DNA of 46,025 nt, from the NCBI GenBank assembly GCA_031257115.1, contig JAIRPF010000190.1, positions 1 through 46,025 of the forward strand, read 5' to 3'. Positions 1 through 46,025 of the stretch are shown here, in pieces. Every line of letters starts with the position of its first letter. Positions within the stretch are counted from its first letter, which is position 1. Both the position numbers and the translations under genes were made by a program. A model generated the notes under the pieces. It worked only from the letters and a program-made list of their open reading frames with translations, ran no database searches and was not told where the DNA came from. The DNA is from Accumulibacter sp. GTDB lineage: Bacteria; Pseudomonadota; Gammaproteobacteria; Burkholderiales; Rhodocyclaceae.

Positions 1-415
1 AAATGATCACAGTGTGATCATTTCCATTGACTTCCAGAAATAGGGAAGATCGCCAAGGATGCTCGGCGCGCCGGATGTCGTGGCTCTCCGTGGAAATGAT
101 GCCCGAGTGATCAATTCACTATACTTCCAGAAGTAGGGAAGATCGCCGAGGATGCTCGGCGCGCCGGATGTCGTGGCTCTCCGTGGAAATGATCACAGTG
201 TGATCGTTTCCATTGACTTCCAGAAGCAGGGAGGATCGCCGGGGACGCCCGGCGTGCCGGATGTCGTGGCTCTCCGTGGAAATGATCACAGTGTGATCGT
301 TTCCATTGACTTCCAGAAGCAGGGAAGATCGCCGAGGATGCCCGGCGCGCCGGATGTCGTGGCTCTCCGTGGAAATGATCACAGTGGCATCATTTCCATT
401 AACGTCCAGAGGTAG
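1..415. repeat. Tandem 93-bp repeat array with internal palindromes (iteron-like)
   Basis: The motif AAATGAT recurs at 1, 94, 187, 280 and 373, an exact 93-bp period, giving four full units and a fifth partial one. The first unit opens with a perfect palindrome: arms AAATGATCACA and TGTGATCATTT around one base (1-23). Units 3 and 4 keep it with one changed base, unit 5 keeps only the outer seven bases of each arm, and unit 2 is degenerate. Because 93 is 31 codons, frames stay open on both strands, but no convincing start or ribosome-binding site is seen, so I treat it as non-coding. Position just left of the DNA-processing module fits a protein-binding array (partition site, replication iterons or operator). 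The function is inferred. Confidence 0.9.
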
Positions 416-488
416 GGGCGATTGTCGATGGCGCTTCTTCAGGGTCGTCATTTCGCCGTTTTTGGTTTTGCCTGACAGTCGACAGGAT

Positions 489-502
489 GGGGTGATCGCC
501 CC
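489..502. promoter_or_regulatory. 14-bp near-palindrome upstream of the first operon
   Basis: GGGG, T, GATC, G, CCCC forms an almost perfect inverted repeat directly upstream of the conserved operon element at 508-549. It may be an operator. No T-tract suited to a terminator of the leftward repeats follows. This is inference from symmetry and position only. Confidence 0.3.
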
Positions 503-507
503 TTAAA

Positions 508-549
508 AACCGTATGGCTCCGATGCGCTTTATCTGCTGACAACGCCCT
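508..549 (+). promoter_or_regulatory. Conserved ICE operon-start element, copy 1
   Basis: This stretch aligns without gaps over 38 positions with the sequence upstream of the pilL operon (19341-19378), with about 24 identities and the shared tail TGCTGACAnCG. The core CGCTTTATCTGC at 526-537 lies 73 bp before the start codon at 599. Related cores occur at nearly the same distance before topB, pilL, the RAQPRD gene and the TIGR03757 gene. It probably contains a common promoter or activator site. I did not identify clear -35/-10 boxes. Confidence 0.5.
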
Positions 550-598
550 GCTTTTTCCCGATGCTGGCGGCTCACGTTTCTTACCGAAAGCCGCCACC

Positions 599-1381
599 AT
601 GCCCAACGAACCTTCCTCGCTCAATCTCGGTTCCCTGCGCAGCGCCATGTCGCTGACGCTGCACACCCATCACGCCGCGCGCATCTGGCACGGGCGTCCG
701 CCCACTGAGGAACGCCCCGGCATCGTCGGCCTGAACGGCTTCGTTGCCCTCATGAACAAGCTGAAGCGCGGCGCGGAACAGGACGACCCGTACTCGGATG
801 AGTGGATGCTGCGCATCGAAGAGAAGCTGGAGCAGACCAAAGCGAGTTTGCAAACCCTGCGCGAACAAGTCGACCAGGCGCTCGCCGAAGTGCCGCCCGC
901 CCTGAGTTTGGGCGAGAACTTGAACGTCCAACCGGTGAAGCTGCCGCTCTTCATCCATTCCCCCTTGGGGTTCAAGGCCGTTTATCTGCTCGCCGACTTC
1001 GACGAACTGGCCCGCTGCCTGATCCTCGCCCACCACACCGCGCTGATCGACCGGAATACCCTGGAGCGCTGGCTCGACGGCGGCGCGCATGCATTGAGAA
1101 GTTTGTTCTCTCTGGCACAGCAATACCGTTACTCCGGCGCAACGCGCGCCGACTTTGCTGCAATGAACGCCGTGGCGCGAGGCGCGATCGAGAAGTTCGG
1201 CGAACTGCCGCGGGAGATCCTGGACGGTTCCCGGCGCTCGCGCTTCGCGCCGCCGCTGGCACAGCGGGCGAGCGGAGCGAAAGCTCCCACCGGAAATACT
1301 GATGCAGCGAAAGAGGCTGCCGAAGAAACCGGGTCTGCGGCAGATCACGAAGAGACGGCGGACGGCGAGGGGACGGCATGA
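599..1381 (+). CDS. TIGR03761/PFL_4669-family ICE protein
   Basis: A 260-residue protein matching the conserved ICE family that sits just ahead of ssb and topB in PFGI-1-like elements. Features seen are an N-terminal part with alternating helices, a helical charged stretch around residues 70-100 (EEKLEQTKASLQTLREQVDQ), and a low-complexity acidic/alanine tail after about residue 225. There is no signal peptide, so it is probably cytoplasmic. The biochemical role of the family is unknown; its position with SSB and topoisomerase suggests DNA processing. The ATG at 599 is preceded by a weak GAAAG. It overlaps the next gene by 4 bp (ATGA), so the two are translationally coupled. Confidence 0.85.
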   Translation: MPNEPSSLNLGSLRSAMSLTLHTHHAARIWHGRPPTEERPGIVGLNGFVALMNKLKRGAEQDDPYSDEWMLRIEEKLEQTKASLQTLREQVDQALAEVPPALSLGENLNVQPVKLPLFIHSPLGFKAVYLLADFDELARCLILAHHTALIDRNTLERWLDGGAHALRSLFSLAQQYRYSGATRADFAAMNAVARGAIEKFGELPREILDGSRRSRFAPPLAQRASGAKAPTGNTDAAKEAAEETGSAADHEETADGEGTA

Positions 1382-1905
1382 AGCGTTTCTTCCCGCTGGA
1401 ACAGGAAGCCTACCGGAGGCTTGGACACGCGCCCTACCTAAAAGGCCTTTTAAGACCTTTTAAGGGTAAGGGGAGTCTGGAAGCCTGGGCCAGCCAATGT
1501 CAGGCATTACGCGACGACCTGATCGCGCTGGCGCAGAGCCGGGTGCTCCCGCAGGCGCGAGCGCATCCGTTCCGCCTGCTTGGCGTTTATCTGGCCCAAC
1601 AGAATACTGGCGCAGGCACGACCTTCCTGCGCTGGCGCAATCTCGACCATGCGCGCATGGGCGTCACTTTGTGGGAGGAGATGCTGGAGAGTCCCGCGAC
1701 GCCCGTATCTCTCCTCGACGACCTGTACGCGATGGAATTGCAGCGCATCGCATTGAACATGCAGATCAGCCTGCTGCATACCCTGGCGCGCGAAGCGCGG
1801 GACTGCGCCGGCAAGATGGAACGGGCGGAAGCCGTTTATCTGCGCCAGCAGAGAACAGCTACGAACCGAACCCGAACCGAAGATTTTCCACCCGAAGGAG
1901 GTTAA
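1378..1905 (+). CDS. DUF3158 family ICE protein
   Basis: A 175-residue protein resembling the DUF3158 family found between the PFL_4669-type gene and ssb in this ICE lineage. Recognisable parts are the N-terminal segment ending PFKGKGSLEAW and the helical FLRWR/LWEEML region. No catalytic motif is visible and the function is unknown. The start overlaps the previous stop and the ssb start follows three bases after the stop, so it belongs to a tight operon. One local oddity is a 12-bp palindrome AAAAGGCCTTTT (1440-1451) in an AT-rich patch inside an otherwise GC-rich gene. Confidence 0.8.
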   Translation: MKRFFPLEQEAYRRLGHAPYLKGLLRPFKGKGSLEAWASQCQALRDDLIALAQSRVLPQARAHPFRLLGVYLAQQNTGAGTTFLRWRNLDHARMGVTLWEEMLESPATPVSLLDDLYAMELQRIALNMQISLLHTLAREARDCAGKMERAEAVYLRQQRTATNRTRTEDFPPEGG

Positions 1906-1908
1906 CCC

Positions 1909-2373
1909 ATGAGCACCCACTTTTATGGCGAAGGCAATATCGGTTCTTCCGCCGAATTCCGGGAATTTCCCCACGGCAACGACGAACCGCGCCGCTTGCT
2001 GCGGCTCAATGTCCATTTCGACAACCTGATGCAGAAGAAGGACGGCGAGCTGGAAGACCGGGGCGGTTTCTGGGCGCCGGTCGAACTCTGGCACCGCGAG
2101 GCCGGACACTGGCAGACGCTGTACCAGAAAGGCATGCGCGTGCTGGTCGAAGGGCGCGTGGTGCGCGAGGAATGGGAAGACGCCGAGGCGAACGGACGGG
2201 TAACGTTCAAGGTCGAGGCGCGGCGCGTGGCGATCCTGCCCTACCGTATCGAGGCGGTCACGCTGATCCAGAAGCCCAGGGACGAGGCGGAAGCGCTGGT
2301 GCCGGCGACGGCGACAACGCCGACCACGAAAGAAGCCGCTTCGTCCTCGGGGAAGAAACCGCGCAAGGCGTGA
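1909..2373 (+). CDS. ssb: ICE-encoded single-stranded DNA-binding protein
   Basis: A 154-residue OB-fold SSB of the ICE subtype. The central core (GGFWAPVELWHREAGHW, then LVEGRVVREEW and VTFKVEARRVAILPYRIE) carries aromatic residues typical of ssDNA contact. The C-terminus is basic and low complexity (ending GKKPRKA) instead of the acidic DDDIPF tip of chromosomal SSB, so it may not recruit the same host partners. It presumably coats the transferred or replicating single strand. A strong ribosome-binding site (GGAGG at 1896-1900) precedes the ATG. It is the third gene of the tight 599-2373 operon. Confidence 0.85.
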   Translation: MSTHFYGEGNIGSSAEFREFPHGNDEPRRLLRLNVHFDNLMQKKDGELEDRGGFWAPVELWHREAGHWQTLYQKGMRVLVEGRVVREEWEDAEANGRVTFKVEARRVAILPYRIEAVTLIQKPRDEAEALVPATATTPTTKEAASSSGKKPRKA

Positions 2374-2379
2374 GCGCGC

Positions 2380-2544
2380 GGGCGGCTGCGGCAAGCGTTA
2401 CCCGCCCGCCCTGCATCCATCGATTTTCAACTTTGCGAAGCCGAATACGTCCGCATCGCCACCGAGCGGCTGGAGAACGCAGAACGCGAGACGGCGGAAC
2501 GGTGAACCTGGGGCGGCTGCGGCAAGCGTCATTCGCCCGCCTTG
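2380..2544. repeat. Two ~33-bp direct repeats, each a hairpin, 131 bp apart
   Basis: GGGCGGCTGCGGCAAGCG is found at 2380 and again at 2511, each followed by a matching C-rich arm (CCCGCCC or CGCCCGCC) that can pair with the leading GGGCGG. The copies differ by a few bases, mostly in the loop and the 3' arm. They could be weak terminators, protein sites or single-strand hairpins used in DNA transfer. No T-tract follows either, which argues against classical termination. Confidence 0.6.
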
Positions 2545-2588
2545 CGCCAGCGAACGCCATCTCCGGCAACCAAATCGGATCCCGTGCG

Positions 2589-2612
2589 TATCGGTTTCTT
2601 TACTGCGCATCC
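2589..2612 (+). promoter_or_regulatory. Conserved ICE operon-start element, copy 2 (topB)
   Basis: TATCGGTTTCTTTACTG closely matches ATTCGGATTCTTTGCTG upstream of the pilL operon. The core CGGTTTCTTTAC starts at 2592, 76 bp before the topB ATG. This supports a separate promoter for topB even though ssb is upstream on the same strand. Confidence 0.5.
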
Positions 2613-2667
2613 CACGCGAAGCGGATAGGCTGCTCCCCATTCGTGAATCCGAGGAACGGGAGACGCC

Positions 2668-4671
2668 ATGCGTCTGGTATTGTGCGAGAAGCCTTCGCAA
2701 GGCAAGGACATCGCGCGCGTGCTGGGCGCGACGAAACGCGGCGACGGCTGTCATACCGGCGCGGGCCTGACCGTTACCTGGTGCATCGGTCATCTGCTGG
2801 AGACCGCTCCGCCCGAAAGCTACGGCGAACGGTACAAGCGCTGGACGATCGAAGCGCTGCCAATCCTTCCCGAAGCGTGGCGCGTGGAGGTCAAAGCGAA
2901 GACGGCGGCACAGTTCCAGGTCGTCCAACACCTGCTGGAGCAGGCGTCCGAACTGGTGATTGCCACCGACGCCGACCGCGAGGGAGAGATGATCGCCCGC
3001 GAGATCGTCGATCGCTGCGGCTATCGCGGGCCGATTCAACGGCTGTGGTTGTCGGCCTTGAACGACGCTTCGATCAAGAAGGCATTGAGTGCCTTGAAAC
3101 CGGGAGCGGAAACGCTGCCGCTCTATCATGCGGCCTTGGCGCGTTCGCGCGCCGACTGGCTGGTCGGGATGAATTTGTCCCGGCTCTTTACCCTGCTGGG
3201 ACAGAAGGCCGGATATTCCGGGGTGCTGTCCGTGGGCCGGGTACAGACGCCGACCCTGAAACTGGTCGTCGACCGTGAGCGCGAGATCGCGCGCTTCGTC
3301 TCCGTTCCGTACTGGAGCATTGAAGTGACGCTCTCGACGGGAGAATCCTCTTTCCTCGCGCATTGGCTCGCGCCCGAATCCGCAACAGACGACGCCGGGC
3401 GATGCCTGCAAGCGTCCATTGCTCAAAAAGCTGCCGATGCGCTGCGCGCCGCAGGGACAGCGCGAGTGGTTTCGGTGGAAACCGAGCGCGTGCGCGAAGC
3501 GCCGCCGCTGCCCTTCGACCTGGGAACACTCCAGGAAGTCTGTTCCCGGCAGTGGGGGCTCGACGTACAGGAGACGCTGGACATTGCCCAATCCTTGTAC
3601 GAAACACACAAGGCGACGACCTATCCTCGTTCCGACTCCGGTTATCTGCCGGAAAGCATGTTCTCCGAAGTCCCGACCGTGCTCGCCAGCCTCGTCCAGA
3701 CCGATCCCGGCCTCTCTTCCCTGGTCGACCGGCTCGATCCCACGCAACGTTCCCGCGCCTGGGACGACGGCAAGATCAGCGCCCACCACGGCATCATTCC
3801 CACGCTGGAACCGGCGAAGCTTTCGGCCATGAGCGAGAAGGAGCGGGCCGTCTATCGTCTCATCCGCGCGCATTATCTGGCGCAATTCCTGCCGCATCAT
3901 GAATACGATCGGACGAAGGCCGTGCTTTCGGCCAATGGGGAAACTCTACAAGCCAACGGCAAGCGGGTGATCGTCCTCGGCTGGCGGGAAGCGCTGGCGC
4001 AGGATACCGAGGAAGAACCGAACCGGCAGGGGCAAGTCCTGCCGCAACTTTCCAAGGAAGCAAGCTGCGCTATTGATGCCGTCGAAACGAAGGCGCTCAA
4101 GACGCTGCCGCCGAAGCCCTATACCCAGGGCGAACTGGTCAAGGCGATGAAGACCGTCGCCAAGCTCGTCGCCGACCCGCGTCTAAAGCAGAAGCTGAAG
4201 GAGACGACGGGCATTGGCACCGAAGCAACCCGCGCAGGCATCATCAGCGGCTTGCTCGAACGCGGCTATCTCGTCAAGAAAGGCCGGGCCATCCGTGCCT
4301 CGGACGCGGCCTGCACGCTCATCGACGCGGTGCCCGCGGCGATCGCCGACCCCGGCATGACGGCGATCTGGGAGCAGGCGCTCGACCGGATCGCGGCGCG
4401 GGAAATGACCCTCGACGACTTCACGGCGAAACAGGCGGCCTGGGTTGCCCAACTGGTCGAACAGCATCGCCACGCCGATCTTTCCTTTGCGGCGATTCCC
4501 GCCGGCCCGGCCTGTCCGTTGTGCGGCGCGCCGATGCGACCGCGCAAAGGCAAGCACGGCCCGTTCTGGTCATGCGGCAAATATCCCGAGTGCAAGGGGA
4601 CGGCGTCTGTTGAATCCGCCGCACCACGCGCAAAGCGCAAGGCTCCGGCGAAGCGCAAGGCGTCCGCCTGA
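2668..4671 (+). CDS. topB: DNA topoisomerase III (ICE type IA)
   Basis: A 667-residue type IA topoisomerase that relaxes or decatenates DNA by cutting one strand. The TOPRIM domain is at the N-terminus (EKPSQGKD near residue 8, and the acidic motif ATDADREGE near residue 93). The catalytic tyrosine is Y319 in TTYPRSDSGYLP, and SVGRVQTPTL is the other conserved block. The C-terminus has one zinc ribbon, CPLCGAPM then CGKYPEC, followed by a basic lysine/alanine tail. It lies in the ICE DNA-processing module and is thought to resolve intermediates during element replication or transfer. The start ATG at 2668 is preceded by AACGGGAG. Confidence 0.95.
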   Translation: MRLVLCEKPSQGKDIARVLGATKRGDGCHTGAGLTVTWCIGHLLETAPPESYGERYKRWTIEALPILPEAWRVEVKAKTAAQFQVVQHLLEQASELVIATDADREGEMIAREIVDRCGYRGPIQRLWLSALNDASIKKALSALKPGAETLPLYHAALARSRADWLVGMNLSRLFTLLGQKAGYSGVLSVGRVQTPTLKLVVDREREIARFVSVPYWSIEVTLSTGESSFLAHWLAPESATDDAGRCLQASIAQKAADALRAAGTARVVSVETERVREAPPLPFDLGTLQEVCSRQWGLDVQETLDIAQSLYETHKATTYPRSDSGYLPESMFSEVPTVLASLVQTDPGLSSLVDRLDPTQRSRAWDDGKISAHHGIIPTLEPAKLSAMSEKERAVYRLIRAHYLAQFLPHHEYDRTKAVLSANGETLQANGKRVIVLGWREALAQDTEEEPNRQGQVLPQLSKEASCAIDAVETKALKTLPPKPYTQGELVKAMKTVAKLVADPRLKQKLKETTGIGTEATRAGIISGLLERGYLVKKGRAIRASDAACTLIDAVPAAIADPGMTAIWEQALDRIAAREMTLDDFTAKQAAWVAQLVEQHRHADLSFAAIPAGPACPLCGAPMRPRKGKHGPFWSCGKYPECKGTASVESAAPRAKRKAPAKRKASA

Positions 4672-5145
4672 ACCTTTCTTCCCTTTTCCCTTCCCCCAGC
4701 CGTGCCTGGGGTATCCCGAACATGTCCCGGCCTTCTGAAACGACGTGCGCTTCTCATATTCCCATGGGAGGCAGGAAGGTGTTTTGTTCGTTTTGCCGCT
4801 TTTCGGATTTTTCCACGTCTGTCTCCGCGGGGTCTCCCGGCGCTTTTGCAAGGCAAAGGCGCGGGGAGACCCTTCGGGGCCGACGGTGTTCACGACCGGC
4901 GCCCGCCGGTGAAACAACGGGTTCCGTTTGTGCATGGATATGTGCCAGCAGTTTCCGGCCCCAGCCACGACACGGGCCGGGTGCGATTGCTGAACCAGCG
5001 ACACGGCTTTGACGACGGCCAAGTCCTGCGACAGCCCACGGGTGGTTGCTTTCCTCTTCCGCCAGAAGCTCCGGCTTCTGGCGTCCTGTTCCCCGCGATC
5101 CCGCTTGTCCTGGCCTTCCGGCCCACAACCGAACAGGAGATGAAC
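4672..5145 (+). other. 474-nt structured leader of the cytosine methyltransferase gene
   Basis: No convincing gene is present, but several stable inverted repeats are. A 20-bp stem with two imperfect positions pairs 4830-4849 with 4853-4872 around three bases. A perfect 10-bp stem pairs CGCCAGAAGC (5060-5069) with GCTTCTGGCG (5074-5083) around TCCG. Smaller stems are CCCCAG/CTGGGG near 4694 and CCGGCCC/GGGCCGG near 4957. The leader ends with an ACAGGAG ribosome-binding site at 5133-5139. The density of strong hairpins suggests an RNA regulatory leader or transcription-termination zone; its function is not known. Confidence 0.55.
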
Positions 5146-6438
5146 ATGCCCTTACCCATCCAGTACGGCAGCGTATGCAGCGGCATCGAGGCTGCGACCC
5201 TCGCCTGGCGGCCGCTCGGCTGGCAGCCCGCGTGGTTCGCGGAGATCGACCCCTTCGCCAACGCCGTCCTCGCCCACCACTACCCCCATGTCCCCAATCT
5301 CGGCGACATGACCACCCTCGCCGCGCGGATTCTGTCCGGCGAAGTGCCCGCCCCCGACATTCTCGTCGGCGGCACGCCCTGTGTCTCGTTCAGCCTCGGG
5401 GGGGCGCGCCGTGGACTTGCCGATCCGCGCGGTTCCCTGGTCCTCACATTCACGGAGCTTGCAAATGCCATCGACCATGTCCGCCACGAACAACATCGAC
5501 CGCCCGTCATTGTCGTCTGGGAAAACGTTCCCGGCATCCTCTCCGACCGGGGCAATGCCTTTGGCGTTTTCCTGGGAGCGCTGGCCGGAGAAGATTGCCC
5601 GCTCGAACCGCCAGGGGGTAAATGGACGCACGCGGGTTACGTGTCTGGATCCCGCCGCATTGCGTGGCGCGCCCTGCGGGCTGAACGCCTCGGCCTCGCC
5701 CAACAACGCCTCAGAGTGTTTCTTGTGGCAAGTGCTCGAACGGGACTCGATCCCGGAGAAATACTATTTGAGCGCGAGGGCCTGCGCGGGCATCCTGCGC
5801 CGGGCGCAAAAGCGCGGCAAGAAGCTGCCGGAATTGCTGCACGCCGCGCTGATTGCCCAGATCGCCCGCTCTGCTTCGGCGGCAACCACACGCGAGGCCC
5901 CATCGACCAAGCCGCCTGCCTGACCGCGAAGGGCCAGCGCGGTGATTTCGAGAGCGACACCTTCGCCGTGCAGTCCTGTACCGGCCCGATCGCCCATACG
6001 CTGACCACCGCCAACCACGGCAAGGGCTGCGGCGAGGACGGTTCGGGCCGGGGAATTCCCATCGTGGCCGTCGCCCTGCGCGGCCGCGCGGGCGGCATGA
6101 CGGCGGAACTGGGCGGCGAAGTCGCCTGCACCCTGCGCGCCGGCGCCGGCAGCGGCGGCAAGGGCTACGCGCTGCAAGCGGAAGCATCCTGCCCGCACGG
6201 GGACGCCGCCGGGCGGATCTGGCGGATCCGCCGCCTGATGCCCGTCGAGTGCGAGCGGCTCCAAGGGTTATGCAAAGACAATTACACCTTGGTGCCCTAC
6301 CGCGGCAAGCCCGCCGCCGACGCGCCGCGCTACCGGGTCATCGGCAATTCGATGGCGGTGCCCTGCATGGCCTGGCTGGGAAGGCGTCTGCACTACGCGC
6401 TGGCGCGGGAAACCGGAGCGAACGAAGCGAATGAATAG
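5146..6438 (+). CDS. C5-cytosine DNA methyltransferase (Dcm family)
   Basis: A 430-residue m5C methyltransferase. Motif I is SVCSGIEAA at the N-terminus; motif IV is GGTPC with the predicted catalytic Cys79; motif VI is WENVPGI; motif VIII is AQQRLRVFLVA; motif X is YRVIGNSMAVP near the C-terminus. A variable region of about 180 residues between VIII and IX would be the target-recognition domain. No restriction endonuclease is adjacent, so it acts as an orphan methylase, probably protecting ICE DNA on entry to a new host. ATG 5146 is preferred because AGGAG lies six bases upstream; ATG 5140 would have no spacing. The frame extends further upstream but without coding character. Confidence 0.9.
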   Translation: MPLPIQYGSVCSGIEAATLAWRPLGWQPAWFAEIDPFANAVLAHHYPHVPNLGDMTTLAARILSGEVPAPDILVGGTPCVSFSLGGARRGLADPRGSLVLTFTELANAIDHVRHEQHRPPVIVVWENVPGILSDRGNAFGVFLGALAGEDCPLEPPGGKWTHAGYVSGSRRIAWRALRAERLGLAQQRLRVFLVASARTGLDPGEILFEREGLRGHPAPGAKARQEAAGIAARRADCPDRPLCFGGNHTRGPIDQAACLTAKGQRGDFESDTFAVQSCTGPIAHTLTTANHGKGCGEDGSGRGIPIVAVALRGRAGGMTAELGGEVACTLRAGAGSGGKGYALQAEASCPHGDAAGRIWRIRRLMPVECERLQGLCKDNYTLVPYRGKPAADAPRYRVIGNSMAVPCMAWLGRRLHYALARETGANEANE

Positions 6439-6520
6439 GGAAGCGCGGGTTTCCTTTTGATGATTCCTCCCACCTTGAAAAGCAGGCACATTCCCGCCAT
6501 GCCGCCGGAGTTTCCAGCGC

Positions 6521-6628
6521 CATGCCAGCAGTCCGGGGTCTTTCCGACTGCCACGGGTTCTGCCCGTGCGACCCGCCAGTCCGCTTCGCATCCCTCGCGC
6601 GGACGAGCGTCTTCCAGACGCGGATGCC
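6521..6628 (+). ncRNA. Pseudoknotted leader RNA, copy A (radC-motif-like)
   Basis: Four hairpins in order: P1 GCAGTC/GACTGC (6528-6533 with 6546-6551); P2 CACGGG/CCCGTG (6552-6557 with 6563-6568); P3 GTCCGC/GCGGAC (6579-6584 with 6599-6604); P4 GCGTCT/AGACGC (6607-6612 with 6616-6621). The P3 loop sequence GCATCC (6588-6593) is complementary to GGATGC just after P4 (6622-6627), making a pseudoknot. The same plan with different stem sequences occurs at 11172-11305 and before radC at 33196-33294. Downstream, CCTTT (6663-6667) can pair with AAAGG of the ribosome-binding site (6671-6675). A cis-regulatory role is inferred. Confidence 0.7.
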
Positions 6629-6682
6629 TGTTTCATTTTTATTTCATTCATTTTTTTCCTTCCCTTTTCCAAAGGAGTCCTC

Positions 6683-7210
6683 ATGTCTCAAACGCCTTAC
6701 CTTGCCGTCATTCTCGAAGGCGGCCAGTTGCATTCCGTCCTGCTCCAGGAGTGGCCCGAGCAAATTCCGCCGCCGCGCATCGTCGTCGTCGATTACGACA
6801 TCGATGGCGTGGACGAGGAAGAGCTGACGCATTTTTCCATCGGCAACCAGCCGCAAGTCGCGCTGTGCCGCAGTGAAATCCCGGACAGGTACGAAGACTA
6901 CCGGGCGGCCTTGTCTCCCAAGGCTCTCTGGGCGGCGCTCGGCGAGCCGGTCGATTCCGCCGATTCTCACGAGAAACGCCGGCAGACGCCGATCGAGCAG
7001 TCCCTGACTGCCTACCTGACGGGGTATCTCCACCATGATCCCGCCCGCCGGGAGCAACTGCCGGACTGCTCCGACTGGCCGTGCATGGCGCGCCGGGAAC
7101 TCGACCGGCGAAGCGCCCGCTTCCTCGAAGCATTGCCAGACGACCTGCTTGGGGCCATCGCGCAAGGCGAAGTCGATCTGACCGGGCTGGCCGGGAAGAT
7201 TCCCGCTTGA
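6683..7210 (+). CDS. Conserved hypothetical ICE protein (175 aa)
   Basis: I do not recognise a named family. The N-terminal half has a beta-rich pattern with VVVDYDIDGVDEEEL, followed by an acidic stretch; the C-terminal half is helical (EQSLTAYLTGYL, DDLLGAIAQGEVDL). There is no signal peptide or membrane segment. The start ATG 6683 is supported by AAAGGAG six bases upstream, and the upstream in-frame extension is low-complexity leader. It lies behind leader RNA copy A, whose local hairpin can cover this ribosome-binding site, so translation may be switched. It resembles the small backbone proteins common between topB and pilL in such ICEs. Confidence 0.65.
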   Translation: MSQTPYLAVILEGGQLHSVLLQEWPEQIPPPRIVVVDYDIDGVDEEELTHFSIGNQPQVALCRSEIPDRYEDYRAALSPKALWAALGEPVDSADSHEKRRQTPIEQSLTAYLTGYLHHDPARREQLPDCSDWPCMARRELDRRSARFLEALPDDLLGAIAQGEVDLTGLAGKIPA

Positions 7211-7444
7211 GCGCGTTTTTGCGCGGCGGCTTTTTTTCATTCCCCCCGCGGACGCGACCTCGCCGTGTCCTTCACCACGACACATTTCTTTCTCGATGCC
7301 GTGAAAGCCGCGGAGGGCGATTGACCTCGGCGGCCCGATGCGCCGCCACTTTCACCGCCCCCTCGCGGGAGCTTTTTGGGTTGTTCAAGCAGGAATTTTT
7401 TTCACCCTCGCGGCGGATCGCCGCACATTTTTGGAGATTTCATC
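7211..7444 (+). other. Intergenic leader with hairpins
   Basis: No gene is seen. It contains a GCGGCG/CGCCGC stem with a GAT loop (7410-7424) followed by ACATTTTT, directly in front of the TGGAG ribosome-binding site of the next gene. This repeats the hairpin, T-run, ribosome-binding site order found before many genes of this region. Confidence 0.4.
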
Positions 7445-7657
7445 ATGCAGGAAAGTCCTCGCTTCGGCCATCTGGCCCAAACCTTCGCCGGCCGCCAACT
7501 GCCGCTCGTAGTCCTGCGCAGCGCAGCAGGCTATTACCTCGGCACTTGGGATGACGAAGGCCCGTTCACCCGGGAGTCGCAAGAGTATTTCTCGAATGAA
7601 CAGGCGGCACAAGACGCGCTGGCGCGCGGCGACTGGACGCAACGCCAATCCCTTTGA
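7445..7657 (+). CDS. Small hypothetical ICE protein (70 aa)
   Basis: A short protein with central LPLVVLRSAAGYYLGTWDDEG, compatible with a small beta fold, and a C-terminal helix (NEQAAQDALARGDW). I do not recognise the family. Support for it being real is the TTTTGGAG ribosome-binding site before ATG 7445, typical codon use, and a strong terminator 29 bases after its stop. Soluble and probably cytoplasmic. Confidence 0.6.
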   Translation: MQESPRFGHLAQTFAGRQLPLVVLRSAAGYYLGTWDDEGPFTRESQEYFSNEQAAQDALARGDWTQRQSL

Positions 7658-7685
7658 GCTTCACGGGATGTCCGTTTCCGCATTG

Positions 7686-7710
7686 GCCCCTTTCGAGGGG
7701 CTTTTTTTTT
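7686..7710 (+). terminator. Rho-independent terminator
   Basis: GCCCCT (7686-7691), loop TTCG, AGGGGC (7696-7701), then nine T. It closes the transcript of the 70-aa gene, so the following leader (copy B) should have its own promoter or depend on antitermination. Confidence 0.85.
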
Positions 7711-7735
7711 ACAGGAAATGCGAGTGGGTGAAGTG

Positions 7736-7746
7736 CGGATTGTTCG
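7736..7746 (+). promoter_or_regulatory. Possible relative of the operon-start element
   Basis: CGGATTGTTCG resembles the core CGGATTGTTTGC seen 75 bp before the RAQPRD gene. Here it lies about 35 bp before leader RNA copy B and just after a terminator, a plausible promoter location. One partial match only; weak evidence. Confidence 0.2.
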
Positions 7747-7779
7747 TTCCTTTTCCACAACGGGAAGGCCAAGCTCTCC

Positions 7780-7886
7780 CCATGTTCGCCGATGTTTTCG
7801 GCACATGCCCAGGCAGTCACGGCCTTCGAGACTGCGGCGCGGGTTCTCCCGCGCGGCCGGTGTTTCATTCCAGACGCTTCGGCGTC
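7780..7886 (+). ncRNA. Leader RNA, copy B (degenerate radC-motif-like)
   Basis: It shares the 5' part of the motif. An outer CATGT/ACATG stem encloses GCCGA/TCGGC (7788-7792 with 7798-7802). P1 is GCAGTC/GACTGC (7813-7818 with 7830-7835) and P2 is GCGCGGG/CCCGCGC (7837-7843 with 7848-7854). The P3 hairpin and its pseudoknot are not found; a GACGC/GCGTC hairpin with loop TTCG (7873-7886) may correspond to P4. The same outer stem and AGGCAG entry appear in copy C. It is probably a truncated or diverged copy. Confidence 0.5.
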
Positions 7887-7898
7887 CTTTTATCCAAA

Positions 7899-7951
7899 CC
7901 CCCGAAGGGATATTCCTCCCTTTGGGGGGGAATCCCTTGTTTTTTTCAAGG
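7899..7951 (+). promoter_or_regulatory. Terminator-like hairpin and ribosome-binding-site-hiding hairpin
   Basis: CCCCC then AAGGGA (7899-7910) pairs with TCCCTT then GGGGG (7917-7928) across one mismatched pair. Just downstream, CCTTG (7935-7939), seven T, CAAGG (7947-7951) makes a second hairpin whose 3' arm is the ribosome-binding site of the next gene. This looks like an expression platform downstream of leader RNA copy B. Confidence 0.5.
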
Positions 7952-7959
7952 AGATTCAC

Positions 7960-8739
7960 ATGGATCACGCCATCATCGCAGCGCAACTGCCCGCCTTGAC
8001 GCAAGCTTTCGTCCCGCGCAATTGCCGGGGCTTCGGCTACCGTATCTTCGACGGCCGGCCCAAGGTGTCGGCCATGGGGTTTTTTGTCGATCCCCGGCCG
8101 TTCGAGGGCAAGGTCGTCGCCTGCACCGACGCGGCCATCATCGTCAAGAACCAGGGCAAACGGTCCGAGTTCTCGGTATTGGATCGCGCGCTCGTCACTT
8201 TGGCGCCCGGCGAAGGCGCCAAGGTTCGGGTCGAACCCTACGTCCGCCGCCGTTTCGACGGCCTGCGCGCGGATACGCCCAAGGAAGAAACCCGCGTCGA
8301 TTCGGACGGCAGGGCCTATACGATTCAAACCCACGTCCTGGGGGACGCCTCTGTCCGGCTGCCGATCCCGCAACCCCGCTGTCCCGAGCTGCGGCAGTTG
8401 ATCGGGCAATTGGAGGAACTGCCCGCGCCCGACGGTTTCCGGTGCATCACGCATCTTCTGGTCGATGCCGGCGCGCGCGATTTCAGCTGGGTCGATCCCG
8501 AGCCGGAGGACCTCATCGCCACGCCGCCGGCCCTTTCGTTTTCCGTCTCGACGGAAAAGTTCCAGGGCCGCGTCACCGTGCTGTATGAACGCGGCCTCGA
8601 CCTCTACGCGGTGGAACTCTCGCGCGACGGGGAATTGGTCGAACGGGTGGATTACCTTGGCTTTGATGCGCTCGGCAAGGAACTGGAACGTCTGATCGAC
8701 GACGGTAACTGGCGCAAGATTCGCGTCAAGCTTCTCTGA
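7960..8739 (+). CDS. Conserved hypothetical ICE protein (259 aa)
   Basis: A soluble 259-residue protein that I do not assign to a named family. The N-terminal half is rich in short beta segments (RGFGYRIFDGRPKVSAMGFFVD, VVACTDAAIIVKNQG), followed by a linker with VDSDGRAYTIQTH and a C-terminal part with FSVSTEKFQGRVTVLYERGL and a helix to the end. No catalytic signature or transmembrane segment is evident. ATG 7960 is preceded by CAAGGAG eight bases upstream, which can be sequestered by CCTTG in the leader. Part of the small-gene backbone array, behind RNA copy B. Confidence 0.65.
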   Translation: MDHAIIAAQLPALTQAFVPRNCRGFGYRIFDGRPKVSAMGFFVDPRPFEGKVVACTDAAIIVKNQGKRSEFSVLDRALVTLAPGEGAKVRVEPYVRRRFDGLRADTPKEETRVDSDGRAYTIQTHVLGDASVRLPIPQPRCPELRQLIGQLEELPAPDGFRCITHLLVDAGARDFSWVDPEPEDLIATPPALSFSVSTEKFQGRVTVLYERGLDLYAVELSRDGELVERVDYLGFDALGKELERLIDDGNWRKIRVKLL

Positions 8740-8747
8740 ATCGGAAA

Positions 8748-8762
8748 GGCGAGAAACTCGCC
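8748..8762 (+). terminator. Short hairpin after the 259-aa gene
   Basis: GGCGAG, AAA, CTCGCC form a 6-bp stem nine bases after the stop codon, but no T-run follows. It may be a weak or Rho-assisted terminator, or a 3'-end-stabilising hairpin. Confidence 0.35.
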
Positions 8763-8896
8763 CTTACCCCGCAATCCCTCTTTCCCGCCTGCGCGGGGAA
8801 GAGGCTTGCCCACTCATTCTTCCCCCGCCGGGGTTTCCTTGCCTCCCACACGGGACAGGGGAATTCCGGCATCTTTTTATTTATCTGGAGTCCCCC

Positions 8897-9610
8897 ATGT
8901 CTTTTCACCACAATCCTTTCCTCCGAGGCTATTCGGGCCTCAATGTCCAGCGCGTGCTGGAGATCACTTTCGACGAACAGTGTCCTCCCGTCTGGCGGCC
9001 CTTGCATCCGTCGCAAGCGCATCTTTCCGATGACCGGATCGTGCTGAAAGCCTGCCTCTTCGACCCTGACCACGCCATCGTCACGGAAGGCCAGCGTATT
9101 CCCAGGACTTTGCGCGTCCAGTTCGAGGCGAGCGGTTTCGTGGTCGCCGTGCGTTACGCGATCCACGCCGACGATGACGGCCAGCCCGTCCATCTGGGCG
9201 ATGCGCTGTCGCTGGAAGGAGCCAGGGAAGTCATTCGCCGTCTGAAGTTCGAGACGGGATTTTTCAGCAGGTGCTGGGAAATCAGCACCTGGCATCTCGA
9301 CCGCGCGGCGCTGGATTATCTCGAAAGAATCGCGGACGCCGCCTTGCCGTGGGCGCCTTTTTTCCAGGTCTTCCGTCTGCATGACGGAATCCTCCTGGTG
9401 AAGCTGATCGAAACGCCCTGGAACGACGCGCATTTGCGGGAGATCGACGGCACGACGGTCGCATCGTTGCGGCAGGCGCACTTGCAACACGGGACACCCC
9501 GCTCGCTCCGGGACGTGCTGTATCCGGCGGCGGCGGCCGACGTGCGCTTCCTGATCTTCGACGGCGGCGCGCCGCGGCTCGATGGCCTGCCGACCTATGA
9601 CCACGATTGA
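8897..9610 (+). CDS. DUF5983-like ICE protein
   Basis: A 237-residue soluble protein. The C-terminal half resembles DUF5983 proteins of ICEs and plasmids: CWEISTWHLDRAALDYLER, then a helical HLREIDGTTVASLRQA segment and the family-like ending LDGLPTYDHD. The N-terminal 110 residues form a separate beta-rich part (VQRVLEITFDEQCPPVWRPL, RTLRVQFEASGFVVAVRYA). The function is unknown. The ATG at 8897 follows CTGGAG eight bases upstream. A strong terminator follows the stop. The domain assignment is from memory of the family pattern and is moderate. Confidence 0.6.
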   Translation: MSFHHNPFLRGYSGLNVQRVLEITFDEQCPPVWRPLHPSQAHLSDDRIVLKACLFDPDHAIVTEGQRIPRTLRVQFEASGFVVAVRYAIHADDDGQPVHLGDALSLEGAREVIRRLKFETGFFSRCWEISTWHLDRAALDYLERIADAALPWAPFFQVFRLHDGILLVKLIETPWNDAHLREIDGTTVASLRQAHLQHGTPRSLRDVLYPAAAADVRFLIFDGGAPRLDGLPTYDHD

Positions 9611-9628
9611 AGCATTTCTCTGTATTCC

Positions 9629-9660
9629 CCTTCCCGCCCTCGCGCGGGAAGGCTTTTTTT
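9629..9660 (+). terminator. Rho-independent terminator
   Basis: CCTTCCCGC (9629-9637) pairs perfectly with GCGGGAAGG (9644-9652), followed by C and seven T. It ends the transcript of the DUF5983-like gene. Confidence 0.85.
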
Positions 9661-9762
9661 CAGCCAAAAAAAACGGGAGGGCCGCAGTTTCTATTTCCCC
9701 TGGGAATTTCCGGGGACGGTCGCCAGACTGCGCCAATTCCTTCACTCCCCCCAAAAACCTCC

Positions 9763-10623
9763 ATGCGTGACCCTTTCCAGATCGATCCCGAACAGCCGAC
9801 CGGCATCAGTTTTTCCGGCGGACGCAGCAGCGCCTATATGCTGTGGCGCATCCTGGACGCCAATAACGGCCTGCCGGAGAACACCCGCGTCTGTTTCGCC
9901 AATACCGGCAAGGAAGCGGAAGCCACCTTGCGCTTCGTGCGCGAATGCGGTGTGCGCTGGCAAGTCCCGATCACCTGGATCGAATACCGCGACGACCCGG
10001 TGGGTTTTACTGTCGTCGATTTTGCCAGCGCCAGCCGCCAGGGAGAACCCTTCGAGGCATTGATCCGCAAGTGCCGGTATTTGCCCAACCCGGTTGCCCG
10101 ACTTTGTACCGGACGGCTCAAGATTCGCGTGATGTACAAATTCCTGCGGCAAGGCGGCTGGACGGAGTGGGATCAACACATCGGCATCCGCGCCGACGAG
10201 CCGCGCCGGGTCGCCAAGATTCGCGCCCGCGGGAATTCGAGCGACTCCGCCCATGAAACGATGTGCCTGCCGCTCGCGGACGCGGGCGTCACCGTGCGGG
10301 AGGTGGGCGCGTTCTGGAAGACACAGCCCTTCGACCTGGAACTCCTGACGGTCAACGGCCGTACCCTGGAAGGCAATTGCGATCTCTGCTTCCTGAAACC
10401 CCGCGCCCAACGTTTGGCGCTGATCCAGGCCAGGCCGCAAGCCGCCCAGTGGTGGATGCGCATGGAGTCCTTGGACTTCTCCAAAAAACCCGGCGGCACG
10501 CGCTTTCGCATCCACGGGCCGAGCTACGCTGATCTCGCGCGCATCGCGGCGAGCCAACAGGAACTCTTTGCCCGCGACGCTTGCGACGACGAAGCGCCGA
10601 TCGGCTGCTTTTGCGGAGATTGA
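9763..10623 (+). CDS. PAPS reductase-like PP-loop ATP pyrophosphatase
   Basis: A 286-residue protein of the phosphoadenosine-phosphosulfate reductase/PP-loop superfamily, enzymes that adenylate a substrate with ATP before sulfur or nitrogen chemistry. The PP-loop SFSGGRSSAYM sits at residues 16-26, followed by an alpha/beta core (NTRVCFANTGKE). Cysteine pairs GNCDLC (C206, C209) and a terminal GCFCGD (C282, C284) could bind an Fe-S cluster or zinc. Related mobile-element proteins are usually not assimilatory reductases, and a role in nucleic-acid modification is possible but unproven. ATG 9763 has only a weak upstream signal (AAAAACCTCC). The next gene begins five bases after the stop. Confidence 0.8.
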   Translation: MRDPFQIDPEQPTGISFSGGRSSAYMLWRILDANNGLPENTRVCFANTGKEAEATLRFVRECGVRWQVPITWIEYRDDPVGFTVVDFASASRQGEPFEALIRKCRYLPNPVARLCTGRLKIRVMYKFLRQGGWTEWDQHIGIRADEPRRVAKIRARGNSSDSAHETMCLPLADAGVTVREVGAFWKTQPFDLELLTVNGRTLEGNCDLCFLKPRAQRLALIQARPQAAQWWMRMESLDFSKKPGGTRFRIHGPSYADLARIAASQQELFARDACDDEAPIGCFCGD

Positions 10624-10628
10624 CCCGA

Positions 10629-11105
10629 ATGACTGCATCTTCCGGATCAAGTTTTCGTCTGCGGCCGATCTCGCTGCGCGAGGCCAACGCTTTCGTGCTG
10701 GAACATCACCGCCACCCCCGCCCGGTGCCGGGCGCGAAGTTCAGCCTGGCCGTCGGACGGGAAGACGATCCGGACGGACGGATCGTCGGAGTGGCGATCG
10801 TCGGGCGTCCGGTGGCGCGGCATCTGGACGACGGCGGGACGCTCGAAGTCACGCGGCTATGCACGGACGGCACGTACAACGCCTGTAGCAAGCTCTACGC
10901 CGCCGCCGGCCGCGCGGCGCGCGCCCTGGGCTATACGCGGCTCATCACCTATACGCTGCCCACGGAGGGCGGCGCCAGCCTGCGCGCGGCCGGCTGGCGC
11001 TTCGTCGGGGTGCGCGGCGGCAGCGACTGGAACCACCCCAGCCGGCCGCGCCGGGAAACGCCTGAACCCTTGCGCGGGCCGAAATGGCTGTGGGAAGCGC
11101 GGTAG
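10629..11105 (+). CDS. XF1762 family protein (acetyltransferase-like)
   Basis: A 158-residue protein matching the XF1762 family of xanthomonad/ICE origin, which has a GNAT-like layout. Typical blocks are RPISLREANAFVLEHHRH at the N-terminus, GVAIVGRPVARHLDDG, LEVTRLCTDGTYNACSKLY, and LITYTLPTEGGASLRAAGW, where a GNAT would place its acetyl-CoA-binding beta-bulge and a C-terminal strand. The substrate is unknown. With only five bases between it and the PP-loop gene, the two are surely co-translated and may act together. ATG 10629 is preceded by GGAGATTGACCCGA. Confidence 0.75.
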   Translation: MTASSGSSFRLRPISLREANAFVLEHHRHPRPVPGAKFSLAVGREDDPDGRIVGVAIVGRPVARHLDDGGTLEVTRLCTDGTYNACSKLYAAAGRAARALGYTRLITYTLPTEGGASLRAAGWRFVGVRGGSDWNHPSRPRRETPEPLRGPKWLWEAR

Positions 11106-11420
11106 AAATACGAAGTCCCCGGATTCCGATTTTCCGTGGCGCTTTCCTGGTTTTCCTGCCACGCTTCTTTCCATGTTCCGCCGATCCTTCGGCGACATGC
11201 CCAGGCAGCCGTGATCTTCCAGGCTGCGCGCGGTTTTGCCGCGTGATCGTCCAGTTCGCTTCGGCATCCACGGCGAACGGCCATCGAGTCCTCGGTGGCG
11301 ATGCCTGTTTTTCTTTCTTCTCCTTTCTCCTTTTCTTCTTTCTTCTCAACCCGCGCGGGGGTCGCACACCTTCCCCGTTCGGGCAGGTGTGTCTCCGCCT
11401 TTTTTTCCAAGGAGATTCAC
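11106..11420 (+). other. Leader region of the STY4534-type gene
   Basis: No gene is seen. The 315 bases contain leader RNA copy C, a 40-base pure pyrimidine run at 11308-11347, and a CACACCT/AGGTGTG hairpin near 11378-11401 followed by seven T. The pyrimidine run contains CTCCTT twice (from 11320 and 11327), the exact complement of the ribosome-binding site AAGGAG at 11409-11414, so it may hide that site. Confidence 0.55.
11172..11305 (+). ncRNA. Pseudoknotted leader RNA, copy C (radC-motif-like)
   Basis: An outer CATGT/ACATG stem encloses GCCGA/TCGGC (11180-11184 with 11189-11193). P1 is GCAGCC/GGCTGC (11205-11210 with 11222-11227), P2 CGCGG/CCGCG (11229-11233 with 11239-11243), P3 GTTCGC/GCGAAC (11254-11259 with 11273-11278), and P4 an 8-bp stem GCCATCGA/TCGGTGGC with one wobble (11280-11287 with 11292-11299). 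The pseudoknot is GGCATC (11263-11268) with GATGCC (11300-11305). The P2-P3 linker TGATCGTCCA matches TGATCGACCC of the radC copy. Compared with copies A and D, the stems differ in sequence but keep pairing. Confidence 0.75.
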
Positions 11421-11921
11421 ATGTCTGAAAAGACTTATTTCGATCTGCACATCAGCGGCCTGGGGTATCTCAACCGCGTCCGCGATGTGAAACCCAAAAA
11501 GGGCGACTCCTTCCTGGCCTGCGACATCGCGGCCCTGAACGGATCCGCCGACGCACCCGAGTACCGCCGTTTCGACTGCCGCGTCTCGGGCAAGGAAGCG
11601 CAACACCTGGTGCGCCGCTGCCAACAGGCCGTCGACGCCAAAAGGAAAGTCCTGATCGGCTTCAAGCTGGGCGACCTGTGGACGGACATCTTCACCTACA
11701 CCAAGGGTGAGCGCGCCGGCAAACAGGGCGTCAGCCTCAAGGCGCGTCTCTTGTACATCCGTTGGATCAAGGTCGACGGCAAGCTGGAATACAAGGCCGA
11801 AAGGCCGGAAGCCACGGAAGAAGTCATTGGCGCGGAAGCGGACGCCAGGGATTTCACGACGGAAACGCCGGAAGCCTCCGACTCCGTTCCTGAAACCGAA
11901 GCCGAAGCGGCTTTTGCCTGA
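11421..11921 (+). CDS. STY4534-type ICE replication protein (DUF3577)
   Basis: A 166-residue protein of the DUF3577/STY4534 family. The compact N-terminal domain (YFDLHISGLGYLNRVRDVKPKKGDSFLACDIAALNG) is OB-fold-like, and YRRFDCRVSGKEAQHLVRRC with VLIGFKLGDLW are the family hallmarks. The last 45 residues are acidic and probably disordered. Family members are annotated as ICE replication proteins on the basis of the SPI-7 homologue; an ssDNA-related role is inferred. ATG 11421 follows CCAAGGAG. It is preceded by RNA copy C and followed after 18 bases by the DUF3275 gene. Confidence 0.8.
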   Translation: MSEKTYFDLHISGLGYLNRVRDVKPKKGDSFLACDIAALNGSADAPEYRRFDCRVSGKEAQHLVRRCQQAVDAKRKVLIGFKLGDLWTDIFTYTKGERAGKQGVSLKARLLYIRWIKVDGKLEYKAERPEATEEVIGAEADARDFTTETPEASDSVPETEAEAAFA

Positions 11922-11939
11922 TCTTTCGGGAGTCTTTCC

Positions 11940-12533
11940 ATGATTACCCTTCCCGGCCAATTGGCCATCAAGACCATCCACGGTCGCAACGGGGATTTCA
12001 ACGTCGGACGCCTGACGACTTCCATCGGCGAGTTCGTGGTCAAGAACCCCGAACTCGATCAATACCCGGAAGGCAAGTACGACGGCGATTTCATCGTCGT
12101 CGAGATCCGTCCGGCGACCTACAACGCCAACGGCCGCATGGTCATCGAGATCCGCGCCATCCTGGGCGGAATGACTCTTTCCAATGCCGACGACCTCTCC
12201 GGCGACGAAGCGCAACGCTTGAGTCCGCAGGAAGTCGACCCGGTCGACGAAGAAACCGTCGCGCCGTCCGCGCCCAAGGTTCCGCCCAAGGCGCGCAAAA
12301 AGCGCGACCCGCGCGACCCCCTGGTCGATACCACGCCGTTCGGCAACGCACCGGCTCCCGCGTCCCCCGACGCGGAAGACGAAGCCCTCTTCGGCCTCCT
12401 CTGGCCGCTGGGCGAGATCGTCAAGCTCGACACGACGATCGACCGCCGCACCCTGCGCGCGCAGCGCGATCGTCTCGATGCGCTGGGCTATGCGTTCGAG
12501 CCGCTCTCGCAAGAATGGCGGCGCCACGTGTGA
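11940..12533 (+). CDS. DUF3275 family ICE protein
   Basis: A 197-residue protein. The first ~75 residues (LAIKTIHGRNGDFNVGRL, GEFVVKNPELDQYPEGKY, GDFIVVEIRPATYNANGR, IEIRAIL) are the DUF3275 domain, a beta-rich module like small ssDNA-binding folds. A proline/lysine linker (PKVPPKARKKRDPRDP) leads to a C-terminal helical segment (FGLLWPLGEIVKLDTTIDRRTL). The exact function is not known. Start ATG 11940 with GGGAG eight bases upstream; only 18 bases from the previous gene, so one transcript with the STY4534-type gene is likely. Confidence 0.8.
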   Translation: MITLPGQLAIKTIHGRNGDFNVGRLTTSIGEFVVKNPELDQYPEGKYDGDFIVVEIRPATYNANGRMVIEIRAILGGMTLSNADDLSGDEAQRLSPQEVDPVDEETVAPSAPKVPPKARKKRDPRDPLVDTTPFGNAPAPASPDAEDEALFGLLWPLGEIVKLDTTIDRRTLRAQRDRLDALGYAFEPLSQEWRRHV

Positions 12534-12545
12534 GGCGATTTTCCT

Positions 12546-12563
12546 CCGCGAAAGCGGTTTTTT
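12546..12563 (+). terminator. Short terminator with GNRA loop
   Basis: CCGC, GAAA loop, GCGG, then six T. The stem is only 4 bp, so it may act together with the much stronger hairpin 10 bases further on. Confidence 0.5.
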
Positions 12564-12572
12564 CCACCCACC

Positions 12573-12615
12573 CGCCGGGGTTCTTTCCCCGACGGGAAAG
12601 AACCCCGGCGTTTTT
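12573..12615 (+). terminator. Perfect 17-bp terminator directly before a ribosome-binding site
   Basis: A 17-bp perfect stem pairs 12573-12589 with 12594-12610 around CGAC and is followed by five T, then CCAGGAG and ATG 12630. As drawn it should stop any RNA polymerase coming from the DUF3275 gene, so expression of the next gene needs antitermination, partial read-through or processing. Similar imperfect hairpins occur at 13141 and near 8811. Confidence 0.85.
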
Positions 12616-12629
12616 CCAGGAGATCTTCC

Positions 12630-13082
12630 ATGAGCATCCAATGCCTTTCCATTGGCGCCACTCCCTGCGAGGAGGAATGCGCCCAGGTGGGCCGGCCCGA
12701 TTATGAAGAACGTTCGCGCCGCGAGTGTCTCGTTTTCCAGCGCATGCTGGAACGCCTGCATCCCGCTCCGAACGCCGAAGCCTGGCTCGAAGTGAAATCC
12801 TTCGCGCACGACTTCGGCCGCCACCACCAAGTCTGCGTGTGCTTCAACGAGCAGGACGAGGCGGCCTGCCATTACGCCAACCGGCTCGAACGGAAAATGC
12901 CCGCTCAGTGGGACGCGATCGCGATCTACGAATTGCTGTGGCAAGAACGCAAGGAGCGTTTTTCTTGCGCCGTCGTGCGCGGCGAGATCGATGAGGTTCC
13001 TGCTCCCTACCGTTCCACGGATTTCCCGGCATTGCCCGCGGACAAGACTTTCCCGGAACTGTGCAGGATGTTTCCGCTGTAA
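12630..13082 (+). CDS. Hypothetical ICE protein (150 aa)
   Basis: A 150-residue soluble protein with an unusual number of cysteines (CLSIGATPCEEECAQ at the start, VCVCFNEQDEAACHYANRLE in the middle, and a C near the end), which might bind metal, although no clean zinc-finger spacing is seen. The middle has a helical AWLEVKSFAHDFGRHHQ segment. I do not recognise the family. ATG 12630 is supported by CCAGGAG seven bases upstream. It sits between two terminator-like hairpins, so it may be an independently regulated single-gene unit. Confidence 0.6.
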   Translation: MSIQCLSIGATPCEEECAQVGRPDYEERSRRECLVFQRMLERLHPAPNAEAWLEVKSFAHDFGRHHQVCVCFNEQDEAACHYANRLERKMPAQWDAIAIYELLWQERKERFSCAVVRGEIDEVPAPYRSTDFPALPADKTFPELCRMFPL

Positions 13083-13140
13083 ATCCTGGCATCACGCCGG
13101 GGGCTTGATCCTTCGCCGCCGCGGCGGCGTTCTTCCACCC

Positions 13141-13180
13141 GCCGGGGTTCCTTCTCCGACGGGGAAGACTCCGGCATTTT
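13141..13180 (+). terminator. Imperfect terminator hairpin before a ribosome-binding site
   Basis: GCCGG with CTTCTCC (13141-13157) pairs with GGGGAAG and CCGGC (13161-13175), followed by ATTTT and then CCAGGAG. It is a diverged relative of the hairpin at 12573-12610 and has the same place relative to the next gene. Confidence 0.6.
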
Positions 13181-13195
13181 CCAGGAGTTTTCCTC

Positions 13196-13564
13196 ATGGG
13201 TTGGTATTTCACCCGTCAATCCCGTTCCGAAATGATCGCGGAATTGATCGCACCACAGGAGACCGGGCATGCCCGTGCGCAAACCATCGCGCATGCCTTG
13301 CGCGGCAACGTGCTGTGGTCGGTCGTCGAAGTGACCGACAAGGTCACGGACAAAAACCGGGATCTCGCGCCCGGTCCCCAGCGCTTCATCCGCTGCGACC
13401 TGCTGCAAGGCAGCGGCGGCGAATGGGGCTACAAGCCGCTCGACGAGTCCATGCACCCGTTTTATTACTCGTGCCCCTTGCGCTATCTCGACCTGGCGCC
13501 CGAGCAATCCCACGCATGGCGGGAAGGCGTTCGCGCCTACCACGCGCAACGGGCTGGCGCCTGA
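13196..13564 (+). CDS. DUF6927-like ICE protein
   Basis: A 122-residue protein resembling small ICE/phage-like proteins I associate with DUF6927: start MGWYFTRQSRSEMIAEL, middle AHALRGNVLWSVVEV, and the characteristic IRCDLLQGSGGEWGYKPLDE, YYSCPLRYLDLAPEQS and AWREGVRAYHA blocks. Function unknown; soluble. ATG 13196 follows CCAGGAG seven bases upstream. A strong terminator follows 26 bases after the stop. The domain name is from memory and moderate; the conservation pattern is clear. Confidence 0.6.
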   Translation: MGWYFTRQSRSEMIAELIAPQETGHARAQTIAHALRGNVLWSVVEVTDKVTDKNRDLAPGPQRFIRCDLLQGSGGEWGYKPLDESMHPFYYSCPLRYLDLAPEQSHAWREGVRAYHAQRAGA

Positions 13565-13590
13565 TTCCTTTTCCCTGCTTCATTTTCCCG

Positions 13591-13616
13591 AAGCCCCGTC
13601 CTGGGGCTTTTTTTTT
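13591..13616 (+). terminator. Rho-independent terminator upstream of the DUF932 gene
   Basis: AAGCCCC (13591-13597) pairs with GGGGCTT (13603-13609) around GTCCT, and the T-run extends to 13616. It is only 23 bases before ATG 13639, again a terminator placed immediately ahead of a ribosome-binding site (CCAGGAG). Confidence 0.85.
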
Positions 13617-13638
13617 CTTATCTCTCCAGGAGATTCTC

Positions 13639-14466
13639 ATGTCACAGCTTGTCACTTGTTTCAAACCCGATTCGCCGGCGCTGCGTTCGGATCGTCCCTT
13701 GTCGGACGACGAGATCCGCGCCGTCGTTCCTTCGATCTTCGGGGAAGACCGGCATCCCAACTGTTCCGCCCGCTACAGCTACATTCCCACCGCGGCGGTG
13801 TTGTCCGAACTGCGCAAGGAGGGCTTTCAACCTTTCATGGCCTGTCAGACCCGCGTGCGCCGCGAAGACCGGCGGGAGTTCACCAAGCACCTGCTGCGTC
13901 TGCGTCACGCCAGCCAGATCAACGGCGGCGAGGCCAACGAAGTGGTGCTCATCAATTCACACGACGGCAGCAGCGCGTATCAAATGCTTTCCGGTCGGTA
14001 CGTCTTCGTCTGCGAGAATGGCCTCGCCTGCGGCGATACCTTCCTCGACGTGCGCGTGCCGCACAAGGGGGATGTGGCCGAACGGGTGGTCGAAGGCGCG
14101 TATGAAATCCTGCAAGGCTTCGAGCGGGTCGAGAACTCGCGCGAAGCGATGCGCGCCGTTTCCCTCGATACGGGCGAGCAGGAAGTCTTTGCCCGCGCCG
14201 CGCTGTCCTTGCGATACGACCCCGAGAAACCCGCGCCGGTCAGCGAAGGGCAGCTTCTTGAACCGCGCCGCATCGAAGACCGGGGTTCCGACTTGTGGTC
14301 GGTCTTTAACCGCTGTCAAGAGGGCCTCGTGAAAGGCGGTCTCGAAGGCCGAACGGCCAGCGGACGCCGGCAGCGGACGCGGCCCGTGTGGGGCATCGAC
14401 CAGAACCTCAAGCTCAACCGGGCCTTGTGGATGCTGGCGGAAGAGATGCGGAAACTGAAGGCTTGA
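13639..14466 (+). CDS. DUF932 domain protein (phage/plasmid-like TIGR03299-type)
   Basis: A 275-residue DUF932 protein, common on phages, plasmids and ICEs. Conserved blocks seen are GFQPFMACQTRVRREDRREFTKHLLRLR, EVVLINSHDGSSAYQMLSG, YVFVCENGLACGDTF, and the C-terminal WGIDQNLKLNRALWMLAEEM. The family function is unknown, though it is often carried with DNA methylases and helicases, as here. Start ATG 13639 has CCAGGAG seven bases upstream. No membrane or secretion signal. It precedes a 67-base nearly pure pyrimidine leader. Confidence 0.8.
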   Translation: MSQLVTCFKPDSPALRSDRPLSDDEIRAVVPSIFGEDRHPNCSARYSYIPTAAVLSELRKEGFQPFMACQTRVRREDRREFTKHLLRLRHASQINGGEANEVVLINSHDGSSAYQMLSGRYVFVCENGLACGDTFLDVRVPHKGDVAERVVEGAYEILQGFERVENSREAMRAVSLDTGEQEVFARAALSLRYDPEKPAPVSEGQLLEPRRIEDRGSDLWSVFNRCQEGLVKGGLEGRTASGRRQRTRPVWGIDQNLKLNRALWMLAEEMRKLKA

Positions 14467-14469
14467 AGG

Positions 14470-14536
14470 TTTTTTCTTCTTCTTTCCTCTTCTCTCTTTT
14501 TTCTCTTCTTTGTTCTCTCTCCTCTTTTCTCCCCTT
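14470..14536 (+). other. 67-base homopyrimidine tract in the leader of the next gene
   Basis: Every base from 14470 to 14536 is C or T except one G at 14512. Similar tracts occur at 11308-11347 (40 bases, no G) and 15282-15330 (one G). In RNA it would be unstructured and able to load Rho, and its TCCTC motifs can pair with the GAGGA ribosome-binding site of the 14588 gene. The DNA could also form a triplex. The role is inferred. Confidence 0.6.
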
Positions 14537-14587
14537 GCGGTGTCCGTCCCTGGGCGGCGCCGCGCCTTTTTTGCGAGGATTTTCATC

Positions 14588-15235
14588 ATGTCTGTTTTTC
14601 CGACTTCTTCCCTTTCTCCTCAAGCGCTGTACCGCATCGACGAATGCCCCGAGCTGATGGTCGACGGCTACATCGCGGACCAGGACGATAACCTTGTCTT
14701 CCTCTCGTTCTGGGGGCGGGACACCGCCGTCCAGCAGTTCCTCGCCCGGCTCACCCTGGGCGGGGACGAGGGGTTGGATCATTTTCATCTCGTGCGGGGA
14801 ACGCAAACCCTGCCGGCCTTCGTCGATGCGGCTTCTCTGGAAAAACGCCTGACGCGCTGCTATCGCCAGACGCTTTTCGGTTCCCTGGTCAACGCCTGGC
14901 TGTTCGACGAGCGCGCCGTGAAACCGGACAAGGCCAACGCCACGGCGCTGGTTTTTCTGCCCAGGGATTCCGCGCACCGGATCGAACGGCTGTGGGCGCT
15001 GACCAAGGACACTTGTCCGTTGCCATTGCTCGACCACTGGCGCGATCCCGTGCTGGAATTCCTGACGGCGCGCGCCATGCTCGAACCCCTGCCGACGGCC
15101 ATCGGGCCGCTGGAAGGACACTGGCTGCGCCTGGACATCCCGGCCCTCACGGAGGCGCTGGGAAACTTCATCCGCACCGGCATCCTCAGCGCCGAACCCC
15201 GGACGCCGTCCGAACCATTGCGGCTTGCCGCTTGA
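14588..15235 (+). CDS. Hypothetical ICE protein (215 aa)
   Basis: A 215-residue soluble protein without a recognised family. Visible features: MVDGYIADQDDNLVFLSFWGRDTAVQQFLARL near the N-terminus suggests a small alpha/beta fold, and LWALTKDTCPLPLLDHWRDPVLEFLTARAMLEPL a helical middle. It lies between the DUF932 and DUF6094 genes and is probably part of the conserved backbone of this ICE type. ATG 14588 has GAGGA nine bases upstream; T6 (14567-14572) follows a GC-rich palindrome just before it. Confidence 0.6.
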   Translation: MSVFPTSSLSPQALYRIDECPELMVDGYIADQDDNLVFLSFWGRDTAVQQFLARLTLGGDEGLDHFHLVRGTQTLPAFVDAASLEKRLTRCYRQTLFGSLVNAWLFDERAVKPDKANATALVFLPRDSAHRIERLWALTKDTCPLPLLDHWRDPVLEFLTARAMLEPLPTAIGPLEGHWLRLDIPALTEALGNFIRTGILSAEPRTPSEPLRLAA

Positions 15236-15281
15236 TCTTTTCACCCTTTCCGCCGGGCATGGCCGCGCGTCATGCCTCGCG

Positions 15282-15330
15282 TTCCTTTTTCTCTCTTCTC
15301 TCTTTCCTTTTCCCTTTGCTTTCTTTCTCC
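15282..15330 (+). other. Second long pyrimidine tract
   Basis: 49 bases of C and T with one G at 15318, immediately upstream of AAGGAG (15331-15336) and ATG 15343. It shares placement and composition with the tracts at 11308 and 14470. Confidence 0.5.
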
Positions 15331-15342
15331 AAGGAGTCTTTC

Positions 15343-16452
15343 ATGGCACTCATGTTTCCCCGGCTGGCCCAGAATTTCGTCAAGGCCGGTTACTTTCCCA
15401 CCGACGAGCCGACGCTGGAGCGCGTCCTGCAAGCCCTCTTCCCGGCGGCCGGGCCGATGCGCATCATCGACCCCTGCGCCGGGGAAGGCGTGGCGATTGC
15501 CGAAGCCGCGCACGCCCTCGGGCGCGGCGCGGTCGAGGCGTTCGCCGTCGAGTATGACGCCGAGCGCGCTTCCCACGCCCGTTCCCTCGTCGATCACTGT
15601 ATCCACGGCGACTTGATGGATACCCTCCTTTCGCGCAACGCCTTCGGCCTCCTGTGGCTGAATCCTCCCTACGGAGACTTGTCCCGAGGCGCCGATGGCA
15701 ACATCGGCTATCCGGGCCGGGGCCGTCCCCGGCTGGAGAAGCTGTTTTATCAGAAGACGCTGCCGCTCCTGCAATACGAGGGCGTGCTGGTCTTCATCAT
15801 CCCGCATTACGTGCTCGACGCCGAACTGGTCGGCTGGCTCACCCGGCATTACACCGGGTTGCGGATTTTTCGCACGGTCGCCGAAACTTATCGGCAGGTG
15901 GTGATCTTCGGGGTTCGCCAGCGGCAACGCGATCTCGCCGCGGCGGACGCGAAGGCCGTGCGCGAGCATTTGCTTGCCATCGGCACGGGCGACCGCGAGG
16001 CGGAGGAACTGCCGCTCGCCTGGCCCCATGCGCCCTATGCCGTTCCCGCGGCGCTGGGCGCGGTCGAGCATTTTTATCGCGTCTCGCTGGAGCCGGAACA
16101 GTTCGCGCAGGAGGTTTTTCGTCTGCAAGGACTGTGGCCCCAGTTCGAGACCGTGCTGGGCGCGGCGCAGCAAACCCTGCGTCCGCCCGCGCGGGCCTTG
16201 TCGCACTGGCATCTCGCCCTGGCCCTCGCCGCGGGCGCGATCTCCGGCGTGGTCACGGCGAAATCCGGCCGGGTGCTGGCCTTGAAAGGCGACACCCACA
16301 AGGGAAAGAACAGCACGGTGGAGTACACCGAACGTGACGACGGCAGTATCTCGGAAGTCCGCATTCTCACCGACAAGTTCATCCCCGTCATCCGCGCCTG
16401 GGACTTGACGCCCGGCTCGCCCATGCAAGGTCAGTTGCTGACCATTCGCTGA
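15343..16452 (+). CDS. DUF6094 class I SAM-dependent methyltransferase
   Basis: A 369-residue methyltransferase-like protein. The SAM-binding motif DPCAGEG is at residues 43-49 (strand MRIID before it), the acidic strand end is FAVEYD around 67-72, and the catalytic motif NPPY at 107-110 is typical of N6-adenine DNA methylases. Residues 120-190 give the rest of the Rossmann fold; the C-terminal third is a separate domain ending FIPVIRAWDLTPGSPMQGQLL. It may mark ICE DNA or act with the helicase two genes downstream, a common pairing in ICEs. ATG 15343 has AAGGAG six bases upstream. Confidence 0.8.
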   Translation: MALMFPRLAQNFVKAGYFPTDEPTLERVLQALFPAAGPMRIIDPCAGEGVAIAEAAHALGRGAVEAFAVEYDAERASHARSLVDHCIHGDLMDTLLSRNAFGLLWLNPPYGDLSRGADGNIGYPGRGRPRLEKLFYQKTLPLLQYEGVLVFIIPHYVLDAELVGWLTRHYTGLRIFRTVAETYRQVVIFGVRQRQRDLAAADAKAVREHLLAIGTGDREAEELPLAWPHAPYAVPAALGAVEHFYRVSLEPEQFAQEVFRLQGLWPQFETVLGAAQQTLRPPARALSHWHLALALAAGAISGVVTAKSGRVLALKGDTHKGKNSTVEYTERDDGSISEVRILTDKFIPVIRAWDLTPGSPMQGQLLTIR

Positions 16453-16465
16453 GGGCTTTTTTCCT

Positions 16466-16486
16466 GACGGTTCGCCGTCGTTTTTT
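16466..16486 (+). terminator. Rho-independent terminator
   Basis: GACGG, TTCG loop, CCGTC, G, six T, located 14 bases after the DUF6094 stop. Confidence 0.75.
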
Positions 16487-16500
16487 CCACCCAGCGGGGT

Positions 16501-16550
16501 CATGGCGCCCCGCGGGGAGGCCATGGCTCCTTCTTTTTTACGCAAAGGAG
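16501..16550 (+). promoter_or_regulatory. Hairpin and ribosome-binding-site-complementary leader
   Basis: CATGGC...GCCATG forms an imperfect hairpin with an inner CCCC/GGGG. Directly after it, CTCCTT (16527-16532) is the exact complement of AAGGAG (16545-16550), the ribosome-binding site of the next gene, with a 12-base loop. This allows the ribosome-binding site to be hidden. Confidence 0.45.
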
Positions 16551-16558
16551 TAAGCAAC

Positions 16559-16852
16559 ATGGTATCCCCTCTTCAAAACCCGCGCTTCCGACCGGGACAG
16601 GTCGTCATGACCCTCGGCGTCAATGAACTGGTTCGGCAGGGCCTCATCAATCCCATTTCGTTCCTGCGCCGGCACCTTGGCGGCGACTGGGGCGATCTTT
16701 CCGGGAACGACCGGCGGCAGAACAACGCCGCGCTGAAATCCGGCGAGGATCGCCTGTTTTCGTCGTATCAGGTTTCTCCCAGGTTGAAGCTCTGGATCAT
16801 CACCGAATGGGATCGCAGCGTCACCACGCTGCTTCTGCCCGACGAGTATTGA
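16559..16852 (+). CDS. Plasmid-related small ICE protein (97 aa)
   Basis: A 97-residue protein of the small family often annotated as plasmid-related protein in ICEs. It has PRFRPGQVVMTLGVNELV at the N-terminus, then LRRHLGGDWGDLSGNDRRQNN, and the conserved end LKLWIITEWDRSVTTLLLPDEY. Function unknown, probably soluble. ATG 16559 follows AAAGGAG. It lies between the DUF6094 methyltransferase and the helicase, its usual neighbours in related elements. Confidence 0.7.
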   Translation: MVSPLQNPRFRPGQVVMTLGVNELVRQGLINPISFLRRHLGGDWGDLSGNDRRQNNAALKSGEDRLFSSYQVSPRLKLWIITEWDRSVTTLLLPDEY

Positions 16853-16878
16853 TTCCGACGGATCCCCGGCGTTTTTTT

Positions 16879-16894
16879 AACGCAAGCGTTTTTT
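16879..16894 (+). terminator. Short terminator after the 97-aa gene
   Basis: AACGC, AA, GCGTT followed by more T. The stem is short and the loop tight, so efficiency is uncertain, but T-rich sequence surrounds it (T7 before and after). Confidence 0.45.
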
Positions 16895-16922
16895 GTCGCA
16901 AGTTTTTTTCTTCCCACCCCCA

Positions 16923-16966
16923 GGGGCAGCGCACCGTCCCTCTTGGGATGGTCATGCCCCGTTTTT
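16923..16966 (+). terminator. Hairpin plus T-run before the helicase ribosome-binding site
   Basis: GGGGC (16923-16927) pairs with GCCCC (16956-16960); inside, ACCGTCCC pairs with GGGATGGT around TCTT with one wobble. After one G come five T and then the CTGGAG ribosome-binding site of the helicase gene. Same arrangement as at 12573 and 13591. Confidence 0.6.
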
Positions 16967-16979
16967 CTGGAGCATTACC

Positions 16980-19256
16980 ATGTACGACACAGTCATCACT
17001 CACGACAGTGAAATCCTCACCAACGACGAAGCCGGCCTCGTTTCCCAGGAACACGACCCGCGTTCCATCGCGCTCAATGACTTCGTGAGCGAATTCGGCG
17101 ACGAATTGCTCGATGCGCTCAATACGGCCAATCCCCCGGTCTATACCGGCGTGGCCCGAGCGCACCGGCAGGCCGTGCTGGATAATCTGAAACGCAAGCT
17201 CTTCCCGGCGCAGGCCGAAGTCGCGCACGCCGTGACCGAACTCCTCCTCCACCGGAACGAGCGCGCGGCGATCATCAACGCGGAAATGGGCACCGGCAAG
17301 ACCATCATGGCGATTGCCATCGCCGCCGTCCTGTACGCCGAAGGGTTTTCGCGCGCGCTGGTCTTGTCGCCGCCGCATCTGGTTTACAAGTGGCGGCGCG
17401 AGATCCTGGAGACCGTGCCCGGCGCGAAGGTCTGGGTGCTGAACGGCCCCGATACGCTGATGAAGCTCCTGAAGCTGCGCGCGCAACTCCACGTTGCCGC
17501 GAGCGGCCCGGAGTTCTTCATCCTCGGCCGGGTGCGGATGCGCATGGGCTTTCACTGGCGTCCGGCCTTCGCCCGGATTCATCGGGGAAGGATCGGCGTC
17601 TGCCCGCGTTGCGGGGAAGTCATCGCCGACCTGGACGGCAATCCGTATTCCATCGCCCTGCTCGAAGCCGAGGAACACCGGCGCAAATGCCGTAAATGCG
17701 GCGAGGCCCTGTGGACGCTGATCCGTCCGCGCGGCCTTTCCGCCGCCGAGCAGTCTTCGGCGATCCTGAAGTCCCTGAAGCGTATTCCCACGATCGGCGA
17801 AGCCACCGCCCGGAAATTGATCGAACGGTTCGGCGAGTCTTTCCTGGCTTCCATGCTGGGCGACAACCTCTACAATTTCATCAACCTCATGGACGGCAAG
17901 GGGGAACTCGTCTTCTCCGACCGCCAGGCCACGCGCATGGAACGCGCGATGGCCAACATGGAATTCGGGTTCGGCGAAGGCGGCTACCAGGCATCGGAGT
18001 TCGTGAAGAAGTATCTTCCCAAGGGGTATTTCGACCTCTTGGTCATCGATGAGGGTCATGAGTATAAAGGGCCAAGTTCCGCCCAGGGACAGGCAATGGG
18101 CGTTCTTGCCGCGCACGCGCGCAAGGTTTTGCTGCTCACCGGCACCTTGATGGGCGGCTATGCCGATGATCTCTTTGCGCTCCTCTTCCGCCTCTTGCCG
18201 GGACGTATGATCGAAGACGGCTACCGGCCCACGAGAACCGGTCTGGGATCGGCCATCATGGCCTTCCTACGCGATCACGGGGTGTTGAAGGACATCTTCA
18301 GTGAGAACCAGAACGAAGGCGCGCACAAGACGGCGAAAGGCAACAAGTTCTCCGTGCGCACCGTCAAGGCGCCGGGCTTCGGGCCGAAAGGCATCCTGCG
18401 CTGCGTGTTGCCGTTTACGGTCTTTCTCAAACTCAAGGAAATCGGCGGCAATGTGCTGCCGCCTTATGATGAAGAGTTCCGCGGCGTCGCCATGACCGAG
18501 GAACAGGGCGAGACCTATGCCCATCTTGAATCCGAGCTGACTTCCGCGCTCATGAGCGCCCTGCGCAAGCGGGACAAGACGCTCCTGGGCGTCGTGCTCA
18601 ACGTGCTGCTGGCCTGGCCGGATTGTTGTTTCCGGGCGGAGACGGTAGTGCATCCGCGCACGCGACAAGTGCTGGCTTTTACGCCGGCGCAGTTCCACGA
18701 GCTGGAAATCATGCCCAAGGAACAGGAACTGATCGAAGTCTGCAAGGCGGAGAAGGCGAAAGGCCGCAAGGTACTCGTCTACACGGTCTATACCGGCACG
18801 CGCGACACCACGTCGCGCCTGAAGGTGTTGCTGGAGCGGGAAGGCTTCCAGACGGCGGTGCTGCGCGCGAGCGTGGACACTTCCCGGCGCGAGGACTGGA
18901 TCGCCGAGCAACTGGATCGCGGCATCGACGTGCTCCTCACCAACCCGGAGCTGGTCAAGACCGGGCTGGATTTGCTGGAGTTTCCGACCATCGTGTTCAT
19001 GCAGTCGGGTTGGAATGTCTACACGCTCCAGCAGGCGTCCCGCCGTTCCTGGCGGATTGGTCAGAAGCAGCCGGTCAGGGTGATCTATCTGGGGTACGAG
19101 AAAACTTCCCAGATGACCTGCCTGGAACTGATGGCGAAGAAGATCATGGTCTCGCAATCGACTTCGGGCGAAGTGCCCGAGTCCGGACTGGATGTGCTTA
19201 ACCAGGACGGGGATTCGGTCGAGGTGGCGCTGGCCCGGCAGCTTGTCACGGCGTGA
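16980..19256 (+). CDS. SNF2-type superfamily 2 helicase with zinc and HhH insertion
   Basis: A 758-residue ATP-driven DNA translocase or helicase. Walker A is GTGKT (104-108), Walker B is DEGH (357-360), LLTGTLMGG is motif III, and QASRRSWRIGQ (685-695) is the SNF2-like motif VI in the second RecA domain. Between motifs I and II is an unusually large insert: four cysteines CPRC (208, 211) and CRKC (237, 240) form a predicted zinc ribbon, followed by RIPTIGEATARKLIERFG, a helix-hairpin-helix-like DNA contact. It is the last gene of the backbone array and is ended by a strong terminator. ATG 16980 follows CTGGAG. Confidence 0.85.
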   Translation: MYDTVITHDSEILTNDEAGLVSQEHDPRSIALNDFVSEFGDELLDALNTANPPVYTGVARAHRQAVLDNLKRKLFPAQAEVAHAVTELLLHRNERAAIINAEMGTGKTIMAIAIAAVLYAEGFSRALVLSPPHLVYKWRREILETVPGAKVWVLNGPDTLMKLLKLRAQLHVAASGPEFFILGRVRMRMGFHWRPAFARIHRGRIGVCPRCGEVIADLDGNPYSIALLEAEEHRRKCRKCGEALWTLIRPRGLSAAEQSSAILKSLKRIPTIGEATARKLIERFGESFLASMLGDNLYNFINLMDGKGELVFSDRQATRMERAMANMEFGFGEGGYQASEFVKKYLPKGYFDLLVIDEGHEYKGPSSAQGQAMGVLAAHARKVLLLTGTLMGGYADDLFALLFRLLPGRMIEDGYRPTRTGLGSAIMAFLRDHGVLKDIFSENQNEGAHKTAKGNKFSVRTVKAPGFGPKGILRCVLPFTVFLKLKEIGGNVLPPYDEEFRGVAMTEEQGETYAHLESELTSALMSALRKRDKTLLGVVLNVLLAWPDCCFRAETVVHPRTRQVLAFTPAQFHELEIMPKEQELIEVCKAEKAKGRKVLVYTVYTGTRDTTSRLKVLLEREGFQTAVLRASVDTSRREDWIAEQLDRGIDVLLTNPELVKTGLDLLEFPTIVFMQSGWNVYTLQQASRRSWRIGQKQPVRVIYLGYEKTSQMTCLELMAKKIMVSQSTSGEVPESGLDVLNQDGDSVEVALARQLVTA

Positions 19257-19284
19257 GTGTTTTTTTGGGATCATCCCTTTGTCA

Positions 19285-19310
19285 GCGCCCCTTCGGGGGC
19301 GCTTTTTTTT
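19285..19310 (+). terminator. Rho-independent terminator after the helicase gene
   Basis: GCGCCCC (19285-19291), loop TTCG, GGGGCGC (19296-19302), then eight T. It separates the backbone array from the first transfer operon. Confidence 0.9.
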
Positions 19311-19340
19311 AGCCAGGGTTGGGCCATGAAGCACCAATAA

Positions 19341-19378
19341 AACGGGTAGCCCGCGATTCGGATTCTTTGCTGACACCG
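19341..19378 (+). promoter_or_regulatory. Conserved ICE operon-start element, copy 3 (pilL operon)
   Basis: AACGGGTA followed by the core CGGATTCTTTGC (19359-19370), 68 bp before ATG 19427. It aligns ungapped with copies at 508 and 35100, and the AATAAAAC lead-in is shared with 35095. It lies just behind the helicase terminator, where a promoter is required. Confidence 0.6.
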
Positions 19379-19426
19379 GGCGCATTAGCGGCGAAGGTAT
19401 CGGCTCCGTCACGAAAGAGCCGAACC

Positions 19427-19987
19427 ATGCCTGTCATCGATCCTTTGCACCGTTTGACCCCGCGCCGTTTGCTTTCCGTCCTGACCACGACCACTATTTT
19501 TGCCGGCTGCGTGGTTCCGCCGGAGACTCCGCCGCCTGACACCTGCGATGCCGTCCGCGAGGAGACTGCTTTCCCCGCTCCGGACATTCTTCCCATGACG
19601 CGCCAAGGGCGCTACACCCTGGTCGAACTGGCGCCGGAAGCGGCGCAGCGCGATCTGATGCGTCAGCTCGTCGAGATTTCGATTCCGCCTACCCTGGAGG
19701 CCCAGGTCGGGGAAACCCTGCGCCACGTGCTCCGGCAGTCGGGGTATCAGCTATGCCCGACCACGGACGCGGCGCTGGATGCGCTGCCGCTGCCGGCGGC
19801 GCATCGGCGTCTGGGGCCGATGACGCTGCGCGATGCCCTGCTGACGCTGACCGGCCCGGCCTGGAAGCTCTCGGTCGACGACTTCTCCCGCCAAGTGTGT
19901 TTTACACGCCGCGCGCCGGAACGCACGCCTGAACTTTCCGAAATCCCGCCGGATGCGAATACCACCGACTGGAGGACACAGCCATGA
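19427..19987 (+). CDS. pilL: PilL N-terminal-domain lipoprotein (TIGR03748 type)
   Basis: A 186-residue secreted lipoprotein. Residues 1-27 are a basic start followed by LLSVLTTTTIFAGC, a lipobox with Cys27 as lipid anchor. The body has the family signature GRYTLVELAPEAAQRDLMRQL, then IPPTLEAQVGETLRHVLRQSGYQLCP and LGPMTLRDALLTLTGPAW, a secretin/STN-like periplasmic domain as in PilL of type IV pili. It starts the first transfer operon and may connect the conjugation machinery to the cell envelope. ATG 19427 is preferred since it places the signal peptide at the N-terminus; the frame extends 36 codons upstream. It overlaps the next gene by 4 bp. Confidence 0.85.
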   Translation: MPVIDPLHRLTPRRLLSVLTTTTIFAGCVVPPETPPPDTCDAVREETAFPAPDILPMTRQGRYTLVELAPEAAQRDLMRQLVEISIPPTLEAQVGETLRHVLRQSGYQLCPTTDAALDALPLPAAHRRLGPMTLRDALLTLTGPAWKLSVDDFSRQVCFTRRAPERTPELSEIPPDANTTDWRTQP

Positions 19988-20637
19988 ATAACGGCAATCG
20001 TCTGTCCTGGGGAAGGCTCGCGGCGCTCGCCGGCCTGTTGTTCGTCGGCGCGCTGGCCGTGATGAACCGCGTCGAACTGGCGCGTCTCGCGGAAGCGGTT
20101 CCTGCCGAAACCCAAGACACCCGGCTCCAGGCGCTCGCCATGCGTGTGACTGAACTCGCGCAGGAAGTCGAACACGACCGGACGCGGCCGGAGAACGTTT
20201 CCCTGGAGCGCCATGAGGCCGAACGCCAGGCCGTCGAACAGCGTCTGGCGGCGATCGAGCAGGCGTTGATCGAGCGCTCCGGCGATGATTTGCAGTCCCT
20301 GCGCGATCGCTTGTCCCGGCTGGAGGAAGAGCGGGCGCAGCAAGCCGCGAATCTGCCCGTGTTGCCGGTCGAGAATCCGCCCGCGCCACCTCCCAATCCC
20401 TCGCCCAAGCCGAAGATCGCCGAACCGTCCTTCCGGGTGATCGGCGTTGAACGGCGGGCCGAGGAGCGTTTCCTGGTGATCCTGCCGGGCCAGGCGGAGG
20501 CGCTGGCCCAGGCGCGCCTGCTGCGCGTCGGCGACCAAGCGGACGGCTGGCGGCTCGAAGCCATCGAGGACGAAGCCGGCATTTTTAGTCAGGGCGGCAG
20601 GAAACGCCGCCTGCATCCGAGCGGAGGAAAGCCATGA
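19984..20637 (+). CDS. Membrane-anchored coiled-coil ICE protein
   Basis: A 217-residue protein with one N-terminal transmembrane segment (LAALAGLLFVGALAVM, about residues 12-27) and a periplasmic coiled coil from about 28 to 120 (RLQALAMRVTELAQEVEHD onwards, glutamate and arginine rich), a proline hinge (PVENPPAPPPNPSPKPK), and a globular C-terminal part (FRVIGVERRAEERFLVILPG). Proteins like this stand between PilL and the TIGR03759 gene in related ICEs. I know no biochemical role; an envelope-spanning scaffold is plausible. 4-bp overlaps at both ends indicate tight coupling. Confidence 0.7.
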   Translation: MNNGNRLSWGRLAALAGLLFVGALAVMNRVELARLAEAVPAETQDTRLQALAMRVTELAQEVEHDRTRPENVSLERHEAERQAVEQRLAAIEQALIERSGDDLQSLRDRLSRLEEERAQQAANLPVLPVENPPAPPPNPSPKPKIAEPSFRVIGVERRAEERFLVILPGQAEALAQARLLRVGDQADGWRLEAIEDEAGIFSQGGRKRRLHPSGGKP

Positions 20638-21326
20638 AGTTTTTACGTTTCATCCCGATGGTATTCGTCGCTCTTCTGCCGGCGCTGGCTTTGGCCCAGA
20701 TGCCGACCGTATCGGATGTCGGTTCGTCGACGATCCAGCACAGCAGCGACGAACGACAGGCGAATGATTGGGGCCTGCGCCCCGACGAATGGACGCGCTA
20801 CCGGCAACTGATGCAGGGGCCGCTGGGCATCCATTCCCCGAACCTCGACCCGCTCACTGCCCTCGGCATCGAGGCACGCGACGACGAAGAACGCACTCGC
20901 TATGCCGAATTGCAGGTGCGGGCCGAGGCCCGGCGCGTGGAGAAGATGCTCGCCTACCAGCGCGCCTATGACGCCGCCTGGCTTCGCCTCTTCCCCGGCC
21001 TGCCGCGTGTCCATCCGCCGGGCTTGGCCGATCCGGGAGAACCTGGGCGACTGGCCGTCTTCGTCAAGCCCGACTGCCCGCCGTGCGAAGCGCGCACAAG
21101 AAAGTTGCAATCCTCCGGCGCGGCCTTCGATCTCTATCTGGTGGATAGCCAGGACGACGATGCCCGCCTGCGCCAGTGGGCCAGGAAGGCGCGCATCGAT
21201 CCCGTCAAGGTGCGCTCGCGCGCGATCACCCTGAACCATGACTCCGGGCGCTGGCAGGCCCTGGGCGTCTCCGGCGACCTGCCCGCCGTGCTGCGCGAAG
21301 TGAACGGGCAATGGCGGCGGCAATGA
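20634..21326 (+). CDS. TIGR03759 family ICE protein (thioredoxin-like)
   Basis: A 230-residue periplasmic protein. The signal peptide is MKFLRFIPMVFVALLPALALA, cut after about residue 21. NDWGLRPDEWTRYRQLMQGP and LGIEARDDEERTRYAELQVR are family hallmarks. The C-terminal half is thioredoxin-like, with CPPC in VFVKPDCPPCEART, so it may handle disulfides of other transfer proteins. Located between the coiled-coil protein and the transglycosylase as in PFGI-1-like systems. Translationally coupled by overlap on both sides. Confidence 0.85.
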   Translation: MKFLRFIPMVFVALLPALALAQMPTVSDVGSSTIQHSSDERQANDWGLRPDEWTRYRQLMQGPLGIHSPNLDPLTALGIEARDDEERTRYAELQVRAEARRVEKMLAYQRAYDAAWLRLFPGLPRVHPPGLADPGEPGRLAVFVKPDCPPCEARTRKLQSSGAAFDLYLVDSQDDDARLRQWARKARIDPVKVRSRAITLNHDSGRWQALGVSGDLPAVLREVNGQWRRQ

Positions 21327-21868
21327 GGCGCGCTCATCTGTTGTACCTGCTGGGGATGACGGCCTTGGCCGTACACGCCCAGGAGATTCCGCCGCCCGCC
21401 TACCAGTTGGCCGCGCAGCAGGCCGGCGTGCCGTCGTCCGTGCTCTACGCCATCGCCTTGCAGGAGTCCGGCGCGCGTTTCCGTAACCGTCTGCTGCCCT
21501 GGCCGTGGACGCTCAACGTCGCCGGGCGGGCGGAACGCTACGCCAGCCGCCGGGACGCCTGCGCCGGATTGCGCCGGGCGCTCGCGCAGACCCCGATGAA
21601 GCGCATCGACGTGGGGCTGGGACAAATCAATCTCGGCTACCACGCGCACCGCTACCGGGACGCCTGCGATCTGCTCGATCCCTACCGCAACCTGGCGATC
21701 GCCGCCGAAATCCTGAAGGAACAGCACACGCCGGGCGAGGACTGGCTCTTGGCGATCGGACGCTATCACCGTCCGGCCGGCGGCGCCCTGGCCGATCGCT
21801 ACCGGCAAAGCGTCTCCCGGCATCTGCGGCGCTTGTCCGGTTCTTCTTCTTCCGAAAGCCTGTCATGA
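21323..21868 (+). CDS. Lytic transglycosylase of the conjugation system
   Basis: A 181-residue secreted muramidase that opens peptidoglycan for the mating channel. The N-terminal signal peptide (RRAHLLYLLGMTALAVHA) leads to a small SLT/goose-lysozyme-like fold with YAIALQESG (Glu48 is the predicted catalytic acid), MKRIDVGLGQINLGYH, and NLAIAAEILKEQ, which match the SLT domain. Start 21323 gives an ATGA overlap with the previous stop and puts MRR at the signal-peptide start; ATG 21311 in the same frame is also possible and would add four residues. The next gene overlaps by 4 bp. Confidence 0.85.
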   Translation: MRRAHLLYLLGMTALAVHAQEIPPPAYQLAAQQAGVPSSVLYAIALQESGARFRNRLLPWPWTLNVAGRAERYASRRDACAGLRRALAQTPMKRIDVGLGQINLGYHAHRYRDACDLLDPYRNLAIAAEILKEQHTPGEDWLLAIGRYHRPAGGALADRYRQSVSRHLRRLSGSSSSESLS

Positions 21869-22380
21869 AACACTTTCCCGTTCCCTTGGCCGTCATGGTC
21901 TTTCTGTCCGCCCCGGCCCTCGCCGAACTGATCGTCGTCGAGGATCGCGGCGGCGCATCGGCATTGCCGTATTACGAGGCGCTGGATTCTCCGAAGGATC
22001 GGGCCAGACCATCCGTCCAGGCGATCCCGCCGATCCGTTCCCTGTCCGAAGCCGAGGCTGCTTTGCTGCCGGTGCGCTCGGCGCGGCTTTCGCCCGGTGA
22101 CGAACCTCCTCGCGCTATCCGCGCGCCGGGACTGACGCCCTTGTTCCTGGTCGGCGATGATGATTTGTCGCGCGCCTGGCTTCAGCGGCGCTACGCCGAA
22201 CTGCGCGATTTGAGAGCGGTCGGCCTGGTGGTCAACGTGAGTTCGCCCGCATCACTTGCTGCCTTGCGCCGACTCGTCCCGGAGCTTTCTCTCTCGCCCG
22301 CTTCGGCAGACGATCTCGCCGAACGCCTCGGTCTCTCTCATTACCCGGTGCTGATGACCGCCACGGGAATCGCGCCGTGA
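21865..22380 (+). CDS. TIGR03765 (PFL_4695) family ICE protein
   Basis: A 171-residue periplasmic protein with signal peptide MKHFPVPLAVMVFLSAPALA. The mature start LIVVEDRGGASALPYYEAL and the end SADDLAERLGLSHYPVLMT are typical of the family. Two-part architecture: a conserved N-terminal segment, and a C-terminal alpha/beta segment (AVGLVVNVSSPASLAALRRLVP). The function is unknown; it always sits just before traD in this ICE lineage. It overlaps the transglycosylase gene by 4 bp; the traD start follows ten bases after its stop. Confidence 0.85.
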   Translation: MKHFPVPLAVMVFLSAPALAELIVVEDRGGASALPYYEALDSPKDRARPSVQAIPPIRSLSEAEAALLPVRSARLSPGDEPPRAIRAPGLTPLFLVGDDDLSRAWLQRRYAELRDLRAVGLVVNVSSPASLAALRRLVPELSLSPASADDLAERLGLSHYPVLMTATGIAP

Positions 22381-22390
22381 GACGCCAGCC

Positions 22391-24556
22391 ATGTCCCAAT
22401 CCCAGAACGTCGAGGTGCTACTGCGCCCAGCGGTGGAGCTATATACCGTGGCGGTCTGCGCGAGCGCCGCGTTTCTGTGCCTGGCGGCACCCTGGTCGCT
22501 CGCGCTGAAGCCTTCCTGGGGGGTTTACAGCGCGCTGGCCTTCGTCTGCTTCGGCGCGATCCGCCTCAAGGATGCCTGGGTCATCCTGCGCTACCGGCGC
22601 AATCTGCGGCGGCTGCCGCGCTATGGGATGCAGAGCCGCAAGGTGCCGGTGAGTCCGCAAAGGTTGTTCGTCGGGCGCGGCTTCCGTTGGGAAGCGCGGC
22701 ATACGCAGCGGCTGATGCAGACCTATCGCCCGGAGTTCCGGCAGTACGTCGAGCCGGCGTATCTCTACCGGCTGGCCCGCCGGATGGAGGAACGCCTGGG
22801 TTTTGCACCCTTCCCGCTGTCGAAACTGGCGAACGTACTGGCTTGGGACAGTGTCCTGAATCCGGTGCGGCCCCTGCCGCCCGTGGGCGGATTGCCGCGC
22901 TTGCACGGCATCGAGCCGCACGAGGTCGACGTCACCCTGCCGCTTGCCGAACGGGTCGGGCATACGCTGGTGCTCGGCACTACGCGCGTCGGCAAGACGC
23001 GCCTGGCCGAACTCTTCATCACCCAGGACATCCGGCGCAGGGTCGGCGGGCAGCACGAAGTCGTGATCGTCTTCGATCCGAAGGGGGACGCCGATCTCTT
23101 GAAACGCATGTACGTGGAAGCGAAGCGCGCCGGGCGGCTGGGCGAGTTCTACGTCTTTCATTTGGGCTGGCCGGACATCTCGGCGCGCTATAACGCGGTC
23201 GGGCGTTTCGGGCGTATTTCCGAAGTCGCTTCGCGGATTGCCGGGCAACTCTCCGGCGAGGGGAATTCGGCGGCGTTCCGCGAATTCGCCTGGAGGTTTG
23301 TGAACATCGTCGCGCGGGCGCTCGTGGAATTGGGGCAGCGGCCGGATTATCTCCTGATCCAGCGGCATGTCATCAATATCGACAACCTGTTCGTCGAATA
23401 CGCCCAGCATTATTTCGCCCGGCACGAGCCGAAAGCGTGGGAAGTCATTGTCCAGTTGGAGGCAAAGCTGAACGACAAGAACATTCCGCGCAACATGACC
23501 GGGCGCGAGAAGCGCGTCGTGGCGCTGGAGCAGTATCTGTCGCAGATTCGCGTCTATGACCCGGTATTGGATGGTCTGCGCTCCGCTGTGCGCTACGACC
23601 GCACCTATTTCGACAAGATCGTCGCTTCTCTCCTGCCGCTTCTCGAAAAACTTACCACCGGCAAGATCGCGCAGTTGCTCGCGCCAAACTATTCCGATCT
23701 CGCCGACCCGCGTCCGATCTTCGACTGGATGCAGATCATCCGCAAACGCGCGGTGGTCTATGTCGGACTCGATGCCCTGTCGGACGCCGAAGTCGCCGCC
23801 GCCGTGGGCAATTCGATGTTCGCCGATCTCGTTTCGGTCGCCGGGCATATCTACAAGTTTGGCATCGACGACGGATTGCCGGGCGGCGCAACGGGCGTAA
23901 AAGTACCGATCAACGTCCATGCCGACGAATTCAACGAGCTGATGGGCGATGAATTCATCCCGATGGTGAACAAGGGCGGCGGCGCGGGGGTGCAGGTGAC
24001 GGCCTATACGCAGACCCTATCCGACATCGAGGCGAAGATCGGCAACCGCGCCAAGGCGGGACAGGTGGTGGGGAATTTCAACAACCTGTTTCTGTTGCGC
24101 GTGCGCGAGACGGCCACGGCGGAGTTGCTGACGAAGCAGTTGCCCCAGGTCGAGGTCTATACGACGGCGACGATGAGCGGCGCGACCGACAGTTCCGATC
24201 CGCAGGGTCATACCGCCTTTACTTCCAATACGCAGGATCGCGTGACCCGCACCAGCGTAGCGATGATCGAGCCGGCGCACGTGGTGGCGTTACCCAAGGG
24301 ACAGTGTTTTGCGCTGATCGAGGGCGGGCAGTTGTGGAAAGTACGCATGCCGCTTCCGGCGCACGACCCGGACGAAGTCCTGCCACGGGATTTGCGGGAG
24401 ATGGCGGACAAGATGCGGCGGCGGTATGGCGAGGCCGACGAATGGTGGGGTTCGGAAGGCAGGGAACAAGAAACGGGAGACGGAGAGAATCTGGAAATGT
24501 CGGTGGATGGGCTGGGAGAGGTCGGCGCCTCTGAACCGAATGGGGAAGCATCGTGA
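22391..24556 (+). CDS. traD: Type IV coupling protein TraD (SXT/TOL subfamily)
   Basis: A 721-residue inner-membrane ATPase that hands the relaxase-DNA complex to the secretion channel. Two N-terminal membrane segments (about 15-60) are followed by the Walker A motif GTTRVGKT (196-203), FDPKGDADLLKRM, a long all-alpha region, and the Walker B-like INVHADEFNEL. The middle (RKRAVVYVGLDALSD) and NRAKAGQVVGNFNNLFLLRVRE blocks belong to the TIGR03743 coupling-factor family. The acidic tail (residues ~680-721) probably meets partners. It overlaps the next gene by four bases (GTGA). Confidence 0.92.
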   Translation: MSQSQNVEVLLRPAVELYTVAVCASAAFLCLAAPWSLALKPSWGVYSALAFVCFGAIRLKDAWVILRYRRNLRRLPRYGMQSRKVPVSPQRLFVGRGFRWEARHTQRLMQTYRPEFRQYVEPAYLYRLARRMEERLGFAPFPLSKLANVLAWDSVLNPVRPLPPVGGLPRLHGIEPHEVDVTLPLAERVGHTLVLGTTRVGKTRLAELFITQDIRRRVGGQHEVVIVFDPKGDADLLKRMYVEAKRAGRLGEFYVFHLGWPDISARYNAVGRFGRISEVASRIAGQLSGEGNSAAFREFAWRFVNIVARALVELGQRPDYLLIQRHVINIDNLFVEYAQHYFARHEPKAWEVIVQLEAKLNDKNIPRNMTGREKRVVALEQYLSQIRVYDPVLDGLRSAVRYDRTYFDKIVASLLPLLEKLTTGKIAQLLAPNYSDLADPRPIFDWMQIIRKRAVVYVGLDALSDAEVAAAVGNSMFADLVSVAGHIYKFGIDDGLPGGATGVKVPINVHADEFNELMGDEFIPMVNKGGGAGVQVTAYTQTLSDIEAKIGNRAKAGQVVGNFNNLFLLRVRETATAELLTKQLPQVEVYTTATMSGATDSSDPQGHTAFTSNTQDRVTRTSVAMIEPAHVVALPKGQCFALIEGGQLWKVRMPLPAHDPDEVLPRDLREMADKMRRRYGEADEWWGSEGREQETGDGENLEMSVDGLGEVGASEPNGEAS

Positions 24557-25290
24557 GCGATTCGGCGAATACGACGCAAACGCCAGCGCGCCTGAGTCTG
24601 ATGGCACGCTTGGTGCTGCTGCCGTTTCATCTGTTCGGCGTGCTCTGCGGCTCGCTGCTGCTGTCGATCTTGGTCGAATGTATCGGCATCGCTTTCTTCT
24701 GGCCCGAACAGGGAGAGCGGCACGCGCAGGAGATGCTGCACTACGAGCTGGGGCAGTTCCCGGAGCATTTCAGGCAAAGCGCGCTGGTCAGCGAACCGGG
24801 AAACCTGGCCCGGAAAGTGGTCGGGCAGGCGCAGGAATGGCTGTTCGTGAAGAGCGGGCTGGCGGAGTGGCGCCGGGAAGTTGCCGGCCAGGACGGGAGG
24901 CCGGCGCGGGCGCGGAACTTTCGCTACTACCTGGGGCGGGCGTTCGCGCAGGCGGAAACCTATGTGATCGCGGCGGCCTATACCGCGCTGGTCTTCCTGG
25001 TGCGCCTCATGGTGCTGACGCTGACCTTGCCGCTTTTCCTGATGGCGACCTTCGTCGGCCTGGTCGACGGGCTGGTGCGGCGCGACGTGCGGCGCTTCGG
25101 CGCGGGACGGGAGTCGGGCTTCGTCTATCACCGCGCGCGGGCAAGCCTTACACCGCTCGCCACCTTGCCCTGGGTGATCTATCTCGCCCTGCCGGTGAGT
25201 GTTGCTCCGCTCTGGATTCTCCTACCCGGAGCGGCGGCGCTTGGCGTCGCCACGTGCATTGCGGCAGCGTCATTCAAAAAATATCTGTAG
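24553..25290 (+). CDS. TIGR03747 family ICE membrane protein
   Basis: A 245-residue inner-membrane protein with four or more membrane segments: about 24-45 (LVLLPFHLFGVLCGSLLLSILVE), about 140-175 (IAAAYTALVFLVRLMVLTL, LPLFLMATFVGLVDGL) and about 210-240. The conserved family motifs RRDVRRFGAGRESGFVYHRA and WPEQGERHAQEML are present. It always follows traD in this lineage and may help anchor it. The start is GTG at 24553, overlapping the traD stop; this closes the first transfer operon. Confidence 0.85.
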   Translation: MSDSANTTQTPARLSLMARLVLLPFHLFGVLCGSLLLSILVECIGIAFFWPEQGERHAQEMLHYELGQFPEHFRQSALVSEPGNLARKVVGQAQEWLFVKSGLAEWRREVAGQDGRPARARNFRYYLGRAFAQAETYVIAAAYTALVFLVRLMVLTLTLPLFLMATFVGLVDGLVRRDVRRFGAGRESGFVYHRARASLTPLATLPWVIYLALPVSVAPLWILLPGAAALGVATCIAAASFKKYL

Positions 25291-25544
25291 ATGCGACGTA
25301 ATGTCGTTTGAATAATTGCTCCCCGATGCGTAAATCCGGTTCCGAGGGGTTCCTGTCCGACCCCGTTGTCATAGGTTCGCCGAAGCGATGGAAAGACCCG
25401 CGCCTTGCTTGGGTTTGTATCAGACCCAGACGGTGAGTCGACTCCCCAACAATCCGGTGAACCGTATTCCGGATTGTTTGCGGTGTTTTATCGGCACATG
25501 CGGCAGCATCGCGTCTTCTCATTCGAGTTTCCCGGAGAAATGTG
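25291..25544 (+). other. Promoter region of the second transfer operon
   Basis: No gene is seen. It contains the fourth operon-start element and no clear terminator after the TIGR03747 gene. A CCGGAG ribosome-binding site ends it at 25532-25537. Confidence 0.4.
25460..25484 (+). promoter_or_regulatory. Conserved ICE operon-start element, copy 4
   Basis: AACCGTAT (identical to the 508-515 copy) is followed by the core CGGATTGTTTGC at 25470-25481, 75 bp before ATG 25545. The spacing between the two parts is shorter than in copies 1, 3 and 5. Confidence 0.5.
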
Positions 25545-25880
25545 ATGTTCCTTTCTCGCCTTGTCTTGGTCTGTCTGCCGCTCTTTGCCTCGGCACCTGT
25601 CTTTGCCGCCGACGAAGCGCCCGAACAGGAACGGCTGGCCGCGCTCGTCCGCCAGCTCGATCTGGCCGACCGTCTGGCCGAAAGCGCGGCGCAGGCCGCG
25701 TCTCCGGGGCGCGCCCGCTACCGCTTCGATTACCCGCGTCTGCGCGACGATCTCGCGCGCGTGCGAGCGGGCATCCAGGACTATCTGGTTCCCGCGCGTG
25801 CCCAGCCGCGCGATCCGGCGCCGCTCACCGCCCATTACCAGACTTCCCAGGCCAAACCCCGGTCGGAGGATGCGCCATGA
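25545..25880 (+). CDS. RAQPRD family ICE protein
   Basis: A 111-residue periplasmic protein. The signal peptide MFLSRLVLVCLPLFASAPVFA is followed by a helical body and the name-giving C-terminal motif RAQPRDP, preceded by RARYRFDYPRLRDDLARVR (TIGR01690). First gene of the pilus/channel operon; function unknown. I choose ATG 25545 because GGAG lies seven bases upstream; a GTG one codon earlier is possible. It overlaps the next gene by 4 bp. Confidence 0.88.
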   Translation: MFLSRLVLVCLPLFASAPVFAADEAPEQERLAALVRQLDLADRLAESAAQAASPGRARYRFDYPRLRDDLARVRAGIQDYLVPARAQPRDPAPLTAHYQTSQAKPRSEDAP

Positions 25881-26110
25881 CCGCGACCCAAATCACGGCC
25901 TTCCAGGCCAACGCCGGTTTTACGCCCGGCGAACTCTCCACGCTGGTGCTCGGCGTGGTCTTCGCGGTCTTGCTGCTGTGGGGCGCCTGGGCTTTGCGCA
26001 CCGCCTATACCGGCTGGGTCGAGGGGCATCTCACCCACGGCCAGTTCCTGGGCGTCGCCGTCCGTTTCCTGGCGCTGTATCTGGTGTTGAGTTTCTTCCT
26101 GTTGTCTTGA
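25877..26110 (+). CDS. TIGR03758 family small membrane protein
   Basis: A 77-residue protein with two membrane helices, about 20-42 (LSTLVLGVVFAVLLLWGAWAL) and about 58-77 (VAVRFLALYLVLSFFLLS), joined by a short charged loop. Family TIGR03758 lies between RAQPRD and TIGR03745 in all such systems and is a candidate pilin-like or channel subunit. Overlaps the previous stop by four bases. Confidence 0.85.
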   Translation: MTATQITAFQANAGFTPGELSTLVLGVVFAVLLLWGAWALRTAYTGWVEGHLTHGQFLGVAVRFLALYLVLSFFLLS

Positions 26111-26130
26111 ATCTACGAAAGGTGAATTCC

Positions 26131-26496
26131 ATGAATGCTCCGACTTCTTCCCATACCGTTTCGCGCCTCTTTGCGCTCCTGCTGGGTTTCGTGCTGGGTT
26201 CCACGCCCTTTGCCGTATCCGCCGCCGGTCTGCCGACCATGGAAGACCCCACGCGCGGACAGGGCAGCGGCATCCTGCAAACCTTGCAGAACTACGGCTA
26301 CGACATCGTGATGCTGGTCGCCTTGCTGGTGGTGTCTTCGATGTTCGTCGGCGTCTGCTATCACGCCTATACCCGCTATTCCGAAATCCATACCGGCCGC
26401 GCCACCTGGGGACAGTTCGGGCTGTCTGTCGCGGTCGGCGCGATGCTCCTGGTGATCGGCATCTGGCTCCTGACTCAAGCCACTGGCGTTCTTTGA
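26131..26496 (+). CDS. TIGR03745 family ICE membrane protein (pilin-like)
   Basis: A 121-residue protein with a signal peptide (MNAPTSSHTVSRLFALLLGFVLGSTPFAVSA-like region, cut near residue 31), a short periplasmic stretch (GLPTMEDPTRGQGSG) and two membrane helices (YDIVMLVALLVVSSMFVGVCY; QFGLSVAVGAMLLVIGIWLL). Size and topology are like TraA/VirB2 pilins. AAAGG precedes ATG 26131. Small spacing (20 bases) to the upstream gene. Confidence 0.85.
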   Translation: MNAPTSSHTVSRLFALLLGFVLGSTPFAVSAAGLPTMEDPTRGQGSGILQTLQNYGYDIVMLVALLVVSSMFVGVCYHAYTRYSEIHTGRATWGQFGLSVAVGAMLLVIGIWLLTQATGVL

Positions 26497-26511
26497 GCAG
26501 AGGGGTATTCC

Positions 26512-26916
26512 GTGGTCAGTCATCAGGAAACCGTCGTGAGTTTTCTGCCGCATCGCCTGAACCGTCAGCCGGTGGTGGTGCGCGGGCTGACCGCGGATGA
26601 ACTGTGGATCTGCGCGGGGCTGTCCGCCGCCTTGGGTTTTACGCTGAGTCTGCCGCTGGCCTGGGTTTTACGGAACGTGGCGCTGATTCCCACGCTCATC
26701 GTCGCCGGCATCGCCCTGGGCGTCTTCGTCGGCGGCGGCTTCCTGCGCCGGCAGAAACGCGGCCGCCCGGAGACCTGGCTCTACCGGCAACTCCAGTGGC
26801 GGCTCGCCCGCCATTCTCCGGCGCTGGCGATGCACCTGGGCGGGGGCGGGCTGATGACCCGCTCGGGCTATTGGAGCACGCGCCGGCAAAAACCATTTCA
26901 CACCTTCTTCCCATGA
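26512..26916 (+). CDS. TIGR03750 family conjugal transfer protein (TraL-like)
   Basis: A 134-residue inner-membrane protein of VirB3/TraL type: a cytoplasmic N-terminus (FLPHRLNRQPVVVRGLTADEL), two closely spaced membrane helices (residues ~30-75), and a basic C-terminus with RPETWLYRQLQWRLAR. It starts with GTG 26512 preceded by AGAGGGG. It overlaps the next gene by 4 bp. Confidence 0.85.
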   Translation: MVSHQETVVSFLPHRLNRQPVVVRGLTADELWICAGLSAALGFTLSLPLAWVLRNVALIPTLIVAGIALGVFVGGGFLRRQKRGRPETWLYRQLQWRLARHSPALAMHLGGGGLMTRSGYWSTRRQKPFHTFFP

Positions 26917-27590
26917 GCCGCTTTCGTAACGAAGTCCTTCATCTCCAGGCGCACGTCAAGTCTCTGCGTCTTGCCCTCGTCGTGCTGTTCGCCGTGGCCG
27001 CGCTGCTCGGCTTCGGCTGGTGGAGCGCGCCGAAGAGCTTGACCATCCACGTTCCCCCCGACCTGCGTTCGGGCAGCACCCGCAAGTGGTGGGACGTGCC
27101 GCCGGAGAGCGTCTACGCTTTCACCTTCTACATCTTCCAGCAGCTCAACCGCTGGCCGACGAACGGAGAAGAGGATTACCCGCGCAACCTGCGCGCGCTT
27201 TCGGCCTATCTCACGCCGAGCTGCCGGGCCAGCCTGCAACGGGACTTCGAGACCCGGCGCAGCAACGGCGAACTGCGCAGCCGCGTGCGCGGCGTCTATG
27301 AAATCCCCGGACGCGGCTACGGCGACGATCCTGGCGCGCGAGTGAAGGTCGTGTCCGATCACGACTGGCGGGTCACGCTGGATATTTCCGCCGACGAATA
27401 CTACGGCAGCGAACAGGTGAAGCGCGCCCTGGCGCGTTATGTCATCAAGGTCGTCCGGCAGGACGTCGACCCCGAACGCAATCCCTTCGGCTTGCTGATC
27501 GACTGTTACGCGAGTCCGCCGCGGCGGATCGAGATTCCGGCGAATTCCACGCCGTCCGGTGCAAACCGCCTGTCGGGAGAGAACTCATGA
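26913..27590 (+). CDS. TIGR03746 (PFL_4703) family protein (TraE-like)
   Basis: A 225-residue bitopic protein with one membrane helix at about 20-40 (LALVVLFAVAALLGFGWW) and a periplasmic domain with VYAFTFYIFQQLNRWPTNGEEDY, a VirB8/TraE-like core. It belongs to the inner-membrane assembly platform of the channel. ATGA overlap with the gene before and after. Confidence 0.87.
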   Translation: MSRFRNEVLHLQAHVKSLRLALVVLFAVAALLGFGWWSAPKSLTIHVPPDLRSGSTRKWWDVPPESVYAFTFYIFQQLNRWPTNGEEDYPRNLRALSAYLTPSCRASLQRDFETRRSNGELRSRVRGVYEIPGRGYGDDPGARVKVVSDHDWRVTLDISADEYYGSEQVKRALARYVIKVVRQDVDPERNPFGLLIDCYASPPRRIEIPANSTPSGANRLSGENS

Positions 27591-28450
27591 TGATGAAGAA
27601 CCCTTTCGGCGCACTCGCCGCCCTGGTCTTGAGCCTGTGCCTCGTCTCGTCCGGACAAGCCGTCGAAATCCTGCGCTGGCAGCGTCTGCCGCTGGCCGTG
27701 CCGCTGGTGGTGGGCGAGGAGCGTATCGTGTTCATCGACCGTAACGTGCGTGTCGGCGTACCGGCGCAGCTTGGCGAGCGTCTGCGCGCGCAGAGCGCGG
27801 GCGGGGCAATCTACCTCAAGGCGAACGAAGCGATTCCACCGACACGCCTTCAGTTGCAGGACGTGGAGTCCGGCGCGCTGATCCTGCTCGACATCGCGGC
27901 GGAAGCGGCGAGAGAAGGACAGGCGCCGCTGGAACCCGTGCGCATCGTTGTGGAAGAAACGGAACAGCGTGAAACGGACAAGCCGTCCAAGCTGCCTGCT
28001 TCCGCTTCCCCGCGCGACACCCCGATTCCCGTCATGCTCATCCGCTATGCCGCGCAGAACCTCTATGCGCCGCTACGCACCGTCGAACCCGTCGCCGGCA
28101 TTGCGCGCGCAAATCTCCGGCGCGGCCTGGCTTTGGACACCCTGTTGCCGACGCTCCCCGTGCGCGCGCGGGCGCTTGCCGCTTGGCGGCTTTCCGACCA
28201 GTGGGTGACGGCGGTGCGGCTCGCCAACGTCTCCGCCTCCTGGCTCGATCTCGATCCGCGCGCCCTGCAAGGAGATTTCGTGGCGGCGAGTTTCCAGCAT
28301 CCGACGCTCGGCCCGGCGGGCGAGCCGACCGATACCACCGTCGTCTATCTCGTCACCCGTGGGCATGGCTTGGCCGAGTCCTTGCCGCCGGCGCTGGCGC
28401 CTTTCCATCCCCAGGTAAATTTGCCCAAGGGAGTTCCCCATGCAAGGTAA
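27587..28450 (+). CDS. TIGR03749 family protein (TraK-like)
   Basis: A 287-residue periplasmic protein with signal peptide (NPFGALAALVLSLCLVSSGQA). The mature N-terminus EILRWQRLPLAVPLVVGEERIVFIDRNVRVGVP is typical, and the overall layout is VirB9/TraK-like, part of the outer-membrane core complex. An acidic linker (EETEQRETDKPSK) separates the two domains. ATG 27587 is the first of three consecutive ATG codons. It overlaps the TIGR03752 gene by 11 bp. Confidence 0.87.
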   Translation: MMMKNPFGALAALVLSLCLVSSGQAVEILRWQRLPLAVPLVVGEERIVFIDRNVRVGVPAQLGERLRAQSAGGAIYLKANEAIPPTRLQLQDVESGALILLDIAAEAAREGQAPLEPVRIVVEETEQRETDKPSKLPASASPRDTPIPVMLIRYAAQNLYAPLRTVEPVAGIARANLRRGLALDTLLPTLPVRARALAAWRLSDQWVTAVRLANVSASWLDLDPRALQGDFVAASFQHPTLGPAGEPTDTTVVYLVTRGHGLAESLPPALAPFHPQVNLPKGVPHAR

Positions 28451-29855
28451 TCCGCTGCTCAAGTGGCTATTGGCGCCGCTTGCCGTGCTGCTGGTCATCG
28501 TCGGCCTCCGGCTCGGCGGGCCGCGCGAAGAAACCTCGCCGGACGCGGTCAGCCAGCTCACTCCGGAAGAAATGAAGGCGCTGGGCATCGAGGGCGACAC
28601 CCCGCGCGACACCGTGGCGACCCTGGTTGGGCAAGTGAAACAGTTGCGCGGCGAATTGCGTGACGCCCTGTCCGACAACAAAGCGCAGAAGGCCGAGACC
28701 GAACGCCTGCGCGCGCGCGAGGGAACGATCGACCAGCGCATCCAGAACGCGCTCGCCGGCGAACAGAAACGCTTGCAGCAGGAACGCGAGCAACTCGCCC
28801 GCGAACGCCAGGAAACGCAAGGCTTGTTGCAGGAAGTGCAGCGGCGCGTGGACAAGCTCCAAGACAACGCTCCCGCCGACCTGCCGGTCGGTCTCGGATT
28901 GGAAGAAGGCGACGGCAAGCACTTTGGCGGACAGAACGGGAGCGGCCTGCGCTGGGTCGAGCCGGAAGACGCCAAGCCGTCGTTGAAGAACGGCGTGGCG
29001 GGCGGCATCCCCAGCTTCCCGACGAGTTTCGCCCCGGCGCAGAGAACGCTGACGAACGCCGGAGACAGGATCGCCGGGCGCGAGGCTGCGCCGGTGAGCA
29101 TGAAACCCGTCTATACCGTGCCGTCGAACTCGACCTTGATGGGTTCGGTCGCCATGACCGCCCTGATCGGCAGGATTCCGATCGACGGCACGGTGAACGA
29201 CCCCTATCCGTTCAAGGTATTGATCGGCCCGGACAATCTCACCGCCAACGGCATCGACCTCCCGGAAGTCGCCGGCGCGGTGGTGAGTGGCACGGCCTCC
29301 GGCGACTGGACGCTCTCCTGCGTGCGCGGACAGATTCGTTCCGTCACCTTCGTCTTCCACGACGGGACGGTTCGTACCGTGCCCGAGGATGGCCGGGGAC
29401 AGAACAACAGCGGACAAGGCAACCGTTCCGCGACGCAAGGGGGCCTGGGCTGGATCAGCGATCCCCATGGCATCCCCTGTGTTTCAGGCGAGCGGCGCAG
29501 CAACGCCCAGCAATATCTCGGTTCGCAGGCGCTGATTACCGCGGCGGGCGCGGCGGCGGCGTCCTTGATCGAGTCCGAGAACGGCAGCGTGGCCGTGGTC
29601 TCCAGCAGCGACGGCTCGCTCGGCACGGTCGGCATTTCCGGGAACGAAGCCATGGGACGCATCTTGGCCGGCGGCGTGCGCGATATGGCCGATTGGATCA
29701 ACAAGCTCTACGGACAAGCCTTTGCCGCCATCTACGTGCCGCCCGGCGCAAAGGTGGCCGTGCATCTGGAACAGCCGCTTTACATCGACTACGACGACCA
29801 AGGGCGGCGAGTCAATCATCTTCTGGGAGAAACGCATGTATCGGATATGGACTGA
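28440..29855 (+). CDS. TIGR03752 family protein (TraB/VirB10-like)
   Basis: A 471-residue protein with one N-terminal membrane helix (residues ~8-25), a long periplasmic coiled coil of about 60-140 rich in Q, E and R (EGTIDQRIQNALAGEQKRLQQ...), and a C-terminal beta domain (PVYTVPSNSTLMGSVAMTALIGRIPIDG, then HGIPCVSGE) like VirB10/TraB. It would span the envelope and link the inner-membrane ATPases to the outer-membrane core. The end overlaps the lipoprotein gene by 20 bp. Confidence 0.88.
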   Translation: MQGNPLLKWLLAPLAVLLVIVGLRLGGPREETSPDAVSQLTPEEMKALGIEGDTPRDTVATLVGQVKQLRGELRDALSDNKAQKAETERLRAREGTIDQRIQNALAGEQKRLQQEREQLARERQETQGLLQEVQRRVDKLQDNAPADLPVGLGLEEGDGKHFGGQNGSGLRWVEPEDAKPSLKNGVAGGIPSFPTSFAPAQRTLTNAGDRIAGREAAPVSMKPVYTVPSNSTLMGSVAMTALIGRIPIDGTVNDPYPFKVLIGPDNLTANGIDLPEVAGAVVSGTASGDWTLSCVRGQIRSVTFVFHDGTVRTVPEDGRGQNNSGQGNRSATQGGLGWISDPHGIPCVSGERRSNAQQYLGSQALITAAGAAAASLIESENGSVAVVSSSDGSLGTVGISGNEAMGRILAGGVRDMADWINKLYGQAFAAIYVPPGAKVAVHLEQPLYIDYDDQGRRVNHLLGETHVSDMD

Positions 29856-30285
29856 CCAGGCTTCCAGGATTTTGGCCTGGGCTTTGACCTCGACTTTGAT
29901 CCTGCTTAACGGCTGCGCCACCAGCAAGGACGAACTCCTGCCGCACGGCGAACACGACATGCTCGACATCTGGCAGCAGGAAACCAGCGGTGGCAACGGC
30001 AATCTGGCCGGACGGCGCCTGCTCGATGCGCGTCAGGGACTACGCCGGCCCTTGACCGAAGCCGACGTACAGGCGGCGCCCACGGATGCCGCGAGTTACA
30101 CCCGCAGCGCGGCCAACGAGATTCATCGACAGTTTCACCGCTTGCCCAATCCCGACCTGGTGATGTACGTCTTCCCCCATCTTGCCGGCACTGACTCGGT
30201 GCCGGTGCCGGGGTATTCGACGGTTTTTCCACTCTACCGGCGTGCGCCCTATGCGCTGCCGGGCGAACGGCTGGAGGATTTCTGA
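29836..30285 (+). CDS. TIGR03751 family transfer lipoprotein (TraV/VirB7-like)
   Basis: A 149-residue outer-membrane lipoprotein. The signal peptide ends in LILLNGC (lipobox, Cys27). NPDLVMYVFPHLA and VPVPGYSTVFPLYRR are the conserved blocks. Together with the TraK- and TraB-like proteins it would make the outer-membrane core complex. It starts within the previous gene and its stop overlaps the next ATG by one base (TGATG). Confidence 0.87.
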   Translation: MYRIWTDQASRILAWALTSTLILLNGCATSKDELLPHGEHDMLDIWQQETSGGNGNLAGRRLLDARQGLRRPLTEADVQAAPTDAASYTRSAANEIHRQFHRLPNPDLVMYVFPHLAGTDSVPVPGYSTVFPLYRRAPYALPGERLEDF

Positions 30286-33155
30286 TGGGCTGGAATTGGA
30301 AAGGAATCTTGTCCCGGCCCGGTGAAACTTCCCTACCCAAAGAGGAAGAAGCCGCCCGGCATCCCTGGTCGCATCATGTAGCGAAACTCGCCGCGCACGG
30401 CCTTCCCGAACCGGGCAGTATGCTGGAACCCAAGCCGGCCACGGCCGCCGACGTGCGTAAGCTTTACGATGTGGCCCCTTCATTCGCCGACCTCCTGCCC
30501 TGGGTGGAATACCTGCCGGACTCGCAGTGCATGCTGCTCGAAGACGGTCGATCGGTCGCCGCCTTCTTCGAGCTGACGCCGGTTGGCACGGAGGGGCGCG
30601 AGGCGGACTGGCTGGGACAGGCGAGGGATGCCTTGGAGAACGCGCTACAGGATTCCTTCGACGAACTCGACGAATCTCCCTGGGTACTGCAATTCTTCGT
30701 CCAGGACGAGGCCAATTGGGACAGCTATCTCGCAACACTCGCCGATTACGTGCAGCCGAGAGCCAAAGACAGCGCCTTCACCGAATTCTACCGGCGTTTC
30801 TTTGCCCACCATCTGCGCAGTATTGCCCAGCCCGGCGGACTCTTCGAGGATACGGCGGTGACGCGCCTGCCGTGGCGCGGACAGGTGCGCCGCGTGCGTC
30901 TGGCGGTCTGGCGGCGCGTGCCTGTCGGAAACGCGCGGCGCGGGCAGGCGCCCGAACAGGCGCTGACCACGCTCTGCGAGCGGCTGACCGGGGGTCTTGC
31001 CAACGCCGGAGTGAAGGCGCGGCGAATGGACGCCACCGACATCCACGACTGGCTGCTGCGCTGGTTCAACCCGCATCCGACCCTGCTCGGGCCGGACGCC
31101 GAGGATCGGGAACGCTTCTACGCACTGGCCCGCTATCCCGAAAAGCACGAAGAAAGCGAAGGCGAACTCGAACTCGCTTCCGGCGACTTCGCCCAACGCC
31201 TGTTCTTCGGCCCGCCGCGCTCGGACGCAGACAACGGCCTGTGGTACTTCGACGGCCTGCCGCACCGCGTGCTCGTCCTCGATCGCCTGCGCCTGCCGCC
31301 TGTCACGGGCCATATCACCGGCGAAACCCGGAAGGGCGGCGACGCAATGAACGCGCTCTTCGACCAGATGCCCGAAGATACGGCGATGAGCCTGACCTTG
31401 GTGGTGACCCCGCAGGACGTGCTGGAAGCCCATCTCAACCATCTGGCAAAAAAAGCCGTGGGCGAAACGCTCGCTTCGGAACAGACCCGCCAGGACGTGC
31501 GCGAAGCGCGCGCCTGGATCGGCGGTGCACATAAACTTTATCGCGGTGCGCTGGCCTTTTACCTGCGCGGGAAGGATCGGGAACAACTCGACGCCAGAGG
31601 ATTGCAGCTTGCCAACGTGCTTCTGAACGCGGGTCTCCAGCCGGTACGCGAAGAAGACGAAGTGGCGCCCTTGAACAGCTATCTGCGCTGGCTGCCCTGC
31701 GTCTACGATCCCGCCGCCGACAGGCGGCAATGGTATACCCAACTGATGTTCGTCCAGCACGCGGCCAACCTCGCGCCGGTCTGGGGGAGAAGCCAGGGTA
31801 CGGGACACCCCGGCATTACTTTCTTCAACCGCGGCGGCGGGCCGGTCACTTTCGATCCCCTGAACCGGCTCGACCGGCAGATGAACGCGCATCTCTTCCT
31901 GTTCGGCCCCACGGGTTCGGGGAAGAGCGCGACGCTGAACAACATCCTGAATCAGGTCACGGCGATCTACCGGCCCCGGCTCTTCATCGTCGAAGCCGGG
32001 AACAGTTTCGGGCTGTTCGGCGACTTTGCCGCGCGCCTGGGGCTTTCGGTGCATCGGGTGAAACTCGCGCCGGGCGCGGGCGTCACCCTGGCGCCGTTCG
32101 CCGATGCGTATCGGCTGGTGGAATCGCCAGGGAAGGTGCGTACCCTGGACGCCGAGGCGCTGGACGAGGAGAGTGAAGAAGCACAGGCAGGCGACGAACA
32201 GCGCGACGTGCTGGGCGAACTGGAGATCACCGCGCGCCTGATGATTACCGGCGGGGAAGAGAAGGAAGAAGCGCGCCTGACCCGCGCCGACCGGAGTTTG
32301 ATCCGTCAGTGCCTCATCGATGCCGCCGAACGCTGTGTGGCGGCAAAGCGCACGATCTTGACCCGCGACGTGCGCGACGCCCTGCGCGAGCGCGCAAAGG
32401 ATGTGAGCCTGCCGGACGCGCGCCGGGCGCGGCTCTCCGAAATGGCCGACGCGATGGACATCTTCACCCAGGGCGCGGACGGCGAGATGTTCGACCGTCC
32501 CGGCTCGCCCTGGCCCGAGGCCGACATCACCATCGTCGATCTGGCGACCTATGCGCGGGAAGGCTACAACGCACAGTTGTCGATCGCCTACATTTCGCTC
32601 ATCAACACCGTCAATAACCTTGCCGAGCGCGATCAGTTTCTCGGAAGGCCGATCATCAACGTCACCGACGAGGGGCACATCATCACCAAGAACCCGCTCC
32701 TTGCGCCTTACGTGGTGAAGATCACCAAGATGTGGCGCAAGCTCGGAGCGTGGTACTGGCTCGCCACCCAGAACGTCGACGACCTGCCGAAAGCGGCCGA
32801 GCCGATGTTGAACATGATCGAGTGGTGGATCTGCCTCTCCATGCCGCCCGACGAGGTGGAGAAGATCGCGCGTTTCCGCGAACTCTCTCCGGCGCAGAAG
32901 GCACTGATGCGTTCCGCCCGCAAGGAATCGGGCAAGTTCACCGAGGGAGTGATCCTCTCCAGGAGCATGGAAGTCCTCTTCCGCGCCGTCCCGCCAAGCC
33001 TCTATTTGGCGCTGGCGCAGACCGAACCGGAAGAGAAGGCCGAACGATTCCGGTTGATGCAGGAATCCGGCATCGGGGAACTCGATGCGGCGATCCGGGT
33101 GGCGGAACGGATCGACCGGGCGCGCGGGATTACGTCCTTGCGGGGAGAGGGTTGA
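30285..33155 (+). CDS. traC: Conjugative transfer ATPase TIGR03744 (TraC/VirB4-like)
   Basis: A 956-residue ATPase that energises pilus assembly and DNA export. The Walker A motif GPTGSGKS is at 541-548, with EAGNSFGLFGDFAARLGL following; the Walker B region is INVTDEGHIITKNPLLAPYV and the later WYWLATQNVDDLP block is typical of VirB4. The N-terminal 500 residues carry the substrate-binding and membrane-contact part. It is the last gene of the second transfer operon; the next 233 bases contain no gene but an RNA leader and a terminator before radC. Confidence 0.92.
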   Translation: MGWNWKGILSRPGETSLPKEEEAARHPWSHHVAKLAAHGLPEPGSMLEPKPATAADVRKLYDVAPSFADLLPWVEYLPDSQCMLLEDGRSVAAFFELTPVGTEGREADWLGQARDALENALQDSFDELDESPWVLQFFVQDEANWDSYLATLADYVQPRAKDSAFTEFYRRFFAHHLRSIAQPGGLFEDTAVTRLPWRGQVRRVRLAVWRRVPVGNARRGQAPEQALTTLCERLTGGLANAGVKARRMDATDIHDWLLRWFNPHPTLLGPDAEDRERFYALARYPEKHEESEGELELASGDFAQRLFFGPPRSDADNGLWYFDGLPHRVLVLDRLRLPPVTGHITGETRKGGDAMNALFDQMPEDTAMSLTLVVTPQDVLEAHLNHLAKKAVGETLASEQTRQDVREARAWIGGAHKLYRGALAFYLRGKDREQLDARGLQLANVLLNAGLQPVREEDEVAPLNSYLRWLPCVYDPAADRRQWYTQLMFVQHAANLAPVWGRSQGTGHPGITFFNRGGGPVTFDPLNRLDRQMNAHLFLFGPTGSGKSATLNNILNQVTAIYRPRLFIVEAGNSFGLFGDFAARLGLSVHRVKLAPGAGVTLAPFADAYRLVESPGKVRTLDAEALDEESEEAQAGDEQRDVLGELEITARLMITGGEEKEEARLTRADRSLIRQCLIDAAERCVAAKRTILTRDVRDALRERAKDVSLPDARRARLSEMADAMDIFTQGADGEMFDRPGSPWPEADITIVDLATYAREGYNAQLSIAYISLINTVNNLAERDQFLGRPIINVTDEGHIITKNPLLAPYVVKITKMWRKLGAWYWLATQNVDDLPKAAEPMLNMIEWWICLSMPPDEVEKIARFRELSPAQKALMRSARKESGKFTEGVILSRSMEVLFRAVPPSLYLALAQTEPEEKAERFRLMQESGIGELDAAIRVAERIDRARGITSLRGEG

Positions 33156-33195
33156 GATTTGAGATGTCCGCTCCTCTTGGGGGCGGTCTTCCCAG

Positions 33196-33294
33196 GTAGC
33201 CGCGATCTTTGAGGCTACGCGCGGGCCATCCGCGTGATCGACCCGTTCGCTCCGCATCCGGAACGCGAACAGCCGCCGCAAGGCGGTGGATGCC
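33196..33294 (+). ncRNA. Pseudoknotted leader RNA, copy D (candidate radC RNA motif)
   Basis: P1 is GTAGCC/GGCTAC (33196-33201 with 33213-33218), P2 CGCGG/CCGCG (33220-33224 with 33230-33234), P3 GTTCGC/GCGAAC (33245-33250 with 33265-33270), P4 CCGCC/GGCGG with loop GCAA (33273-33277 with 33282-33286), and the pseudoknot GCATCC (33254-33259) with GGATGC (33288-33293). The same plan is at 6521-6628 and 11172-11305. Established knowledge: a structured RNA called the radC motif was described upstream of radC and of antirestriction, integrase and methyltransferase genes in Proteobacteria. This is very likely an instance, but I could not compare it with the model. Confidence 0.8.
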
Positions 33295-33332
33295 CTTGTT
33301 CCTGGCCGGCTCCCTGGCCGGTTTCATTCATT

Positions 33333-33382
33333 CCCCGGAGGGTCGTTCCCTCCGGGGCGGGCGCCCTCCTTTTTTTTGGAGG
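33333..33382 (+). promoter_or_regulatory. Expression platform: terminator and ribosome-binding-site-hiding hairpin before radC
   Basis: A perfect 10-bp stem, CCCCGGAGGG (33333-33342) with CCCTCCGGGG (33348-33357), is followed after 12 bases by eight T (33370-33377). A second CCTCC (33365-33369) pairs with GGAGG (33378-33382), the radC ribosome-binding site, across the T-run. GGAGGG and CCCTCC each occur twice, so mutually exclusive pairings are possible, as in riboswitch platforms. Confidence 0.7.
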
Positions 33383-33388
33383 TTCGCC

Positions 33389-33907
33389 ATGTCTCATCCG
33401 TCTCTGTCTCATCATGTCGCCGATTCTTGTTCCGGCGCATTTGCGCAATTTGCTACGACCGTCCGGCAGGAGGAGGACGGGATCATCCGCCGGGCCATCG
33501 AGATACTGGAAAGGCGCCTGTTCCATGCCGGGCCGCTGATGGCCCATCCCGACGCGGTCGGCGATTATCTGCGCCTGCACTTGGCCGCCGAACCCAGCGA
33601 GGTCTTTGCCGTGATCTTCCTCGACGGGATGAACCGGGCGCTGGCCTTCGAGCTGCTGTTCCGGGGTTCGATCCACCAGACTTCGGTGCATCCCAGGGTG
33701 GTCGTGCAGCGTGCCATGGCGCTCAATGCGGCCAGCGCCGTTTTTGCCCACCAGCACCCTTCCGGTACGACCGAGCCTTCCGAGGCCGACCGCGCGATCA
33801 CCAAAACGCTGGCGCAGGCGCTATCGCTGGTCGATGTCAAAGTGCTCGATCATCTCGTTATCGGCCAGGGAAAGCCTTATTCCTTTGCCGCTCACGGCTT
33901 GTTGTGA
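33389..33907 (+). CDS. radC: RadC-like JAB-domain protein
   Basis: A 172-residue protein consisting mainly of the RadC/JAMM metalloprotease-like domain. The metal motif is intact: AHQHPSG gives His121 and His123, and PSEAD gives Asp134; AFELLFRGSIHQTSVHPRVVVQRAM is the conserved lead-in. The N-terminal helix-hairpin-helix of chromosomal RadC is missing, typical of mobile-element versions. The role on ICEs is unknown; DNA repair or anti-restriction has been suggested for the family. ATG 33389 has GGAGG six bases upstream. It is preceded by its own RNA leader and terminator, so it is uncoupled from the tra operon. Confidence 0.9.
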   Translation: MSHPSLSHHVADSCSGAFAQFATTVRQEEDGIIRRAIEILERRLFHAGPLMAHPDAVGDYLRLHLAAEPSEVFAVIFLDGMNRALAFELLFRGSIHQTSVHPRVVVQRAMALNAASAVFAHQHPSGTTEPSEADRAITKTLAQALSLVDVKVLDHLVIGQGKPYSFAAHGLL

Positions 33908-33947
33908 CGACACGCCATCTTCACCGGGAGCCCGCGGGCTTCCGGTC

Positions 33948-35048
33948 TCACGATGCCGGATGCGATCCTTCTCCCGCAAACAAATCCCCTTGTTCCTCAC
34001 TCCCTTCTCTTTCCCCTTTCCTTGCTTCCTCCGTTTCCGCGAAGCGCACGCCCACTCCCAGCAAGCGCACTGCTTTTCCCTTGCGCGCCCAGGCTTCGTC
34101 GAGTAAAGCCGCCCATACCGCTTCCTCGGGCGCGGCGCTCACGCATTCGGCAGTCGTTTGCGTGAAGTCGGCGAACTTGACCTTGACGACCGCCTGATGC
34201 ACCGGCCTGGGTGCGGGCAGCCGGGCGAAGCGGCGGCGGAACTCGGCGACCAGGGCCGGCAGTTCGGCGCGGCAGGCGGCGAGATCGGGCAGGTCGCGGG
34301 GGTAGGTGGTTTCCACCGACAGGGATTTACGGAGACGATCCGGGCGCACCGGGCGTTCGTCGATGCCCCGGCAGAGTTGGTGCAGCGCGGTGCCGAAACG
34401 CCCGAATTCACCGACGAGACGGGTTAGTTCCCAGGCGCGCAAGTCGCCGCAGGTGTGGATGCCGTGCTTTTGCAGCCGCGCCGCCGTCACTTTGCCGACG
34501 CCAAATATCTTGCCCACCGGCAGGGCGGCGACGAAGGCATCGACTTCCTGCGGGCGGACGACGAACTGGCCGTCGGGCTTCCTCCAGTCGCTGGCGACCT
34601 TGGCGAGGAATTTGTTGGGGGCGATGCCCGCCGAGGCGGTGATGCGCACTTCGGCGCGGATGCGGGCGCGGATTTCTTCGGCCATCAAGGTGGCCGAACC
34701 CTGGCAGCGTGGAAGGCCGCTTACGTCGAGATAGGCTTCGTCGAGCGAGAGCGGCTCCACCAGTGGCGTGTAGTCGCGGTAGATGGCGAGGATTTGCTGC
34801 GAAGCCTCGCGGTAGCGGCGGAAGTCCGGCGGCAACAGGAGGAGTTGCGGGCACAGGCGCAAAGCGCGCGCCGTCGACATCGCCGAATGCACGCCGAAGG
34901 CGCGCGCTTCGTAGTTGCAGGTGGCGATCACCCCGCGCATTTCGGCCTTGCCGCCGACGGCCAGCGGCCTGCCCCGCAGGGCGGGGTCGTCGCGCATCTC
35001 GACTGCGGCGTAAAAGCAGTCGCAGTCACAGTGGATGATCTTTCTCAT
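33948..35048 (-). CDS. dinB: DNA polymerase IV (Y family)
   Basis: A 366-residue translesion polymerase, colinear with E. coli DinB. The palm motifs are IHCDCDCFYAAVE near residue 4-16 and PLSLDEAYLDV (catalytic Asp/Glu), then TASAGIAPNKFLAKVASDWRKPDGQ, the finger/thumb HhH VGKIFGVGKVTAARL, and the little-finger domain to residue ~330. The last ~25 residues are acidic (EEQGDLFAGE). A QxDLF-like beta-clamp motif is seen in EEQGDLF. I chose ATG 35048 (MRKIIHC, as in E. coli); the frame is open further upstream. Oriented against the tra genes, convergent with radC. No LexA box was found. Confidence 0.92.
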   Translation of the reverse strand: MRKIIHCDCDCFYAAVEMRDDPALRGRPLAVGGKAEMRGVIATCNYEARAFGVHSAMSTARALRLCPQLLLLPPDFRRYREASQQILAIYRDYTPLVEPLSLDEAYLDVSGLPRCQGSATLMAEEIRARIRAEVRITASAGIAPNKFLAKVASDWRKPDGQFVVRPQEVDAFVAALPVGKIFGVGKVTAARLQKHGIHTCGDLRAWELTRLVGEFGRFGTALHQLCRGIDERPVRPDRLRKSLSVETTYPRDLPDLAACRAELPALVAEFRRRFARLPAPRPVHQAVVKVKFADFTQTTAECVSAAPEEAVWAALLDEAWARKGKAVRLLGVGVRFAETEEARKGEREGSEEQGDLFAGEGSHPAS

Positions 35049-35094
35049 GCTTTCGGATTTCAGATTCATTCTCTGGCAAACAGCGCCGCTACGC

Positions 35095-35137
35095 AATAAA
35101 ACCGGTAAGCCGGGGTGCGGTTTGTTTGTCGCTTTTC
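35095..35137 (+). promoter_or_regulatory. Conserved ICE operon-start element, copy 5 (third transfer operon)
   Basis: AATAAAACCGGTA followed by the core CGGTTTGTTTGT (35118-35129), 67 bp before ATG 35185, aligns ungapped with the pilL copy (about 22 of 32 positions). It lies between the divergent dinB and TIGR03757 genes. Confidence 0.55.
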
Positions 35138-35184
35138 AGAGGCGCTTGCGTTTGACTACGGCCTTCGATTTTACGGAGGCCGCC

Positions 35185-35589
35185 ATGCCGACCCGATTCT
35201 CCCGATTCCTTTCCGTCCTGTTCCTGATGGCGTGCAGTCTGTCCGCCGTCGCCGAGGTGCTGGTCGTCACGGATAGTCGTCATCCCGTGCAAGGGATTCC
35301 CGATGCGCGGCTGATCGAACTCGACCGGGCGGCGCGCATCGAGGCGGAACTCTCCGCCAAGCTGCCCGCCGATCCCGAACGCGCCGCATACGCCGCCCGG
35401 CAGCGAGTGCAAGACCCCGAGCTGCAACGCCGGCTCCAATCAGCTTACCAGGGCATCGCCGAGGCCCGAAGCCTGAACCTTGCCAAAGTCCCCGCCGTGG
35501 TCGTCGACCGGCGGTACGTGGTCTATGGCGATCCTGATGTATCCCGCGCCGTCGCCCGGATCGAAACCTATCGGAGGATGCAGCCATGA
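35185..35589 (+). CDS. TIGR03757 family ICE protein (TrbC/thioredoxin-like)
   Basis: A 134-residue periplasmic protein with signal peptide FSRFLSVLFLMACSLSAVA. The mature start EVLVVTDSRHPVQG and the end LAKVPAVVVDRRYVVYGDPDVSRAVARIE give a thioredoxin-like layout without a CxxC motif. First gene of the third transfer operon. ATG 35185 follows GGAGG by seven bases. It overlaps the TraU-like gene by 4 bp. Confidence 0.87.
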   Translation: MPTRFSRFLSVLFLMACSLSAVAEVLVVTDSRHPVQGIPDARLIELDRAARIEAELSAKLPADPERAAYAARQRVQDPELQRRLQSAYQGIAEARSLNLAKVPAVVVDRRYVVYGDPDVSRAVARIETYRRMQP

Positions 35590-36536
35590 CTCGTTCATTA
35601 CGTTCATTACTTGCACGCGGGAAGGCGACCTTGGCTTCGCTGCTGTGCTGCGGCAGCCTGTCCGTCTCCGCTCTGGATACCGCCACCGTGGTTTCCTCGG
35701 CCCTGTCGCCCGACTGCCTGGAGTACCGGGTCGTCGGCATCTGTTTCTGGCTCTATTGCACCTACGGCGGCTGTTCGGTGCGTACTTCGGTGAAGGTTCG
35801 CCATTACGTCCCCGACGCCGTGGTATCGAGCTACGCCAATACCGGAGAGAATCCTTGGAGCGAAGTCCGGGCGATGAGTTCGCCCAGCGGCGAGGCACAG
35901 GGCGGCGGCGACGGCACGACCAATCACGACAACGAGAACAATCTGGCCCGATTCAAGAACGCCGACGTGATCGGGCATCCGGGGAGCCTCGTGTTCAGCG
36001 CCTTCGCTTCCGGTTTCGGCTATTCCTGCTCCGGCGCGGGCACGGCCTTCATGCCCTATCTCCTGAGCACGCTCGATACCGTGGCCTGGCGCTACAACCT
36101 GCCCGAACTCGCCTATCCGGAAGCCTTGACGCCCGGCCTGCGCGAGGTCGGCAGCCGTGCCGGAGTCAATCTGTGGGGCCACGTTTATCCGCGCGGCGGC
36201 TTCCTGCATCAGAGCGACGATTACCAAGCCGCCGCCGTGGTTGCACAGCGCGCCGGCGATGTCGTCACCCGCAAAGGGCAGCCCCATGTCTATTGGCCGC
36301 TCCTGGCCGACGCGAAGGACGGCTACTGGCCCGCCGGGGAATTGATGGAGAGCGACGCGACGACCGGCAAGTGGCAGGAACTGACGCCGACGCTTTCCAA
36401 TGCCTGCGCGGTCTTCCCGCATTCCGATACGAAGGTGCAGGCCCAGCGCGGCGATTACGCCTGGGCATTGTGGCGTCCCTACGCCTGCTGTGAGCGCAAG
36501 GGACAGGTCTTTTTGGGCAGTGTCGATTTTATGTGA
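35586..36536 (+). CDS. TIGR03756 family protein (TraU-like)
   Basis: A 316-residue secreted protein. The signal peptide region is LARGKATLASLLCCGSLSVSA, followed by many cysteines that are likely disulfide-bonded (CLEYRVVGICFWLYCTYGGC, GYSCSG, PYACCERKG). AGVNLWGHVYPRGGFLHQSDDYQAAAV is a family block. TraU-type proteins are needed for DNA transfer more than for pilus formation. The presence of the CPPC protein in the first operon would fit with disulfide assistance. Spacing to the TraH-like gene is seven bases. Confidence 0.88.
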   Translation: MTRSLRSLLARGKATLASLLCCGSLSVSALDTATVVSSALSPDCLEYRVVGICFWLYCTYGGCSVRTSVKVRHYVPDAVVSSYANTGENPWSEVRAMSSPSGEAQGGGDGTTNHDNENNLARFKNADVIGHPGSLVFSAFASGFGYSCSGAGTAFMPYLLSTLDTVAWRYNLPELAYPEALTPGLREVGSRAGVNLWGHVYPRGGFLHQSDDYQAAAVVAQRAGDVVTRKGQPHVYWPLLADAKDGYWPAGELMESDATTGKWQELTPTLSNACAVFPHSDTKVQAQRGDYAWALWRPYACCERKGQVFLGSVDFM

Positions 36537-36543
36537 GGTAGGT

Positions 36544-37929
36544 ATGAAGACTTCTCTTTTCCGCGCACGATTTCCGTTGGCGCTCTTATCGTTGTTCCTG
36601 GCTTTGGCGCCTTTCCACGCCTGGGCGCAACTGACCATTGACGACCAGGGCTTCCGCGCCAGCGGCAGCGTCATCGGCGACGACGTGCTCTACTCGATCG
36701 GCGGCGGGCGGGCGGTCTCCATGAGCGGGGCGGGCAACATGCAGAGCATCGGCGTCGGCATCGGCTGGAACGCGAATCTCATCTGCGGCGACATGAGCCT
36801 CACGACGACCTTGCAGAACCAGTTGAACGGCATCACCCAGGGCTTCCAGAACATCATGAACCAGGTGATCCAGAACGCGACTTCCGCCGTGGCTTCGCTC
36901 CCCGCATTGATTATCCAGCGCGCCGATCCCGCTCTGTACAACCTGTTGACCAACGGCATCCTACAGGCGCGCCTCGACTTCGACCGCTCGAAACTCACCT
37001 GCCGGGCGATCGCCAACCGCATGGCGGACATGGCCGGCGGCGAGATGGGCTGGGATCAGCTTGCCGAGGGTTTTGCGCTGCGCGATGCGGTAAGTAGTGG
37101 CGACGGCGTCTCCGCCGTCGAACAGGCGGAAACCAACAAGGGCAACAACGGCGTGCCCTGGGTCGGCGGGAGCAACGCGGGCGGTTCGGGGCAGGATGCA
37201 ATCAAAGTGGTCGGCGACGTAACCCGCGCGGGCTACAACCTGCTCAACGGGCGTGGCTCAACCGAATCCTCGTCGATTCCTCCGGGAAGCTGTGGCAATC
37301 GCCTGACTTGCCAGACTTGGCCGTCTCCCCAGGCGGCAGCCGACTGGGCGGTGCGCGTCTTGGGCGAACGCGAGCAACGCACGTGTGAGGACTGTACCAA
37401 GACCGTGACGACTCCCGGCGTGGGCCTCACGCCGCTGATCCAGGAAGAGTACGAAGCCAAGCTCTTGGCCTTGCAGGAATTGGTGACGGTGGCGAAGCCG
37501 ACGACAGCGGAGAATCTGGAAGCCGCCGGCAGCAACTCTCTGCCCATTACGCGCGGCGTCATCGAAGCCTTGCGCGACGAACCCGACCAGGACGTGCTCG
37601 GCAAGCGCTTGGCTTCCGAAGCGGCGCTTTCGAGCGTACTGGAGAAAGCCTTGCTGTTGCAACGCACCTTGCTGACCGGCAGGAAGGAACCGAATGTCGC
37701 GGCCAATGAACTGGCGGTAAAAGCAGTTGACCAAGAGAACGGCGTGCTGGCCCAGGAGATCGACAATCTCAAGATCGAACTGGACATGCGCCGTACTTTG
37801 GCGGGCAATTCGGCATTGGCTATCCTCCAGCGGCACGGCGTGCGCACCAACGCCTCGCGCGGCATCTTCGAGGGCGATCCGACACGCGACCATCTCAACG
37901 AAATCCAGAAACCGGGGAATGCGCCATGA
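36544..37929 (+). CDS. TIGR03755 family protein (TraH-like)
   Basis: A 461-residue periplasmic protein with signal peptide (FPLALLSLFLALAPFHAWA, cut near 28). The N-terminal part LYSIGGGRAVSMSGAGNM and GIGWNANLICGDMSLTTTLQNQLNGI are family-typical; the C-terminal third is coiled-coil-like (NELAVKAVDQENGVLAQEIDNLKIEL). A CxxC-bearing segment (ERTCEDCTK-like, around residue 283) and CGNRLTC are also present. TraH proteins work in pilus assembly in the periplasm. ATGA overlap with the next gene. Confidence 0.87.
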   Translation: MKTSLFRARFPLALLSLFLALAPFHAWAQLTIDDQGFRASGSVIGDDVLYSIGGGRAVSMSGAGNMQSIGVGIGWNANLICGDMSLTTTLQNQLNGITQGFQNIMNQVIQNATSAVASLPALIIQRADPALYNLLTNGILQARLDFDRSKLTCRAIANRMADMAGGEMGWDQLAEGFALRDAVSSGDGVSAVEQAETNKGNNGVPWVGGSNAGGSGQDAIKVVGDVTRAGYNLLNGRGSTESSSIPPGSCGNRLTCQTWPSPQAAADWAVRVLGEREQRTCEDCTKTVTTPGVGLTPLIQEEYEAKLLALQELVTVAKPTTAENLEAAGSNSLPITRGVIEALRDEPDQDVLGKRLASEAALSSVLEKALLLQRTLLTGRKEPNVAANELAVKAVDQENGVLAQEIDNLKIELDMRRTLAGNSALAILQRHGVRTNASRGIFEGDPTRDHLNEIQKPGNAP

Positions 37930-38261
37930 ACTTCATAGGATTGATGAGACGGATTTTTAATCGCCGGCTGGGACTGGCGTTATTGAAAGGCTTTTTGCTG
38001 GGGCTGGCCGTGGCGATGATCTTGGGCGGCCTGCGTAGCGCCAGCGTCAGGGACTGGCAAGGCTTCGTGGCCGAACACGCCGGCCTGTTCCTGGCTTGGC
38101 GGCTCACGCTCTATGGACTGATCGCCTGGGGCGGGTGGCGGGTGTGCCTGCGGCAAGCGGAATCCGGGGTGACGCCCGAGTTTCGCCGGCGCTGGTGGCG
38201 CATCGGGATCGGTGTGGCCGGCACGATCGCGCTGCTCGAAGTCGGTCAACTGTTGCAATAG
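37926..38261 (+). CDS. Small ICE membrane protein
   Basis: A 111-residue protein with three predicted membrane helices (residues ~17-36 LALLKGFLLGLAVAMILGGL; ~50-70; ~90-110). A small protein of this topology stands between the TraH-like and TraG genes in related ICEs. Function unknown. Coupled by 4-bp overlap to the upstream gene; 28 bases before traG. Confidence 0.75.
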   Translation: MNFIGLMRRIFNRRLGLALLKGFLLGLAVAMILGGLRSASVRDWQGFVAEHAGLFLAWRLTLYGLIAWGGWRVCLRQAESGVTPEFRRRWWRIGIGVAGTIALLEVGQLLQ

Positions 38262-38289
38262 GTTGAGATTCCTTGGTTGAGGCAATTCC

Positions 38290-39813
38290 ATGACGCTTTA
38301 TACGACCGATTATCTGGAGTATTACCTGACCCTGGCGGGCTGGCTCATTCACAACGGGGTCTGGAACCTGCTCACCGCCAGCGGCGTGTTCGCGCTGCCC
38401 TTCGTCGCCATCGTCCTCCAGGAATGGCTGCGCTCGCGCGCGGAAGGAGCGGACGAAGGGAACAAGGGTGTCCTGTCTTCGCTGCGCATCGAGAACCGGA
38501 TCTTCGTGGCGATCCTGGTGATCTTCTTCGCCGGCATTCCCTTCATCCCGGTGGACATGAGCACGATCCGCTTCGATACGGCCCGCTCTCAGCAGTGTCA
38601 GGTCAATGTCCCGCTCCCGGCAGACACGGGCTGGAGCAACGTCTATACGACGCTCAATGACCAGAGTGCGCTGGTGCCGGTGTGGTGGTTCTTCCTGCAC
38701 TCGCTCAGCAAGGCCGTGACCGGCGCGGCAGTGGCGGCGATTCCCTGCGGGACGGACTTGCGGCAAATTCGGATGGAAGTCGACGCTACCCGTCTCGACG
38801 ATCCGGTACTGGCCCAGGAGGTTGCCGATTTCGTGCATGACTGCTACGGGCCGGCCAGGGCAAAGCTGTTCATGAGCCGGCCCACGTTATCCGAGGAACA
38901 GAGGAATGACGTGAGCTGGATCGGATCGGGCTATTTTCTGGACACGCCAAGCTTTTACGATACCTATCATTCGGGCACGCCGCGCATCTCCTGGCCCTAT
39001 GACGAAATACGCGACGCGGGGCTGGCCCTGGTGGATAGCGGCGGCGGGTATCCCACCTGCCGGCAGTGGTGGGCGGATGGCGGATCGGGGCTGCACGCGC
39101 GGCTTTTGCAGGAAGTCGATCCAGGACTTCTTTCCCGTATCGGCCAATGGGCGAGTTTCCTGACGCAGGACGAGGTGAACGATTCCGTCATTCGCGCGGT
39201 AGTCTCTCCCCGGCAGCAGAAGATGAACCAGGGGGCGGTCTATGCCGACTACGGCGGGCAGATCGAGAAGACGCTGCCCAACATCGCCGCGCGCGGCGCG
39301 GGAAGCCTGGGACTGACTCTGGGGAGCCTGGGAGTCTTTCCGGCGATGGACGTGCTGCGGCAGGCGCTGCCAATGGCGCTCTCTTTCCTCAAGATGGCGC
39401 TGGTGATCTGCATTCCGCTGGTGCTGCTGGTGGGGACGTATGAGTTGAAAGCCCTGGTGACGGTCAGCGTGGTGCAGTTCGCGCTGTTCTTCGTGGACTT
39501 CTGGTTCCAGTTGGCCCGCTGGCTCGACAGTACGATCCTCGATGCGCTCTACGGCGTGGGCTTCGGGATCGATCGGCCGCACAGCAATTTCAATCCGCTG
39601 GTCGGGCTGAATAATGCCTTCGAGGATATGTTGCTCAATTTTGTGATGGCGATGATGTTCATTGTATTGCCGACCTTTTGGGTGGGAGCACTCGCTTGGG
39701 CCGGCGTCCGTGTCGGAAACCTTCTGGACGGATTCAACAGGGCAACATTAGATGCCAGGAATGCCGGTAGCAAAGGCACGGATTTTGCGATACGCAATAT
39801 ATCGGCGAAATGA
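38290..39813 (+). CDS. traG: TraG N-terminal-domain conjugal transfer protein
   Basis: A 507-residue inner-membrane protein with PF07916-like TraG_N features: YLEYYLTLAGWLIHNGVWNLL at the start, membrane helices at about 30-50, 60-82, 360-400, 400-425 and 450-480, and a periplasmic part with two cysteines (CYGPARAKLF, YPTCRQWW). TraG-type proteins act in mating-pair stabilisation and pilus assembly. It is the last gene of the third transfer operon and ends 14 bases before the convergent DUF3742 gene. Confidence 0.88.
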   Translation: MTLYTTDYLEYYLTLAGWLIHNGVWNLLTASGVFALPFVAIVLQEWLRSRAEGADEGNKGVLSSLRIENRIFVAILVIFFAGIPFIPVDMSTIRFDTARSQQCQVNVPLPADTGWSNVYTTLNDQSALVPVWWFFLHSLSKAVTGAAVAAIPCGTDLRQIRMEVDATRLDDPVLAQEVADFVHDCYGPARAKLFMSRPTLSEEQRNDVSWIGSGYFLDTPSFYDTYHSGTPRISWPYDEIRDAGLALVDSGGGYPTCRQWWADGGSGLHARLLQEVDPGLLSRIGQWASFLTQDEVNDSVIRAVVSPRQQKMNQGAVYADYGGQIEKTLPNIAARGAGSLGLTLGSLGVFPAMDVLRQALPMALSFLKMALVICIPLVLLVGTYELKALVTVSVVQFALFFVDFWFQLARWLDSTILDALYGVGFGIDRPHSNFNPLVGLNNAFEDMLLNFVMAMMFIVLPTFWVGALAWAGVRVGNLLDGFNRATLDARNAGSKGTDFAIRNISAK

Positions 39814-39827
39814 TTTCCGGGTCGTTC

Positions 39828-40190
39828 TCAATCGTTATCGCAGTAGTCAATACAGATGCCATCGTGGGTATAAAGCCCGATACCCTCATGGCCATCCCGC
39901 CACTCGGGTTGTTTTTGCCAAGCATTGTACCGCGCCGCCTCTGCGGCCACGATGAGAAATGTCAACAGCAATGCCACCCAAAACGCCGCATACAGCGCCA
40001 CGCCGAGCACGGCGAGCTTGAGGAGTAGCGGCAGGGCCTTGGCGATTCCCGGCGGCAAGCCTTGCGCCGTCAGCCATGCGCAGGCGTTCCGCTCCCGGCG
40101 CAGGACACCTCGCCATGCCCGGCCCAGCATCCGGCCGATACGTTCCGCGAAAGTGGGGGAAGTGCTTGGTTTCAGGAGGGTCGGTTTCAT
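39828..40190 (-). CDS. DUF3742 family ICE protein
   Basis: A 120-residue protein with one or two membrane helices (residues ~57-90: ALPLLLKLAVLGVALYAAFWVALLLTFLIV), a basic N-terminal segment (RIGRMLGRAWRGVLRRERNA), and the family end EWRDGHEGIGLYTHDGICIDYCDND. DUF3742 genes usually stand at this place between traG and traI. Function unknown. I choose ATG at 40190 because AAGG lies six bases upstream; an ATG six bases further out is possible. Confidence 0.85.
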   Translation of the reverse strand: MKPTLLKPSTSPTFAERIGRMLGRAWRGVLRRERNACAWLTAQGLPPGIAKALPLLLKLAVLGVALYAAFWVALLLTFLIVAAEAARYNAWQKQPEWRDGHEGIGLYTHDGICIDYCDND

Positions 40191-40479
40191 GGTCATCCTT
40201 GAATTCTGGTGCAATGGGGTCAATGGAGTCGTCGTTATCGATTCACTTGACATAATGTCGTCTTTTGGGGCGGAGTCAAGCCCCTCTCGATGATTTTTTT
40301 GCTGTCCGGCTTTTGCTGGAGCATTCCGCAGGGGTTGATGACGGCACTGGCCCGGCACTGGCCCATCTCCCAAAAGGCCGAAAGAAAGGGAAAGGTTGGA
40401 AAAGGGCAAGGGAAGGGTTTTCAAGGGGAAAGGCCCTACCCTCAAAAGGCTTTTCTTGATCCCGGCTTTTGGAGAAGAC
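40191..40479. other. DUF3742-traI divergent intergenic region
   Basis: No gene is seen. It holds an 11-bp tandem repeat GGCACTGGCCC twice (40343-40364), a GGGGC/GCCCC inverted repeat near 40267-40284, a TTGACA hexamer near 40247, and a purine-rich stretch near 40378-40430. It must contain divergent promoters for DUF3742 and traI. An oriT beside the relaxase gene is plausible but not shown. Confidence 0.4.
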
Positions 40480-42231
40480 ATGTTCTCGCTGTTCCAGCGT
40501 AAAAGGGTTCCCATTGATCCGCCTGATTCCGTCGAGCTTCCCCAGGGAATGATCCGCCCCGAGTCCGCTGTCTCGCTCCTGTCTCCTCCCCGCCGCCAAA
40601 AGCTGCTGGAGGCGATCTGGCAGCGTACTTCACTCTCCCGCGCGCAGTTCTCGCTGCTGTACCAGCATCCCCTGGAACGCTACGCGGAACTGGCCCAGGC
40701 GTTTCCCGCTTCCGAGAACCATCACCATGCCTATCCGGGCGGATTGCTCGACCACGGGCTGGAGATCGTCGTCTGTGCCCTGAAGCTGCGCCAGGCGCAT
40801 CTCCTGCCGGTCGGCGCGACTCCGGAGGAACAGGCGGCGCAGTCCGAAGCCTGGACGGCAGCGGTCGCGTATGCGGCGCTCCTGCACGACATCGGCAAGA
40901 TTGCCGTCGACCTGCACGTCGAACTCTCCGATGCTTCCCTCTGGCATCCCTGGCACGGGCCGATCGCCTTGCCGTACCGTTTCCGCTATCGCCGGGAACG
41001 GGAATACCGGCTGCACAACGCCGCCGCCGGGCTGCTGTATCACCGCCTCCTGACGCCTGACATTCTGGACTGGCTCAGTCGCTATCCCGCGCCCTGGTCG
41101 GCGCTCCTGTACGTGCTGGCAGGCCAGTACGAACACGCCGGCACCCTGGGCGAACTGGTGATCCAGGCCGATCGCGCTTCGGTTGCTCAGTCCCTGGGCG
41201 GTGATCCGTCCAGGGCCTTGGCTGCTCCACAACACAGCCTGCAACGCAAACTGCTGGAGGGTCTGCGCTACCTCCTGAAGGAGACTCTGAAATTGAACCA
41301 GCCGCAAGCCTCCGATGGCTGGCTGACACAGGATGCCTTGTGGCTGGTGAGCAAGACCGTTTCGGACCGGCTGCGGGCGCATCTGTTGTCCCAAGGGATC
41401 GAAGGCATTCCGGCAAGCAATACGGCCTTGTTCGATCGGTTGCAGGATCATGGCTTTTTGCTGCCGACGCCGGACGGCAAGGCGATCTGGAAGGCGACCG
41501 TCACCAGCGATACCGGCTGGCGCAATGCCTTTACCTTTCTCAAGGTATCGCCCGCATTGATCTGGGAAACCGGAGAGGAACGCCCAGCGCCGTTCGCGGG
41601 GATGGTGGATGTCGTGGTGGGAGAGGAATCTGGATCAGAGGAAACGCTGGCAACCGTTCCCACTGCCGAAATCTCCTCGAACGTTTCGGACATGGATCGT
41701 CTGCTGGAAATGTTCGACGCGCCATCGGACAGGGAAATGCCGGAAATGACTGAAGCAGTTCCGCAAGCGATACCCGATACTGCAATCGCTGAACCAGAAC
41801 ACGCGCCACCATCCTCAAATACTCCGCAGGAACCTTCCGGAGAACACTTCATCGCCTGGCTGCGCCAGCGCATCGCCAGCCACGTGCTTATCATCAACGA
41901 TGCGAAAGCCTTGGTGCACACGGTGGCCGATACCGTCTATCTGGTCAGTCCGGGCATCTTCCAGCGCTACGCGCAGGAGCATCCGAAGCTGGCTCTGCTG
42001 GCAAAAGAGGACAAGTTGTCCGATTGGCAATGGATTCAAAAACGCTTTGAGAAGCTGGCCTTGCACCGTAAGCAGGAGAACGGCCTCAATCTCTGGCACT
42101 GTGAAGTCGCCGGGCCAAGGAAGACACACCGCTTACACGGCTATCTGCTGAAAGACCCGAAATGCCTGTTCGATGACGTGCCGCCGAATAATCCCCATCT
42201 TGCGCTCGTGTTGGGAACTTCGCCGGCATGA
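40480..42231 (+). CDS. traI: MobH-family relaxase TraI
   Basis: A 583-residue MobH relaxase that nicks the element at oriT and stays on the transferred strand. Residues ~20-330 form the TraI_2 domain with HD-type metal ligands: HHHAYPGGLLDHGLE (His81-83, Asp91, His92) and LHDIGK (His136, Asp137). A linker rich in E, S and P (about 395-455) leads to a C-terminal TraI_2_C-like domain (FIAWLRQRIASHVLIINDAKALVHTV, YLVSPGIFQRYAQEHP). ATG 40480 is preferred because TGGAGA precedes it; the upstream frame is low complexity. Convergent with the integrase gene, sharing a terminator. Confidence 0.92.
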   Translation: MFSLFQRKRVPIDPPDSVELPQGMIRPESAVSLLSPPRRQKLLEAIWQRTSLSRAQFSLLYQHPLERYAELAQAFPASENHHHAYPGGLLDHGLEIVVCALKLRQAHLLPVGATPEEQAAQSEAWTAAVAYAALLHDIGKIAVDLHVELSDASLWHPWHGPIALPYRFRYRREREYRLHNAAAGLLYHRLLTPDILDWLSRYPAPWSALLYVLAGQYEHAGTLGELVIQADRASVAQSLGGDPSRALAAPQHSLQRKLLEGLRYLLKETLKLNQPQASDGWLTQDALWLVSKTVSDRLRAHLLSQGIEGIPASNTALFDRLQDHGFLLPTPDGKAIWKATVTSDTGWRNAFTFLKVSPALIWETGEERPAPFAGMVDVVVGEESGSEETLATVPTAEISSNVSDMDRLLEMFDAPSDREMPEMTEAVPQAIPDTAIAEPEHAPPSSNTPQEPSGEHFIAWLRQRIASHVLIINDAKALVHTVADTVYLVSPGIFQRYAQEHPKLALLAKEDKLSDWQWIQKRFEKLALHRKQENGLNLWHCEVAGPRKTHRLHGYLLKDPKCLFDDVPPNNPHLALVLGTSPA

Positions 42232-42234
42232 AAC

Positions 42235-42262
42235 CACCACCGGCGCAATTCCGCCGGTGGTG
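42235..42262. terminator. Bidirectional terminator between traI and integrase genes
   Basis: CACCACCGGCG (42235-42245) and CGCCGGTGGTG (42252-42262) form a perfect 11-bp stem with a six-base loop. It lies between two convergent stop codons. A short A-run on the left and scattered T on the right would serve both directions weakly. Confidence 0.7.
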
Positions 42263-42275
42263 TTGCGGTTTGGCG

Positions 42276-43595
42276 TCAATAAGCGGCAGCCTGGACAAAC
42301 GGCTGTGGCGCACGTTCCAGCATCGCCGGTCTTTCCGGGATGCTTTCCAGAACGCCCAAATGCCGGCTGGCTTCTTCGACCCGTCCCTGTTCGCACAGAT
42401 CCAATCTGTCCGCCCAGTCCTGCATCATGCGCCGGCGTTGTTCGACGTATTCGGCGTGATTGTAGGCCCCGCGCACCTGATTCGGGTCGCTGTGGGAAAG
42501 CTGCGCTTCGATCCACGCCGGCGGATAGCCGATCTCGTTGAGCGCGGTCGACAGGGTGCCCCGCAGGCCGTGCCCGGTGAGCCGGGCGTGGTATCCCATG
42601 CGTCTCAGGGCTGCGTTCAGGGTGCCGGGACTGATGCACTTGCCTGGATTTCTTTCATTCCGCAGCAGGTAGCGCTGGGACGGGGTGGCCGCTTGGCGCA
42701 GTTCGCGGACGATGCTCATGGCCTGCGTGGATAGCGGCACGAGATAGGGCGGGATGTCGCTTTGATGCGCTTTATGCTGTAGTTGCTTTACGTTTTCGGG
42801 AGGAATGATCCATAGCCCGCGTTCGAGATCGAACTGCTCCGATGTCGCTTGGCGCAGTTCGCCGGTACGCACACCGGTCAGCAACAGGAGCCGCAGTGCC
42901 TGCCGGGTTTGTTCCGCGCCAGCATATTCCCGCAGGGTCTTCAGCAATTCCGGTAGTTCGGCAAGGCGCAGGAAAGGGTTGTGACGTATCGGCGGACGGG
43001 GAACGGCCACGACGTCGAGATCCGAGGCGTAGTTGGTTTCGAGCCCCGGTACCTTGACGAGCGCGAAGCGATAGAGCTGGTTGAGGCGGCCGCGGACTTG
43101 TCCGGCCAAGGCCAAGGCGCCCCGGCGCTCGATTTTACCGATGACTTCCAGGAGATCGGGACGCCGGATCTCGTGAATCGAGTGCTTGCCCAGGAAGGGC
43201 AGAACGTCCTTGGTGAAGGTGCGTAGAATCTTGGCGTGCGTGCCGGTCTTGATTTCCCGTCCGTGGTGTTCGATCCAGGCGTGGAACACGGATTCAAAAG
43301 TGTTCTCGCTGGCCAGGAGGACGGCCTGGCGTTTCTGTTTGCGGTGCGTATGCGGGTTGGTGCCCCTGGCGAGCAGGGCGCGCGCTCCGTCGCGGGCTTG
43401 GCGCGCTTCGCGCAGAGCTACTTCGGGATAGGTGCCCAGGGACATGCGTTTTTGCCGTCCCATCCAGTAGTAGCGGAAATGCCACGATTTGCCGCCTTGC
43501 GGGGAAACCGCGAGGGAAAGTCCATCGAGGTCGCCAAGAGTGTAGGCCGTGCCAGTGGCCTTGGCTTGCCGGATGGCGGTGTCGGTGAGTGCCAT
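42276..43595 (-). CDS. int: P4-type tyrosine integrase
   Basis: A 439-residue tyrosine recombinase that integrates and excises the element. The N-terminal arm-binding DUF4102-type domain (residues ~1-90: GDLDGLSLAVSPQGGKSWHFRYYW, MSLGTYPEVALREAR) is followed by a SAM-like core-binding domain and the catalytic domain: Arg243 in TGVRTGELR, His342 and Arg345 in HGLRGT, His368 in LSHSDPNQ, and the nucleophile, most likely Tyr378 in GAYNHAEY. AAGGAG stands nine bases upstream of its ATG. Being the last ICE gene before repeat-rich DNA, it should mark one end of the element; no tRNA or att core was found beside it. Confidence 0.93.
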   Translation of the reverse strand: MALTDTAIRQAKATGTAYTLGDLDGLSLAVSPQGGKSWHFRYYWMGRQKRMSLGTYPEVALREARQARDGARALLARGTNPHTHRKQKRQAVLLASENTFESVFHAWIEHHGREIKTGTHAKILRTFTKDVLPFLGKHSIHEIRRPDLLEVIGKIERRGALALAGQVRGRLNQLYRFALVKVPGLETNYASDLDVVAVPRPPIRHNPFLRLAELPELLKTLREYAGAEQTRQALRLLLLTGVRTGELRQATSEQFDLERGLWIIPPENVKQLQHKAHQSDIPPYLVPLSTQAMSIVRELRQAATPSQRYLLRNERNPGKCISPGTLNAALRRMGYHARLTGHGLRGTLSTALNEIGYPPAWIEAQLSHSDPNQVRGAYNHAEYVEQRRRMMQDWADRLDLCEQGRVEEASRHLGVLESIPERPAMLERAPQPFVQAAAY

Positions 43596-43843
43596 GCTAA
43601 ACTCCTTGAAGTTCGAGCCATGGCCTGGATGTTGTCGTCGTCTTCCCCGTTCCGCCAGCGATAAACCGGAATCCGAACCACCGTAATAGATGGACTGAAA
43701 ACTGGACTTAAAAACTCCGGCTGCCCATGGATTCCAGCCGCTTCCGGTAGACTGAGGAAAACTGAAAATCCAATGTTTTCAACAACTTGCAGACATTTAC
43801 GGAAACCGCTGGAACAGGAACAAAGGAAGAATGGAAAACCGTC
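43596..43843. other. Integrase upstream region, presumed att flank
   Basis: No gene or tRNA was recognised. It must contain the integrase promoter and probably the element's attachment site, but without the other end in the window I cannot define the direct repeat. Base composition drops here (many A and T), different from both neighbours. Confidence 0.3.
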
Positions 43844-43864
43844 ATTCCCTTGACGAACGGGAAT
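43844..43864. repeat. dRS3-like inverted repeat, copy 1
   Basis: ATTCCC, nine bases, GGGAAT. It matches the dRS3 pattern known from Neisseria (ATTCCC N8 GGGAAT) with one extra spacer base. Confidence 0.5.
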
Positions 43865-43867
43865 CCG

Positions 43868-43930
43868 GTTCGCCATTGCCACCGCCATTGCCACCGCCAC
43901 CGCCATCACCACCGCCACCACCATCACCTT
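43868..43930. repeat. GCCATTGCCACC/GCCACC microsatellite
   Basis: About 60 bases made of CCATTG, CCACCG and CCATCA triplet-pair units, mostly in multiples of three. No real gene crosses it. A slippage-prone tract in intergenic DNA. Confidence 0.7.
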
Positions 43931-43951
43931 CGCCAGCCCCGCCTCCCTCCT

Positions 43952-44079
43952 CGTCATTCCCGCGCAAGCGGGAATCCAGTCCGTTCTCTCCGGCCCGAAG
44001 GGCCGCGAATCAAATTCAAGGGATGCGGCGCGGCGCGCCGGGGGGTACGCCCTGGATTCCCGCCTTCGCGGGAATGACG
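43952..44079. repeat. NIME-like mini-element bounded by inverted dRS3-like repeats
   Basis: ATTCCC N8 GGGAAT occurs at 43956-43975 and, inverted, at 44056-44075, so CGTCATTCCCGCG...GGGAATCCAG on the left is mirrored by CTGGATTCCC...GGGAATGACG on the right. The ~80 bases between include a GGCCC/GGGCC hairpin. This is the layout of Neisseria intergenic mosaic elements. No gene inside. Copy number elsewhere in the genome is not visible. Confidence 0.65.
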
Positions 44080-44092
44080 GGGGTTTACAGGC

Positions 44093-44155
44093 GGATGACG
44101 GGAATTTGTGGGCGGGTGACTGAAATTCATGGGTAAGTGACTGAAATTCATGGGC
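44093..44155. repeat. 21-bp tandem repeat, three copies
   Basis: Units at 44093, 44114 and 44135 share the form TGACTGAAATTCATGGG, the first unit being diverged (TGACGGGAATTTGTGGG). They directly follow the mini-element. Confidence 0.7.
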
Positions 44156-44384
44156 AGCGGGTTCAAAAGCGCGCCGCCGCGTGTTGTCGCGGCTTTTTGC
44201 CGATTTTTTGTCTCACCCTTCTTGATCCGCCATTTCACGCGCGTAGAATGGCAGGGTTTCAATTCTCCGTCGCGCCCGCGCAGGGTGGGCGCGATGGGAT
44301 TTTGTGGTGTTTTGTCTTCCCCGAGGGCGGGGCAAGACAAGAAACGATTGTCCGTGTTTTCTTCTTTTCTGAAAGGTTTTCGAC
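44156..44384 (+). promoter_or_regulatory. Autotransporter upstream region with two hairpins
   Basis: No gene is seen. TCGCGCCC (44270-44277) pairs with GGGCGCGA (44287-44294). TTGTCTTCCCCG (44312-44323) pairs with CGGGG and AAGACAA (44328-44340) with one bulge. The second lies about 45 bases before the ATG. They may be a terminator of upstream transcription or a regulated 5' leader. GAAAGG at 44371-44376 is the ribosome-binding site. Confidence 0.5.
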
Positions 44385-46025
44385 ATGCGTTCCGGCGTCC
44401 GTATTTACCCCCCCCCCCCCCCCCCGTAAAACCAGGGTTTCCCGCGCGCTGATCGCGGCTTTCGGCGTATTCCTGACGCCGTGGGCGGCTCCCGTTCTGG
44501 CCGGGGAGACCGTCACCATCGACTTCGACGTGGCCGGCGGTGTCGTCGGCAATTTCACGCCGCCTTATCCTGTCGTCGGTAATTTCACGCAGCCTTATCC
44601 TGTTGTCGCTTGGCCTCCCAGTTTTTTGCCCCCCGATGGCAACACGGTCATCGTCAACAGCGGCACGACTAGCGGCAGTGTCATCGGCGCGGCGGCCCTT
44701 GCCACGGGTTCCGATTCCGCCACTGCTACCGGCAACCGCGTAACCATCGGCGGCGGCATAATAGACGGTCACGACGGTCACGACGATGGCGACGTTTTCG
44801 GCGGGTATAGCCAGGGTGATTCCGGTTCCGCCACGGCCAACGGCAACACCGTGACGATCACCAGCGGCACGGTGGGCCGCCTTGTTTACGGCGGGTACAG
44901 CCGGAGCTATTCCGGTTCCGCCACGGCCAACGGCAACACCGTGACGATCACCAGCGGCACGGTGGACCACCTTGTTTTCGGCGGGCACAGCGAAAGCTCC
45001 TCCGGCTCCGCCACGGCCAACGGCAACACTGTGACGATCACCAGCGGCACGACAGGCCACGTTTCCGGCGGGGAAAGCTGGAACTATTTCGGTGATGCCG
45101 CCACGGCCAACGACAATACCGTGACGATTACCGGCGGTACGATAAACGGTACCGTTTACGGCGGGGGGAGCGAGGGCTATTCCGATTCCGCCACGGCCAA
45201 CGGCAACACCGTGGTCATTAGTGGCGGCACGATCGCTGGTAACGGCATGAACGTTGGCAGTGTGGTGGGCGGCTACGCCGAGGGCGGCGGCGCGGGAAAA
45301 TCCAGCGACGCCACGGGCAACACGGTCATCATCACCGGCGGCGCGCTGAACGGAAACGTCTATGGCGGTTACAGTTTGGTGGATGTAGTGGATATGGTGG
45401 ATAGTGACCGCGAAACCGGCCGCGCCACGGGCAACACCGTGACCCTCGCCGGTTCGCCCACGTTTGACGCGCCACCGCAGCCGTGGCTGCCCACCTTCAC
45501 GAACGGCATGATCTACGGCGGTTTCGTCGGCAACGACATGCCGTGGTTGGTCAGCGTGACGACGGCGATCCCCGGCGCGGACGCCTTCAGCGGCAACACG
45601 CTCAACGTAGGCACTTCCGGCCTGACGGTGAACGGCCTCCATAACTTCGAGAACCTCAATTTCTACGTTCCGGCGAACCAAACCGCCGCCCAGATCGGCG
45701 CGATGCTCACCGTGACCGGCACGGCCAACCTGACCGACGGCGACGGCGCGAGCGCGGGAACCCGCTCTTCCAGAATCAACGTCGGCATCGCCGGCGGGGC
45801 TTCGCCGCTTCGGGCGGGCGACACGATCACGCTCATCGACGCCGGAACGCTCGTCACGAATTCCAGCCTCAATACGACGGCCAACGGACAGGGCATGAAC
45901 GGCGTGAGCCATACCAACGCCCAGGGCCAGACGATCACCGTCCTCCAGGGCGTCACCCTGAAATACGAGTTCGCCCTGGAAGCCGCGAACAATCTTCTGA
46001 CCGCCACCGTAACCGGGATCGGGTC
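44385..46025 (+). CDS. Autotransporter-like surface protein, 5' part, frame-shifted at a poly-C tract
   Basis: The reading frame from 44404 runs open to the window end. It begins with TRVSRALIAAFGVFLTPWAAPVLA, a clear signal peptide, then VTIDFDVAGG, a ten-residue repeat VVGNFTxPYP, and a passenger of glycine-rich ~30-residue repeats (NTVTITSGT..VYGGYS..SGSATANG) predicted to form a beta-helix. The C-terminal barrel lies beyond the window. The only good start, ATG 44385 after GAAAGG, is out of frame with this: with 18 C it reads MRSGVRIY, six prolines and TAA. With 17 C (or 14 or 20) the frames join. So the gene is off as written. Probably chromosomal rather than ICE cargo. Confidence 0.75.
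44408..44425 (+). repeat. 18-base poly-C tract, candidate phase-variation switch
   Basis: Eighteen consecutive C inside the eighth codon onwards of the autotransporter gene. Length changes of one base would restore or destroy the signal-peptide frame. Such tracts are known contingency loci for surface proteins in pathogens. A sequencing or assembly error in the run is the main alternative. Confidence 0.8.
44725..45370 (+). repeat. Degenerate ~90-bp coding repeats in the passenger domain
   Basis: About seven units with the pattern ACCGTGACGATCACC...GGCGGG...GCCACGGCCAACGGC. Units 2 to 5 are near-exact 90-bp (30 codons); units 1, 6 and 7 are longer by 7-8 codons. Recombination between units could change the protein length in frame. 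Confidence 0.75.

Follow-up and report, generated by a model that had tools for sequence, protein, structure and literature searches.

Tandem-pseudoknot radC RNAs as predicted leaders of genes in an integrative conjugative element of Accumulibacter sp.

radC RNAs and neighbouring genes in the element

The window, by which we mean the whole 46,025-nucleotide stretch of Accumulibacter sp. DNA analyzed in this study, contained genes encoding a PFL_4669 family protein, topoisomerase III, TraD, an STY4534 protein and a PFL_4706-type conjugative ATPase. Judged from their sequences, the genes neighbouring the RNAs described below belong to an integrative conjugative element (ICE). Additionally, a cytosine-methyltransferase-like protein of the element scored slightly below its NCBIfam cut-off, and a helicase-like protein (16893-19256) had far-below-cut-off matches to SNF2-like helicases, some of them from defence systems.

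An Rfam cmscan of the window identified radC RNA (RF01754) at four sites, with E values of 3.7e-13 to 4.7e-19; these copies and all features located below lie on the + strand. The copies at 6488-6627 (copy 1, 78.9 bits), 7771-7930 (copy 2, 91.4 bits), 11162-11304 (copy 3, 104.8 bits) and 33153-33293 (copy 4, 86.4 bits) resembled the family over the full length of its model, each covering positions 1-149, and scored above its cut-off of 40 bits. RF01754 was the sole Rfam family to reach its cut-off in the window. The four features thus belong, with near certainty, to the known radC RNA motif, as the first-pass annotation had proposed. Its sites were also placed correctly, except that the starts given as 6521 and 33196 were too late, because the family includes a 5' hairpin (P0) with which the RNA begins. 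In the Accumulibacter genome itself, the four window copies were the only ones listed among the 150 of 389 first-look candidates that were scored. The three main-type copies (1, 3 and 4) shared 44-55% pairwise identity and are therefore no recent duplicates, which removes an alternative that the same annotation had left standing.

Pfam and NCBIfam searches identified STY4534 and RadC among the four genes that follow the RNAs. The gene after copy 1 (6683-7210, 175 aa) had no Pfam, NCBIfam or PADLOC match at E 0.01 and was the lone member of its cluster among the downstream genes. It sits between copy 1 and a 70-aa gene (7445-7657), as if inserted behind the RNA; when compared by eye, the 70-aa gene resembles fam4 (about 84 aa), the usual partner family of the first RNA copy in other elements. 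Copy 2 is followed by a fam3 gene (7960-8739, 259 aa), for which no Pfam or NCBIfam match was found; one fam3 relative had a sub-threshold match to KfrB. Copy 3 precedes a gene encoding an STY4534-family ICE replication protein (DUF3577; 11421-11921; NF040584, E 5.4e-61; PF12101, E 7.2e-60). Copy 4, whose start overlaps the final 3 nt of the conjugative ATPase frame directly before it (30285-33155, TIGR03744), precedes the radC gene (33389-33907), which encodes a RadC-like JAB domain protein (PF04002, E 1.5e-39).

Distribution of relatives and a recurrent gene set

A pattern scan covering one genome per species returned at least 117 stretches with radC RNA-like sequences, and a plasmid search returned six records; an exact-pattern scan of the viral collection returned none. 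Three of the related plasmids were viewed, and their transfer systems were MPF_G in two and MPF_T in the third. In a set of 50 genomes chosen for diversity from those found by the pattern scan, all 50 had matches over the cut-off and 41 had three or more copies among the matches listed, in agreement with the earlier suggestion that one element carries several of these leaders. The family is nevertheless rare in evenly drawn genome samples: in the class of the Accumulibacter strain it occurred in its own genome plus 1 of 368 others, and in the order of the LB400 genome it passed the cut-off in 8 of 300 genomes, LB400 included. The listed positions often placed two or three copies of one contig within a few kb of each other and one more 20-50 kb off on the same strand. 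The window copies have the same arrangement, with three close together and one distant on one strand.

A sequence-only model, run on the fetched loci with E values allowed up to 0.1, found 174 and 80 matches, and the weakest among them may have arisen by chance. The best 150 of the 174, together with 14 new ones from 17 weaker matches and the 80, gave 244 matches, of which 240 were at least 95 nt long and 138 remained after redundancy removal. A frame with a Shine-Dalgarno sequence began within 420 nt downstream of 231 of the 240 RNAs, and these frames formed 21 clusters. The largest encoded STY4534 proteins (65 RNAs, 33 non-redundant), RadC (50, 28), fam3 (46, 24; including the gene behind window copy 2) and fam4 (33, 18). 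Accordingly, two of the downstream genes named in the first-pass annotation, STY4534 and RadC, recur behind 65 and 50 of the 231 RNAs, in redundant counts. Among the rarer partners were a HigB-like toxin gene and a protein whose HSP90-like ATPase matches were sub-threshold.

Among main-type RNAs, 76 of 104 had their nearest relative before a member of the same gene family (0.20 expected), and in 3 of 37 it was a copy from the same locus. Since nearest relatives share the gene family and not the locus, and since the three main-type window copies are 44-55% identical, these copies are old and have evolved separately.

Some individual loci were unusual. One radC RNA precedes the HigB-like toxin gene, assigned by a Pfam match (L108:608-1203), and another precedes a comparable frame, itself unscored, behind which lies an antitoxin-like one (L264:1282-1918). 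One Pseudomonas genome (G390, L258-L265) had ten divergent radC RNAs across several contigs, some beside unusual genes. Two typical matches to the radC RNA core were found on a contig labelled Phycisphaerae from a metagenome-assembled genome (L083), perhaps through a binning error or a recent transfer.

Predicted fold and a one-pseudoknot subtype

Sequence comparison makes it very probable that the radC RNA folds as P0 followed by two tandem pseudoknots, P1(PK1)-P2-PK1' and P3(PK2)-P4-PK2', in each of which the loop of one stem pairs beyond a second hairpin. The helices P1, P2, P3 and P4 and the P3-loop pseudoknot (PK2), which the first-pass annotation had drawn, were all located by script in copies 1, 3 and 4. 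PK1, in which the P1 loop pairs with bases after P2, appears to be a second pseudoknot that was absent from that drawing. In copy 1, the helices are P1 6528-6533/6546-6551, PK1 6536-6540/6570-6574, P2 6552-6557/6563-6568, P3 6579-6584/6599-6604, PK2 6588-6593/6622-6627 and P4 6607-6612/6616-6621. In copy 3, they are P1 11205-11210/11222-11227, PK1 11213-11216/11245-11248, P2 11229-11233/11239-11243, P3 11254-11259/11273-11278, PK2 11263-11268/11300-11305 and P4 11281-11288/11293-11298. The corresponding helices of copy 4 are P1 33196-33201/33213-33218, PK1 33203-33207/33236-33240, P2 33220-33224/33230-33234, P3 33245-33250/33265-33270, PK2 33254-33259/33288-33293 and P4 33273-33277/33282-33286.

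Compensatory changes were counted on a structure-blind alignment of 91 sequences (9,045 column pairs) as branches on which both columns changed yet stayed complementary. The top count, six double changes, was reached by three pairs: P1 36-56 (97% paired), PK1 44-79 (99% paired) and a misregistered P4 pair (56% paired). Pairs of P4, P0 and P2 had four to five double changes and were intermixed with a few poorly pairing non-helix pairs; some pairs outside any helix reached three or four, again with poor pairing. P3 had two double changes, and the PK2 columns, which hardly vary or shift register, had none. Under a simulated column-preserving evolutionary null with pooled G-test scores, 0 of 9,045 pairs covaried significantly; we take the heavy tail of this pooled-score null to stem from deep branches. 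Event counts and an own-versus-swapped test were used in its place, neither of them giving a tree-corrected significance.

On a second structure-blind alignment (n = 110), the own-versus-swapped test asked whether two strands have a better predicted duplex energy within one sequence than after exchange between sequences. The 28 of the 138 RNAs that precede fam3 or fam6 genes were excluded, by their downstream gene, from the tests of P3 and PK2. Own partners were better in 106 of 110 sequences for P1, 105 for PK1, 102 for P4, 101 for P2, 85 for P3 and 75 for PK2, making PK1 one of the best-supported helices. Wilcoxon p values for the six helices lay between 1e-10 and 7e-20, which kinship makes optimistic, the controls being equally related; four control pairings had no excess (53, 58 and 41 of 110, and 50 of 106). 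By eye, divergent relatives had re-paired variants of PK2 (GCATTC/GAATGC, GCTTCC/GGAAGC, GCTTCT/AGAAGC, GCACTC/GAGTGC and GCGTTC/GAACGC), and additional PK1 pairs were likewise visible. The stem P3 and the pseudoknot PK2 of the original drawing are therefore supported, by the own-versus-swapped excess with flat controls and by the pairs in divergent relatives.

The nested Rfam model of RF01754 differs from this fold: it has a 3-bp outer stem where the comparison supports P3 and PK2, and PK1 is absent from it. The outer stem had no excess in the own-versus-swapped test (own better in 55 of 110, difference 0.00) and was set aside as unsupported; we used this result, the column counts for that stem being spoiled by a one-base register shift. 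Because a covariance model cannot show pseudoknots, the Rfam model is no proof that earlier drawings lack them. According to the available text of PMC7657543, the radC structures of Rfam and ZWD differ, and CaCoFold adds covarying pairs for radC.

Copy 2 had been described as a degenerate copy at 7780-7886. Comparison with relatives indicates instead that it is a member of a conserved subtype tied to certain genes. RNAs preceding fam3 and fam6 genes retain P0, P1, P2 and PK1 and have a short hairpin at the place of P3 and PK2. Counting the sequences in which this region could be located (27 of 28 subtype and 90 of 110 main-type), the short hairpin was found in 24 of 27 fam3/fam6-type RNAs versus 13 of 90 main-type RNAs. 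In copy 2, the helices are P1 7813-7818/7830-7835, PK1 7820-7824/7855-7859 and P2 7837-7842/7849-7854, and the short hairpin replacing P3 and PK2 is 7873-7877/7882-7886 (by script).

Shine-Dalgarno hairpins and the likely mode of action

In predicted folds, a hairpin between the RNA and the start codon, here called the platform, pairs with the Shine-Dalgarno sequence. In the radC leader of the window, GGCGCCCTCC pairs with GGAGGTTCGCC, and in the STY4534 leader, GGTGTGTCTCC pairs with GGAGATTCAC. The platform of copy 4 has a first hairpin (33333-33342/33348-33357) followed by the anti-Shine-Dalgarno arm (33360-33369) and the Shine-Dalgarno arm (33378-33388), with T8 in the loop and a cost of 11.1 kcal/mol for freeing the Shine-Dalgarno sequence. 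That of copy 3 (11355-11420) has an anti-Shine-Dalgarno arm at 11386-11396 and a Shine-Dalgarno arm at 11411-11420 (cost 4.9 kcal/mol), with upstream arms at 11355-11360 and 11365-11370 in alternative folds. For copy 2, 7931-7939 pairs with 7947-7956, with T7 in the loop, a cost of 7.1 kcal/mol and an unpaired probability of 0.26, and the hairpin of copy 1 is weak (3.1 kcal/mol).

After redundancy removal and length limits, 123 and 114 leaders were kept from the 231 with frames. On average, the Shine-Dalgarno sequence had an unpaired probability of 0.10 in 123 leaders versus 0.34 in 269 control genes from the same loci, and the freeing cost was at least 5 kcal/mol in 71% of leaders versus 31% of controls (p 4e-18). 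For fam2 and fam3 genes, starts were chosen anew by a Shine-Dalgarno or N-terminal rule, a procedure that favours leaders with clear Shine-Dalgarno sequences; controls were also required to have one. The four large families each differed from controls (p 1e-3 to 4e-12), and families 5, 6 and 7 did not (p 0.21, 0.12 and 0.49). In 83 of 113 leaders, freeing the Shine-Dalgarno sequence cost more with the native upstream sequence than with a shuffled one. The two arms paired better with their own partner than with swapped ones in 94 of 114 leaders, mostly through between-family differences, the test being weak within families (p 0.003 for STY4534, 0.04 for RadC, 0.28 for fam3, 0.13 for fam4 and 0.04 for the rest).

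Because the downstream hairpin hides the Shine-Dalgarno sequence, the best explanation is a cis-acting leader that controls translation, to which we assign a probability of about 0.6. That the radC RNA is a transcribed leader of the downstream gene at all is considerably more secure. The RNA would be transcribed together with its gene, the tandem pseudoknot would serve as a sensing or binding domain, and binding of a factor would switch the platform between states in which the ribosome-binding site is hidden or open. The STY4534 protein, RadC and the two uncharacterised proteins would then be made solely in the right state. Any coupling of the domain to the platform is conjectural: individual folds (23 selected leaders) contain a competing upstream arm, which was better as own than swapped across families (77 of 114), with support in none of the three families tested alone. 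For the PK2 3' strand, pairing to the platform had no support, own partners being better in 51 of 114.

Translational riboswitches with a sequestered Shine-Dalgarno sequence have a conserved pseudoknotted domain and then a hairpin on the ribosome-binding site. The radC RNA shares this layout, whereas its genes are those of mobile elements and our comparison found no link between domain and platform. The table of Weinberg 2010 (PMC2864571) enters radC as certainly RNA, probably cis-regulatory, unclear as a riboswitch and found in Proteobacteria, and our literature search found no function in print for this RNA, described in 2010. The STAXI motif, as presented in the same source, likewise consists of tandem pseudoknots near genes for DNA-handling proteins. 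Unlike in STAXI, which had no match at its Rfam cut-off in the window, the pseudoknots of radC RNA each enclose a hairpin, differ from each other and precede a Shine-Dalgarno hairpin. These results give a known RNA family a corrected two-pseudoknot fold and a likely mode of action.

Whether all leaders answer to one common signal is an even call. Instead of a small molecule, the factor bound by a translational leader could be a protein encoded by the element, e.g., STY4534 or RadC; this idea, compatible with the best explanation, deserves some weight but falls short of an even chance. Sets of radC RNAs with a conserved core are found in many host species on a single kind of element, as such a protein would suggest, whereas one Pseudomonas genome has divergent copies spread among several contigs beside other genes. 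We further propose, tentatively, an element-borne post-transcriptional regulon, in which one trans-acting signal might read tandem-pseudoknot leaders on at least three messages and jointly open the ribosome-binding sites of these messages at the onset of transfer competence or on entry of the element into a new cell.

The platform hairpin could alternatively act with a T-run as an intrinsic terminator controlled by the upstream RNA. In the window, GC-rich stems followed by T7-T8 occur in the platforms of copies 2, 3 and 4. Terminator-like sites were found at 7912-7939, 11385-11400 and 33354-33367, and there were 20 such sites in 6200-12000 versus 7.5 in shuffles (sd 3.2). Around copy 4 (32700-34200), the three sites were hardly above the 1.8 of shuffles (sd 1.3). 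Moreover, T-runs of at least six occurred in only 4 of 114 leaders, all in the window (6651-6657, 7940-7946, 11400-11406 and 33370-33377), and similar hairpins elsewhere lack them; attenuation is therefore improbable as a mechanism of the family, and we set it aside for the family as a whole. The window lineage may have made its platform a terminator, or it merely favours T-rich leaders.

Transcript data come from the element in the LB400 genome, which we take to be ICEclc from the fit of ORF numbers. With a single offset, 17 of 17 ORF numbers up to 83350 landed on stop codons, the offset being set from a few of these 17 and the matches not all independent, and 10 of 10 numbers above 84 kb missed (27 numbers tried in the stretch). 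Presumed ICEclc ORF numbers 65513 and 59888 were among the 17 that fit, and 90251 and 87202, likewise presumed, were among the 10 that miss. Fourteen of the 17 are printed in the available text of PMC2892462 and one (75419) in that of PMC9286271.

Five radC RNAs were found in the LB400 genome. That of ORF81655 (STY4534) lies at ICEclc 82,807-82,662, with the ATG at 82,572. For ORF81655, primer extension yielded a weak end about 250 bp ahead of the start codon (Gaillard et al. 2010, PMC2892462), therefore roughly 15 nt before the radC RNA; the same text records no RACE product for ORF81655, though its message was among the most abundant. In RNA-seq, coverage peaked upstream of ORF81655, but the reporter signal of this gene was only comparable to the integrase promoter's; the authors suggest additional post-transcriptional regulation (Sulser et al. 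2022, PMC9286271). These data and the Shine-Dalgarno hairpin fit translational control, so that the riboregulator of the first-pass annotation is strengthened while staying a prediction. The text of PMC9286271 also reports that deletion of ORF81655-75419 left transfer without measurable change. As a well-studied laboratory conjugation system, ICEclc offers a setting for studying radC RNA function, and the corrected fold, candidate regulatory hairpin, recurrent gene set and abundant ICEclc message leader pose a testable question.

The radC RNA before RadC (ORF58432) lies at ICEclc 59,156-59,009 and thus falls at the boundary between the mapped transcripts 59110-62755 and 53587-58432 (PMC2892462). 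This coincidence would suit an RNA-processing or stability element, in which the knotted RNA is a cleavage site or exonuclease stop within long ICE messages. Later RNA-seq upstream of ORF58432 found reads not depleted and a promoter inconclusive (PMC9286271), and no promoter-like match lies near window copy 4, both as processing would predict. Nevertheless, the transcript gap before ORF58432 could equally come from a stable pseudoknot that blocks reverse transcriptase, which would account for the failed RACE as well. The RT-PCR gap that its authors ascribe to processing (73,676-74,436, L279/L280; PMC2892462) coincides with none of the five radC RNAs found in that genome, and our coordinate map rules it out as one. 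Processing also leaves the platform hairpin without a role, and we consider it, like attenuation, an improbable alternative to translational control.

A single-stranded-DNA element folding during transfer, such as a single-strand promoter or protein-binding site, is very unlikely: some downstream genes act on DNA and one strand carries all four window copies, but the five stems on the sense strand had 90 G-U versus 55 A-C cells, the kind of G-U excess expected of RNA folding. The response to single-stranded DNA raised in the first-pass annotation loses ground accordingly, above all through P1 (30 G-U to 3 A-C) and P3 (10 to 4), followed by P0 (16 to 11) and P2 (14 to 9). In PK1 the order was reversed, with 20 G-U versus 28 A-C cells, 16 of the latter in one doubtful end pair. 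On balance, the G-U/A-C counts appear to fit an RNA formed from the sense strand.
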